Shown piece after piece: positions 1 through 64,000 of a DNA stretch of 64,000 bases. The stretch spans positions 23,172,478 to 23,236,477 of the forward strand of contig OZ022581.1 of assembly GCA_963669155.1 (NCBI GenBank). The letters run 5' to 3'. The DNA is from Arbacia lixula (Eukaryota; Echinodermata; Echinoidea; Arbacioida; Arbaciidae). Both the position numbers and the translations under genes were made by a program. The first letter of the stretch is position 1, and each line of letters begins with the position of its first letter. A model generated the notes under the pieces. The model saw only the letters and a list, made by a program, of their open reading frames with translations. It ran no database searches and was not told the DNA's origin.

Positions 1-149
1 AAATGAGCGAGATATGACGAAGTTGTGAGCGATCCTAACCAGTCAATCATAGTCCGCGACCCTTGGATCGCCGGTAGAATTTCGTTATTATCGTGGACTA
101 TGATTGGCTGGTTAGGATCGTTCACAACTTCGTCATATCTCGCTCGTTT
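1..149. mobile_element. Foldback MITE-like inverted repeat
   Basis: Bases 1-59 are the reverse complement of about 91-149 with roughly four mismatches, around a loop of about 30 bases. Arm and loop sizes fit a short non-autonomous foldback element. The left end lies at the window edge, so a target duplication cannot be checked. Confidence 0.75.
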
Positions 150-1255
150 TGGATTTGAACATGGTTGATGTTTTGCTGGATCCTGACCCTTCTATGGGGG
201 GAGGTTGAAAAATAATGGTATCTCCATAAAGTACAATAAATTCCGCTTCAGATGATCTCTAAATATTAAGGGCTCAAAAGCGATTGACATTGAAATATAG
301 AGTTTATTTTAATTTTTTTAATTTGTATTAGAACCACATATTTATCTCGAATTTGCAATATTTGTCTGCCTGTTTTAGTGAAATGTTTTTTCACACTTGG
401 TAAATGTCGACATCCAACATACAGTTACAAATGAAAGCGCACGAAAATATGGTATATTCATGAAGATATCGCAGTTTGAAAAGGAGACGTTTTCCGCGGT
501 TCGAGAGGTCAAGTGAAGGTCACGACTACCTCGCTGAAAATAAAATGAGCGTATTTTCCGGTGCCTGCCGTTTGGCTGTCCGAGCAACCTGCCGAGCTCT
601 TGGAAAAAAAACTGATACTCTTTAGAATTACTAGCCAATTTCCTTAAGCTCGGCGGGTGCTCGGCCACGTGGCATGGTTAGGCGTCCTTGCCGGAATGTA
701 CATGTAATGTGATTTGCATATATCACAATGAATCCATCTTATGAATGATGTCTTCGTATACATATTTATACTTATTCATACATATTCAATACTGAGTCAA
801 CAGTCGAATTGCCTTCGTAGAAGCTTGAGCACTATCGTATTTCATCTTGACTTCTCCTGATTTGTTTGGTTTTGTTTGTCTATTCCTCGCTCGCACACTT
901 TTCTGTTGTATTGCTGGATTAATCGTACGCCTTTTGATTTTTGTTCTCGATTTGTTTTCATGTTGTTTCTTGAGTTGCTTATGATTTCTTTTGTTTATTT
1001 CTTTGGTCAATTTGTTTATCCGTACTCCGAAGTGTTCTTTTAATCCACATTATTTTGGGGTCTATACGATTTACAAGCTTGCTTTAAATAGGCCCCATTC
1101 ATATTTCTTTACCTATATCCACTGTATGTTTGATATTGACCATTATGTAATATTTTGCATCATTATACTAGTTTTGTTTATGTCAAAGACTGACTATGTT
1201 GATGTATTATTGCTTTTATTTTACATGTATTGAACAGAAATATGAATAAATTTAA
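150..1255. other. Non-coding DNA left of the array, possible retroposon tail
   Basis: I recognise no gene here. Short open frames (375-668 minus, 786-1010 minus, 991-1233 plus) match no family I know and have no counterparts elsewhere in the window. The stretch ends with an AATAAA-containing tail (about 1240-1255) resembling a LINE 3' end. Similarity to the repeated array unit starts directly after it, so about 1255 is the left breakpoint of the array. Confidence 0.4.
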
Positions 1256-1471
1256 ATTGAATGTATGTTTATCAGGAATTATTTTATGATTATGTACATT
1301 GCATCTTTACCACACAATCCCTATGAAGACCAGTCCTCGTAATGAGTTTGGGCTTAACAAATAAATGTAACAGTTCTATGTGACTTTGATGCTAACGTAA
1401 TCCTCAAACATTTCATGGGCTGTCGTGCTCAAATGTGTTGAATATCAACCATGAAGTAAATATCTAAGGCA

Positions 1472-2662
1472 TCAAATTACGAGAAGTGCATCGACGGAAG
1501 GCGTGTTGAAATTACCCAGCTCTGACCAGGTAAAGTTACCACCAAGGAGATTCATATAAAAGGCTTTGTGGTCTTTGGCTACGAAAAGCATCAACCATCC
1601 AGAATGTACAGCCAAATGGATAGTACTAAAATAAGTACTGGTTGCATCAAAAAGGGTGCGGATAGATGAGCCATCCATACTAGCTCGAAAGATTGCAATT
1701 TGACCGATAGCAATAGGTTCAGTCCAAATCAAGTACTCACTATCCTCATCCAGCAGCATAAGGTTTGAAGTTGGAAAAGATGTCGGTTCTCTAAAGGTAA
1801 TGATGCTTTCGCTGCCGTTCAAGTTGTCGATGTTTCCTCGCTTAATGCCGACTGTATCGATCCAATAAATCAGTCTGAGTTTACTGGATATCTTGATCCC
1901 ATATAAGCAGTCATCGACATCACAATGCACACTGGTTCTGACAATTTCACGAGCATCATCTTTCAGCGAGTATCCGAATAATGTCTTCAAATCAGGTGAG
2001 CTCACGAACAGCGTTTGAAATTTGTAATCTATCTCCAGTCCCCCTATCCAGAAATTCGGGGAAAAATACCGTATCATTACAAAATCCGGTTCTACTAACT
2101 CCCAAAAAGTAAGCACATTATTATTGACGGTGTAAAATTCGCCACGCACACGGTTATACAACATAAAATGTACATTTGACAAATGACCCTCTCCGTTGTG
2201 AAACAGGACCAATTGAGATTCTACCAAGCCCGTCGTGTTGTAAACGCCAAGACCCCAGGGGGATGCATACATACCAATGCGCCACTGAAGTTTACAGCCT
2301 TTCCCTGAATAACCCAAGGCACATCCACAAACAAATGCACCCTCATTGGACAATTGGTAGCATATCTCATTCTCTCCACATAGTTTCAGCTGGCATGGGT
2401 TAGTTATTATTGTACGATAAACACATGTGATGATTTGACCAGGAGGGTGAGAAGAAGGTGTCCAACGTGAGCATAGTGAGGAGTCATTAGTGGTACCTTG
2501 AAGGTGCCCAATCTGCCCAGCCATCAGCCGATCGTATGGTTTGTACCAGCCATGGCAGAACTCTCCTGAAACTGCGTCCACATAACTTGACCGTCCTCGA
2601 GTAGTGGCGACGAGGAAGAATATCGAAATCGGTAGCCACAACTCCATATTTCCTATTTGCAT
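1472..2662 (-). CDS. Secreted EGF / LDL-receptor class B protein, copy 1 (alpha1)
   Basis: Predicted secreted glycoprotein of 396 residues. Residues 1-24 form a signal peptide (hydrophobic core 7-20). Residues 25-88 contain Cys36, Cys64 and Cys80. Residues 90-123 are an EGF-like domain with six cysteines (90, 95, 101, 112, 114, 123) and the GYSG turn. From about 130 the protein resembles an LDLR class B propeller, clearest at 261-360, with YWID (266-269) and IWTE (312-315), each followed by a blade strand ending in DGS/NGS. N-glycosylation sequons lie at 59, 142, 282 and 376. No transmembrane segment or GPI signal is visible. The start is chosen because signal peptide and start are shared by all intact copies; Met6 is an alternative. 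The reading frame has no intron. Function is unknown; extracellular ligand binding is inferred from the domains. Confidence 0.85.
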   Translation of the reverse strand: MQIGNMELWLPISIFFLVATTRGRSSYVDAVSGEFCHGWYKPYDRLMAGQIGHLQGTTNDSSLCSRWTPSSHPPGQIITCVYRTIITNPCQLKLCGENEICYQLSNEGAFVCGCALGYSGKGCKLQWRIGMYASPWGLGVYNTTGLVESQLVLFHNGEGHLSNVHFMLYNRVRGEFYTVNNNVLTFWELVEPDFVMIRYFSPNFWIGGLEIDYKFQTLFVSSPDLKTLFGYSLKDDAREIVRTSVHCDVDDCLYGIKISSKLRLIYWIDTVGIKRGNIDNLNGSESIITFREPTSFPTSNLMLLDEDSEYLIWTEPIAIGQIAIFRASMDGSSIRTLFDATSTYFSTIHLAVHSGWLMLFVAKDHKAFYMNLLGGNFTWSELGNFNTPSVDALLVI

Positions 2663-2960
2663 GTGTTCATGTAGAAGTATAATAACTCTATACTCTTTAA
2701 GTGTGTTGTTCTCTTGTGTTTGCTACACCGCTCACGGACAAAACGATCGGCCCAAAACCAACTCGAGGTCTAAAAGTTGGGCATGCAGTGGTCCAAATTA
2801 TAAGTGTTATGATGGGTCCTAAAAGTCCCTTCACCATGCAAATACATGCATGATTAAAGGCCTGTTTGGATATTTATATATTCTTTCTGGTATACCTTTT
2901 AGGTTTTAAGGATGGGCAAAGTCGCAAATATCACGTAGACTCCACAAAGCAAAGTGCTCG
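2663..2960 (-). promoter_or_regulatory. Upstream region of copy 1 with two conserved blocks
   Basis: Two blocks recur upstream of every gene copy in the array. The proximal block (2718-2785; about 55-125 bases before the start) contains GACCTCGAGTTGG and a GCCGATCG-type core. The distal block (2917-2960) contains AAGTCGCAAATATCACGTAG. Both are better preserved than the DNA between them, so I infer promoter or enhancer function. A weak TATA-like ATATAGAG-type stretch lies nearer the start, but no transcription start can be fixed from sequence. Confidence 0.45.
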
Positions 2961-4540
2961 TTGATGTCTGAAAAACGGGATATTATAAAGCGAGGCTCCT
3001 TTTAAACAGGGCTCCTTTGGAAAACAGTCCTCGAGAGTGAAAGGACTACCCTGTCCAAATATATCGTGAAGTAAATAAAAAAATAAAGGCTATCACATGT
3101 TTAAAACGTCTTTTATTTTCATTTTAGCGACTGACAATCATATTTGATATTTTTTTATGCGCCTCCTTTTTGATCAATGCGTACATCGTTACAAAAAATG
3201 AATTGTTTCTCTATTAGTACTTTTGTAAAAGAAAAACAAAAGAAAAGAATTGCTTATAATCGCATTGTGTATACAAGGTTTTTTTTTCAATCGTATGCAA
3301 TTTCCATTCACACTACACTTCAAATTTCAAAATTAATTTGAAGTTATATTCTACTAATCTATACCCCATCAATAAGAGTAACGCCAACAAAGTTCATCAG
3401 TTTTGAGCTTTTCATCAAGATGATGTAAATTTCATGATTTCCTACAATGCCAATATAGGGACTTGGTAGGTGACTTAAACGAACTGAACATATTTCATTT
3501 CTGGGTAAATTCAAAATGCAATTTTGAGGAATATTAATCTAACAAGGCTACATGTAACATTATTCAAACCGAATCTACGTTCATGGCCATTCCCAGCTGC
3601 CCAGAGGATTGTGTGTTCATAATTCATGTCTGTGTGTGCGCGCTTTTGATGAATTCGTTTCGTTTCAAATTAAAAAAGGAACAAGTTCATAAATTATTAA
3701 TAATTTTTTTAATCAATACTTCTAAGTAGTTTTCCTCCAAAACTATCTATTCAATCTTAATGAAAATTTCACAGTATCTTTGTCTCATAAACTTATACAA
3801 GATGATGCAATTTCAACGTGATCAGTCAGTCGTGACGTCATCTGGGTGCAATTTTGTGTTTTGAACAAATGTTTTGTGTTTTGAACCATGAACAAATGTT
3901 ATGAACGATATCTTCAATACTAAGCTTCATAAATCAAAGAAACTTGGTACATATCAGCTTCATGGCATTATCTATCAAATGATATCACCGGTGTCCGCGT
4001 GCGTCACGATGCATATCACCCCAATTCGTCGCAGTAACGAATTAAATCATTTTTTTTTCATTTTGATGACGTCATCATGGTGTATTTTTTTTGTCAATAT
4101 CTCACTGTGTACTCCAATTCGAATCCTGGCGTTGGTAGCGTCAAAAAATTACTTCATTCATTTTACAAAGTGATTTTGCCTCCTTCTGATGTTATTTCCA
4201 TTACCATGTCCTCCCATTTTGTATACTCTTCACCATCTTTTTTTTTTCTCTTGCCCCTTTATATTAAAAGACTATTAATTCCATGTTGTTAACACATACA
4301 CCTGTACATGTGACCATTCAGGAAAGACTCTGAAATGTTTGTATAGGTGTGTTATTAGCTTTCTTGAGCGTTGCCTCTGATTTTTAGTGAAGAGATGGTG
4401 TCACCGTGCATTTGACACTTATGTCTTCGCCTGAATTTGCATTGACAGACCACCTCATACATACTTGTACAAAAGTATTTCCCGTTTGATATTACGTCTC
4501 TTTCAATCTAAGTCGGTGATAAAAATTGACAGTTCTACAT
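2961..4540. other. AT-rich alpha-unit spacer
   Basis: I see no gene. The stretch is almost identical to 23260-24845 and partly matches 53225-53990, so it belongs to the duplicated unit. The open frame at 3901-4173 is not preserved intact in the second copy (it shifts after a T-run length change) and is not considered coding. Confidence 0.6.
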
Positions 4541-4599
4541 GACTATGATGAATGTATTGCCCTCAGGCTATTCAGTGTTCATATGTGTCAAAAGTCGAC

Positions 4600-5900
4600 A
4601 GCCAAGTGAAACATTCTCAGATCGAATTACGAAAAGTTCCTCAACTTGCTCTTCTGAATAGGAATGATATCGTCCGCCTTTAACCGTCAGCCGAGAGATT
4701 ACTTTCCTGGGCCCCGTATCACAAAGAGTCGGCTGCTATCTATAGCAACTTTGCGATTGATTGCAAAGTTAGTATCTATCGCATCTCCCTGTATCACAAT
4801 CCATCACTGCTATTCATTGCAAGTCCAAGTCTATACATGATTTTGCAATCAATCTTATAGTTACAATTGATTCACACAAGCTACAATCAATATCAATTGC
4901 AAGTTATGATCGATATCGATCGTAGGTTCTTTGTGATATATATTTACGATTGATATCAATTGTACGATCCATAGATCAATCGTACGATTGATCTATCAAG
5001 TGTACGATTAATCATAGCTTTTTGTGAAACGGGCCCCAGGATATTCAGAAAACAGGCTTCAGGCCCGAAACGCACCAGCCATCCAGCGTATGAAACCACA
5101 TCGATAGTGTAATAACAGTTGCACATTACACTTTTAATAGAGAAGAGCCAATCAAACTAGCTTTGAAGCCAGATTGTCTTTTTAGCGCTGATCACACCAA
5201 GATCTCATTTGCATCATCCACCAACAAACGGTATCGACTTTGGAATAGATGTCATTGCTTAACAACATTATCGATTTAGAAGAAGTCGAGCTTTCCCCGA
5301 TGAATACCAGTTGCATCGATCCAACAAACCAGTCTGTGTGTACTGCATACACCGATCTCACATGGGCCTTCGCGGACATCACCAGGCATACTGACCATGA
5401 TGTTAAGTATTCTTTGATAATATCTTTATAAGGCTGCCTCACATAAAGTCTTCGGAATCTGAATAAATTGCCAGTTCTTCGCCGAGTGTATCCCGAACTG
5501 GCGCAAGCACTGCAGATGGAGTACAGCAATATATTTTGGATAATCATACACCATGCAGGTTTGGTATTGCAGTTGCTCGTCAGATTCTGGGAAGCTGAAA
5601 GTGCGCAGGACCGAGAAGCCTGCGTACACTGAAGTTGACAACTTTCCTCTGAATAACCAAAGGCACCCTTTTTGAACGACTTGTAGCATATGGTGACTTC
5701 CTCCCCGTGGGTTCGGTTGGCATGGTCGATTATTGTACGATAAACGCATGTGGTGATTTGATTAGGAGGGTGAGAAGGAGGTGTCAAACGTGAGCATGGC
5801 GAGGAGTCATTAGTAGTACTTTGAGGGTCTGCAATCTGTCCGGCTGTCAGTCGATCCTACTGTTGGCAACATCCTTGGTAGAACGCCCCGAAACCATGTC
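4600..5900 (-). pseudogene. psi-B1, decayed paralogue of the EGF/LDLR-B gene
   Basis: The minus strand retains the segment before the EGF domain (SHPPNQITTCVYRTII near 5750), EGF cysteine fragments and a propeller fragment (5430-5180) matching the region around YWID, but in different frames. The signal peptide part is missing: the homology jumps from the GEFCHGW region (about 5885) to the upstream flank. The 3' end (4600-4700) still aligns to the C-terminal coding region and is split by a MITE at 4706-5040. This is an older paralogue than the main gene, with many frameshifts. Confidence 0.75.
4706..5040. mobile_element. MITE with CCTGGG terminal inverted repeats, inside psi-B1
   Basis: The ends are inverted repeats of about 23 bases: left CCTGGGCCCCGTATCACAAA, and the right end reads CCTGGGGCCCGTTTCACAAA on the minus strand. 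The interior is made of ATCAATTGTACGATTGAT-like palindromic units. The uninterrupted site is present near 54178-54190, where TTTCCTGG runs directly into ATATTC, so the insertion is directly demonstrated within the window. Confidence 0.85.
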
Positions 5901-5904
5901 TCGT

Positions 5905-6653
5905 GTTATTTGCACGTGTTCAAGTAGAAGGAGTTGAATACTTGTATATTATTGAATTGCGCTCATCTGTTCTGTTTGCTACACCGCTCACTGACGAATC
6001 CATGAGGCTTAAAGGGATAGTCCACCCTAAACTAAGTTGGCTTTAATAAAAGCAGAAATATGAAATAAATGAAATAAATGAAGTGAAGGCTTGATGATAC
6101 GTCAAAAAATAAGAAAGTTACGATTGTTATGTTTCTTGATTTCACAAGATTTTGTAAGGTTAATGAATAAAGTACTTGTGAAAAAGATATGGATTGCCTT
6201 GTTTTAAACATTGGTTTATACTAACGACACACCACAAAAATACTGTCAAACATACACGCACACGCATACACACACAGCTACGCATATATTCATACGGACA
6301 TGCTCACATACAACTCATACATGCATTACAAGCAAGACAGAACTATTACAGTGCATTCCCTATGCTGCAATATACAGGCTACAGAATAATGATACAGGCG
6401 TATGTCGTTTTGAAAATTAGACGGAAAAAATATTTTCGGAAATTCTACGAAGTATCTATCGATAATAAACACAATGACATTGAGGTATTGACATTTTCGT
6501 CTACTTGTTTTTTTACGTATAACCAGCTAAAAACAAATGTACAATAGAATGGTAAAAACAGAGCGCAAGTGGGTGCAAATCCTGAGGCAACCTAATTATT
6601 TACATGACACGACTAAAAAATACTGTATGATTGTTTGTTAACGTTTATCTGTC
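5905..6653. other. Spacer with MITE end and AC-rich microsatellite
   Basis: Begins with the promoter-like block of psi-B1 (about 5966-5995). At 6010-6035 there is one end of an AGGGATAGTCCACCC-type element without its partner end. An AC-rich simple repeat spans about 6240-6310. It is duplicated at 25890-26647. The open frames over the repeat are by-products of its composition. Confidence 0.55.
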
Positions 6654-7377
6654 TAAACACAACAAAGAAAGTAAGTCCCCTCCTAAGGAAAATAGCATAA
6701 CTTATGATCGAAAAGGTTTTGAGCAAAATAATTTGGCAAGATTGTTCCTTAACTTATTGACTAACTTCCGTGTGAGCACACATTAAAGGCAAAAATGTCA
6801 CTTTTCAAAGGTCACAAGGGTAATTCTTCATGCCGTTTTAACAATACATTTTGGCATTTCTTGTGCGATTTTTAAAGTTTTTTAGTCAACCATGACACGA
6901 AAATGGCTTCTTATGCTCACATAACATGTCATCTAACATTTTTGTCAAAATATCCAGAGTTTTATTTTTTTCACCAAAATAAATGGTTTTTAAAAGTTTC
7001 AAACTCAAGAGGGATGAGTATTTTTTAAACGGTGCTCACTCAACCAGAACAATGAATTAAGTGTCGGGATAGATGTTAGTGCATCCAGAGATGGATGATA
7101 AACAATGAAAGGACATAAATTATGCGCCAGAAATGGAATTCATTAAAAATTCATAAGGCAGAATCTCAAAATTACCGTTGTGACTTTTGAAAAGTGACAA
7201 TTTTGCCTTTTATGTGTGCTCACTCATGCATGACCAAGTGGATTAATGCAATTTTCACACGGAAGTGAGTAAATAAGTTAAAAAAAACATTCTTGCAAAA
7301 TTATATTGCTCAAGACCTCTTTGATCAAAAGTTATACAATTTTACTAAGAAGGGACTTACTTTTTTTGTTGTGTTTA
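6654..7377. mobile_element. Foldback element, TAAACACAACA ends (copy 1)
   Basis: Left end TAAACACAACAAAGAAAGTA is repeated inverted at the right end (7377 backwards). The arms stay alignable for about 180-215 bases and the right arm has an extra block of about 45 bases. The centre carries no coding frame. The same family recurs at 8588-8807, 18290-18490, 26648-27370 and in degraded form at 54313-54530. Confidence 0.8.
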
Positions 7378-7387
7378 AATTCCTAAT

Positions 7388-8587
7388 CTAGACACAATGA
7401 ATTATGATTGGTATACCTATGCTTCAACAGCAATGTGCCGGAAAAGTGTATAACATTATCACAGTACTCTGATGATTGTAATTGACTGCGTACATCTTCA
7501 TAAAAATTCATGTCAAAATGTAATATTAAAGTTTGTTTAAACATAGGAGCACTAGAACAGATAAACGTTAAATGTCACAAAAGAGCCACGACTTTGCCGG
7601 AGCTTTCTTTTTTGCGTTGTCCGTCCCAAATCCGTTTACACGATCACTTGAGAGACTTTAGGCAGATTTGCTTCAATATTGGTATGAATTATGTAAAAAC
7701 AAAAAAGAGGGAGGGGGGAGTCAACGCTCATCAAGGACACAGGTCCTATATCAATGAACATGGTAAAAAATGGCAAAAAAATGACCTTTCTTGTCTTGAC
7801 GATGAAAGGAAGACTTACAAAAAGTTGTTTGAGTCACATGAGGAGATTATGTACGACATTAAATAGCTTGCGTTCTTTGAAGAAAAATAATCCCTCAGAA
7901 TATTGGTCAATATTAAGGAAAAGTCAAAGAAAAACTTCTATTAAAGATAAAGTTCCATGAAATGTATTTGTGGATCATTTTAAACTCCTAGGCAATAGGA
8001 AAAAATGCTCCAGTCTCAGAGAGCTCAAGGAATGAATTGCAAATACAGACATTTTCAAAACATTGCTGATTTTGACAATGACATTTTGAATATCTCAATT
8101 ACTGTTGAGGAAACCTTGATGATCATTAAGCAATTGGAGAATATTAAGGCCTCTGGTATTGATTTAATGAGGAATGAATTCCTGAAAAATTGCCCGTCTT
8201 CTGTCATGCACATTATTGTTTCTCGTTTTTAATGCTGGACTAGATAGTGGTGTTTTTTGGTGTTTTCCCTACTGATTGGTGTGTTGGAATTATTATTCCA
8301 ATATTTAAGAATATAAGTTAAAAACCCTGAAAACTATAGAGGTATAACATTGTTAACCTGTTTGTGAAGTTCTTCACCTCAATTCTTAACCATAGAATCA
8401 CAGGATATCTACAAAGAAATTCCACAATTGGTGAGGAACAAGCTGGTTTTCGTTCAGGTTACTCAACAACTGATCATGTATTTACACTAAAATGTATAAC
8501 TGATATCTATCTACAGCAAAAAAAAAAAAAAACGTTTATGTTGTCCGTTCATTGATTACAAAAAGCTTTTGATTTTATCGATTTGAT
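7388..8587 (+). pseudogene. LINE-A reverse transcriptase fragment
   Basis: Frames with several shifts read as the N-terminal half of a non-LTR reverse transcriptase. They include a linker with KKNNPSEYWSILRKSQ, then KQLENIKASGIDLMRNEFL, then EEQAGFRSGYSTTDHVFTL near 8430-8500, and remains of the first catalytic-Asp motif (KAFDFID) at about 8560-8580. The palm motif with the DD pair is absent because sequence is cut at about 8587 by a half foldback element. Clade not assigned. Confidence 0.8.
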
Positions 8588-8807
8588 CGAAAATAGACAA
8601 TTACCCTTGTGACTTTTGAAAAGTAACAATTTTGGCTTTAATGTGTGTTCACTCATGCATGACTAGTGGATTACTTCCATTTTCACACGGAAGTTAGTCA
8701 ATAAGTGAAGGTACAATCCTGCCAATTTATGTTGCTCAAAACCTCTTCGATATGTTTTGCTAGTTATGTTATTTTGCGTAGGGGGACTTACCTTTGTGCT
8801 GTGTTTA
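8588..8807. mobile_element. Half of a TAAACACAACA foldback element inside LINE-A
   Basis: Matches only the right arm of the element at 6654-7377, ending in the GGACTTAC...TGTGTTTA terminus at 8807. It separates the LINE-A RT fragment from its C-terminal part. Bases 8808-9180, after it, contain no recognisable coding sequence. Confidence 0.7.
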
Positions 8808-9184
8808 CGTGTTAATAAATGTACTCCCGACTGCATGGTTTATGATGAAACTGGTCGATGTGTATTAAATTTTAAACCGTGTCAAATGCAGAATGGTTGG
8901 GTTTTGGTTAGAGATCATTAAATGGAAACTAGCCAAACACTCAGTTTTACTTTGCCATCTTTCCAAACGCTTGAGCCACAAATGAAGGCTTGAATTCAGC
9001 ATCAATTTGGTTGCGTCATGTTCAAGATAAATCATATTTAAAACAATGCTGGATTTGCAAATTTGTGGATTTAAATGTGAATGGGTACTGAACGCATTGA
9101 AAATTGACACTACCTGATATCTATAAACATGATTGGAAAGCTTCAATATGAAGTAATCGTTTATGTATCAATTATAGAATGTTT

Positions 9185-9790
9185 GCAGGCCTATGGGAAG
9201 TAGAAAAGTATCGATTGTTTCCTAATAGTAAAGCTGCTACTACGTTGTGTAGATTCAGATGTTGATCACACAGTTTACCTAGAAATAATACGTAATAGGT
9301 TTAACTCAGGCATATTGCAGGATGATATATGCACACTCTGTTAGTCAGATACATGGTGATGAATTCCATTATTTATTTGGTTGTCCTTTCTTTTTGGATG
9401 AGAGAAAGTTAAATTTACATAAATCAGTATTACGTGGCCGTACACCTAGCTCGATAGAAGTGGATAAACTTTTTAAGGTGCGAGACTCTTGCCAGTTGAA
9501 GAAACTTGTGAATTTTATTAACATAATCATGAACCATTTTAGACATGAACTGAAAAGAAATGGTTTTGTTGATGTTACTCTTCAATGTTATGAACATTTA
9601 GTTACACGTAGTGGTAGAATTGTAAGAAATCCTGTGGGCCTAGTGTTGTAAATACTGAAGAAGTTATGTACTCTATTTCCTTTATGTATTTGTATGTATT
9701 CGTGTTATTGTATATCATTGTAAATATGTTGAACTCTCATACCCTGAGAGGGGGTCTATGGAGTGAATAAAATATTGCGTTATCTTTTCA
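9185..9790 (+). pseudogene. LINE-A C-terminal fragment and 3' tail
   Basis: The plus-strand frame 9322-9651 contains GDEFHYLFGCPFFLDERK, a motif typical of the C-terminal region of LINE polyproteins. Upstream, 9185-9320 gives further pieces (RNRFNSG) in shifted frames. A short 3' UTR follows, ending near AATAAA-like sequence at 9770. Confidence 0.7.
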
Positions 9791-10189
9791 CAATAAATAC
9801 AAATACAGTTGACGCAATTTCAACCAAACATGGTACCAAATTTGTACACTGCTTAGAGGTAAAACGATTATATTTTTGTCGACAAATTGCTCCAAATTGA
9901 TATTTTTCACAACAAATACTGATCAATCAAACATTGTACAAAGATGTTTCCTTACATTGCCATAGACAACGTAATTTGAGGTAAAATTCCTAAAAAGCTG
10001 ATATCGTTATTTCTTTCCCCACATATTTTAAAGAGCAGAAAGTTCTACACAAGGTGTATCCATTTTGGGCATGTACAGTTTATTCATTGTATCAGTTGAG
10101 AATATTTTCCAGATGTGTACATAGACAATCACTCGATCTGAATGTTCCTATGTACTACTACTAACTTTAACCGGCAAGCGGAGCCACAT
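9791..10189. other. Spacer with one tandem-monomer fragment
   Basis: Bases 9800-9930 resemble one monomer of the AACCAAACATGGTAC repeat found in long arrays at 34660, 43800 and 49130. The remainder holds no gene. It is duplicated at 28936-29279 with a deletion of about 30 bases. Confidence 0.5.
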
Positions 10190-10645
10190 CACCCCTGTCT
10201 TGAAAAGTCTTCATTGGTTGCCCCGAGGGAACGCCTTGTCTTTAAAATACTTCTTTTAGTCTTTCATATTATCAACGGAACTTCCCCCAGCTACAAATAA
10301 ATCTTTAATTCACAACTACCAACCATCACGAACCTTAAGATCCTCCACATCCCGTCTTTTGCAAGTTCCGGTTTCAAAGAGATCATGGGGAGAACGGGTC
10401 TTTGCCCATGCAGGGCCAACCCTATGGAATTTTCCTCCACAGAGTTGGAAAACCCTGACATCAGTGACCACCTTCAAGGGCAACCTAAAGACATACCTGT
10501 ATAATGGTGCTTTTTGAAGTACAAGTTCATACCTGTATTGTATTTTTCTCTCTCTCTTTAATTTGCTCTGAAGCGCCTTGAGCATCTGATTAAGATGGAA
10601 AGTGCGCTATATAAATTCTATGTATTATTATTATTATTAATACTA
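10190..10645 (+). pseudogene. LINE-B (CR1/L2-like) 3' end
   Basis: The last part of an RT polyprotein in broken frames, followed by a short 3' UTR with AGCGCCTTGAGCA and GCGCTATATAAAT and a TATTATT tail at 10622-10645, the usual structure of CR1/L2-like 3' ends. The copy at 29280-29775 keeps a cleaner frame. Confidence 0.8.
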
Positions 10646-10725
10646 GGTTGTTCTTTAAAAAAAGTAATATTTTGTGAATTGAATCAATTTTTGCCAAGTG
10701 AAATCGGCATTTCGCATATATACAC

Positions 10726-10912
10726 TCAAAGAGGGTTACAGTTCGATATTCCGAAGGTTCGTTTATTCGGAAGATTCGTTATTCCGACGGTTCGTAATTC
10801 CGAAAAACGTAAATTGCCTATTACCTCTATGCTCGTTAGTCCGAGAACGAAAAAGGGCTCGTTAATCCGAGCATTTGTCGCGTAACGTTCGGAATAACGA
10901 GTGCTTCCCTCA
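10726..10912. repeat. GTTCGTTATTCCGAAG-type short repeat element
   Basis: Repeated and locally palindromic units built on TTCCGAA/TTCGGAA and GTTCGT(T/A)A, with CTCAAAGAGGG near the left end and CCTCAAAGAGAAGG near the right end. Non-coding; open frames across it exist on both strands because the repeat lacks stops. Confidence 0.6.
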
Positions 10913-11094
10913 AAGAGAAGGTCCTTCGCATTGTGATTACTCAAGTGGTATGGATTTGTATTCTCTTGCACAAAATAAATGGTATATATATGCAAATTGA
11001 TGCCATTGCTGTTGTGAGATCATGCATCTTTAAAAAGAAAAAGTTACAAAATATTGCATATTTATGCTTTATGTCACCTTCTACACGAATAACA

Positions 11095-11420
11095 AAATAA
11101 TAATTCGAGTTTCTGAAATTTATTGCTTGTCCATCTCTGTTTTTCTTCGAATAATCATCACATTGTAAGATCTGTTCAATTATTGATAGGCCCATCATCT
11201 GTTTTCCCGACACCTCCCGACACCCATTCAGCATGCTGCTTATCAAAGCATGTAGGTGATGTTGATCGAGGCTGGATCAGGCTTTCTGCAACATGGGCTG
11301 GAATTTTTACAGAAAGATATCATCCCTCACTTTCTTGTTGGCTTTCTGCTTGCTGCCATCCCAAAGGTTTTCCATCGCGTTGCAGTTGCTCAATGTCATT
11401 TCCTCAAGAAACTGTTCAGT
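11095..11420 (-). pseudogene. Tc1-like transposase C-terminal relic (beta1 3' flank)
   Basis: The minus strand reads CNAMENLWDGSKQKA at about 11390-11345, then, after a frameshift, KAWSSLDQHHL and ISSMLNGCREV. This fits the end of a Tc1/mariner DDE transposase, where NPIENLW carries the third catalytic acidic residue and W..ID precedes the C-terminal helix. Nothing of the N-terminal or earlier catalytic parts is present. The same relic recurs in four other flanks. Confidence 0.65.
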
Positions 11421-11505
11421 AAGTTTTAAAAGGAATTCGGGCGCATTTTGCAGAGGCCATGAGCTCATCCAGATCAATATCACATATGCGCTTTACAGGG
11501 AATAT

Positions 11506-11787
11506 ACTGTACTGGGAAGACAAAAAAAGACCTTCAAAAGGTGATCGGGAGCAATCTTTTTGCCAATGATCTTTATAAAGGTATTGTCCATTTTTGAAAC
11601 TTGCTGAACGTCATTTACCCATTTGGAGTATTTCTGACTTAATCACTAATTACTCCAAATGTGGATCTTTTGACGGCAAATTACTTTCGGTATGTTTCTA
11701 AAATGGACATTACATGAATTTATGCCCATTGACAAGAAGATTGCTCCCGATTACCTTTTGAAGGCGTTTGTGTCTTCCCAGTACAGT
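11506..11787. mobile_element. Foldback MITE, ACTGTACTGGGAAGACA ends (copy 1)
   Basis: The left end ACTGTACTGGGAAGACA is mirrored at the right end (TGTCTTCCCAGTACAGT, ending near 11787). The arms stay similar for about 100 bases, including the blocks TCGGGAGCAATCTT and TTGTCCATTTT. The centre is AATTACTCCAAATG. No coding frame. Confidence 0.75.
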
Positions 11788-12522
11788 CAGCAGTGACTGA
11801 CAGTAGAGTATATAGCCTTTAATCAAAGTAGATGGTGGGCCTATCAATGACTACTGATATCTGTATGAAGATGAATTGCTGCTCTATGGTAGTGATGAGT
11901 GTTGCTTGCGTAAAAAAAGTCTGATGTGACACATACAAAGTAAGTAGTAGAACAAAGAGTACTATAAATAGTGTTTTGAAAGTTTAGAAACACGAGTGTT
12001 TTTTGAGCTTTACGTGTAGAAGTTGACAAAAATGTTAAAACTGCAAGATTTCCTTCACACCTATTCTCATAAAATGCAAGTTTCACACCAACAGTGCCAT
12101 AAATTGGCGCACACCTCTTTATTGACTCGTAACCTAACTAGCGTTCGCTCTTCAATTTTACTCAGAACATGTTGCAATACTCGATTTGTATCTGCATCTG
12201 CTGTGGTAACCAAAATATCCATTACCTTTGATTCTACAGGTGTACTTATTCTGTATTTTTTTTCAATGTGCATAAAAAAAGTATTTAAATAGATGAAATC
12301 ATTAACATTTAATCCATATTTAATTCATTTTTACTACACAATCCTAATAAAAACAAGTCCAAATTATGGTTTGGGGGTTGAACCGTGTTTAAATAAATGA
12401 TTCAATCAACCATTCGATCGACAGTTCTACATAACTTTGATACTAAAGTTATCATCAGGCATGTCATGGCCTGTCGTGCTCAAATATGTTAAATATTAAC
12501 CATGAAGTAAAACTTTAAGGGA
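11788..12522. other. 3' flank of the beta1 gene
   Basis: Non-coding. It matches the 3' flanks of the other copies (for example 37140-37750), including the TTTACGTGTA...GTGACA segment and the GTTCTACATAACTTTGAT block just before the stop. No feature beyond unit homology is visible. Confidence 0.55.
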
Positions 12523-12908
12523 TCAAATTACGAGAAGTGCGTCTATGTACGGCTAGTTAAAACCACCCATATTTAACCAGGTACAGTTACCATCCAGGAG
12601 ATTCATATAGTTGGTGTTGTGGTCTCTGGTCAATCATCATCCATCCAGAGTATGCAACCAAATTGATATGACTAGAATAAGTACTGGTTCTAATTTAAAG
12701 GGTGCGTATAGATAAGCCATCCAAAGTGGCTCTGAACACTGAAATTTGATCGATAGGAAAAGGTTCAGTCCAAATCAAGTACTCACTATCCTCATCCAGC
12801 AGCATAAGGTTTGAAGTGGGAAAAGATGTCGGTTCTCTAAAGTTAATGCTGCTTTCGCTGCCGTTCAAGTTGTCGATGTATCCTCGCTTAATGCCGACTG
12901 TATCAATC

Positions 12909-13760
12909 TGTAGCAGCTATACATATCATATGTACGATTTTTTTGTCGTAGATGGCGCTAATATGTTGTTAGTATATTGGTTGCTAGAGGTGTCACCAGC
13001 GTCCGCAGCAATTTCCGCGGCCTAATCTGCATAAATGACAATTTAGGCGGGCGATTATCGTCCGCTAATTGGACGCTGTTGGAGCCGAAAGGATTCAGCT
13101 GATTGCCACTGAATCCTTCGAGCTTGTATTTAAAGAAAATCTCAGCTCTTCTCCTACCGACGACCGCCGAACTCACGCATACTATTCCTGTAGTTCCACG
13201 CTACGCGTGTTCTGCCTTTACACGACGATTGCCTTTAGTGGAAAATAATTCCCAGCTCGACAGTAAACGGCGTGCTCTGCTCCATTTTTGTACTTCAAAT
13301 TAATTTTCAATAAGAAACATAGTTTCTCTCCAGAGCACGTTTGAGCCATTTTCGACAGCTAGGCCCGGCATAGCCTAACAGACATTCCACCGTTCTTCCC
13401 TGTCGGCACCGGCGATCGTCGTCATCCACGGAGCGGCACGACCCACCGCTGCTCATGCTTCGTCGTCACCGGCGATCGTCGTCATCCAAGGAGTGGCACG
13501 ACCCACCGCTGCTCATGCTTCGTCGTCACCGGCGATCATCGTCATACACGGAGTGGCACGACTTGCCGCTGCTAGTTCATCGTCATCATCACAAGTATCG
13601 ATCCTTACGAACATTACCAGCAAGCTTCTGTGCATTTTTCCACTAGAATAAAAAAAGTTTATTTGATTGTTTGAATATAAACACCAGCCAAAAATCACTT
13701 CAAATCTCCACTTCATAGAAATAAGCACACTGTTACCCTCAAACGCATGAAATAACTAAA
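12909..13760. mobile_element. LTR-like insertion in the beta1 gene
   Basis: The insert interrupts the gene between ACTGTATCAATC and AATCCAATAT. AATC occurs on both sides (12905-12908, 13761-13764) as a probable 4-base target duplication. It starts TGTAGCAGC, has a TATTTAAAG promoter-like site (about 13127), AATAAA near 13649 and no ORF, so a solo LTR is my best guess. It does not end in CA, so another element type is possible. Confidence 0.5.
13399..13580. repeat. 60-bp tandem repeat, three copies
   Basis: Within the LTR-like insert a 60-base unit containing CACCGGCGATCGTCGTCATC and GGAGTGGCACGAC repeats three times at exact 60-base spacing, with a few substitutions. GC-rich against an AT-rich background. 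The open frames across it are by-products. Confidence 0.85.
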
Positions 13761-14537
13761 AATCCAATATATCAGTCTGGGTTTACTGGATATCTTAATC
13801 CCATATAAGCATTCATTGTCAACACAAGGCACACTGGTTCTGACGTTTTTACGACCAGCATCTTTCAGCGGGTATTCTTTGATTAACTGTCAGGCCGGCT
13901 CATGAACAGTATCTGAAATGTGTAATCTATCGCCAGTCCCACAGAATGGGCATTGGGATCCTGGAAGGTGATAATGAAACGGTATCTGTTAACTCCTTAG
14001 AGTAGTAGTACCCATTATTATCTTTGATCGCATAAATGACGCCACGCACACGATCACACACCATATCAGTTGCCCTCCAAAGTTCAATTGGCGTCTTGAG
14101 ATTCTACCAAGCCCGTCGTGTTGAAAACGCGAAGACCCCAGGGGCTGCATACATATCAATGCGCCACTGAAGGTGACAGCCTTTCCCTGAATACCCCAAG
14201 GCACATCCACAAACAAATGCACCCTCATTGGACAATTGGTTGCATATCTCATTCTCTCCACATAGTTTCAGCTGGTATGTGTTAGTTATTATTGTACGAT
14301 ACACACATGCGATGATTTGACCAGGAGGGTGAGAAGGTGTCCAACGCGTGCATTGTAAGGAATCATTAGTGGTACTCTGAAGGTGTGCAATCTGCCCAGC
14401 CATCAGTCGAACATACGGCACCAACCTTGGCAGAACTTTTCCGAAACCACGTCCCCATAACTGCATCGTCCTCGAGTAGCAGCGATGAGGAAAAATAATA
14501 GAATCTGTTGCCACAGCTCCATGTTTCCTATCTGCAT

Positions 14538-15449
14538 GTATTCAGATAGAAGAAGTTTATTAATTCTACACTGTTCAATTGTGTAGTTCTGTTCTGTTTG
14601 CTACACTGCTCACGGACAAAATGATCGGCCCAAAACCAACTCGAGGTCTAAAAGTGGAGCATTCATTGATCCTCATTACACGTAGATTATCTAGATATAA
14701 GCTATGAACTAATTTTCTGTGCTATGATGTGCTCCTTGCCCACGGAAAAACGTGCATCATTAAATACTTGTTAGATATTAATGTATTGCACTTTTAAGTG
14801 TGCGAAAGTCGCAAATGTCACGTAGACTCCATAAAGCAAAGTGATCGTGAATGTCTGGAAAGAAAGATATCATTTAACAAGGTATCGCATGCTTAAAACG
14901 TCTTCGATTTCCATTTTAACGACTGACAATCATATGTAATACTTTACTAAAGGGCGGCCTCCTTGATAAACTCATTAGTTTTTTTTAAATGTCAAAATTG
15001 ATTTCATCCAATATTCCAATTGAACACTAGTGTACGTGGACCCTACCAATACGTGCAACGCCAACAATGTTCATCTGTTCACACTTCATACCAAAATGAT
15101 ATCAAGCTCATGCGTTACTATGTACAATGTACTTATACAGAACGAGGAAGTGACTTCAATAAATTGAAATATATTTCGTTTCTGGTATAAAAAATGCGAT
15201 TTTCAGGAATACAAATCTAAAAAGGCTACATGAAACAGCGCTCAACTTAATTTCCTTTCCTGGTCGGCACCAGATTCATGTTTAAATGTGTATGCGTATA
15301 TGTATTTTTTTTCTAATTAAAAAAGGAACAAATTCATTATTACGGTTACATGTTCGAAATGTTTTGCTGTATTTGTTTTAATGTTCAATGTGTTGAGATC
15401 AACATGATAAAACCCTTAGAATCATTTAATATCACGTGTTACCGTTTCC
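14538..15449. promoter_or_regulatory. Upstream region of the beta1 gene
   Basis: Contains the proximal conserved block (about 14596-14665) and the distal block (about 14804-14850, AAGTCGCAAATGTCACGTAG). The remainder is beta-type spacer shared with 32463-33275, 38942-39830 and 46537-47450. No gene. Confidence 0.45.
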
Positions 15450-15830
15450 CGGACATTGAGATATCAGTCTTCAGAATCGAAAAGCATCAGCCATCCAGCA
15501 ACCACATGGATCTTGTAACTAGCTTTGAAACTAGATTGTCTTTTAACCGCTGAACAGGAGTTCGGTCCGAATCAAAATCTTATTTGCATTATCCACCAAC
15601 AGACGGGATCGACTAGGGATAGCTCTTATTACTCCGAAGTTAATGACAGCTTCGATTCGAAAGTCGTCGAGCCAGTTGTATCGACCCAACAAAGCAGTCT
15701 GTATGATACGTTGAAACCTCTCAGGGCCAGAGAGCCTTTATACATTCCAATGCGCCACATTTCACCTAGAATTCTCCCGAATCCATGTCCCCATAGCCAT
15801 GGTGGTTTCATTGTCCCTGAGTAGAGGCTG
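15450..15830 (-). pseudogene. psi-B3 fragment
   Basis: Aligns to psi-B1 in the propeller part (15480-15750), then jumps across a deletion of the EGF domain at GCGCCACATTTCACC to the region just after the signal peptide (15770-15830). No frame is preserved. Neighbouring copies 39835-40246 and 47455-47725 share the same deletion junction, so it predates the duplication of beta units. Confidence 0.7.
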
Positions 15831-16300
15831 CTACATTAATCAGACACGCGTACTTTTGAAACCTTTTTACCACGCAATTAGTATCACGAAACCGCCATTA
15901 AAAAGCGTCCCAGTGATACGACTGTGCTAGATATCTGGCACCAAGGGAGCCATTAACGGGGCTACAATAACGTTTGCATCGTTTATGGATGACTTTTATC
16001 ATGATTATGATTGACACTTTCCATTTGGGTGTCGTCAGCCAATACTCTTGTATGCAGTTTTATAGATCTGTCTGGAATTCAATAGGTTCATTTTATTTTG
16101 CGTACTTTTAAAACAATTTTACTACGGAGCTTCAACACCTGGAATATCACGAAAACGCCATAAAAAGAGTGTTCGTTGTATAACCGCGCCGAATATATAA
16201 AACTACGTAAATTCAAGTACACTGACGTCATGAAAACGGCGACGAAATAGTTCTTGTTGTATAAAGGTGATGAATATCTGTAGAGTACAAACAAGTATCA
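15831..16300. repeat. Degenerate triple repeat around CACGAAAACGCCATAAAAAG
   Basis: Three related blocks of roughly 110-120 bases (about 15850, 16090 and 16200), each with GTACTTTTAAAAC or a variant, TACTACGGA and a CGAAAACGCCATAAAAAGAG core. The same array follows psi-B at 40250, 47730 and 59490. Function unknown. Confidence 0.6.
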
Positions 16301-16492
16301 TTTCTTATAGAAACGAACTTTAGAATATCTTGCAAGATTATTTTTCACAATAACGTTTGGCACTCTCGTTTCAATATTCCCAAACATAATAGCAAAAACA
16401 AGCCGTGCTCCTTTTTGGACCATCCACAAAAATAGTAGCAAAGCCGAAAGAGTTTTTGATATGGAATATAATGTTTCATTTTACTTAGGACA

Positions 16493-16700
16493 CTAATGTT
16501 CATAGATATTATTTTTTATGTTATTTAGATGAGGTTTCCAAGAAAAAAATTTATCGGTAGTTACTCCATGATTTTTTGTACACAATACTTTGGGAGCAGA
16601 TGTTCGTTGGCTAGTTTTGGCCGGTAGTGATTCGAATATTGGCGCTATCAACTTCAATAGTCTTATTTTAAAGATTAGGCTATACATAAAATACAGCACA
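16493..16700 (-). pseudogene. LINE reverse-transcriptase fragment
   Basis: The minus frame near 16590-16495 gives GVTTDKFFSWKPHLNNIKN, matching the thumb-region motif (LGV..D..L.W..HI..I) common to LINE RTs. Upstream, the frame passes into a simple repeat. A short fragment only. Confidence 0.55.
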
Positions 16701-16860
16701 CAATCAACGTCTCGCACACATACATACATACGCTTACATACAAACATACACCCACATACACACGTGCGTACATATTCATAGACACATACTTTATACATGT
16801 ACACACACATAAACACATTGTCATAGACACATACAAGTGACACATACATTAGAAGCATGA
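16701..16860. repeat. ACATAC-rich microsatellite
   Basis: Irregular runs of ACATAC and ACACAT over about 150 bases. The long minus-strand open frame across it (rich in Val, Cys and Tyr) is a translation of this repeat. Confidence 0.8.
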
Positions 16861-17805
16861 ATATAAGTGACATATAAATGAACTCCGTGTAATTTATTTT
16901 ACTAGGAAAATACAGATGTGCAATATCAATTCACATTGTTAAGAGTAACTGCAAGTGGCCGTCATTACATTGTGAGACAAACTGACCACCAATTATTTAA
17001 ATGAACGATTAAGAAATAGGACATGGTTCCTTGTTTTCAACATTAATTCGTTAATTTCTTAGATACAAAATTAGTTTCAACGACTATAACTTAACTTTTA
17101 CAGAAATTTGCCCCCATTTATATTTAAATTATCACTTTAGTTTCAGGAATATAATAGATGGCGTACATCTCTATGTAAGTACATGCCCAACTGTTATTTT
17201 GAAAGCTGTGTAAACAAAGCACTACAAATAAAAATCCAATGATGTAATTCCAACCACACATGACACACAACTTTTTTAACAATGGACGTGAATCTAACGA
17301 TTCAAGTCCAACCAAAGTTTATACAAATATGAAACATTACATGGAGATTGACAATACAATTTTTGGTAAAATTCCTGACAGATTAAAGCTCATAAAACTT
17401 TGCCAGAAAATGCTAACTATTACCCCCAATCGATTTTCCAATAAATACAGGTCCAATTCTCCCATTTTTACTAAACATAGGTACAGAGATTTACGGTAAA
17501 ATCATTATGGTGAAAAGTCAATGAACTTGGCAATATTTTCAAAAAATGACTCCATATAACTAAAATTGATAAACCAACTTAACCAACCTTAATAAGCATT
17601 GATATTTAGATTTCATATCGGAAGTAAAAGTATTAAAATGTCAAAGAAAAATACATTTCTCCAACAACATGTACTTAATATTCATTGATTTGATTCCAAG
17701 TGCGAAGTTAATGCGATTTTGTTTCTTACAAAACCTTCTTGGTCAATTATAACCAGTTAAATCCACCAAAGAAGGAGAGGCACAGACACGCATAAATAAA
17801 TAATA
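16861..17805. other. AT-rich spacer with monomer-like fragments
   Basis: No gene. Bases 17225-17520 carry two degraded monomers of the GTAAAATTCCTGA / AACCA.ACATG repeat. This block sits between the beta1 triple repeat and the Penelope-like element and is absent from beta3 and beta4, so it is an insertion specific to beta1. Confidence 0.5.
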
Positions 17806-17836
<31 letters not shown>

Positions 17837-18136
17837 TAAATGTGTGAAGTTATACATATACAACAGCTTTGGCAACTCTTTTATTTAAATATTTTGTGAA
17901 AGAAATGGATGAAGAGAACAATGGTAGGCGTAGCTTAAATCAAGGTTCCCCACAGCTATCGATCCTTTGGAAAAATTAGTGACCGGCGTTCAAAGCTGGG
18001 GGGCCCGGGTTCGATTCCCGACATAGACATTTTTTTCGGCATCACCAATTTTTCCAAAGGGTAGATAGCTCTGGGGAACCTTGATTTAAGCTACGCCTAC
18101 CATTGTTCTCTTCATCCATTTCTTTCACAATATATA

Positions 18137-18175
<39 letters not shown>
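17806..18175. mobile_element. Foldback element with a tRNA-type B box
   Basis: Arms 17890-17985 and 18045-18132 are inverted copies (GAAATGGATGAAGAGAACAA, GCTTAAATCAAGGTTCC and CTTTGGAAAAATT occur in both). The loop has GGGTTCGATTCCCG (18007-18020), a perfect RNA polymerase III B-box core, preceded by GTTCAAAGCTGGG as in tRNA anticodon/variable-arm remnants. AT dinucleotide runs lie outside both arms. I read it as a tRNA-derived SINE caught in, or forming, a hairpin; it is not an intact tRNA gene. Confidence 0.65.
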
Positions 18176-18289
18176 TGTACAATCTATCATACAATGTACT
18201 GGATAATATGTACGACAAATATAAAATTTGACCTGCACGAGGTATAATTTTATATTTGGAGTTCATATAGTCCAGTAATTTATTTATTG

Positions 18290-18490
18290 AGAGGTTTTGG
18301 GCAAAATAATTTGGCAGGATTATTTTTTAACTTATTGACTAACTTCTGTGTGAAAAATCACATCAATCCAATTAAACATGCTTGAGTGAGTAAATTTTAA
18401 TGGCAAAATGACACTTTTTCAAAAGTCACAAGGGAAATTTGGAATTCTGTCATATCAATTTTTGATGAACTCCATTTATGGTGCATGATT
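18290..18490. mobile_element. Fragment of a TAAACACAACA foldback element
   Basis: Matches the left arm and part of the centre of the element at 6654-7377 (TTTTGGGCAAAATAATTTGGCA, GTCACAAGGG, then ATTTATGTCCTTTCATT...ATCCATCTC in inverted order). The terminal 60 bases are missing. It directly abuts the Penelope-like fragment. Confidence 0.65.
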
Positions 18491-18491
18491 T

Positions 18492-19390
18492 ATGTCCTTT
18501 CATTCTTTATCATCCATCTCTACCTCTCGGGAGGATGTGAAACGTATGAATAGATCAGACAAAGTATTCGTACATGCAGATAAAACCAAGTATGGATACT
18601 TAATGACCCCCAATAATTATAAGACTTTGAATGACAGTGTAACGAGCAAGTACGAGGCTGCTCAGAAAGAGGTAATCGAAGAAATCGAGAACGAGTCCGT
18701 GGTAATTGCGATAGAATGGAAGGTACGAAAAAAAAAACCCGCTTTCGTCACCCTAAAGGATCACAAAGACAACTTCCGAAATAACCCCCTGGTCAGATTG
18801 ATTAATCCCACCTAACCAGAAATGGGTCGCGCCAGCAAAATAATGCTCGAGCGCATCAACAACCTTGGATATAAAAATCAAACTCAATCGAAACCAATGG
18901 ACCGGCACGGCGGACGTGCTCGAAAGGTTCTCAAAGCTTCCGGAGGAAGAATCACTGTCTTTTATTGTGTTTGACATTGTAGACTTTTAAACCTCCATCA
19001 CTAATGAGCTTTTATCCACTTGCCTCATCTGGGCCAAGAAGTTCATCGGCATTAGGGATGATGAGATACAAACAATAAATTATGCACTCGAGAAGAACAA
19101 TACTGTACGACAACAGTGACAGAGCATGGGGGAAACAAAGAGGGTGTAAACAGTTTGATGTATCTATGGGTGCCTCTGACAGGGAAGAAATATGCGAACT
19201 AGTACGCCTTATCAAAATTGGACAAAAGACTGAACACTTGCAGTGAGGCCTTTACCGGGACGATGGGCTAGCAGTAGTCAGGAGAGCCTCTTGTAGCAGG
19301 GCTGACAGGGCGCGAAAAGACCTAATCAAAGTTTTTAACGAAATTGGTCTTCGCATTACTGTACGAACCAACCTCAACCACCCAACCTTT
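18492..19390 (+). pseudogene. Penelope-like element reverse transcriptase (PLE-a)
   Basis: Frame 18492-18815 gives the N-terminal RT region with FVTLKDHKDNFRNNPLVRL, characteristic of Penelope-like RTs. Further on, shifted frames give FIVFDIVDF (motif A, catalytic Asp) at about 18960 with a stop just after, and LYRDDGLAVVR (motif C, YRDD) near 19255. Several stops and frameshifts make it inactive. It is cut at about 19390 and followed by tandem monomers. Copies lie at 33275, 40935 and 48385. Confidence 0.8.
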
Positions 19391-20040
19391 TTTTTTTATA
19401 ATACATGTAAATCAAACTCAAATGATGGAATTCTAACCAAACATGATACACAGATTAATTACTCCTTGGGGGTAGACTGAGGACATTTTTGGTAAAATAT
19501 CTGAAAGGTCAGAGGTGAAAGGCCAATAACTTTTGCAAAAATCGCCAAAAAATTGACCCCAATAAACAATAAATCGAAATAAATTAAAATGCAATGATAC
19601 AATTGTAACCAAACATGGTACAAAGATTGAATACTACTTGGGGTACAATGATAAAAATGTTAAAGGTGAAAGGTCAATCAATTTTGCGAATGTCACTTCA
19701 AAATTTCCCCCAAAATGATATCTCTTACAATAAATTGATATTGAAAGGTGCAATTTCAGCCAAACATAATACAGAGATGAAGCACTTTATGGAGCTAGAC
19801 TAATGACGTATGTAATGAAATCCCTGAAATTCAGAGGTCAAAGGTCAATGAACTTGGCCAAAATTGGCTTAAAATCGCCCCCAATTCATATTTTTTACAA
19901 TCACACCAAATCCAAAAGTGCAATTCCAACCAAACATGGTGCAAACATGGATTAATAGTTTAGACTGGTAATCAAAGAAGTAAGTGGTCAAAAGTCAATG
20001 AACATTGCCACACTTGGCTAACAATGGAAAAAGAAAATGT
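19391..20040. repeat. Tandem monomers of about 170 bp (AACCAAACATGGTAC family), array 1
   Basis: About four degenerate monomers, each with CAATGATGCAATTCTAACCA or a variant, an AACCAAACATGGTAC block, a GGTAAAATATCTGAAAGGTC block and AAAGGTCAATGAACTTGGC. Non-coding. Confidence 0.7.
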
Positions 20041-20992
20041 TTTTTTTTTGTACATGTACTAGAAATTCAATAGGCTCATTTCACATAGGAATTCAATGGT
20101 ACATTTAGTTATCTGATAATAAAGGTACAGAAAGGTAGCAAAGAAGCGAAGGCAAATTTATCAAATTTCTTTAGTTTTTTATGTCATTAAGTGTGCAGAT
20201 ACATAATGAATCTGCTCTGTAATTTACAATTAATGATCATGATGAATCCTTTACAAACATGGAATTGTTGAAAAAAAAGATCATTATATTTTTAAGGAAA
20301 TCAAATGGTAAAATGTTGTGTACGAACGTATTTCATATCCATGCTTATCTTTAGGCTGACAAGTGAAACTTTTAAATTAAATCTTCGTGCATTCACTCGC
20401 AAACTCCATGTGTGTTGCATTATTTTAACCTGGTCAAGGTACTCCAATTCACATTCGTGCTTTGAGTCATAAACTCCTAACAATGAACCTGACCGTGGTA
20501 TTGTTTGTGAGGTGGGTTTAATCGATTTTATCCTCTCCTTTTTTCAATGCACTTCTTGGGTCTGCTGGAGGATGTATTGAATTTTTTTTTTGTTTACTTG
20601 TAAAGATAATAAATCTTTATTAATAATAATAATAAATCCCAACTAGCTCACACAACATGTAGGCACGCTCCGGTGCATGCACTTGTTTGCAAAACAGTGG
20701 GAAAAGGGACGTCTATATGGAAATGCGTGGTTGTGCAGAAATGCGAAAGAAACTCGACTACGGGTGTTCAATAATGCGAACGAAACACATGAAGAGTAAA
20801 GCTAATTTTCTAGCTCTGTACATTAAGTTGCATGTTCATGCAAACCGTTTTGTTTGAAGAAAAAAATAAGGGCAAAGCTCTATATGATATGAACTAAAAC
20901 AATTGTTGTTAAGCAACATCCCCATTTCTCATGTACACTCAACTGAACAGGCTATTCCGAACGCTCAATGACATTTTACACATTAAAGAGTG
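20041..20992. other. Unit spacer before the alpha2 3' flank
   Basis: No gene recognised. Shared with 35450-36540 and 49790-50920. Contains a TAATAATAATAA run (20610-20635). Unlike the other flanks it lacks the transposase relic: the sequence jumps from CACTCAACTGA (about 20947) to CAGGCTATTCC. The minus-strand frames here are partly conserved between units but start and stop at different points, so I do not call them genes. Confidence 0.45.
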
Positions 20993-21204
20993 CTATCCCA
21001 GATAGCAAAGTATCTGGGACCAATATGGGAATTATTTAGGTCTACTGGGGCCTATATGTACCATGTTCAACCCATATGATTTGTCCCACCTATAACCTAG
21101 ATAATAAAACCATATGGGCCCCATGTGGTATGTATAGGGGCAATGTGGTCTTATATAAAACCCATATGCGGCCCATATGGGTTTTCCCACCTTGAACCCA
21201 CATG
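20993..21204. mobile_element. CCCATATGGG palindromic element (copy 1)
   Basis: Starts CTATCCCAGATAGCAAAG and contains many overlapping CATATGG, GGGCCC and CCCATATG palindromes. The site without the element is visible in alpha3 (51165-51180), where CATTAAAGAGTG runs into AATAATGAATGG. The unit at 36900-37142 carries it too. Confidence 0.7.
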
Positions 21205-21785
21205 TGTAATGAATGGTGTTTGAAAGTTCAGAAACTTGAATGACTCTCTTGCTTTACGTGTACAAGGTGACACAAATCACAGAATTGCAAGATTTTCTTC
21301 ACACCTTTGCTCAGAAAATGCAAGCTTTTACACCAACAGTGCCATCAATTGGTGTACACCCCTTTATTTACTCGTAACATGAATAGCGTCGGCCTTTTAA
21401 TTTTTACCCGAAACATATTGCAATAATCGGTGTGTATTTGCATGTCTTCAGGTAACCAAACTATCTACCATGTTTTTATTCTACAATTGTACTTATTCTG
21501 TAAGCTATTAACACATATTTTCGATGTGCATGACTTAAATCGATATACTTTTTTAAACATTTCATCCAAATGTAATGTATGTTTATCAGGAATTATTTTA
21601 TGATTATGTACATTGCATCTTTTCCACACAATCCCTATGAAGATCAGTCCTTGTAATGAGTTTGGGTTTAATAAATAAATGTAACAGTTCTATGTGACTT
21701 TGATGCTAACGTAATCCTCAAAAATTTCATGGGCTGTCGTGCTCAAATGTGTTGAATATCAACCATGAAGTAAATATCTAAGGCA
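21205..21785. other. 3' flank of the alpha2 gene
   Basis: Non-coding 3' flank, collinear with 37143-37750 and 51180-51730. The last 215 bases also match 1256-1471. A cluster of A/T-rich ATAAAATAAT (minus) near 21590-21605 could serve polyadenylation; no canonical AATAAA is seen on the minus strand in the first 200 bases. Confidence 0.45.
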
Positions 21786-22976
21786 TCAAAGTACGAGAAG
21801 TGCATCGACGGAAGGCGTGTTGAAATTACCCAGCTCTGACCAGGTAAAGTTACCACCCAGGAGATTCATATAAAAGGCTTTGTGGTCTTTGGCTACGAAA
21901 AGCATCAACCATCCAGAATGTACAGCCAAATGGATAGTACTAAAATAAGTACTGGTTGCATCAAAAAGGGTGCGGATAGATGAGCCATCCATACTAGCTC
22001 GAAAGATTGCAATTTTACCGATTGCAATAGGTTCAGTCCAAATCAAGTACTCACTATCCTCATCCAGCAGCATAAGGTTTGAAGTTGGAAAATATGTCGG
22101 TTCTCTAAAGGTAATGATGCTTTCGCTGCCGTTCAAGTTGTCGATGTTTCCTCGCTTAATGCCGACGGTATCAATCCAATATATCAGTCTAAGTTTACTG
22201 GCTATCTTGATCCCATATAAGCAGTCATCGACATCACAATGCACACTGGTTCTGACAATTTCACGAGCATCATCTTTCAGCGAGTATCCGAATAATGTCT
22301 TCAAATAAGGTGAGCTCACGAACAGCGTTTGAAATTTGTAATCTATTTCAAGTCCCCATATCCGGAAATACGGGGTAAAATGCCCCATCATTTGAAAATC
22401 CGGTTCTGCTAACTCCCAATAAGTAAGCACATTATCATTGACGGTGTAAAATTCGCCACGCACACGGTTATACAACATAAATTGTACATTTGACAAAGGG
22501 CCCTCTCCGTTGTGAAACAGGACCAATTGAGATTCTACCAAGCCCGTCGTGTTGTAAACGCCAAGACCCCAGGATGATACATACATACCAATGCGCCACT
22601 GAAGTTTACAGCCTTTCCCTGAATAACCCAAGGCACATCCACAAACAAATGCACCCTCATTGGACAATTGGTAGCATATCTCATTCTCTCCACATAGTTT
22701 CAGCTGGCATTTGTTAGTTATTATTGTACGATAAACACATGTGATGATTTGACCAGGAGGGTGAGAAGAAGGTGTCCAACGTGAGCATTGTGAGGAGTCA
22801 TTAGTGGTACCTTGAAGGTGCGCAATCTGCCCAGCCATCAGTCGAACGTATGGTTTGTACCAGCCATGGCAGAACTCTCCTGAAACTGCGTCCACATAAC
22901 TTGACCGTCCTCGAGTAGTGGCGACGAGGAAGAATATCGAAATCGGGAGCCACAACTCCATATTTCCTATTTGCAT
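21786..22976 (-). CDS. Secreted EGF / LDL-receptor class B protein, copy 2 (alpha2)
   Basis: 396 residues, same architecture and cysteines as the copy at 1472-2662: signal peptide 1-24, EGF-like 90-123, propeller-like 130-396 with YWID at 266-269 and IWTE at 312-315. By eye I count 24 amino-acid differences from copy 1; 16 of these fall between residues 131 and 245, mostly 181-207, while the flanking non-coding DNA is nearly identical. The frame is intact and intronless, with the same conserved blocks upstream (23033-23273). Function unknown; secreted binding protein inferred. Confidence 0.85.
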   Translation of the reverse strand: MQIGNMELWLPISIFFLVATTRGRSSYVDAVSGEFCHGWYKPYVRLMAGQIAHLQGTTNDSSQCSRWTPSSHPPGQIITCVYRTIITNKCQLKLCGENEICYQLSNEGAFVCGCALGYSGKGCKLQWRIGMYVSSWGLGVYNTTGLVESQLVLFHNGEGPLSNVQFMLYNRVRGEFYTVNDNVLTYWELAEPDFQMMGHFTPYFRIWGLEIDYKFQTLFVSSPYLKTLFGYSLKDDAREIVRTSVHCDVDDCLYGIKIASKLRLIYWIDTVGIKRGNIDNLNGSESIITFREPTYFPTSNLMLLDEDSEYLIWTEPIAIGKIAIFRASMDGSSIRTLFDATSTYFSTIHLAVHSGWLMLFVAKDHKAFYMNLLGGNFTWSELGNFNTPSVDALLVL

Positions 22977-23275
22977 GTGTTCATGTAGAAGTTTAATAAC
23001 TCTATACTCTTGAAGTGTGTTGTTCTCTTGTGTTTGCTACACCGCTCACGGACAAAACGATCGGCCCAATACCAACTCGAGGTCTAAAAGTTGGGCATGC
23101 AGTGGTCCAAATTATAAGTGTTATGATGGGTCCTAAAAGTCCCTTGACCATGCAAATACATGCATGATTAAAGGCCTGTTTGGATATTTATATATTCTTT
23201 CTGGTATACCTTTTAGGTTTTAAGGATGGGCAAAGTCGCAAATATCACGTAGACTCCATAAAGCAAAGTGCTTGT
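22977..23275 (-). promoter_or_regulatory. Upstream region of copy 2
   Basis: Near-identical to 2663-2960, with the proximal block at about 23033-23100 and the distal AAGTCGCAAATATCACGTAG block at about 23233-23273. Confidence 0.45.
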
Positions 23276-24899
23276 AGATGTCTGAAAAACGGGATATTAT
23301 AAAGCGAGGCTCCTTTTAAACAGGGCTCCTTTGGAAAACAGTCCTCGAGAGTGAAAGGACTACCCTGTCCAAATATATCGTGAAGTAAATAAAAAAAATA
23401 AAGGCTATCACATGTTTAAAACGTCTTTTATTTTCATTTTAGCGACTGACAATCATATTTGATATTTTTTTATGCGCCTCCTTTTTGATCAATGCGTACA
23501 TCGTTACAAAAAAATGAATTGTTTCTCTATTAATACTTTTGTAAAAGAAAAACAAAAGAAAAGAATTGCTTATAATCGCATTGTGTATACAAGGTTTTTT
23601 TTTTCAATCGTATGCAATTTTCATTCACACTACACTTCAAATTTCAAAATTAATTTGAAGTTATATTCTACTAATCTATACCCCATCAATAAGAGTAACG
23701 CCAACAAAGTTCATAAGTTTTAAGCTTTTCATCAAGATGATGTCAATTTCATGATTTCCTCCAATGCCAATATAAGGACTTGGTAGGTGACTTAAACGAA
23801 CTGAACATATTTCATTTCTGGGTAAATTCAAAATGCAATTTTGAGGAATATTAATCTAACAAGGCTACATGTAACATTATTCAAACCGAATCTACGTTCA
23901 TGGCCATTCCCAGCTGCCCAGAGGATTGTGTGTTCATAATTCATGTCTGTGTGTGCGCGCTTTTGATGAATTCGTTTCGTTTCAAATTAAAAAAGGAACA
24001 AGTTCATAAATTATTAATAATTTTTTTAATCAATACTTCTAAGTAGTTTTCCTCCAAAACTATTTATTCAATCTTAATGAAAATTTTACAGTATCTTTGT
24101 CTCATAAACTTATACAAGATGATGTAATTTCAACGTGATCAGTCAGTCGTGACGTCATCTGGGTGCAATTTTGTGTTTTGAACAAATGTTTTGTGTTTTG
24201 AACCATGAACAAATGTTATGAACGATATCTTCAATACTAAGCTTCATAAATCAAAGAAACTTGGTACATATCGGCTTCATGGCATTATCTATCAAATGAT
24301 ATCACCGGTGTCCGCGTGCGTCACGATGCATATCACCCCAATTCGTCGCAGTAACGAATTAAATCATTTTTTTTTCATTTTGATGACGTCATCATGGTGT
24401 ATTTTTTTTTGTCAATATCTCACTATGTACTCCAATTCGAATCCTGGCGTTGGTAGCGTCAAACAATTACTTCATTCATTTTACAAAGTGATTTTGCCTC
24501 CTTCTGATGTTATTTCCATTACCATGTCCTCCCATTTTGTATACTCTTTACCATCTTTTTTTTTCTCTTGCCCCTTTATATTAAAAGACTATTAATTACA
24601 TGTTGTTAACACATACACCTGTACATGTGACCATTCAGGAAAGACTCTGAAATGTTTGTATAGGTGTGTTATTAGCTTTCTTGAGCGTTGCCTCTGATTT
24701 CTAGTGAAGAGATAGTGTCACCGTGCATTTGACAGTTATGTCTTCGCCTGAATTTGCATTGACAGACCACCTCATACATACTTGTTATACAAAAGTATTT
24801 CTCGTTTGATATTACGTCTCTTTCAATCTAAGTCGGTGATAAAAGTTGACAGTTCTACATGACTATGATGAATGTATTGCCCTCAGGCTATTCAGTGTT
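23276..24899. other. AT-rich alpha2 spacer
   Basis: Non-coding duplicate of 2961-4600, differing mainly in homopolymer lengths. The open frames at 23472-23723 and 24218-24595 differ in extent from those in copy 1, consistent with no coding constraint. Confidence 0.6.
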
Positions 24900-25885
24900 C
24901 ATATGTGTCAAAAGTCGACGGCCAAGTAAATCAATTGTACGATCCATAGATCAGTCGTACGATTGATCTATCAAGTGTACGATTAATCATAGCTTTTTGT
25001 GAAACGGGCCCCAGGATATTCAGAAAACAGGCTTCAGGCTCGAAACGCACCAGCCATCCAGCGTATGAAACCACATCGATAGTGTAATAACAGTTGCACA
25101 TTACACTTTTAATAGAGAAGAGCCAATCAAACTAGCTTTGAAGCTAGATTATCTTTTTAGGCCTGATCACAACAAGATCTCATTTGCATTATCCACCAAC
25201 AAACGGTATCGACTTTGGAATAGATGTCATTGCTTAAAAACATTATCGATTCAGAAAAAGTCGAGCTTTCCCCGATGAATACCAGTTGCACCGATCCAAC
25301 AAACCAGTCTGTGTGTACTGCATACACCGATCTCACATGGGCCTTCGCGGACATCACCAGGCATACTGACCATGATGTTAAGTATTCTTTGATAATATCT
25401 TTATAAGGCTGCCTCACATACAGTCTTCGGAATCTGAATAAATTACCAGTTCTTCGCCGAGTGTATCCTGAACTGGTACAAGCACTGCAGATGGAGTACA
25501 GCACCATATTTTGGATGATCATACACCATGCAGGTTTGGTATTGCAGTTGCTCGTCAGATTCTGGGAAGCTGAAAGTGCGCAGGACCGAGAAGCCTGCGT
25601 ACACTGAAGTTGACAACTTTCCTCTGAATAACCAAAGGCACATACATAAGGAAATGCACCCTCTTTGAACGACTTGTAGCATATGGTGACTTCCTCCCCG
25701 TGGGTTCGGTTGGCGTGGTCGATTATTGTACGATAAACGCGTGTGGTGATTTGATTAGGAGGGTGAGAAGGAGGTGTCAAACGAGCATGGCGAGGAGTCA
25801 TTAGTAGTACTTTGTGGGTCTGCAATCTGTCCGGCTGTCAGTCGATCCTACTGTTGGCAACATCCTTGGTAGAACGCCCCGAAAC
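24900..25885 (-). pseudogene. psi-B2, decayed EGF/LDLR-B paralogue
   Basis: Counterpart of psi-B1. The open frame 25157-25825 is longer than in psi-B1 because 16 extra bases near 25640 keep it open, but it still switches between ancestral frames: the EGF cysteines are not continuous with the propeller part. The 3' end is deleted (junction near 24928). Confidence 0.7.
24928..25015. mobile_element. Residual right end of the CCTGGG MITE
   Basis: Only about 88 bases remain of the element that is complete at 4706-5040. A deletion of about 347 bases, from GCCAAGT to AATCAATTGTACG, removed the MITE's left part and the 3' end of psi-B2. Confidence 0.8.
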
Positions 25886-26647
25886 CATGTCTCGTGTTAT
25901 TTGCACGTGTTCAAGTAGAAGGAGTTGAATACTTGTATATTATTGAATTGCGCTCATCTGTTCTGTTTGCTACACCGCTCACTGACGAAACCATGAAACT
26001 TAAAGGGATAGTCCACCCTAAACTAAGTTGGCTTTAATAAAAGCAGAAATATGAAATAAATACAGAAGTGAAGGCTTGATGATACGTCAAAAAATAAGAA
26101 AGTTACGATTGTTATGTTTCTTGATTTCACAAGATTTTGTAAGATTAGTGAATAAAGTACTTGTGAAAAAGATATGGATTGCCTTGTTTTAAACATTGGT
26201 TTATACTAACGACACACCAAAAAAACACTGTCAAACATACACGCACACGCATACGCACACAGCTACGCATATATTCATACGGACATGCTCACATACACAT
26301 ACAACTCATACATGCATTACAAGCAAGACAGAACTATTACAGTGCATTCCCTATGCTGCAATATACAGGCTACAGAATATTGATACAGGCGTATGTCGTT
26401 TTGAAAATTAGGCGGAAAAAAATATTTTCGGAAATTCTACGAAGTATCTATCGATAATAAACACAATGACATTGAGGTATTGACATTTTGGTCTATTTTT
26501 TTTTTTTACGAATTAACCAGTTTAAAACAAATGTACAATAGAATGGTCAAGACAGACCGCAAGTGAGCGCAAATCCTGAGGCAACCTAATTATTTACATG
26601 ACACAACTAAAAAATAATGTATGATTGTTTGTTAACGTTTATTTGTC
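25886..26647. other. Spacer with AC-rich microsatellite (copy 2)
   Basis: Duplicate of 5905-6653, including the AC-rich repeat at about 26225-26305. No gene. Confidence 0.55.
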
Positions 26648-27370
26648 TAAACACAACAAAGAAAGTAAGTCCCCTCCTAAGGAAAATAGCATAACTTATG
26701 ATCGAAAAGGTTTTGAGCAAAATAATTTGGCAAGATTGTTCCTTAACTTATAGACTAACTTCCGTGTGAGCACACATTAAAGGCAAAAATGTCACTTTTC
26801 AAAAGTCACAAGGGTAATTGTTCATGCCGTTTTAACAATACATTTTGGCATTTCTTGTGCGATTTTTAAAGTTTTTTAGTCAACCATGACACGAAAATGG
26901 CTTCTTATGCTCACATAACATGTCATCTAACATTTTGTCAAAATATCCAGAGTTTTATTTTTTTCACCAACATAAACGGTTTTTAAAAGTTTCAAACTCA
27001 AGAGGGATGAGTATTTTTTAAACGGTGCTCACTCAACCAGAACAATGAATTAAGTGTCGGGATAGATGTTAGTGCATCCAGAGATGGATGATAAACAATG
27101 AAAGGACATAAATTATGCACCAGAAATGGAATTCATTAAAAATTCATAAGGCAGAATCTCAAAATTACCGTTGTGACTTTTGAAAAGTGACAATTTTGCC
27201 TTTAATGTGTGCTCACTCATGCATGACCAAGTGGATTAATGCGATTTTCACCCGGAAGTGAGTAAATAAGTTTTTAAAAAAATTCTTGCAAAATTATATT
27301 GCTTAAGACCTCTTCAATCAAAAGTTATACAATTTTACTAAGAAGGGACTTACTTTTTTTGTTGTGTTTA
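26648..27370. mobile_element. Foldback element, TAAACACAACA ends (copy 2)
   Basis: Nearly identical to 6654-7377, both ends intact. Confidence 0.8.
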
Positions 27371-27389
27371 AATTTTTGTGTTTAAAATT

Positions 27390-28525
27390 TTTAAACCTCA
27401 TTAAATCATTATTTTTTTTGCTGTAGATTAATATCAGTTATACATTTTAGTGTAAATACATGATCAGTTGTTGAGTAACCTGAACGAAAACCAGCTTGTT
27501 CCTCACCAATTGTGGAATTTCTTTGTAGATATCCTGTGATTCTATGGTTAAGAATTGAGGTGAAGAACTTCACAAACAACTTAACAATGTTATACCTCTA
27601 TAGTTTTCAGGGTTTTTAACTTATATTCTTAAATATTGGAATAATGATTCCAACACACCAATCAGTAGGGAGAACACTACTATCTAGTACAGCATTAAAA
27701 ACGAGAAACAATAATGTTTCGGGCAATTTTTCAGGAATTCATTCCTCATTAAATCAATACCAGAGGCCTTAATATTTTCCAATTGCTTAATGATCATCAA
27801 GGTTTCCTCAACAATTGAGATATTCAATATGTCATTGTCAAAATCAGCAATGTTTTGAAAATGTCTAAATTTGATTTGCAAATCATTCCTTGAGCTCTCT
27901 GAGACTGGAACATTTTTTTCTATTCCCTAGGACTTTAAAATGATCCACAATTACATTTCATGGAATTTTATCTTTGATAGAAGTTTTTCTTTGACTTTTC
28001 CTTAATATTGACCAATATTCTGAGGGATTATTTTTCTTCAAAGAACGCAAGCTATTTAATGTCGTACATAATCTCCTCTTGTGGCTTAAACAACTTTTTG
28101 TAAGTCTTCCTTTCATCGTCAAGACAAGAAAGGTCCTTTTTTGCCATTTTTTACCATGTTCATTGATATAGGACCTGTGTCCTTGATGAGCGTTGACTCC
28201 CCCTCCCTCTTTTTTGTTTTTACATAATTCATACAAATATTGAAGCAAATCTGCTTAACGTCTCTCAAGTGATCGTGTAAACGGATTTGGGACGGACAAC
28301 GCAAAAAAGAAAGCTCCGGCAAAGTCGTGGCTCTTTTGTGACATTTAACGTTTATCTGTTCTAGTGTTCCTATATTTAAACAAACTTTAATATTACATTT
28401 TGACATGAATTGTTTTGAAGATGTACGCAGTCAATTACAATCATCAGAGTACTGTGATAATGTTATATACTTTTCCGGCACATTGTTGTTGAAGCATAGG
28501 TATACTAATCATAATTCATCATAAT
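27390..28525 (-). pseudogene. LINE-A RT fragment, inverted in segment 2
   Basis: The minus strand carries the same RT fragment that is on the plus strand at 7388-8560 (KQLENIKASGIDLMRNEFL at about 27790, the KKNNPSEYWSILRKSQ linker near 28010). The flanking foldback element and the LINE 3' tail keep their plus orientation, so only this block flipped. Confidence 0.85.
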
Positions 28526-28935
28526 TCATTCCATCGTTTATTTGGTTGTCCTTTCTTTTTGGGTGAGAGAAAGTTAAATTTACATAAATCAGTATTACGT
28601 GGCCGTATACCTAGCTCGATAGAAGTGGATAAACTTTTTTTTAAGATGCGAGACTCTTGCCAGTTGAAGAAACTTGTGAAATTTATTAACATAATCATGA
28701 ACCATTTTAGTCATGAACTGATGTTACTGTTCAATGTTATGAACATTTAGTTACACGTAGTGGTAGAATTGTAAGAAATCCTGTGGGCCTAGTGTTGTAA
28801 ATACTGAAGAAGTTATGTACTCTATTTCCTTTATGTATTTGTATGTATTCGTGTTATTGTATATCATTGTAAATATGTCCTGTCATATCCTGAGAGGGGG
28901 TCTATGGAGTGAATAAAATATTTTCTTATCTTCTC
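28526..28935 (+). pseudogene. LINE-A C-terminal fragment and tail (copy 2)
   Basis: Matches 9365-9770 in the original orientation. The 8588-9360 part is missing here. Internal deletions (KRNGFVD region) break the frame further. Confidence 0.75.
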
Positions 28936-29279
28936 ACAATAAATACAAATACAGTTGACGCAATTTCAACCAAACATGGTACCAAATTTGTACACTGCTT
29001 GGAGGTAAAACGATTATATTTTTGTCGACAAATTGCTCCGAATTGATATTTTTCACAACAAATACAAAGATGTTTCCTTACATTGCCATAGACAACGTAA
29101 TTTGAGGTAAAATTCCTAAAAAGCTGATATCGTTAATTCTTTCCCCACATATTTTAAAGAGCAGAAAGTTCTACACAAGGTGTATCCATTTTGGGCATGT
29201 ACAGTTTATTCATTGTATCAGTTGAGAATATTTTCCAGATGTGTACATAGATAATCACTCGATCTGAATGTTCATATGT
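28936..29279. other. Spacer with one tandem-monomer fragment (copy 2)
   Basis: Duplicate of 9791-10189 with a short deletion after TTTTCACAACAAATAC. No gene. Confidence 0.5.
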
Positions 29280-29775
29280 ACTACTACTAACATTAACCGG
29301 CAAGCGCAGCCACATCATCCCTGTCTTCAAAAGTCTTCATTGGTTGCCCCCGAGGGAACGCCTTGTCTTTAAAGTACTTCTTTTAGTCTTTCATATTGTC
29401 AACGGAACTTCCCCCAGCTACAAATAAATCTTTAATTCACAACTACCAACCATCACGAACCTTAAGACCCTCCACATCCCGTCTTTTGCAAGTTACGCTT
29501 TCAAAGAGATCATGGGGAGAACGGGCCTTTGCCCATGCAGGGCCAACCCTGTGGAATTCTCCTCCACAGAGTTGGAAAACCCTGACATCAGTGACCACCT
29601 TCAAGGGCAACCTAAAGACATACCTGTATAATGGTGCTTTTTGAAATACAAGTTCATACCTGTGTTGTATTTTTCTCTCTCTCTTCAATTTCCTCTGAAG
29701 CGCCTTGAGCATCTGATTAAGATGGAAAGTGCGCTATATAAATTCTATGTATTATTATTATTATTATTATTACTA
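29280..29775 (+). pseudogene. LINE-B (CR1/L2-like) 3' end (copy 2)
   Basis: The frame to 29644 contains RSWGERAFAHAGPTLWNSPP and TTFKGNLKTYLY, the usual C-terminus of CR1/L2-type RT polyproteins, then a 3' UTR with GCGCTATATAAATTC and a TATTATT tail (29749-29772). Confidence 0.85.
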
Positions 29776-29867
29776 GGTTGTTCTTAAAAAAAAACTAAGT
29801 AATTGTAATATTTTGTGAATTGAATCAATTTTTGCCAAGTGAAATCGGCATTTCGCATATATACACT

Positions 29868-30056
29868 CAAAGAGGGTTACAGTTCGATACTCCGAAGGTT
29901 CGTTTATTCCGAAGATTCGTTATTCCGACGGTTCGTAATTCCGAAAAACGTAAATTGCCTATTACCTCTATGCTCGTTAGTCCGAAAACGAAAAAGGGCT
30001 CGTTAATCCGAGCATTTGTCGCGTAACGTTCGGAATAACGAGTGCTTCCCTCAAAG
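29868..30056. repeat. GTTCGTTATTCCGAAG-type repeat (copy 2)
   Basis: Duplicate of 10726-10912 with a few substitutions (CGGAAG to CCGAAG). Confidence 0.6.
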
Positions 30057-30234
30057 AGAAGGTCATCTGTCCTTCGCATTGTGATTACTCAAGCGGTATG
30101 GATTTGTATTCTCTTGCACAAAATAAATGGTATAGATATGCAAATTGATGCCATTGTTGTTGTGAGATCATGCATCTTTAAAAAGAAAAAGTTACAAAAT
30201 ATTGCATATTTATGCTTTATGTCACCTTCTACAC

Positions 30235-30560
30235 GAATAACAAAATAATAATTCGAGTTTCTGAAATTTATTGCTTGTCCATCTCTGTTTTTCTTCGAAT
30301 AATCATCACATTGTAAGATCTGTTCAATTATTGATAGGCCCATCATCTGTTTTCATCACCTCCCGACACCCATTCAGCATGCTGCTTATCAAAGCATGTA
30401 GGTGATGTTGATCGAGGCTGGACCAGGCTTTCTGCAACATGGGATGGAATTTTTACAGAAAGATATCATCCCTCACTTTCTTGTTGGCTTTCTGCTTGCT
30501 GCCATCCCAAAGGTTCTCCATCGCGTTGCAGTTGCTCAATGTCATTTCCTCAAGAAACTG
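30235..30560 (-). pseudogene. Tc1-like transposase C-terminal relic (beta2 flank)
   Basis: Minus strand: CNAMENLWDGSKQKA near 30530-30485 and WSSLDQHHL near 30420. Same truncation as at 11095-11420. Confidence 0.65.
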
Positions 30561-30653
30561 TTCAGTAAGTTTTTAAAAGGAATTCGGGCGCATTTTGCAG
30601 AGGCCATGAGCTCATCTAGATCAATATCACATATGCGCTTTACAGGGAATATA

Positions 30654-30934
30654 GTGTACTGGGAAGACAAAAAAAGACCTTCAAAAGGTAATCGGGAGCA
30701 ATCTTTTTGCCAATGGTCTTTATAAAGGTATTGTCCATTTTTGAAACTTGCTGAACGTCATTTACCCATTTGGAGTATTTGTGACTTAATCACTAATTAC
30801 TCCAAATGTGGATCTTTTGACGGCAAATTACTTTCGGTATGTTTCTAAAATGGACAATACATGAATTTACGCCCATTGACAAGAAGATTGCTCCCGATTA
30901 CCTTTTGAAGGCGTTTGTGTCTTCCCAGTGCAGT
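30654..30934. mobile_element. Foldback MITE, CTGTACTGGGAAGACA ends (copy 2)
   Basis: Duplicate of 11506-11787; both ends are recognisable with one mismatch each. Confidence 0.7.
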
Positions 30935-31669
30935 CAGCAGTGACTGACAGTAGAGTATATGGCCTTTAATCAAAGTAGATGGTGGGCCTATCAATGACTA
31001 CTGATATCTGTATGAAGATGAATTGCTGCTCTATGGTAGTGATGAGTGTTGCTTGCGTAAAAAAAGTCTGATGTGACACATACAAAGTAAGTAGTAGAAC
31101 AAAGAGTACTATAAATAGTGTTTTGAAAGTTTAGAAACACGAGTGTTTTTTGTGCTTTACGTGTAGAAGTTGACAAAAATGTTAAAACTGCAAGATTTCC
31201 TTCACACCTATTCTCATAAAATGCAAGTTTCACACCAACAGTGCCATAAATTGGCGCACACCTCTTTATTGACTCGTAACCTAACTAGCGTTCGCTCTTC
31301 AATTTTACTCAGAACATGTTGCAATACTCGATTTGTATCTGCATCTGCTGTGGTAACTAAAATATCCATTACCTTTTTATTCTACAGGTGTACTTATTCT
31401 GTATTTTTTTCAATGTGCATAAAAAAGTATTTAAATAGATGAAATCATTAACATTTAATCCATATTTAATTCATTTTTTACTACACAATCCTAATAAAAA
31501 CAAGTCCAAATTATGGTTTTGGGTTTTAACCGTGTTTAAATAAATGATTCAATCAACCATTCGATCGACAGTTCTACATAACCTTGATACTAAAGTTATC
31601 ATCAGGCATGTCATGGCTTGTCGTGCTCAAATGTGTTAAATATCAACCATGAAGTAAAACTTTAAGGGA
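30935..31669. other. 3' flank of the beta2 gene
   Basis: Non-coding duplicate of 11788-12522. Nothing else visible. Confidence 0.5.
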
Positions 31670-32462
31670 TCAAATTACGAGAAGTGCGTCTATGTACGGC
31701 TAGTTAAAACCACCCATATTTAACCAGGTACAGTTACCATCCAGGAGATTCATATAGTTGGTGTTGTGGTCTCTGGTCAATCATCACCCATCCAGAGTAT
31801 GCAACCAAATTGATATGACTAGAATAAGTACTGGTTCTAATTTAAAGGGTGCGTATAGATAAGCCATCCAAAGTGGCTCTGAACACTGAAATTTGATCGA
31901 TAGGAAAAGGTTCAGTCCAAATCAAGTACTCACTATCCTCATCCAGCAGCATAAGGTTTGAAGTGGGAAAAGATATCGGTTCTCTAAAGTTAATGATGCT
32001 TTCGCTGCCGTACAAGTTGTCGACGTTTCCTCGCTTAATGCCGACTGTATCAATCTGTAGCAGCTATACATTTCATATGTACGATTTTTTTTTGTCGTAG
32101 ATGGCGCTAATATGTTGTTAGTATATTGCTTGTCTATCGCCATGGTTGCTAGAGGTGTCACCAGCGTCCGCAGCAATTTCCGCGGCCTAATCTGCATAAA
32201 TGACAATTTGGGCGGGCGATTATCGTCCGCTAATTGGATGCTGTTGGAGCCGAGAGGATTCAGCGGATTGCCACTGAATCCCTCGAGCCTGTATTTAAAG
32301 AAAATCTGTGTGCAATCTTCCCAGCCATCAGTCGAACATACGGCACCAATCTTGGCAGAACTTTTCCGAAACCACGTCCCCATAACTGCATCGTCCTCGG
32401 GTAGCAGCGACGAGCAAAAATAATAGAATCTGTTGCCACAGCTCCATGTTTCCTATCTGCAT
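31670..32462 (-). pseudogene. Truncated EGF/LDLR-B gene fused to LTR-like insert (beta2)
   Basis: The C-terminal coding region (31670-32055) is followed by 252 bases of the LTR-like insert (32056-32307) and then directly by the segment after the signal peptide (32308-32462). The EGF domain and first half of the propeller are deleted, together with the rest of the insert. The 4-base frameshift after GWC is present as in beta1. The open frame at 31922-32383 runs across this junction in non-native frames and is not a plausible gene. Confidence 0.85.
32056..32307. mobile_element. Remnant of the LTR-like insert (beta2)
   Basis: Matches the first 240 bases of 12909-13760 from TGTAGCAGC to TATTTAAAGAAAATCT. 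It has 16 bases (TTGTCTATCGCCATGG region, about 32130) that the beta1 copy lacks. Confidence 0.75.
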
Positions 32463-33275
32463 GTATTCAGGTAGAAGAAGTTTATTAATTCTACACTGTT
32501 CAATTGTGTAGTTCTGTTCTGTTTGCTACACTGCTCACGGACAAAATGATCGGCCCAAAACCAACTCGAGGTCTAAAAGTGGAACATGCATTGACATATA
32601 TATTATCTAGATGTAAGCAATGAACTAATTTTCTGTGTTATGATGTGTCCATTGCACACGTAAATACGTGCATCATTAAAGACCTGTTAAATATTCATGT
32701 ATTCTACTATGTGCAAAGTCGCAAATATCACGTAGACTCCATAAAGCAAAGTGCTCTTGAATGTCTGGAGAGAAAGATATCACTTAACGAAGATATGACA
32801 TGTTTAAAACGTCTTCGATTTCCATTTTAACGACTGACAATCATATGTAATACCTTACTAAGGGTGGCCTCCTTCTTAATGAACTCATTATTTTTTTAAA
32901 ATGTCAAAATTGATTTCAGCCAGCATTCCAATTGAACACTAGTGTACGTGCACCCTACCAATACGTGCAACGCCAACAAAGTTCATCTGTTTACACTTCA
33001 TACCAAAATGATATCAAGCTCATGAGTTACTACGTACACTTTACTTATACAGAACGACGAAGTGACTTCAATGAATTGAAATATATTTCGTTTCTGGTAT
33101 AAAAAATGCGATTTTCAGGAATATAAATCTAAAAAGCCTACATGAAACAGTATCCAACTTAATTTCCTTTCCTGGTCGGCACCAGATGACCAGATGTATA
33201 TTATAAATGTTTGAATATGTGTATTTCTTTTCAAATTGAAAAAGGAACAAATTCATAATTACGCTTACATTTTCG
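32463..33275. promoter_or_regulatory. Upstream region of the beta2 gene
   Basis: Proximal block at about 32518-32580, distal block at about 32714-32757, then beta spacer to a deletion junction near 33275 that removed psi-B. No gene. Confidence 0.4.
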
Positions 33276-34560
33276 AAAATGAAATGGACCAGCATTGCGA
33301 ACGTGCTCAAATGGTTCACCAAGCTTCCGGACAAAGAGTCACTGTCTTTTATTGTGTATGACATTGTAGACTAATTAGCTTTATCCACTTGCCTCATCTC
33401 GGCCAAGAAGTTCACCGGTACCAGAGATGATGAGATACAAAAATACTTTACGACAACAGTGACAAAGCATGGGAGAAACAAGGAGCAAGAAACAGTTTGA
33501 TGTATCTATGGGTGCCTATGACAGGGCAGAAATATGCGAACCAGTACGCCTTATCAAAATTGGACAAAAGACTGAACACTTGCAGTGAGGCCTTTACCGG
33601 GACGATGGGCTAACAGTACTTAGGGGAGCCTCTGGTAGCAGGGCTCACAGGGCGCGAAAAGACCTAATCAAAGTTTTCAACAAACTTAGTCTTCGCATTA
33701 CTGTACGAAACCAACCTCAAAGCGGTCGATTACCTAGACATCGCCCTAAACCGGTACCTTCCAACCATACAGGAAGCCAAATGATACCCCCTCAACGTCC
33801 ACAAAGACTCAAATCACACACCGCCTGTACTAAAAAAAAATCCCATTGGTCGTAGAAAAGCGTATAATTCGCTTATCAACGACGATATATTCCGTAAAGC
33901 AGCGCCACCTTACAACCAAGCTCTGAAAATGGGGGAGAGAAAGAAAAGAGAAAAACAACGAACCGAAAGATCACATGGTTCAACCTACCGTACAGTGCAT
34001 ACATCAAGACCAGTGTGTGTGTGTGGGGGGGGGGGGGAGGGGGGGGGGGGGGAGGGGGTGGGGGAGGGGGGAGGTGGGTGCAAATTCTTGAAATTGATAA
34101 CAAAGCTCTACCCAAATTGGCAGAAATAGAACTAGACCTTCAACCAAAATACTCTAAAGGTATATCTACAGCTGCATGAGATACAATAATAATAGACACA
34201 ATAATAAAATCCCACAATCAAAGAGTTATAAGACAATCTGCAACTGAGCCACGTGATACAACGCCGTCCAAGTGTAATTGCCGAAAAAAAAAAACAATGT
34301 CCGCTAGAAGGAAATTGCCTGGAAGAGGACGTTGTCTATGAAGCCATCATCCAACACGATAACAAGAAGATTTATTATGGTCTGGCTGGGGGCCCCTTCA
34401 AAGACCGGTACAGGAACCACATCAAATCATTGAAACATGGAAAATACAGAAATGAAACACAACTTTCTAAGGACATGTGGACATTAAAATAATCAAAATC
34501 CCAGTGCGCAATAACTTGGGACATTGCCAAAAAGTCAAGCATAAACATATGAAAAAGTGG
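33275..34560 (+). pseudogene. Penelope-like element, RT plus GIY-YIG part (PLE-b)
   Basis: The most complete PLE copy. It shows motif A remains (about 33340-33362, truncated after FIVYDIVD), YRDDGL near 33595, ITWFNLPYSAYIKTS near 33970-34010, and a C-terminal frame 34253-34492 with CPLEGNCLEEDVVYEA and KIYYGLAGGPFKDRYRNH. The latter fits the GIY-YIG-type endonuclease of Penelope-like elements (cysteine motif, YYG, conserved Arg). A 17-base deletion after motif A, shared with PLE-c and PLE-d, breaks it, and a poly-G tract interrupts it at 34017. Confidence 0.8.
34017..34080. repeat. G-rich low-complexity tract
   Basis: Runs of up to 13 G separated by single A or T over about 60 bases, after a GT microsatellite. 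It lies within the PLE-b coding region between KTSV and KFLKL, so it is an expansion inside the relic. Potential G-quadruplex. Confidence 0.85.
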
Positions 34561-34599
34561 GTTGTGCAAACCGCCGCGGCAGTTTCAGGTATGATATTT

Positions 34600-35450
34600 A
34601 TATAGTATATATGTATATATATATATATATACATGTATGTATGTATGTATTGAAAGGAATGTATGATTTTGTGCCTGAGCCACATAGTGGCCGGAGGCAT
34701 TATGTTTTCGGGTGCCGTCAGTCCCGAATCCGTTTACGCAATATCTTGAGAACCGTTCAACAGATTAGCTTCAAACTTGGTATATGTGTGCATTGCATGA
34801 ACCTGATAAACTGTGAAAAAAGGGTCAATTCAGATTGAGACCAAAGGTCAATGAACTTTGTGAGAATTTGCTTTCTTTACCTTTTTCACAATACATGTAA
34901 ATCCAAATGGAATGATGCAATTCTAACCAAACATGGTACACAGATTGATTACTATTTGGAGGTAGACTGATGACATTTTTGGTAAAATATCTGAAAGGTC
35001 AGAGGTGAATGGTCAATAGCTTTTGCGAAAATCACCTGAAAAATTGACCCCAAATTGATATTTTTTCACAATAAATCAAAATGCAATGATGCAATTCTAA
35101 CCAATCATGGTACAAAGATTAAATACTACTTGGGGTAGGATGATCAAAATGTTAGAGGTGAAAGGCCAATAAATTTTGCAAAAATCAGTTAAAAAATGAC
35201 CCCAAATTGGCTTCAAATCGCCCCCAATTCATATGTTTCACAATACCGCCAAATCCAAAGGTGCAATTCAAACCAAACATGGTGCAAACATGGATTTATC
35301 ATTTAGGCTAAACTGATGACTTTTGTGGTAAAATTCCTGCAGGGTCAACGGTCAATAATCTTCACCATTAAACTGGTAAGACTGGTAATTAAAGAAGTAA
35401 GTGGTCAAAGGTCAATGAACATTGCCACACTTGGCTAAACATGAAAAAAA
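34600..35450. repeat. Tandem monomers of about 170 bp, array 2
   Basis: Begins after an AT/GTAT microsatellite (34600-34650) with a leader GTGCCTGAGCCACATAGTGG and GAATCCGTTTACGCAATATC, then four degenerate monomers with AACCAAACATGGTAC and GGTAAAATATCTGAAAGGTC. The leader is also found at 43815 and, in part, at 55580. Confidence 0.7.
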
Positions 35451-36539
35451 AATGCTATTTTTGCCAATACGTGTACTAGAAATTCAATGGGTTCATTTCA
35501 TATAGGAATTCAATGGTACATTGCGAACCAAATACAGAAGTTATCTGAGAACAAATCTAAAAACAGGTACCAAAGAAGCGGAAGCAAATTTATCGAATTT
35601 CTTTATTTTTTTGTCATTTAGTACGCAGATACATGTACATGATGAATCTGCTCTGTAATTTACAATAAATGATCATGAAGAATCTTTTACAAACCTGGAA
35701 TTGTCGAAAAACCAAAACTCATTGTATTTAAAGAAACCTGAATGGTCAAATCTTGTGTACGGACGCATTTCATATCCATGCTTAACTTCAGGCTGACAAG
35801 TGAAACTTTATATTAACTCTTCGTGCGTACACCCGTAAACCCCATGTGTGTTGCATTAATTTAATCCGGTCAAGGTATTCCAATGAAAGGGGTTCATTCA
35901 CATTTGTGCCATGAGTCATAAACTCCTAACAATGAACCTGACCGTGGTATTGTTTGTGAGGTGGGTTTAATTGATTTTCTCCTCTCCTTTTTCTGAATAA
36001 ACTTCCTGGATCTGCTGTAGGATGTATTGATTTTTTGTTTACTTGTAAAGATACAATAACTCTCCAACAAAGTGATTTTGGAATAGAATGTACACACTCT
36101 CTCACACGGCATGTAGGCACGCTCCCGTCCATGCAATTGTTTTCAAAACATTGGGGCAAGGGACGTCTATATGGAAATGCGTCATTGTGCAAAAATGCGA
36201 AAGAAACACGACTACGGGTATTCAATAATGCGAACGACACATATGAAGAGTAAAGCTAATTTTCTAGCTATGTACATTAAGCTGCCTATTCATGCAAACC
36301 ATGTTCTTTGTACCCAAAAAATAAGGGCAAAGCTCTTTATGATGTGAGCTAAACCAATTGTTGTTAAGTAATATCGGCATTTCACATGTACACTCAACAG
36401 AGAAAGTGCCCTCCATAATGTGTGATCCTTTAAGCGTAATAATACACCATCACCTGTATGAACACTGATGGCATTGTTGAAATCATAAGTTTTATGAACG
36501 AAAAGTGTAAATAACTCTTTCAATTTTGTGATTTATGCC
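35451..36539. other. Unit spacer before the beta3 3' flank
   Basis: Shared with 20041-20992 and 49790-50920. No gene recognised. Minus-strand open frames (35894-36240) are not conserved in length between units. Confidence 0.45.
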
Positions 36540-36862
36540 ACTTCTACACAAATAACAAGGGAAATTTCCCAAAACATTTATTGCAGGCCCTTTCTATATT
36601 TTCTTAGAATAAATATCACAATGTAAAAGGTGTTTTATGAATGATAGGCCCATCATCTACTTTAATCATCTCGCAACACCCCTTTAGCAAGCCGCTTATA
36701 AAAACATGTAGGTAATGTTGATCCAGGCTGGCCCAGGCTTCTCCCAAAATGGGCTGAAGTTTTTTTAAAAAAGATGTCCTCCCTCACCTTCCTCTCGGCT
36801 TTCCGCTTGCTGTTATCCCAGAGGTTCTCGATTGCGTTGCAGTCGGCGATCTTGCAGGCTAT
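36540..36862 (-). pseudogene. Tc1-like transposase C-terminal relic (beta3 flank), best preserved
   Basis: The minus strand from 36862 reads ACKIADCNAIENLWDNSKRK, then AERKVREDIFFKK, a 1-base frameshift, LQPILGEAWASLDQHYL, ISGLLKGCCEMIKVDDGPII. IENLW is the Tc1-family site of the third DDE residue, and the W..LDQ..L..LI..L pattern is the usual C-terminus. The N-terminal HTH and first two acidic residues are absent. Confidence 0.7.
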
Positions 36863-36899
36863 TCCGTACGCTCAATGCCATTTTACACATTAAAGAGTG

Positions 36900-37142
36900 C
36901 TATCCCAGATAGGAAAGTATCTGGGGCCCATATAGGAATTATGTGGGTCTACTACGGCCCATATGTACCATGTTTCAACCATATGGGGCCCATATGGTTT
37001 GTTCCACCTATAACCTAGATAATAAAACCATATGGGCCCCATGTGGTGTGTATATGGGCAATGTGGTCGTATTTCTGCGTCGACTGAGCCATATAAAACC
37101 CATATGCGGCCCATATGGGTTTTTCCACCTTGAACCCACATG
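36900..37142. mobile_element. CCCATATGGG palindromic element (copy 2)
   Basis: Same element as 20993-21204, slightly longer, with an extra stretch near 37072-37088. Its open frames read as repeated YGPHMG-like peptides on both strands, a translation artefact of the palindromes. Confidence 0.7.
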
Positions 37143-37750
37143 ATGTGTAATGAATGGTGTTTGAAAGGTCAGAATCTTGAATGACTCTCTTGCTTTACGT
37201 GTACAAGGTGACACAAATCACAGAATTGCAAGATTTTCTTCAAACCTTTCCTCAGAAATACAAGATTTTACACCAACATTGCCATCAATTGGCGTACATC
37301 CCTTTATTTACACGTAACATAAATAGCGTCGGCGTTTTAATTTTTAACCGAAACATATTGCAATAGTCGGTGTGTATCTGCATGTCTTCAGGTAACCAAA
37401 CTATCTACCATGTTTTGATTCTACAATTGTACTTACTCTGTAAGCTATTAACACATATTTTCAATGTGCATGAAACGTATTTAAATCGATATTCTTTTTT
37501 AAACATTTCATCCAAATGTAATGTATGTTTATCAGGAATTATTTTATGATTATGTACATTGCATCTTTACCATACAATCCCTATGAAGACCAGTCCTCGT
37601 AATGGGCTCAATAAATAAATGTAACAGTTCAGTAAATAAATAAATGTAACAGTTCTACGTGACTTTGATGCTAACGTAATCCTCAAACATTTCATTGGCT
37701 GTCGTGCTCAAATGTGTTAAATATCAACCATGAAGTGAATATTTAAGGCA
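37143..37750. other. 3' flank of the beta3 gene
   Basis: Non-coding, homologous to the other 3' flanks. It contains a local duplication of an AGTAAATAAATAAATGTAACAGTTC-like block at 37600-37655 (TGTAACAGTTC occurs twice). Confidence 0.5.
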
Positions 37751-38941
37751 TCAAAGTACGAGAAGTGCATCGATTCGAGGCTCGTTGAAATCACCCAGCT
37801 TTGACCAGGTAGAGTTACAACCCAGGAGATTCATATAAAAGGCTTTGTGGTCTTTGGTTACGAAAAGCATCAACCATCCAGAATGTACAGCCAAATTGAT
37901 AGTACTAAAATAAGTACTGGTTGCATCAAAAAGGGTGCGGATAGATGAGCCATCCATACTAGCTCGAAAGATTGCAATTTTACCGATAGCAATAGGTTCA
38001 GTCCAAATCAAGTACTCACTATCATCATCCAGCAGCATAAGGTTTGAAGTTGGAAAAGATGTCGGTTCTCTAAAGGTAATGATGCTTTCGCTGCCGTTCA
38101 AGTTGTCGATGTTTCCTCGCTTAATGCCAACGGTATCAATCCAATATATCAGTCTGAGTTTACTGGCTATCTTGATCCCATATAAGCATTCATCGACATC
38201 ACAAGGCACACTGGTTGTGACACTTTCACGACCATTTTCTATCAGCGAGTATCCGAATAATGTCTTCAAATAAGGTAAGCTCATGAACAGCGTTTGAAAT
38301 TTGTAATCTATCGCCACTCCCCCTGTCGGGAACTTCGGTGTAAAATACCTTATCATTTTACAATCCGGTTCTCCTAACTCCCAATAACCAAGCACATTAT
38401 CATTGACAGTGTAAAATTCGCCACGCACACGATTATACAACATAAAATATAAATTTGACAAAAAAATTCTTCCGATGTAAAACTGAACCAAATGAGATTC
38501 TACTAAGCCCTTCATGTTGTAAACGCGAAGACCGCTGGGGGCTGCATACACACCAATGCGCCACTGAAGGTGACATCCTTTCCCTGAATAACCCAAAGCA
38601 CATCCACAAACAAATGCACCCTCATCGGACAATTGGTAGCATATCTCATTCTCTCCACATAGTTTCAGCTGGCATTTGTTAGTTATTATTGTACGATAAA
38701 CGCATGTGATGATTTGACCAGGAGGGTGAGAAGAAGGTGTCCAACGTGAGCATTGTGAGGAGTCATTGAAGTCACCTGGAAGGTGTGCAATCTGCCCAGC
38801 TATCAGCCGATCGTATGGTTTGTACCAGCCATGGCAGAACTCTCCTGAAACTGCGTCATCATAACTTGACCGTCCCCGAGTAGTGGCGACGAGGAAAAAT
38901 ATGAGAATTGGTTGCCACAGCTCCATATTTCCTATTTGCAT
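37751..38941 (-). CDS. Secreted EGF / LDL-receptor class B protein, copy 3 (beta3)
   Basis: 396 residues from the conserved MQIGNMELW start. The frame is open for 23 more codons upstream (to 39010), but that extension would bury the signal peptide and has no counterpart in the other intact copies, so I use 38941. Signal peptide, EGF-like domain 90-123 with six Cys, and the YWID and IWTE blades are all present. It is the only beta-type copy without the 4-base frameshift. It differs most from the alpha copies around residues 130-245 (for example YSLIENGRESVTTS). Upstream sequence is beta type (GTGGAGCATGCATTG), so either an intact ancestral beta gene or one repaired by gene conversion. Confidence 0.85.
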   Translation of the reverse strand: MQIGNMELWQPILIFFLVATTRGRSSYDDAVSGEFCHGWYKPYDRLIAGQIAHLPGDFNDSSQCSRWTPSSHPPGQIITCVYRTIITNKCQLKLCGENEICYQLSDEGAFVCGCALGYSGKGCHLQWRIGVYAAPSGLRVYNMKGLVESHLVQFYIGRIFLSNLYFMLYNRVRGEFYTVNDNVLGYWELGEPDCKMIRYFTPKFPTGGVAIDYKFQTLFMSLPYLKTLFGYSLIENGRESVTTSVPCDVDECLYGIKIASKLRLIYWIDTVGIKRGNIDNLNGSESIITFREPTSFPTSNLMLLDDDSEYLIWTEPIAIGKIAIFRASMDGSSIRTLFDATSTYFSTINLAVHSGWLMLFVTKDHKAFYMNLLGCNSTWSKLGDFNEPRIDALLVL

Positions 38942-39834
38942 GTGCTCAGATAGAAGAAGTTTATCAATTCTACACTGATCAATTGTGTAGTTCTGTTCTG
39001 TTTGCTGCACTGCTCACGGACAAAATGATCGCCCAAAACCAACTCGAGGTCTAAAAGTGGAGCATGCATTGATCCTCATCTAGATGTAAGCTATGAGCTA
39101 ATCTGTGTATGACGTGTTCCTTGTCCTTGCCCTCGTAAATACGTGCATCATTAAATATATTAATGTATTGTACTTTTAAGTATGTGCAAAGTCGCAAATA
39201 TCACGTAGACTCCATAAAGCAAAGTGCTCGTGAATGTCTGGAAAGAAAGATATCAATAAACTAGGATATCACATGTTTAAAACTCCTTCGATTTACATTT
39301 TAACAACTGACAATCATATGTAATACTTTCCTAAGGGCGGCCTCCTTCTTAATGAACTCATTAATTTTTTAAAATGTAAAAAATGATTTCACCCAATATT
39401 CCGATTAAACACTTGTGTACTTGGACCCTACCAATACGTGCAACGCCAACAAAGTTTATCAGTTAACACTTCATACCAAAATTATATCAAGCTCATGAGT
39501 TACTATGTACAATATACTTATAAAGAGCGAGGAAGTGACTTCAATTAATTGAAATACATTTCGTTTCTGGTAGAAAAAAATGCGATTTTGAGGAATATAA
39601 ATCTTAATTTCCTTTCCTGGTCGGCACCAGATTACTGTGTTTGTATTATCCATGTTAGAATGTGTATGCGCATATGTATTTCTTTTCAAATTAAAAAAAA
39701 GGAACAAATTCATAATTACGATTACAAGGTCGAAATTTTTTGCTGTATTTGTTTTAATGTTCAATGTGTTGAGATCAACATGCTAAAACCCTTAGTATCA
39801 TTTAATATCACGTGCTATCATTCCCTGGACATTG
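38942..39834 (-). promoter_or_regulatory. Upstream region of copy 3
   Basis: Proximal block at about 38998-39060 and distal block AAGTCGCAAATATCACGTAG at about 39188-39230, then beta spacer without genes to psi-B4. Confidence 0.45.
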
Positions 39835-40246
39835 AGATATCAGGCTTCAGAGTCGAAACGCATCAGCCATCCAGCGTATAAAACCACATGGACAGTGTAA
39901 TAACAGCTGCCCAATGGACTTTTCACAGAGAAAAACCAAACTGGCTTTGAAGCTACATTGTCCTTTAATCGCTGAACAGGAGTTCGGTCCAAATCAAGAT
40001 CTCAGTTGCATTATCCACCAACAGACGGTATCGATTTGGGATAGCTCTCATTGCTCCGAAGTTAATGACAGCTTCGATTCGGAAGTCGTCGAGCCAGTTG
40101 TATCGATCCAACAAAGCAGTCTGTATGATACGTTAAAACCTCTCAGGGCCAGAGAGCCTTTATACATTCCAATGCGCCACATTTCACCTAGAATTCTCCC
40201 GAAACCATGTCCCCATAGCCATGGTGGTTTCATTGTCCCTGAGTAG
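39835..40246 (-). pseudogene. psi-B4 fragment
   Basis: Same structure and EGF-deletion junction as psi-B3 (15450-15830): propeller fragment joined to the post-signal-peptide segment. No intact frame. Confidence 0.7.
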
Positions 40247-40720
40247 CGGCTGCTACGTTAATCAGACATGCGTACTTTTGAAACCTTTTTACCGCGCAAG
40301 TACTATCATGAAAACGCCATTAAAAAGCGTCACAGTGATACGATCGTGCAAGATATCTGGCACCAAGCAAGCCATTAACGGGGCTACATAAGGTTGCATC
40401 GTTTTTGGAAGAGTTTTATCATGATGATAACGATTCCATTTGGGTGACGTCAGCCAATGCTCTTGCATGCAGTTTTATTGATCCGTCTGGAATTCATTCT
40501 TAGGTTAATTTTCTTTTGTGTACTTTTAAAATAATTTTACTACGGAACTTCAAGATGGGGAATATCACGAAAACGCCATAAAAAGAGTGTTCGTTGTATA
40601 ACCGTGCCTAATATATAAAACTACCTAAATTCCAGTACATTAACATCATGAAAACGGTGATAAAACAGTACTAGTTGTATAAAGGTGATGCATATCTTTA
40701 GAGTACAAACAAGTGTTATT
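40247..40720. repeat. Degenerate triple repeat (beta3)
   Basis: Three blocks with CGAAAACGCCATAAAAAG or variants near 40310, 40570 and 40650, as at 15831-16300. Confidence 0.6.
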
Positions 40721-40934
40721 TGTTATAGAAATGAACAGAAGAATATCCTGCAAGAATTTGTCTTTACGATAACAATTCGCACTCTCCTTTCAATATTCCC
40801 AAACAAAAACACGACTTGCCAGTCAACAAATCAAGACTGAAGAACCTTTTGCCAACAGGCTCTTAGCAAACCTCCCAAAACTCATTTTATGCTTTTTAGC
40901 AATTCAATCGATATAAAAATGAAACTAAGTCGAA

Positions 40935-41448
40935 ACCGATTGGCCAGCATTGCCAATCGAATGGTTCACCAAGCTTCCGGTCAAAGAATCACTGTCTTTT
41001 ATTGTGTATGACATTGTAGACTAATGAGCTTTTATCCACTTACCTCATCTGTGCCAAGAAGTTCACCGGCATCAGAGATGATAAGATACAAACAATTATG
41101 CAGTCGAGAAGAACAATACTGTACGACAACAGTGACAGAGCATGGGGGAAACAAAGAGGGTGTAAACAGTTTGATGTATCTATGGGTACCTATGACAGGG
41201 CAGAAATATGCGAACTAGTACGCCTAATTGGACAAAAAACTGAACATTCGCAGTGAGGCGTTTACCGGGACGATGGGCTAGCAGTAGTCAGGAGAGCCTC
41301 TTGTAGCAGGGCTGACAGGGCACGAAAAGACCTAATCAAAGTTTTAAACAAACTTGGTCTTCGCATTACTGTACGAACCAACTTCAAAACAGTCGATTAC
41401 CTAGATGTCACCCTAAACTTAGAAACCGGTACCTTCCAACCATACAAC
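40935..41448 (+). pseudogene. Penelope-like RT fragment (PLE-c)
   Basis: FIVYDIVD followed by the shared 17-base deletion (41015-41030), and LYRDDGLAVVR near 41265. Cut at 41448 by a TIR element. Confidence 0.75.
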
Positions 41449-42100
41449 GAGCATATTTTAAACTGAAACTAGGGGCGCTTATTACATATTGTGATATTAT
41501 ATCCCTTCTATGAATATTTATGAGTATTCTGGGAACGTGATTGGTCAATTGATGATCGCAGACTACAAAATAATTTTACTATATCTGCCTCAGCTCCGGA
41601 TATTTTTTACTATTTTTTCATTGGGAGGACTGCGCATGCTCTATTTACTATTTTCTTCCTTGGGACTACTGCGCATGCTCTCTACCTGAGCAAGCGTAAA
41701 TTAGTGCGCGCATGAATGCAGTGCGTGGCGTGTTGCGTATTTACCTGGGATGGACAGATATCGAGACAGAGGGGGAAAAGGCGACATACAACCACATGGT
41801 GTTACCGAAAGTTTTACTATTTTCTAAATAGTATTTATTAGTATTTTTGTTCTGTTATTGTTTTACACAAGGGATATAAAACAAATATACCAAGCATTGA
41901 GTTCGAATGTATAGTGAAAATTATGCATCTTCGGAGGGACTGGCATAAGTTACTATTTTTTCTTCGGGGGCTTCGCCCCTCGGAAAAAATAGTTCTATGC
42001 AACTCCCTCCTCAGATCGATAATTTCCACTATACAATCTCACAGCTTGGTATATTTGTATAATATGTAATAAACGCCCCTAGTTTCAGTTTAAAATACGC
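41449..42100. mobile_element. TIR element with nested palindromic core (inverted copy)
   Basis: Terminal inverted repeats of about 42 bases: GAGCATATTTTAAACTGAAA ... at 41449 and its reverse complement ending at about 42107, with ACTAGGGGCG inside. The core 41495-42050 is an inverted copy of the element repeated at 42301 and 42744, with a perfect hairpin around GGGGGCTTCGCCCC (41965-41985). Confidence 0.75.
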
Positions 42101-42147
42101 TCGTTTTACGCAATCATGTTTTTGTGTAAATTGTTCAGTCATTCATT

Positions 42148-42172
42148 CTTGATAAAGGTCTATGACCGAAAA
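42148..42172 (+). ncRNA. Hammerhead-like hairpin core, degenerate
   Basis: TTGATAAAGGTCTATGACCG followed by AAA resembles the CUGANGA-stem II-GAAA core found in Penelope-like element ends. The first motif is degenerate and an extra A precedes the stem, so self-cleavage is doubtful. Confidence 0.25.
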
Positions 42173-42235
42173 TTCGAATAATTTTTCTTCTCCGGCGTTT
42201 CATTTAATTTGTTTGTCTTCACCTATATATATATT

Positions 42236-43228
42236 ATACAAATATACCAAGCTGTGAGATTGTATAGTATACAAATATACCGAGCTGTGAGATTGTATAG
42301 TGGAAATTATCTATCTGAGGAGGGAGTGGCATAGAACTATTTTTTCCGAGGGGCGAAGCCCCCGAGGAAAAAATAGTAACTTATGCCAGTCCCTCCGAAG
42401 ATGGATAATTTTCACTATACTTTCGAACTCAATGCTTGGTATATTTGTTTTATATCCCTTTTGTAAAACAATAACAGAACAAAAATTGTTGCCTTTTTTT
42501 CTCTGTCTCGATATCGGTTCATCCCAGGTAAATGCGCAACACGTCGCGCACTGCATTCTCTGTGCACTAATTTACGCGCGCTCAGGTAGAGAGAATGCGC
42601 AGTAGTCCCAAGGAAGAAAATAGTAAATAGAGCATGCGCAGTCCTCCCCAGGAAAAAATAGTGAAAAATATCCGGAGCTCTTCGACCATCAATTGACCAA
42701 TCACGTTCCTAGAATACTCATGAATATTCATAGAAGGGATATAATGGAAATTATCTATCTGAGGAGGGAGTGGCATAGAACTATTTTTTCCGAGGGGCGA
42801 AGCCCCCGAGGAAAAAATAGTAACTTATGCCACTCCCTCCGAAGATGAATAATTTTCACTATACTTTCGAACTCAATGCTTGGTATATTTGTTTTATATC
42901 CCTTTTGTAAAACAATAACTAATAAATGATATTTAGAAAATAGTAAAACTGTCGGTAACACCATGTGGTTGTATGTCGCCTTTTTTTTTCTCTGTCTCGA
43001 TATCGGTTCATCCCAGGTAAATGCGCAACACACCGCGCACTGCATTCATGCGCGCACTAATTTACGCGCGCTCAGGTAGAGAGCATGCGCAGTAGTCCCA
43101 AGGAAGAAAATAGTAAATAGAGCATGCGCAGTCCTCCCCAGGAAAAAATAGTGAAAAATATCCGGAGCTCTTCGACCATCAATTGACCAATCACGTTCCT
43201 AGAATACTCCTGAATATTCATAGAAGGG

Positions 43229-43232
<4 letters not shown>
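42236..43232. repeat. Head-to-tail dimer of a palindromic element
   Basis: Two direct copies, about 42301-42743 and 42744-43232. Each begins TGGAAATTATCTATCTGAGG, has the hairpin GAGGGGCGAAGCCCCCGAGG and ends ATTCATAGAAGGGATATA. A 33-36 base leader with ATACAAATATACC(A/G)AGCTGTG occurs twice before the first copy. The second copy has about 45 extra bases that the first lacks. Confidence 0.8.

Positions 43233-43283
<51 letters not shown>
43233..43283. repeat. AT dinucleotide microsatellite
   Basis: About 25 AT units between the dimer and the next element. A second AT run lies at 43760-43782. Confidence 0.9.
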
Positions 43284-43285
<2 letters not shown>

Positions 43286-43296
43286 TGTGTGAGAGT

Positions 43297-43761
43297 GTGA
43301 GAGTTCTCAACTTTGACATGATAAGCGGTTGCTCCAGAGTATATAAATGAAGAAAAAGAGTCTAGGAGCTGGGACGTAGCTGGACCTTCCAAGTTTATTT
43401 AAAAGCTTTCGGCTGTTAGGCCTTCTTCAGTCAAGTTCTGAAGTATAAACATTAACAAATACACTGTATAAGCAAATATATATGGCAATATCAATCAAAT
43501 CAAACATCCAAAACAAAGCAAAAATTGGGCATGAAAAATGTTTCAGAATAAAGTTTCGTGGTGCATATCCGTAGTTGGTTGATCGTAGTGTTGCTGCGTT
43601 TGTCATTGATGGTGGCCATAATCGTTGATATAGTTGGTCTGGTATTTGGTGTTGTTGTTGTTGTTGTTGTGGTTTTCATGGATACGTGAGGCAAGTGTTG
43701 CCAAAGGATTCAAGTTGAGGTAGAGGACATATAAGACTGCGAGAGTTCTCAACTTTGACAT
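43297..43761 (-). mobile_element. Element with direct-repeat ends and hammerhead-like hairpin
   Basis: GAGAGTTCTCAACTTTGACA occurs at 43299 and again at 43741, both beside AT runs. Between them the minus strand has CTGAAGAAGGCCTAACAGCC followed by GAAA (43432-43404), close to a hammerhead core and to sequences common at Penelope-like element ends. A GTT run lies at 43649-43672. No RT frame is present. I read it as a non-autonomous or truncated retroelement end. Confidence 0.4.
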
Positions 43762-43799
43762 ATATATATATATATATATATATGCATGTGTCTATATAT

Positions 43800-44340
43800 C
43801 GACAGGATTGTATGATTTTGTGCCTCAGCCACATAGTGGCTGGAGGCATTATGTTTTCGGGTTGCCCGTCCGTCCCGAATCCGTGTACGCAATATCTTGA
43901 GAACCGTTCACCAGATTTGATTCAAACTTTGTGTGCATTGCATAAAAGTGATGAGCTGTGAAAAAATATGAGTCAATTCAGATTGAGACCAAAGGTTAAT
44001 GAACTTTGTGAAAATGTGCTTTCTTTACCTTTTTCACAATACCTGTAAATAAAAATCCAACGATGCAATTCAAACCAAACATGGTACAAAATTGATAACT
44101 ACTTAGAGGTAGACTGATGACATTTTTGGTAAAATGTCTGAAAGGTCAGAGGTGAAAGGCCAATAACTGTTGCGAAAATCACCTAAAAATTGACCCCAAA
44201 TTTATATTTTTCAGAATAAAGCAAAATGCAATGATGCAATTCTAACCAAACATGGTACAAAGATTAATTACTACTTGGGGGTAGAATAATCAAAATGTTA
44301 GAGGTGAAAGGTCAATAAATTTTGCGAAAATCAGTTAAAT
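43800..44340. repeat. Tandem monomers of about 170 bp, array 3
   Basis: Leader GTGCCTCAGCCACATAGTGG and CGAATCCGTGTACGCAATAT followed by two to three monomers with AACCAAACATGGTAC. Non-coding. Confidence 0.7.
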
Positions 44341-44734
44341 CCGTCAAAAATACGAAGGAAACACGACTATGGGTGTTCAATAATGCGAACGGAACACATA
44401 AAGAGTAAAGCTAATTTTCTAGCTATGTACATTAAGCTGCATGTTCATGCAAACCATGTTGTTTGAAAAAAAAATAAGGGCAAAGCTCTATATGATATGA
44501 GCCAAAACAATTGTTTTTAAGTAATATCGGCATTTCACATGTACACTCAACAAAGAAAGTGCCCTCCATAATGTGTGATCCTTTCAGCGTTATGGATGTG
44601 GTTTTTTCGCGCAAAAAATAATAAATAATCACGTGTCAGAAAACTGATGGGATTGTTGAAATCATGAGTTTTATGAGTAAACAGTGTAAATTACTCTTTC
44701 AATTTTATGATTTATTTCACCCTCTACACAAATA
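44341..44734. other. Unit spacer before the beta4 3' flank
   Basis: Homologous to 36200-36540 and 50550-50920. No gene. Confidence 0.5.
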
Positions 44735-44970
44735 ACAAGGGAAATTTCCCACAATATTCATTGCAGGTCCTATATATGTTTTTCTTAGAATAAACATCAC
44801 AATGTAAAAGGTGTTTTATGATTACAATATGCCCATCATCTGTTCGCGACACCCCTTCAGCTCACTGCTTATTTTGCAAAATCACCTGGAATTTTTGCAA
44901 AAAAGATGTCGTCCCTCACCTTCCCGTCGGTTTCCGCTTGCTGTTTTCCAGAGGTTCTCGATTTCTGTGC
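44735..44970 (-). pseudogene. Tc1-like transposase C-terminal relic (beta4 flank)
   Basis: Shortened, more degenerate version of the relic at 36540-36862; ENLW remains near 44960. Confidence 0.5.
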
Positions 44971-45411
44971 AGGTTATTCCATACGTTCAATGCAATTTTA
45001 CACATTAAAAAGGGGCCGAGTAATGAATTGTGGTTAAAAGTTCATGAATATGAATGATTGTCTTGCTTTACGTGTAAAATGTGACACAAATTACAAAATT
45101 GCAAGATTTTACACCGACAGTGCCAAAAATTTGCGTGCACCCCTTTATTTACTCGTAACACGAAAAGCGTCAGGTTTTTATTTGTACCCAAGACTTGCAA
45201 CAGTCGGTGTGTATCGGCATTTCTTCAGGTAATCAAACTATCCATCATCTTTTGATTCTACAAGTGTACTTATTATGTAAGCTATTAACACATATTTCAT
45301 GTGCATGAAACGTATTTAATCTTGTTAAACATTTCATTCAAATGTAATGTTATTTTATAATTATGTGTTAAATGTGTTAAATACCAACCATGAAGTGAAT
45401 ATTCAAGGCAT
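44971..45411. other. 3' flank of the beta4 gene
   Basis: Non-coding. It lacks the CATATGGG element (CACATTAAAAAGG runs into the flank near 45010) and part of the proximal 3' flank (about 180 bases around 45362). Confidence 0.5.
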
Positions 45412-46536
45412 CAAATTACGAGAAGTGCATCGACGGAAGTCGTGTTGAAATTACCCAGCTCTGACCAGGTAAAGTTACCACCCAGGAGATTCATATAAAA
45501 GGCTTTGTGGTCTTTGGTTACGAAAAGCATCAACCATCCAGAATGTGCAGCCAAATGGATAGAACGAAAATAAGTACTATTTGCATCATAAAGGGTACTT
45601 TGTACCCAATTTTACCGATAGCAGTAGGTTCAGTCCAAAGTACTCACTATCCTCATCTAGCAACATAAGGTTTGAAGTTGGAAAAGATTTCGGTTCTCTG
45701 AATGTAATGATGCTTTCGCTGTCGTTCAAGTTGTCGATGTTTCCTCGCTTAATGCCGACTGTATCAATCCAATAAATCCGTCTGAGCTTACTGGCTCTCC
45801 TGAACCCATGTAAGCACTCATCGACTTCATAAGGCACACTGGTTGTGACGTTTTAACGACTATCATCTTTCAGCGGGTATTCTTTGATTAACTGTCAGGC
45901 CGGCTCATGAACAGCATCTGAAATGTGTAATCTATCGCCAGTCCCACAAAATGGGGATTGGGATCCTGGAAGGTGATATCCATAGGGCGGATTTTAGTGA
46001 AACAGTATCTGTTAACTCCCTAGAGTAGTAGTACACATTATTATCTTTGATCGCATAAATTACGCCACGCACGCCTGCCCTCCAAAGTTCAAATTGGTGA
46101 CTTGACATTCTACCAAGCCCGTCGCGTTGAAAACGCGAAGACCCCAGGGGGCTGCATACATACCAATGCGCCACTGAAGGTGAATAACCCAAGGCACATC
46201 CACAAACAAATGCACCCTCATTGGACAATTGGTAGCATATCTCATTCTCTCCACATAGTTTCAGCTGGCATGGGTTAGTTATTATTTTACGATAAAAGCA
46301 TGTGATGATTTGACCAGGAGGGTGAGAAGAAGGTGTCCAACGCGTGCATTGTATAAAGGAGTCATTAGTGGTACCTTGAAAGTGTGCAATCTGCCCAGCC
46401 ATCAGTCGAACATACGGCACCAACCTTGGCAGAACTTTTCCGAAACCACGTCCCCATAACTGCATCGTCCTCGGGTAGCAGTGACGAGCAAAAATAATAG
46501 AATCTGTTGCCACAGCTCCATGTTTCCTATCTGCAT
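45412..46536 (-). pseudogene. Broken EGF/LDLR-B gene (beta4)
   Basis: Start (46536) and stop (45412) are both recognisable. Defects: the 4-base frameshift after GWC; a 14-base deletion that removes the sixth EGF cysteine and shifts frame (near 46184); loss of coding sequence around 45845-45940; and a deletion near 45595 in the IAIFRASMDGS blade. Open frames 45586-45837 and 45932-46513 are remnants. The flanking triple repeat and psi-B are in the usual places. Confidence 0.85.
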
Positions 46537-47454
46537 GTGTTCAGATGGAAGAAGTTTATTAATTCTACACTGTTCAATTGTGTAGTTCTGTTCTGTTTGC
46601 TACACTGCTCACGGACAAAATGATCGGCCCAAAACCAACTCGAGGTCTAAAAGTGGAGCATGCATTGATCCTCATTACACGTAGATTATCTAGATATAAG
46701 CTATGAACTAATTTTCTGTGCTATGATGTGCTCCTTGCCCACGTAAATACGTGCATCATTAAATACTTGTTAGATATTAATGTATTGTACTTTTAAGTAT
46801 GCGAAACTCGCAAATGTCACGTACACTCCATAAAGCAAAGTGATCGTGAATGTCTGGAAAGAAAGATATCATTTAACGAGGATATCACATGCTTAAAACG
46901 TCTTCGATTTCCATTTTAACGACTGACAATCATATGTAATACTTTACTAAAGGGCGGCCTCCTTGATAAACTCATTAGTTTTTTTTAAAATGTCAAAATT
47001 GATTTCATCCAATATTCCAATTGAACACTAGTGTACGTGGACCCTACGCCAACAATGTTCATCTGTTCACACTTCATACCAAAATGATATCAAGCTCGTA
47101 CGTTACTGTGTACAATGTACTTATACAGAACGAGGAAGTGACTTCAATGAATTTAAATATATTTCGTTTCTGGTATAAAAAAATGCGATTTTCAGGAATA
47201 TAAATTTAAAAAGGCTACACGAAACAGTGCTCAACTTAATTTCCTTTCCTGGTCGGCACCAGATGACTGTGTGTATTATTCATGTTTGAATGTGTATGCG
47301 TATATGTATTTCTTTTCAAATTAAGAAAGGAACAAATTGATAATTACGGTTACATGTTCGAAGTGTTTTGCTTTATTTGTTTTAATGTTCAATGTGTTGA
47401 GATCAACATGCTAAAACCCTTAGTATCAGTTAATATCACGTGCTACCATTCCCT
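46537..47454. promoter_or_regulatory. Upstream region of the beta4 gene
   Basis: Proximal block at about 46574-46645 and distal block at about 46805-46850 (GCAAATGTCACGTACACTCC variant). Beta spacer follows; no gene. Confidence 0.4.
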
Positions 47455-47725
47455 GGACATTGAGATATCAGGCTTCAGAATCGAAACGCATCAGCCATCC
47501 AGCGTATGCAACCACATGGATCGTGTAACTAGCTTTGAAGCTAGATTGTCTTTTAACCGCTGAACAGGAGTTCGGTCCAAATCAAGATCTCACTTACATT
47601 ATCCACCAACAGACGGAATCGACTAGGGATAGCTCTTATTACTCCGAAGTTAATGACACATTTCACCTAGAATTCCCCCGAAACCATGTCCCCATAGCCA
47701 TGGTGGTTTCATTGTCCCTGAGTAG
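47455..47725 (-). pseudogene. psi-B5 fragment
   Basis: As psi-B3 and psi-B4, with a further deletion of about 105 bases (junction TTAATGACACATTTCACC near 47655) flanked by short CA microhomology. Confidence 0.7.
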
Positions 47726-48190
47726 CGGCTGCTACATTAATCACACATGCGTTCTTTTGAAACCTTTTTTACCGCGCAAGTACTATCTCGAAAACGCCAT
47801 TAAAAAGCATCCCAATGATACGACCGTGCAAGATATCTGGCACCAAGCAAGCCATTAACGGGGCTACATAATGGTTGCATCGTTTTTGGAAGGGTTTTAT
47901 CATGATGATAACGATTGACACTTTCCATTTGGGTGTCGTCAGCCAATGCTCTTGCATGCAGTTTTATTGATCCGTCTGGAATTCATTCTTAGGTCAATTT
48001 TATTTTGTGTACTTTTAAAACAATTTTACTACGGAACTTCAAGATGGGGAATATCACGAAAACGCCATAAAAAGAGCGATCGTTGTATAACCGCGCCTAA
48101 TATATAAAACTTCCTAAATTCCAGTACATTAACATCATGAAAACGGCGATGAAATAGTACTAGTTGTATAAAGGTGATATCTTTAGAGTA
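47726..48190. repeat. Degenerate triple repeat (beta4)
   Basis: Blocks near 47790, 48055 and 48140 as at 15831-16300. Confidence 0.6.
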
Positions 48191-48384
48191 CAAACAAGTG
48201 TTATTTCTTATAGAAATGAACAGAAGAATATCCTGCAAGAATTTGTCTTTACGAAAACAATTGGCACTCTCCTTTCAATATTCCCAAACATAAAAACGAC
48301 TTGCCGGTCAACAAATCAAGACTGAAGAACCTTTTGCCAACAGGCTTTCAGCAAACCTCCCAAAACTCATTTTATGCTTTTTAG

Positions 48385-49110
48385 CAATTCAATCGATATT
48401 AAAATGAAACTCAATCGAAACCGATGGACCAGCATTGCGGACGTGCTCGAATGGTTCACCAAGCTTCCGGTCAAAGAGTCACTGTGTATGGCATTGTAGA
48501 CTAATGAGCTTTTATCCACTTGCCTCATCTGGGTCAAGAAGTTCAACGGCATCATGAGATACAAACAATTATGCACTCGAGAAGAACAATACTGTACGAC
48601 AACAGTGACAAAGCATGGGGAAAACAAAGAGGGTGTAAACAGTTTGATGTATGTATGGGTGCCTATGACAGGGCAGAAATATGCGAACTAGTACGCCTTA
48701 TCAAAGTTGGACAAAAGACTGAACACTTGCAGTGAGTCCTTTACCGGGACGATGGGCTAGCAGTACTCAGGAGAGCCTCTGGTAGCAGGGCTGACAGGGC
48801 GCGAAAAGACCTAATCAAAGTTTTCAACGAACTTGGTCTTCGCATTACTGTACGAAACCAACCTCAAAGCGGTCGATTACCTAGACATCGCCCTAAACTT
48901 AGAAACCGGTACCTTCCAACCATACAGGAAGCCAAATGATACCCCCTCAACGTCCACAAAGACTCAAATCCGGCTGTACTCAAAAAAATCCCATTGGTCG
49001 TAGAAAAGCGTATAATTAGCTTATCAACGACGATTCCGTAAAGCAGCGTCACCTTACAACCAAGCTCTGAAAAATAGGGGAGAGAAAGAAAAGAGAAAAA
49101 CGAGGAACCG
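48385..49110 (+). pseudogene. Penelope-like RT fragment (PLE-d)
   Basis: Motif A region truncated by the shared deletion near 48500, YRDDGLAVLR near 48745, LGLRITVRN and VDYLDIALNLETGTFQPYRK (with one frameshift) near 48840-48930. Ends before the GIY-YIG part. Confidence 0.75.
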
Positions 49111-49129
49111 AAAGTTCACATGTTGCACA

Positions 49130-49790
49130 CATCTTGCTTCAAACTTGGTCTATGTGTGCATTGCATGAACCTGATAAACTGTGAAAAAATGGTTAATTCA
49201 CATTGAGACCAAAGGTCAATGAACTTTGTGAAAATTTGCCCTTTATGTCCTTTTTCACAATACATGTAAATCCAAATGGAATGATGCAATTCTAACCAAA
49301 CATGGTACACAGATTGATTACTATTTGGAGGTAGACTGATGACATTTTTGGTAAAATATCTGAAAGGTCAGAGCTTTTGCGAAAATCACCTGAAAACTGA
49401 CCCCAAATTGATATTTTTTCACAATAAATCAAAATGCAATGATGCAATTCTAACCAATCATGGTACAAAGATTAAATACTACTTGGGGTAGGATGATCAA
49501 AATGTTAGAGGTGAAAGGCCAATAAATTTTGCAAAAATCAGTTAAAAAATGACCCCAAATTGGCTTAAAATCGCCCCCAATTCATATGCTTCACAATACC
49601 GCCAAATCCAAAGGTGCAATTCCAACCAAACATGGTGCAAACATGAATCAATTATTTAGGCTAAACTGATGACTTTTGTGGTAAAATTCCTGCAGGGTCT
49701 TCACCATTTAGACTGGTAAGACTGGTAATTAAAGAAGTAAGTGGTCAAAGGTCAATTAACATTGCCACACTTGGCTAAACATGAAAAAAA
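49130..49790. repeat. Tandem monomers of about 170 bp, array 4
   Basis: Four monomers, closely matching array 2 (34790-35450) including the AAACATGAAAAAAAAATGC end, so duplicated with the unit. Confidence 0.7.
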
Positions 49791-50924
49791 AATGCAATTT
49801 TTGCCAATACGTGTACTAGAAATTCAATGGGTTCATTTCATATAGGAATTCAATGGTACATTGCGAACCAAATACAGAAGTTATCTGAGAACAAATCTAA
49901 AAACAGGTACCAAAGAAGCGGAAGCAAATTTATCGAATTTCTTTAGTTTTTTTTGTCATTTAGTATGCAGATACTTGGTGAATCTGCTCTGTAATTGATG
50001 ATCATGATGAACCTTTTACTAACACAGAATTGTCGAAAAAGCAAAACTTATTATACTTTACAGAAACCCGAATGGTCAAATCTTCTGTACGGACGCATTT
50101 TATATCCATGCTTAACTTCAGGCAGACAAGTGAAACTTTTACATAAACTCTTCGTGCGTTCACCCGTAAAACCCACGTGCGTTGCATTAATTTAATCCGG
50201 TCAAGGTATTCCAATGAAAGGGGTTCATTCACATTCGTGCCATGAGTCATAAACTCCTAACAATGAACCTGACCGTGGTATTGTTTGTGAGGAGGGTTTA
50301 ATTGATTTTATCCTCTCCTTTTTTTTTTCAATAAACTTCCTGGGTCTGCTGAAGGATGTAGTTTTTTTTGTTTACTTGTAAAGATACAATAACTCTCGAA
50401 CAAAGTGATTTTGGAATAGAATGTTCACACTAGCTCACACAACATGTAGGCACGCTCCGGTGCATGCAATTGTTTGCCAAACATTGGGACAAAGGACGTC
50501 TATATGGAAATGCGTGGTTGTGCAAAAATGCGAAAGAAACACGACTACGGGTGTGCAAAAATGCGAACGAACACATGAAGAGTAAAGCTAATTTTCTAGC
50601 TATTTACTTTAATCTGCATGTTCATGTAAACCATTTTGTTTGAAAAAAAATAAGGGCAAAGCTCTATATGATATGAGCTAAACCAATTGTTGTTAAGCAA
50701 TATCGGCATTTCACATGTACACTCAACAAAGAAAGTGCCCTCCATAATGTGTCACTTTTTAAGCGCTATGGGTGTGGCATTTTTGTACGCAGAAAATAAT
50801 AAACAATCACGTGTCAGAAAACTGATGGCATTGTTGACATCATGAGTTTTATAAACAAAAAGTGTAAATAACTCTTTCAATTTTGTGCTTTATGTCACCC
50901 TCTAAACAAATAACAAGGGACGTT
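49791..50924. other. Unit spacer before the alpha3 3' flank
   Basis: Homologous to 35451-36539. No gene recognised. Confidence 0.45.
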
Positions 50925-51130
50925 TCCCACACCATTCATTGCAGGCCCTTTCTATGTTTTTCTTAGAATAAACATCACAATGTAAAAGGTGTCATCCGCT
51001 CTCGACACCCCTTCAGCACGCTGCTTATCTTGCAAAATTACCTGGAATTTTTGCAAAAAGATGTCCTCCCTCACCTTCCCGTCGGTTTCCGCTCGCTGTT
51101 ATTCCAGAAGTTCTCGATTTCGTTGCAGGT
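50925..51130 (-). pseudogene. Tc1-like transposase C-terminal relic (alpha3 flank)
   Basis: Degenerate version with ENFW-type remains near 51110; internally deleted relative to 36540-36862. Confidence 0.5.
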
Positions 51131-51730
51131 TATTCCGTACGCTCAGTTCACTTTTACACATTAAAGAGTGAATAATGAATGGTGTTTGAAAGTTCATAAA
51201 CATGAATGATTCTCTTGCTTTACGTGTAGAAGGTGACACAAATTACAGATTTGCAAGATTTTTTTCACACCTTTTCTCATAAAATGCAAGATTTTACACC
51301 GACAGTGCCGAAAATTGGCGTGCACCCCTTTATTTACTCGTAACATGAAAATCGTCGGCGTTTTTTTATTTGTACCCAAGACTTGCAACAGTCGGTGTGT
51401 ACCGGCATCTCTTCAGGTAACCAAACTATCCATCATCTTTTGATTCTACAAGTGTACTTATTATGTAAGCTATTAACACATATTTCATGTGCATGAGACG
51501 TATTTAATCTTGTAAAATATTTCATTCAAATGTAATGTAATTTTATAATTATGTACATTCCATCTTTACCACACAACCCCTATGAAAACCAGTCCTTGTA
51601 ATGAGTTTGGGTTTAATCAATCAATTAAACAGTTCTACGTGACTTTCACATTCAAGTAATCTTCAAACATTTCATCGGCTTTCGTGCTCAAATGTATTAA
51701 ATATCAACCATGAAGTGAATATCTAAGGCA
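51131..51730. other. 3' flank of the alpha3 gene, with empty CATATGGG site
   Basis: Non-coding. At 51165-51180 CATTAAAGAGTG is joined directly to AATAATGAATGG, the target sequence that is interrupted at 20993 and 36900. Confidence 0.6.
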
Positions 51731-52918
51731 TCAAATTACGAGAAGTGCATCGACGGAAGTCGTGTTGAAATTACCCAGCTCTGACCAGGTGAAGTTACCA
51801 CCCAGGAGATTCATATAAAAGGCTGTTTGGTCTTTGGTTACGAAAAGCATCAACCATCCAGAATGTACAGCCAAATTGATAGAACTAAAATAAGTACTGG
51901 TTGCATCAAAAAGGGTGCCTATAGTTGAGCCATCCATACCAGCTCGAAATATTGCAATGTTACCTAGAGGAATAGGTTCAGTCCAAATCAAGTACTCACT
52001 ATCCTCATCCAGCAGCATAAGGTTTGAAGTTGGAAAAGATGTCGGTTCTCTGAATGTAATGATGCTTTCGCTGCCGGTCAAGTTGTCGATGTTTCCTCGC
52101 TTAATGCCGACGGTATCAATCCAATAAATCAGTCTGAGTTTACTGGCTATCTTGATCCCATATAAGCAGTCATCGACATCACAAGGCACACTGGTTCTGA
52201 CAATTTCACGACCATCATCTTTCAGTGGGTATGCAGATAATACCTTCAAAGAAGGTAAGCTGATGAACAGTGTTTGAAATCTGTAATCTATCGCCAGTCC
52301 CTCTATCGGGAAAGTTGATTTAACATGGTTTCTCATTGAAACCGGTTCTGCTAACTCCCAATAACGAAGCACATTATAATTGACCGAGTAAATTTCGCCA
52401 AGCACACGATCATACAACATAAAATATACATTTGACAACACCTCTCCTTTGATGTAAAACTTGCCCAAATGAGATTCCACAAAGCCCGTCATGTTGAAAA
52501 CGCGAAGACCCAAGGAGGCTGAATATATACCAATGCGCCACTGAAGTAGACAGCCTTCCCCTGAATAACCCAAAGCACATCCACAAACAAATGCACCCTC
52601 ATTGGATGTCTGGTGGCATATCTCATTCTCACCGCATAGTTTCAGCTGGCATGGGTTAGTTATTATTGTACGATAAAAGCATGTGATGATTTGACCAGGA
52701 GGGTGAGAAGAAGGTGTCCAAAGTGGGCACTGTAAGGAGTCATTAGTTGTACCTTGAGGGTGTGCAATCTGCCCAGCCATCAGTCGGTTCAGTGGTTTGT
52801 ACCAGCCATGGCAGAACTCTTCTGAAACTGCGTCCACATGACTTGACCGTCCTCGAGTAGTGGCGACAAGGAAAAATAATACAATCGGTAGCCACAGCTC
52901 CATATTTCCTATTTGCAT
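51731..52918 (-). CDS. Secreted EGF / LDL-receptor class B protein, copy 4 (alpha3)
   Basis: 395 residues, full architecture: signal peptide 1-24, EGF-like domain with six cysteines at 90-123, YWID and IWTE blades in the C-terminal half. It is the most divergent intact copy. By eye, roughly 17 of the first 130 residues, about 50 of residues 131-245 and about 13 of the last 151 differ from copy 1. There is a one-residue deletion near residue 200. The NGS sequon at 282 becomes LTGS. The frame is intact and intronless and the upstream blocks are conserved. Confidence 0.85.
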   Translation of the reverse strand: MQIGNMELWLPIVLFFLVATTRGRSSHVDAVSEEFCHGWYKPLNRLMAGQIAHPQGTTNDSLQCPLWTPSSHPPGQIITCFYRTIITNPCQLKLCGENEICHQTSNEGAFVCGCALGYSGEGCLLQWRIGIYSASLGLRVFNMTGFVESHLGKFYIKGEVLSNVYFMLYDRVLGEIYSVNYNVLRYWELAEPVSMRNHVKSTFPIEGLAIDYRFQTLFISLPSLKVLSAYPLKDDGREIVRTSVPCDVDDCLYGIKIASKLRLIYWIDTVGIKRGNIDNLTGSESIITFREPTSFPTSNLMLLDEDSEYLIWTEPIPLGNIAIFRAGMDGSTIGTLFDATSTYFSSINLAVHSGWLMLFVTKDQTAFYMNLLGGNFTWSELGNFNTTSVDALLVI

Positions 52919-53225
52919 GTGCTCATGTAGAAAAAGTTTAATAACTCTATTCTGTTCAATTGTGCTGTTCTGTTCTGTTTGCTACACCGCTCACGGACAA
53001 AACGATCGGCCCAAAACAACTCAAGGTCTAAAAGTTGGGCATGCAGTGGTCCTCATTATAAGTATTATGATGTGTCTAAAAGCCCCTTGCCTATGCAAAT
53101 ACATGCATGATTAAAGTTGTGTTTGGATATTCATGTATTCTTTTTGGTATATATTTTTAGCATGTGCAAAGTATTTTCAAAGTCGCAAATATCACGTAGA
53201 CTCCATAAAGCAAAGTGCTCGTTAA
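52919..53225 (-). promoter_or_regulatory. Upstream region of copy 4
   Basis: Proximal block at about 52977-53045 (alpha variant GTTGGGCATGCAGTGG) and distal block at 53180-53222, preceded by an insertion of about 11 bases. Confidence 0.45.
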
Positions 53226-54059
53226 TGTCTGGAAAACAGGATATTATAAAAATGATCCTATCACATGTTTAAAACTCTTGATTTTCATGTTAGCGACTGA
53301 CTAATGTAAAATTTTGTTTAGGCGCCTCCTTTTGCTCAATGCATACATCGTTTTATACAGAAAACTAAATATTTCGCTATCATTTCTTTTGTACAAAGAA
53401 AAACAAAAAAAAGGAATTGCTCACAATCGCATCATGTATACCATTTTTTTAATATTTAATATTTTGTAATTTCTATTCACACTACACTCCAAATTTCAAA
53501 ATGGATTTGACGTTAAATTCTACTAACCTACACCCCACCAATAAAAGTAACGCCAACAATGTTCATCTGTTTAAAGCTTCACATCAAGATGATGTCAAGT
53601 TCATGAGTTCTTAAGATGCCTATATAAGGATTTGGTAAGTATCTTAAACGAACTGAAACATATTTCATTTCTGGGTAAAGTCAAATGCAATTTTGAGGAA
53701 TATTAGTCTAATAAGGCTACATGTAACAGTATTCAAACCGAAACTACGTTCATGGCCGTCCCCAGATGATTGTGTGTTTATAATTCATGTCTATGTGTGC
53801 GCGCTTTTGATGAATGCGCATTTGTCTCGTGTCAAATTAGAAAAGGAAAAAAGTTCATAAATGTTATATACTTTTTGTGTGAGTGTGTGTGTCTGCTTTC
53901 AATATGTTTAGATCTTGATTAATATTTTAAAATTGTTGGTTCCATGTATAGGTTTATCCTTATTGAAGATGTCGATTGTTCGGATGTAAGTCGGTGATGA
54001 AAGTTAACAGTTCTACAAGACGATGATGTTCTGTGTTCTGTGTTTATATGTGTCAAAAG
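53226..54059. other. Alpha3 spacer
   Basis: Shortened version of 2961-4540. No gene. A GTGTGA run occurs at about 53875-53895. Confidence 0.5.
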
Positions 54060-54312
54060 TCGACGGCCAAGTGAAACATTCTCAGATCGAATTACGAAAA
54101 GTTCCTCAACTTCCTTTGGAATCGGGCTCATATCGTCCACCTTTAATCAGATCGCGGCGTCAACCGGGAGGTTACTTTCCTGGATATTCAGACACCAAGC
54201 CTCAGGCTCAAAACGCACCAGCCATCCAGCGCATGCGACCACATCGGTAGTGTAATAACAGTTGTTCATTAAACTATTCTTAGAGAAGTGTCTTACAAAC
54301 TAGCTTTGAAGC
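54060..54312 (-). pseudogene. psi-B6 fragment, with empty MITE site
   Basis: Aligns to the 3' end of psi-B1 (ATCGAATTACGAAAAGTTCC) and continues without interruption through the point where psi-B1 carries the MITE (54178-54190). It stops at the foldback element at 54313. Confidence 0.7.
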
Positions 54313-54530
54313 TAAACACAACAAAAAAGTAAGCCCCCCCCCAAAAAAAAAAAAAAAAATGCTTAAATTTTTATCGAATATGTAATGGTTAATGTCGTTT
54401 TAAAAGTACATTTTGGCATTTCTTGTGCGATTTTTAAAGTGTATTCATTCAACCATGACCCACAACTTCCTTTCTGCCAGAAGCATCATGCATGATTAAT
54501 GACACTGTGATTGCAGTTGCTAGTGGATTA
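54313..54530. mobile_element. Degraded TAAACACAACA foldback element
   Basis: Begins TAAACACAACAAAAAAGTAA, then poly-C and poly-A runs replace most of the arm, then part of the centre (CATTTTGGCATTTCTTGTGC). No right end found. Confidence 0.55.
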
Positions 54531-55654
54531 TCATGTGAAGTACACACGGGTCATTGTTGGTTCAGAATTAACTATCTGATACACTCAAATTTTGAGGTCC
54601 AAATTTGTCAAAGAGTGAAAATTTCATTAACTATTCACAATAGTATTACATAAAAAGTGTCCAATAAAATGTCACAAAACCTGTCCGTTTGACATCCGTC
54701 GACTTTACGATGTGTCAATTTCACTCAGCTAAATATGAGTTGAAACTGATTTTTATTATTTTTCAGAAGTGTCAACATTTTTTTAATACCTAGTACTTCG
54801 AGCGGGAAAGCTTGGTGTCGTGCACGTCTATAATTACGTCAGGGATTTCTCCAATGGCGAAGAGAGGATTACAGTATCGATGAAACGCACAAATCAATAA
54901 AAATTCAATATGTTTGACATATTTTAGCAACATATTTCTGATGATGAAAAAGCACTGCTCCAAAGCAATGCCATTGGTATAAAACAGATTTGGGGAAATG
55001 TATGGTAATCTTAAAACTCGCTCAGGCCCAATATATTGAGAACAAATTGGCTAGTAGTCTCAATTTTGGAACCTCATAATAAGACAGTTATTTGCCCTCT
55101 GAGATTAAGTGAGGCATAGATTTTTGAATGAATTACTTGTCAAAAAGATATGGAGAACATCGTTTTTATAGAAGATTTATAGAACGGCACACCACACGAA
55201 CACTGGCACGGATGCATGCACACAAATACACACACACGTACGCAAATACTCATACACACATAATGTATGCATGTGCACACTCAAACACACGTGCTCATAT
55301 ACACAAACAACTCACATATGCTTAAAATGCCAGAAAGAACTTGTAGTGTGCTTTTACTCTATTGCAATCTACAGAGTACAAACGAATTCTGAAGTCTTTT
55401 TTGTTACTCTTTCAGCTGCTGTCGTTTCTAAAATCGGATGACATGAACAAAAATCTTAAGAAATTCTAGGAAATATGTATCAACAATAAACACACTGACA
55501 TTTAGCAATTAACTATTTTCGTCTTCTTTATTTGCACAATTAGATTCAATTAACATGACAGCCAAGCTTCAACATCAAATTTTTTCGGGTTATCCATCCG
55601 TTCGTCCGTTCCCAATCCGTTTACGCAATACCATGAGAACCTTCAGCAGACTTG
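54531..55654. other. Spacer with CA-rich microsatellite
   Basis: No gene. Bases 55130-55345 are a diverged version of 6170-6345 including the ACACAC repeat. Bases 55575-55640 resemble the leader of the tandem-monomer repeats (CCCAATCCGTTTACGCAATA). Confidence 0.5.
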
Positions 55655-56215
55655 CTTCACAACAACACATTCAAAATTCTGCTGTCGCTTGATAACATGT
55701 ACGAAAACACTCGAGTCCATAAGTCCTGTTTTGCATAACTTACATTGGTTGCCCGTAAATAAGCGAGTTATGTTTAAGATTTTGGTTATTTCGTATAGAT
55801 GTTTATATGGAAATTCTCCTGACTATATTCAAAAACTTATCAGTTTGTATAAAGCACCTCGGGTCCTTCGTTCGTATTCAAATAATATCTTAGTGCTCTC
55901 TCTCTCTCTCTCTCCCTCAAGTGCCATATCTTGTGACGCTGGCGACCATGAAATGCCATGCTTTCCTTTCCATTGTTATTTTAGTGCAGTTCTCCGTTAA
56001 ATCGAAGACATACAGTCAGAGGTCTTTCCAGTTTGCCGCACATATGCTGTGGAATAAACTTCCAGATTTTTCGAGAATTTCGCGCTAAATTTAAATCGTT
56101 TTTATTTGTTAATGGATCCTAAGCTTCAATCACTTTATCTTTGCTTAAATATGGTTCAACTTCTTTCTTATATCACTTGAATGCGCACTGATACTTAACT
56201 GTGAAATTGCGCTTG
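55655..56215 (+). pseudogene. LINE-C (CR1/L2-like) C-terminal fragment
   Basis: Frame 55689-56000 contains SPVLHNLHWLPVNKRVMFKI and CLYGNSPDYIQKLI, a classic CR1/L2 RT C-terminal motif. A later frame gives FAAHMLWNKLPDF (about 56030-56070). A CT-rich run interrupts the frame near 55895. The tail GCGCTTGATAAAGCACATTA merges into the pseudogene that follows. Confidence 0.8.
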
Positions 56216-56890
56216 ATAAAGCACATTATTTTTGACCGTGTAAATTTCGCCACGCACACGACTATAGGCTTGCACCATGTAAGTTGTACTTGACAATACC
56301 TGGAGGGCGTTTCATGAACATTTTTCGTCTGACAAGCTGTCTTTTTCCGACAGTTACCATAGTAACGGTCAGAGGCTAGTGCTTCTCAGCCAATCAAAAT
56401 GGAGGATTTCTCTGAAGTTGTCAGCACTAACCATTTGGTCAGTGCTGACAACGTTCATGAAACGCCCTCCAGTTCTCTGACTTAAAAGTTTCTTCCTAGA
56501 GAAACTACCAAACCCATTATATTGAAAACGAGCAGGAACGAGGAGGTTGCATGCATTCCAATAATGCGCCACTGAATGTGGCAGCCTCCCTTTGAATAAG
56601 CGAAACTGCATCCACACATAATGCACCCTACTTGGATGATCGGTTGCATACGTGACTTCCTCCGCATGGCTGGCATGTGTCGATTATTGTACAATAAACG
56701 CACGTGATGACTTGACGGAAGGGTGAGAAGGAGGTGTCCAAATTAAGGAGTCATTAGTGGCACCATTAGGGTCTGCAGTCTGCCCATCTGCCAGCCGGCC
56801 GTACGGCTCGTACCAACTTTGGCAGAAAATTCCCGCGTTCCCATAACTTAATCATGTTAATCTCCCTACAGTAGCAGCGACGAGGAACAT
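56216..56890 (-). pseudogene. Broken EGF/LDLR-B gene, relic unit (3' part)
   Basis: Contains the sequence from just after the signal peptide (about 56890) through the EGF region (56560-56690) to the first propeller strands (56216-56300). The C-terminal half is missing, cut by LINE-C. A MITE at 56301-56471 splits it again. EGF cysteines are partly lost and several frameshifts are present. Its signal-peptide start is 2 kb away at 58940-58964. Confidence 0.75.
56301..56471. mobile_element. MITE with perfect 19-base TIRs
   Basis: TGGAGGGCGTTTCATGAAC at the left end and its exact reverse complement at the right end (56453-56471). The internal GTCAGCACTAACC / GGTCAGTGCTGAC hairpin lies near the right end. 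The surrounding pseudogene sequence continues on both sides. No clear target duplication. Confidence 0.85.
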
Positions 56891-57073
56891 AGTTGATCCA
56901 GGGATGTGTTAGGAAGGTGAGACAACTCAAGCATAATATAATTGAAACATCTGTATGGATACTAAAGCGTGCTAATGAATGCCAAAAGCATTCCACAGTC
57001 ACTGCAATACTTTGAAGTCCTATGCGCGGCACCGTCATTTTGCTGCCGTCAACTTGGAAAGCAATATCTTTAA

Positions 57074-57738
57074 AGGTCCCCTGTCATCAAAATGTATGTT
57101 GACCTCTGTTGATGCAACTTAATATGTATATAACAAAATCACTAACTGTTCAATGAAATTATGTGTCCTATATTGTAAAATAATTTGTTCTATATTTTTC
57201 TCAGCACTGATAAGCCCCGCCTACAAAAATATCCTCCAACTCAAGATTCTTGTTGTGACGTCATTAAAGGTAAAAATTAGCAAGATAATAGAGAGAACTA
57301 TGCATAAATTACACATTGCAATGACTACCCCCACCTGCCCACAAGAGCATCACATGTCTTCACACAATACAACCTAACAACCTTTCATGTGGGAATGGTC
57401 GTTTCCTTGTGTCAGAAATGTGCTAGCTATGCCAAGGGGGGAAAATACATTGTATGAACATGTGACATTATAAGCACTTGCAGGTAGTCATTGCAATGTT
57501 TAGTTTGTTCATAAATTATGTATATTGTCTTGCTAATTTATACCTGTGATGATGTCACAACAAGAATCTTGAGTTGGAGGATATTTTTGGAGGCGGGGCT
57601 TATCAGTGCTGAGAAAAATATAGAAAAATTATTTTAAAACATAGGACACATATTTCCATTGAGCCGTTACTAATTTTGTGATATACATTTTAAGTTGCAT
57701 CAACATAAGTCAACTTGCATTTTTATTGCAGGGACCCT
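57074..57738. mobile_element. TTAA-flanked foldback MITE (orientation 1)
   Basis: Flanked by TTAA at 57070-57073 and 57739-57742. Ends AGGTCCCCTG / CAGGGACCCT. Inverted arms of about 220-240 bases, including CAGCACTGATAAGCCCCGCC. TTAA duplication is the signature of piggyBac-type insertion; no transposase is encoded. Confidence 0.8.
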
Positions 57739-57978
57739 TTAATTCCCTGTTTTGTTTCTCGAAGCTGTGTTTCTTATCACAGTTTTTTCGTAATTTTCAA
57801 GAAAGTTAGGGGCAACACCACTAAAGATCCTCTATTTGTTTTTCTTCTAAATAATTGTCGAATGATGCACAAACAGAGGTATAGGATATTTTTCTTACTT
57901 ACATAATTAACAAATTTCTTCACTTTCCGGAGATTTCCGGAAATGTCGGATTCAGTCATTATCAAAATTTGATATTAA

Positions 57979-58614
57979 AGGGCCCCTGTCATCAAAATGT
58001 ATGTTGACTTCTATTGATTCAACTTAATGTGTATATAATAAAATCACTAACTGTTCAATGGAAATATGTTTCCTATATTTTAAAATAATTTTTCTATATT
58101 TTTTCTCAGCACTGATATGCCCCGCCTCCAAAATATCCTCCAACTCAATATTCCCCCTGTGACATCATCAGTGTGGAAATTAGCAGGATAATAGACATAA
58201 TTTATGCACAAACTAAACATTGCAATGACTACCTGCAAGTGCTTATAATAGCATCACATAGCTAGCACATTTCTGACATAAGGACACGATTATTCCCACA
58301 TGAAAGGTTGTTAGATGATATTGTGTGAAGACATGTGATGCTCTTGTGGGCAGGTGGAGGTAGTCATTGCAATGTTTGATTTGTGCATGAATTCTGCTTA
58401 TTATCCTGCTAATTTCTACCTTTGATGATGTCACAGGGGGAATCTTGAGTTGGAGGATATTTTGAAGGCGGGGCTTATCAGTGCTGAGAAAAAATAAAAA
58501 AAAAATATTTAAAAATATAGGACACATATTTCCATTGAACAGTTAGTAATTTTGTTATGTACATATTATGTTGCATAAACATAAGTCAACATACATTTTG
58601 ATGACAGGGGACCT
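57979..58614. mobile_element. TTAA-flanked foldback MITE (orientation 2)
   Basis: Flanked by TTAA at 57975-57978 and 58615-58618, same arms as the element at 57074-57738. The central loop (GCTAGCACATTTCTGACA ... GATGCTCTTGTGGGCAGG) is the reverse complement of the other copy's loop, so the two copies lie in opposite orientations. Confidence 0.8.
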
Positions 58615-58939
58615 TTAAGCTGTTTATTTTCATTAACAGAGTTTGCGTGAATTTGCGTGCAGCTGAGATATTTTACTAAAAAAAACTGTTTATGTTTGTT
58701 CGCTGATATCTCTTTTCCTCACAAAAGTATTGATGCAATCCAACAGAAGTGGACAAGCGAAATAAGACTCTACATTTCTTTCGTTCTCTCTGAGAAACCG
58801 TTGTTAGGCAATCCTGTTCGTTATTGTTAAAACACGTGAAAAGCACATGCTGCGACCACATAATTTTTCGGCGGTGCCACACATGGGCTCAAAGAAAGAA
58901 TGTGGTTTTAATATCCTTCCATAACATATCCCTGGTTGA

Positions 58940-59490
58940 TCTGTAGCCACAGCTCCATCTGTGCTAATTATACGTGTTCAGATAGAAGAGTTTCAATAAT
59001 TATACAAGGTTCAATAGTGTTGCACTGTGCTGTTTGCTTCACCGCTCACGGAAGAAATGATCGACAGAACAACCTACTCGATGTCTACAAGTGGAGCATG
59101 TAGTCACTGGTAGTGATCCACATTATAAGTAGTTCATTAACATTTTTATATAGGCTTTGAACTACTTTTCTATGTAAAGATGTGTCTAAAAAGTCCCTTG
59201 ACTACACAAATACATGCATATTAATGATCTATTTGGATATTCATTTACTGTGACTGGTGTACTTTTGAAGTCTGTTAAGTATGTACAAAGTTGCATATAT
59301 CATAAATTCCATACAGAAATCCACGATGGTATTACCGTGCTGGATATCCGGAACTTAGGGCACCCATAAACGGGATACACAATATTTGCAATGATTACGA
59401 ATGACTGCTCACCTTTACAAGAAATATGTCATGTGGGGAGTGTCTCGCAATGCTCTTACATGCAATATTATATGCCTGTCTGGAATTCTG
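58940..59490 (-). promoter_or_regulatory. Start and upstream region of the relic unit
   Basis: ATGGAGCTGTGGCTAC (minus, from 58958) is the MELWL start of the family. The proximal block follows (about 59028-59100, diverged) and a weak distal block near 59285-59310. The unit's coding sequence continues beyond the 2-kb insertion at 56890. Confidence 0.55.
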
Positions 59491-60060
59491 TGAGGTTCAT
59501 TTTATTTCGCGTACTTTTAAAACCTTTTTACTACGGAACTTCAAGATCGGAAATGTCACGAAAATGCCATAAAAAGAGTGTTCGTGGTATAACGGCGCTG
59601 AACGAGCGGTATCCATAAATAGGGCTAAATAGGGCTAAACAGAAAATATTTCATTTCAGAGGTGCCTGCTAATACTCTCGTATGCATCATTATCTATTGT
59701 GAACGCAATTCGTACATTATTTACATTAGTATTACACGCACCTTCCGTAGAGAAACACTGTGTCTCGCTCACAAAGTGATAATTAAAAAATATTCATTAT
59801 TTTTGGCGTACTTTAGAAACTTTTGACGAGGCAAATGCAAGTTCGTTAACATCATAAAAAAGGCAATAAAATAGTACAGGTTGTATATCTGGAAAGTACA
59901 AAACAGGAAGTAAAAGTAAGTAAAAGAAACGTTCAGTAGAATATCGTACATGAATGGGTTACACAATAACAAATGTTACTCTCAATTGAAGATTAACGAA
60001 CATGAACACAACTTGCCAGTTAAGAAATCAAGACGGAAGAACCTTTTGTGACTATGGTTT
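59491..60060. repeat. Degenerate triple repeat and right end of the array
   Basis: CACGAAAATGCCATAAAAAG at about 59558 and related blocks near 59660-59890, then the CTTGCCAGTTAAGAAATCAAG stretch (about 60012) shared with 40820 and 48300. Array homology ends near 60060. Confidence 0.6.
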
Positions 60061-62034
60061 AATAAGTGGCCAAAATGGTGTGAGGCTACTCTCTCGACCA
60101 CAAGTCATTGCAAATGCAATTTATAATTTGTGGCATATGATGTAGACAGCATAAAAATGTACCGCTTGTCTGTCTACTTTTCAGATTCCATATCTGATAT
60201 CATTTTGCAATCGTACGCAGTGGAATTCACACACACAATAAGTGCAGAGGATATGAGTTTATCAAACGAGTATACAGAGTATGAGGTTGAATGTCCGAAA
60301 GGAAGCAAAAGTGAAATATGTATTTTGTAAATAACATCAATGAGTCAGACACTCCCAAGACAAGAGCAATGAAATATTCATGATGTCTACCTAGGAGAGC
60401 TATATACGGCCAACTGGGCCGAGCTGTGGTAATACAGGGAATCCTGGTCCTCATTATCTCCTCTTCTCTCTTTATTGATTTGATATGATTTATTTTTCCA
60501 TAATAATGTTCAACAAAGATATACAACTGAATACAAGGAATTAACAAGGTATAAAAAAATATATATCACAACAGTTCCTCTTGAACTGGCAAACAAAATG
60601 AATTGTACAAATTATTATGGCGGGAAACCTAAAAAAGCATAGGTTGTAAGGTAAAGGTTACCCTTAGTGGACGTAAAGGCCAATGGTACGGAAATATACC
60701 AGGACCTGTTTTACATTCACGTTCTGCATGCCTTTCCTCTTCCATCATTTTTTGCGTGTTTTTCTTTATCTCCCCTCCTGTTTTTTGTTAATTGTATCTT
60801 GTAATTGTATCTTGTATCTTGTTAATTGTAACATATTTAGCATAATTGTATCTTCCTTTCTTTTTGGTGAGAGGGTTTTGGAATAGTTTTATGTAGCAGT
60901 ATGTACCAAGAAGACAAGGGCGCCGGAAACGGGGGAGGGTGGGGGGGCGCAGAAGGGGCACCCCCCCCCCCCTAAATAATTGTTTGGGCCCCCACCCCTC
61001 CTCCCCCGTAACCCCCTAAAAGTAAAACAAAAAAATAAATTATTCAAAGACCAAAATAAACAATGAAAGCACTTTTCTTGTCTAAAAGTGGTCAATTTCG
61101 TAACTGGGAAAGAATGTTAATTTTTCGCCCCTGACGGGACACCTTAATACATCAGTAAATTTAGTGTATAGATGGTAGCCTCGCGTGTATGACGCATTCC
61201 ACCGTGAAACATAACCCTTTCATTTTCTTCTAAGTTTTCAAGCAATATAATGAAATGTTTCCATTGCTTGAACAGTGCGGTCACTGTACGTTTTTAATAA
61301 AGTGACGTTACTTAAAATAAGCTCAGTGTCGAGAATTGTACAACTGTCTGGTAGTTGACATTGCTACAAGTAATGGCTAAAGTAATAGAAGCCTGACTTC
61401 ATCAACGTGAAATTGACAGTGATGGAAATGTGTTTCACTATAATGATTTCCAGGAAATGTATTTTCCAAAGCTATATAAACGCGGATTTTATACTCCAGT
61501 TTTACAAAAAGTCCCTACCGTTGGATGGGGTATCCCCTCTTATACCTTTCTCCGCTCGGTCGTTTCGCTCCCTCGCCGAGATCCTACACAGTCACATAAA
61601 TGTGCCTCCGTCAAGATTATCCCCCCCCCCCCTAAAAAAGAGAACTTGCATCAGCATTGCATATATCCAATGCACGTTACACAATATCAACCAAGCTGGA
61701 AATTGATTACCAATGACTGTTACCCCTCGCCTGAGCCATACATATTTTATCTGTATAATTTGTGTCAAACGGTTATGACCGCTTGCCGAACATAACGTCC
61801 GCAATAGGAACCCACCGTTGCATTTCATTGGCTGCCAACCTCTATCAGAACGTCCAATCGTTTGCAGGCATTTAGTGTCATGCTTCTTCACGCACTTCGT
61901 CTTCATGTCCACTACCATCTCACAGTCGCCTTCGTCATCTTTAAGAGTGGCGTGCGACGTTGGAGTCCCATAGAAGAGGAGACCGAGACGTTGCCTTACT
62001 TTTAAACACCTCAGGAATCGTCTTAATTTCTGGG
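60061..62034. other. Non-coding DNA between the array and the next gene
   Basis: No recognisable gene. Contains a G/C-run repeat fragment at 60917-61015 (GGGCGCCGGAAACGGGGGAG and CCTAAATAATTG, a common dispersed-repeat motif) and a C run at 61621-61632. CCAAT-type boxes on either strand occur at about 61825 and 61855, 180-210 bases before the start at 62035, and may belong to that gene's promoter. Confidence 0.45.
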
Positions 62035-62101
62035 ATGAATTCTAAGATGGAATTTGTTATCCGCTGGGGACTCGTCCTCATCTGCCTAGCGCTTAGTGCA
62101 G
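62035..62101 (+). CDS. Somatomedin-B-containing receptor-like protein, exon 1 (signal peptide)
   Basis: Encodes a signal peptide of about 23 residues (MNSKMEFVIRW then a hydrophobic stretch LVLICLALSAG). Met1 at 62035 or Met5 at 62047 could start. The exon ends after one base of a codon at a GGTAATT donor (62102-62103 = GT). The acceptor TAACAG ends at 63103 and the phases agree, giving an uninterrupted frame into exon 2. The gene is on the opposite strand from the array. Confidence 0.7.
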
Positions 62102-63103
62102 GTAATTATTTTATGTGCAAAGAATTGGTGCATGTGTCGTATTCATTGTGCAATCGCCATTCAATATTTCATGTCGAAAATGTGTTCAATCCACTTTGAT
62201 AACTTGAGAGAAAATAAATCTTTAATTCTTAATCTACCAAAAGCTTCACTGCTGTTCTGCAACTGATGATTTGTTTTTGAAGACGAATGCATTTCACACC
62301 TTTTGAGAAGAAGTTAGTCAGATACAGAGCATGAAAATTTATTCTTGCTTATGGTAGCAATTATAGGCCTAACTAACATTTGTATATTTTCATGGCTACT
62401 TTTGTGCCAGTAACTCTGTATATGTATTGCCCCTAACATATCATTGGCAAGGATGTCAAACGAGAAAGTTAGTTAATTTGGTCCATAAAATTGGAATCAG
62501 TAGTAAAATCGTAAAAAAGTGTCCGTATGAATGCATGGCTCAAGTAAAGACATTGTACGATATGTATCAGTCTTACCTCAATTTCCGGTACTAGTTCGAT
62601 TTTTTTCACAGTAAATGCTGCCGTAGCGACCACTAATATAGACCGGATGATTACCTCCTATAAAGGCCATATTGTTTGTTTCCCTTGAGACCTTATGGGA
62701 TGTGTGTACATTATGCATGTTATATATTATATAAATGATGTGCAATCTATTGTATAATATACTGGATTATATGTAATAATGTAATTCTCCCCATTCATTT
62801 AACACGGGGTTTACCCTCCAAAATTGAAAGTTATATTGTACCATATGTACACTATAACTTTTTTGAAAGGATGTCACGTGATACGAATCTAGTCAATCAC
62901 ATTTAGTATTTTACTATATCTATTTACTATAAAGAAATATGCACATGGTAGATAAAAAGATAAAACAACCTGTACATTAAGATCACCTGCTCATAAAGAC
63001 CTCGTTTCCTGTTTCCCATGAGATGTAATGCTTTACAGGCCTGAATGAAGGCTGGTAATTGTGAAAAAAAATGAGTATCCTCCTTTGTTTCTATCCGTAA
63101 CAG
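62102..63103 (+). other. Intron of the somatomedin-B receptor-like gene
   Basis: About 1.0 kb, GT at the 5' end and a TTTGTTTCTATCCGTAACAG acceptor. AT-rich; no other feature seen. Confidence 0.65.
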
Positions 63104-64000
63104 AAATGCAGGACGTCATGAATGTGCACGGCACTTGTTACCATGCCAGTTGCGGACCGTCAGGCGCCCCATCAGCCATGTCAGCGTTATGTCGATGCGA
63201 TGCTGTTTGTCGATTTTTCGGTGACTGTTGTGCTGACTTTTACTTTGATAACTATGAGAACGAAACTCTTTCTGGCCATACAACTGACGAATCGTATACA
63301 TCTTTTGACATTGAAGGCTGGGAGTGTGTCACAAATTCGTTCCTCCCGCCTTATACGAATTTCAGTCATGGTTTCATAATGCTTGGGGGGTGTCCACGAC
63401 ACTGGCCATTGGATGATGTCCGTGCAACTTGCGAAAGTTCTGAGATTGCCGATATTCAAGGGACTATTTACGTGGGAATCGGTGTTTTCGTTAAAAGACT
63501 CTCCTGCGCAATCTGTAATGGTGTCAGCTCTACAAGTTTAACTGAGATCAAGGGATCAGACAAGTGCCAGTGGTTGAGTGATGGGACGTTAGCTTGTCTT
63601 CACAAGATGAAAGACTCACTTGTGCCAGAGCCCCTGAGATCCTTGGCCGCGTATACAAGGGCTATCCAGAGCATACCTAAACCTCGGATTTGTCTTGTAG
63701 ATGTGGTCACAACATGTCCAAATAATACGCAGAACAACGCTTTGGCGATACAGTGTGAAGTTGAGTCCAGACCCATATTTGTTAGTACCCTTAACGGCGG
63801 TTCATTGTTCAAAAACTCGGCATGTGCGCTTTGTAGTGCTGCTGTTAATATCGTTTGCGTGAGCTCTACAACTCCCATCGGCAACAATTTACGGGATGTG
63901 ATTCAGACATTGGCCGTGCCCGCTGAATCTCAATTCGATAGCCCTGACATGGAATGCCAATCGAAAACTAAGAAGGGCACTGACATCGGAGACAGTGTCG
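63104..64000 (+). CDS. Somatomedin-B-containing receptor-like protein, exon 2 (partial)
   Basis: Open for 299 codons to the window edge. A somatomedin-B-like domain comes first: TCYHASC, LCRCDAVCRFFGDCCADF, and a later WEC give the eight-cysteine pattern ending in DCC.D. Next comes GGCPRHWPLDDVRATCES, then VKRLSCAICNGVS and later LFKNSACALCSAAV, two examples of the (Y/F).N..CA.CN motif. This order (SMB, CP..W....C, CA.CN) is what I know from extracellular regions of invertebrate family-B/adhesion-like or Methuselah-like GPCRs. The 7TM part would be downstream. Probably a plasma-membrane receptor; ligand unknown. Confidence 0.7.

Follow-up and report, generated by a model that had tools for sequence, protein, structure and literature searches.

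The window, by which we mean the whole 64,000-nucleotide stretch of Arbacia lixula DNA that was analyzed, sits on contig C6 of a 607-Mb assembly and carries four intact and six broken copies of one gene family, all on the minus strand. The intact genes, A1 (positions 1472-2662), A2 (21786-22976), A3 (37751-38941) and A4 (51731-52918), are uninterrupted open reading frames (ORFs) of 396, 396, 396 and 395 amino acids, and the last three are 94%, 84% and 80% identical to A1 in amino acid sequence. For A3 the ORF finder had opened the frame at a GTG at 39010; we took the gene as given here. Three broken copies, B1 (12526-14537), B2 (31673-32462) and B3 (45414-46536), share one lesion, a frame change with a stop close to residue 44, and because it is present in all three we rejected the B copies as working genes. 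In addition, B1 has about 850 bp of non-family sequence at 12908-13760, B2 has a large internal deletion, and B3 ends in 180 nt of A-type sequence. The other three are decayed: C1 (5596-5883) retains residues 35-137 only, C2 (25571-25874) is a duplicate of C1, and D (56174-56905) covers residues 10-199 in pieces. A seventh broken copy lies outside the window at C6:23162750-23163768, 8.7-9.7 kb leftward, which brings the C6 array to seven broken and four intact copies; a search with A4 gave no match in the 9.7 kb beyond that copy or in the 9.5 kb to the right of the window. A sequence-only reading of this DNA had described four intact and at least four broken copies on one strand with shared flanks. 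The intact frames, the strand and the flanks are borne out, as is the presence of broken copies, whose count in the window is six.

Two blocks of the window, assigned no strand, form a duplication of about 11-12 kb with a spacing of about 20.3 kb: unit 1 (1254-13142) holds A1, C1 and the 3' part of B1, and unit 2 (21568-32307) holds A2, C2 and the 3' part of B2. Pieces of the two units are 94-97.5% identical, three collinear pieces differ at 188 of 8320 noncoding sites, and the duplication is recent. The units are otherwise collinear, but one segment of 1.1 kb (94% identical) at 27409-28519 in unit 2 runs in the opposite orientation to its counterpart at 7397-8528 in unit 1. The earlier suggestion of an array that is both expanding and decaying is supported. 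We also found that A and B units have exchanged sequence, since flanks and coding parts show different histories. The upstream flank of A3 differs by 6-7% from B3 and B1, by 9% from B2 and by 22% from A1, and its codons 1-44 differ by 8% from A1 and by 24-25% from the B copies, making A3 a chimera of an A-type coding region and a B-type 5' flank. Likewise, the final 180 nt of B3 differ by 5-11% from the A copies and by 23% from B1 and B2. The exchange placed the intact A3 coding region behind a different upstream region.

Other features of the window lie between or beside the copies. At 57070-58618 there are two repeats of about 650 bp, each with inverted matches (78-84%) both to itself and to the other, which also occur in L037 at 3476-3767; they are perhaps a foldback-type element. 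Between A3 and B3, at 41497-43234, lie more repeats of about 500 bp (86-88%), some inverted and some direct. On the plus strand, 62035-64000 is the start of a spliced gene with a leader exon at 62035; a second exon, whose frame stays open from 63106 or earlier up to the edge of the window, encodes a somatomedin B domain (PF01033; score 23.9 bits, cut-off 23.1).

A dispersed family with single-frame coding regions

A single search of the genome with A4 returned 56 matches, and 28 stretches around these matches (L009-L036) were taken out for reading frames. At least one uninterrupted homologous frame was present in 25 of the 28 stretches (26 frames in total, 388-470 aa) and none in L015, L018 and L026. 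Since four members lie in the window and these 26 lie on ten other contigs, the family has at least 30 intact members, a lower bound for a set collected with one A4 query and by looking for single frames. They are found on contigs C1, C5, C6, C8, C10, C14, C15, C18, C20, C22 and C62, and the earlier description of an array is thus not supported as worded, the family being more than local. Ten intact members form an array at C22:17456626-17539256 (17.46-17.54 Mb; L027-L036), where nine copies share a strand and the tenth lies on the opposite one, several being nearly identical. In a tree of the family, the arrays are recent local radiations and long old branches separate the groups; some of the long branches join, and those joins may be false. 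Across 20 members, the most distant of which is 22% identical to A4, twelve alignment columns never vary. A scan of prokaryote genome contigs with A4, which reaches close relatives only, found no relatives, and a literature search by titles and abstract starts, with most subscription journals outside its coverage, found no description of the family.

Members on different contigs bear on how copies dispersed. The C18/C20 pair (L020/L021) has about 2.5 kb in common, reaching some 600 nt past the CDS on both sides, and because the match extends into both flanks, retroposition is not supported for this pair, the one dispersed pair similar enough for a judgement. In the C1a/C62 pair the match barely leaves the CDS. 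A retro-origin of the family founder is possible.

Each of the 30 intact members has its coding region in a single frame, with a leader that is hydrophobic by hydropathy in every case, a Cys motif, an EGF region, a propeller region and a stop. The Cys motif reads CxGWYxP...ITC, and across members it takes the form CxG[WLF] near the N-terminus with TC later; the EGF cysteines are incomplete in two members, L024 being without part of them and L022 without one. A family start at Met6 is probable, since members outside the C14/C22 group mostly open at the counterpart of MELW; this would give 390-391 residues (391 for A1) and correct the previously noted length of 396. Of the 30 members, 28 end no more than 9 residues from the A1 end column, the exceptions having tails of 45 (L022) and 26 residues (L033) past the A1 end. 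These features support a small stand-alone protein with one EGF and one propeller, predicted to be secreted, rather than one exon of a larger receptor. That the genes are intronless agrees with the uninterrupted coding region of 30/30 members (collected by searching for such frames), and an additional 5' non-coding exon is possible.

We checked for membrane segments with a simple 19-residue hydropathy measure (KD). The best stretch downstream of the leader scored at most 1.59 in 28 of the 30 members; the first-listed copy of L025 reached 1.69 inside its propeller, and L022 (contig C14) is the sole member with a clearly hydrophobic tail (residues 437-455 of its 469-aa frame, KD 1.86). Apart from L022, hydropathy in the 30 members revealed no transmembrane segment with cytoplasmic tail of the LDLR/LRP type. 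L022 is perhaps a membrane-anchored version or the result of a lost stop codon, and solubility therefore need not hold for every member. In a manual register, strands B-C-D of blade 1 follow the EGF, five full blades come next, and the C-terminus supplies strand A of blade 1; because this last strand completes blade 1, the protein is probably one closed six-bladed propeller. An AF2 model from the four near-identical window sequences was unusable (pLDDT 27.8) because the alignment was too shallow.

A profile of 20 of the 30 members aligned with the solved structures of LRP4 (8s9p; E 4.2×10−39) and LRP6 (8ctg; E about 1×10−20), in each case over the EGF plus the propeller, which places the family in the EGF-YWTD (LDLR class B) superfamily. 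A single-sequence phmmer search with A4 reached LRP4 at E 0.00095. The Pfam LDLR-B model (PF00058) gave 14.2, 12.4 and 12.3 bits for three window proteins, under the curated cut-off of 21, with the fourth unlisted; because its best E among the 20 members was only 0.043 (three reached E ≤0.1), a standard annotation would probably overlook the propeller family. Some members also match EGF-type Pfam models, PF00008 being hit by 10 of 20 at E 0.1. The eight Pfam families that the 20 members matched at this threshold include no LDLa repeat and no NIDO or G2F domain. The nidogen propeller (1npe) was a weak profile match (E 0.0014), far behind LRP4. Nidogen, a laminin binder, is secreted and has a YWTD propeller beside an EGF, as predicted for the family, but it is a large multi-domain matrix protein.

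The family has the same blade motifs and the same EGF-before-propeller order as the LRP4 and LRP6 modules, and its module is predicted to descend from an LRP4/5/6-like EGF-propeller pair. LRP4 is a large receptor, and EGF-YWTD modules are normally parts of large receptors. In contrast to LRP4/5/6, the family has one module, no LDLa match, one coding exon and many copies, and it is without a TM-like stretch after the leader except for the one tail (L022) and the one blade (L025). According to PMC10089208, LRP5/6 have four propellers with EGFs plus three LDLa domains.

Amino acid change across the propeller

In the window array, nonsynonymous differences were clustered in all six pairs of A genes (scan P-value ≤0.0003), the best 120-codon window beginning at residue 88-123, and synonymous differences were clustered in none of the six (P-value 0.39-0.84). 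In A1-A2, the most recent pair, the early part of the propeller has changed faster than noncoding sequence: 21 of 360 nt were changed in residues 126-245, compared to 188 of 8320 noncoding sites (P-value 1.5×10−4; 0.00175 after a scan of all same-size windows), and the rest of the CDS changed at the noncoding rate (17/828). The ratio of nonsynonymous to synonymous differences between residues 126-245 and the remainder of this pair was not significantly different (P-value 0.087). Omega in 126-245, a region picked after the data had been seen, was 1.76 with a local silent rate (P-value 0.034 against 1). Model M2a, which includes a site class with omega above 1, was better than M1a in A (P-value 1.8×10−9), C8 (0.0046) and C22 (0.019); it assumes that the silent rate is uniform and gene conversion absent, and many of the top-scoring A sites depend on codons with two or three changes. 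Pairs of B pseudogenes, taken as a neutral control, gave 32 nonsynonymous to 15 synonymous differences (omega 0.60) and 6 to 0, counts that are too small to serve that purpose. The 126-245 hotspot was rejected as a family-wide rule because C8 and C22 are without it.

We divided the propeller by hand, on A1, into top loops (B-C and D-A), bottom loops (A-B and C-D) and strands, with the loop boundaries set after the A sites were known. Variable amino acid positions were more frequent in top than in bottom loops in all five groups examined, and clearly so in three: 41 and 33% in A (Fisher P-value 0.37), 48 and 12% in C8 (8×10−6), 32 and 18% in C22 (0.09), 13 and 2% in C5 (0.015), and 63 and 23% in C18-C20 (2×10−6). 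With local silent rates, omega was higher in the top loops than in the rest in six of six groups (combined P-value 4×10−6): 1.38 and 0.73 in A, 1.38 and 1.15 in C8, 1.64 and 0.59 in C5, 1.79 and 0.47 in C18-C20, 1.27 and 0.41 in C1-C62, and 0.84 and 0.66 in C22, the difference being significant alone in C18-C20 and C1-C62. Outside the top loops omega was thus 0.41-0.73 in five of the six groups, C8 being the exception. The signal for omega above 1 in the top loops is weak: it exceeded 1 in five of six groups (C22 was below), in none significantly alone, with a combined P-value of 0.026. Bottom-loop pN/pS was as high as top-loop pN/pS in two of the six A pairs.

Stronger P-values for the top loops had come from a shared silent rate, which assumes one silent rate per gene, and we gave these less weight once pairwise counts had been made and silent rates taken locally. 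C8 violates that assumption (top/rest silent ratio 2.24, P-value 0.03). With the shared rate, omega in the top loops of C22 was 0.68, below 1 (P-value 0.04), and the highest omega of this group was in the N-terminal part. The N-terminal part of the C18-C20 pair is strongly conserved (omega 0.10), and its top loops differ at 63% of positions.

PMC10089208 reports that the tops of LRP6 propellers bind Wnt antagonists and Wnt, and it names D98, R141, G158, N185, A201 and T240 of LRP6 as LRP5/6 high-bone-mass positions on the top surface. We placed these positions with a constant numbering offset of 17 and located them by hand in the profile alignment, where all six fall in or directly beside the D-A and B-C loops. 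The fast face of the family would therefore be the LRP6 ligand face.

Candidate roles of the family

The explanation we prefer, with a confidence that stops a little short of even, is that the family encodes secreted recognition proteins with a diversifying ligand face, used most commonly in innate immunity. Coding structure, family size (as a lower bound), homology, recombination and the face bias of change come directly from the sequences; secretion, fold, ligand binding and the immune role are predicted from them. The products would be soluble secreted binders consisting of a signal peptide, the Cys motif, a single EGF and a complete YWTD-type propeller of six blades, closed by the C-terminal strand. 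New genes would arise by DNA-level duplication, unequal exchange within arrays and dispersal, and many of them would die. Because the B-C and D-A loops of one propeller face change fastest, the targets would most likely be a moving set, and the likely role would be humoral or surface recognition in innate immunity. Among expanded echinoderm immune families, SpTransformer (Sp185/333) and the sea urchin TLR genes, which are single-exon, offer a comparison of working mode only. SpTransformer genes, like those here, are a multigene family of small clustered genes; they have two exons and repeats, whereas the family here has one coding exon. Immune recognition is our first guess and conspecific recognition our second; we infer both the step from face bias to binding and that from binding to immunity.

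Conspecific targets would call for the same kind of binding family, serving in gamete recognition, as a waterborne cue or in allorecognition, with sexual or social conflict rather than pathogens driving the diversity. Rapid change on one face, arrays and copy exchange fit this equally well, and excerpts of studies on the crown-of-thorns starfish suggest secreted proteins as conspecific cues (PMC10448888; PMC9759900). The available text of PMC9759900, however, makes no mention of lipoprotein receptor, EGF, LDL, tandem or intron, and in our sequences no copy is linked to gonad, gamete or body surface; we consider such a role unlikely, though worth keeping in view.

It is also rather improbable that this is a weakly constrained, decaying family in which most copies are passengers and the fast loops vary simply for lack of constraint. 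The absence of a single group with top-loop omega significantly above 1 under a local silent rate, the excess of broken over intact copies on C6 and the omega of 1.15 outside the top loops of C8 are all consistent with decay. Such a family would nevertheless have to account for an A1-A2 region above the noncoding rate at residues 126-245, for 30 open frames with constraint outside the top loops in five of six groups, and for the 12 invariant columns.

We give little credence to the proposal that the proteins are decoys or antagonists for a developmental ligand (Wnt, DKK, sclerostin or BMP-type), with a free LRP5/6-like propeller taking up the ligand. Such ligands evolve slowly, and a fast-changing face on 30 diverging copies would therefore be unexpected. 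The closest solved relatives are nonetheless LRP4 and LRP6, and PMC10089208 has LRP6 propeller tops binding ligands of this kind. That each frame is just one large exon of a spliced, multi-domain receptor is very improbable and was rejected: EGF-YWTD modules do usually occur in large receptors (LRP5/6 in PMC10089208) and a 5' non-coding exon is possible, but leader and stop share a frame in every one of the 30 intact members, and nine of the ten minus-strand ORFs of at least 120 aa in the window are family copies or their remains.

Within our preferred reading of secreted recognition proteins, we more tentatively propose that the propeller acts as a variable-loop scaffold, a germline repertoire, within one genome, of at least 30 secreted single-propeller proteins whose top-face loops would form the diversifying recognition surface and whose arrays would reshuffle coding and upstream parts. 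If true, this would add a new class, derived from an LRP module, to the humoral recognition molecules of echinoderms. A genome-wide, stand-alone, probably secreted, single-coding-exon EGF-YWTD family with a fast ligand face would represent an unrecognised echinoderm recognition repertoire, and its members would make up a natural propeller set, with one scaffold and many top faces.
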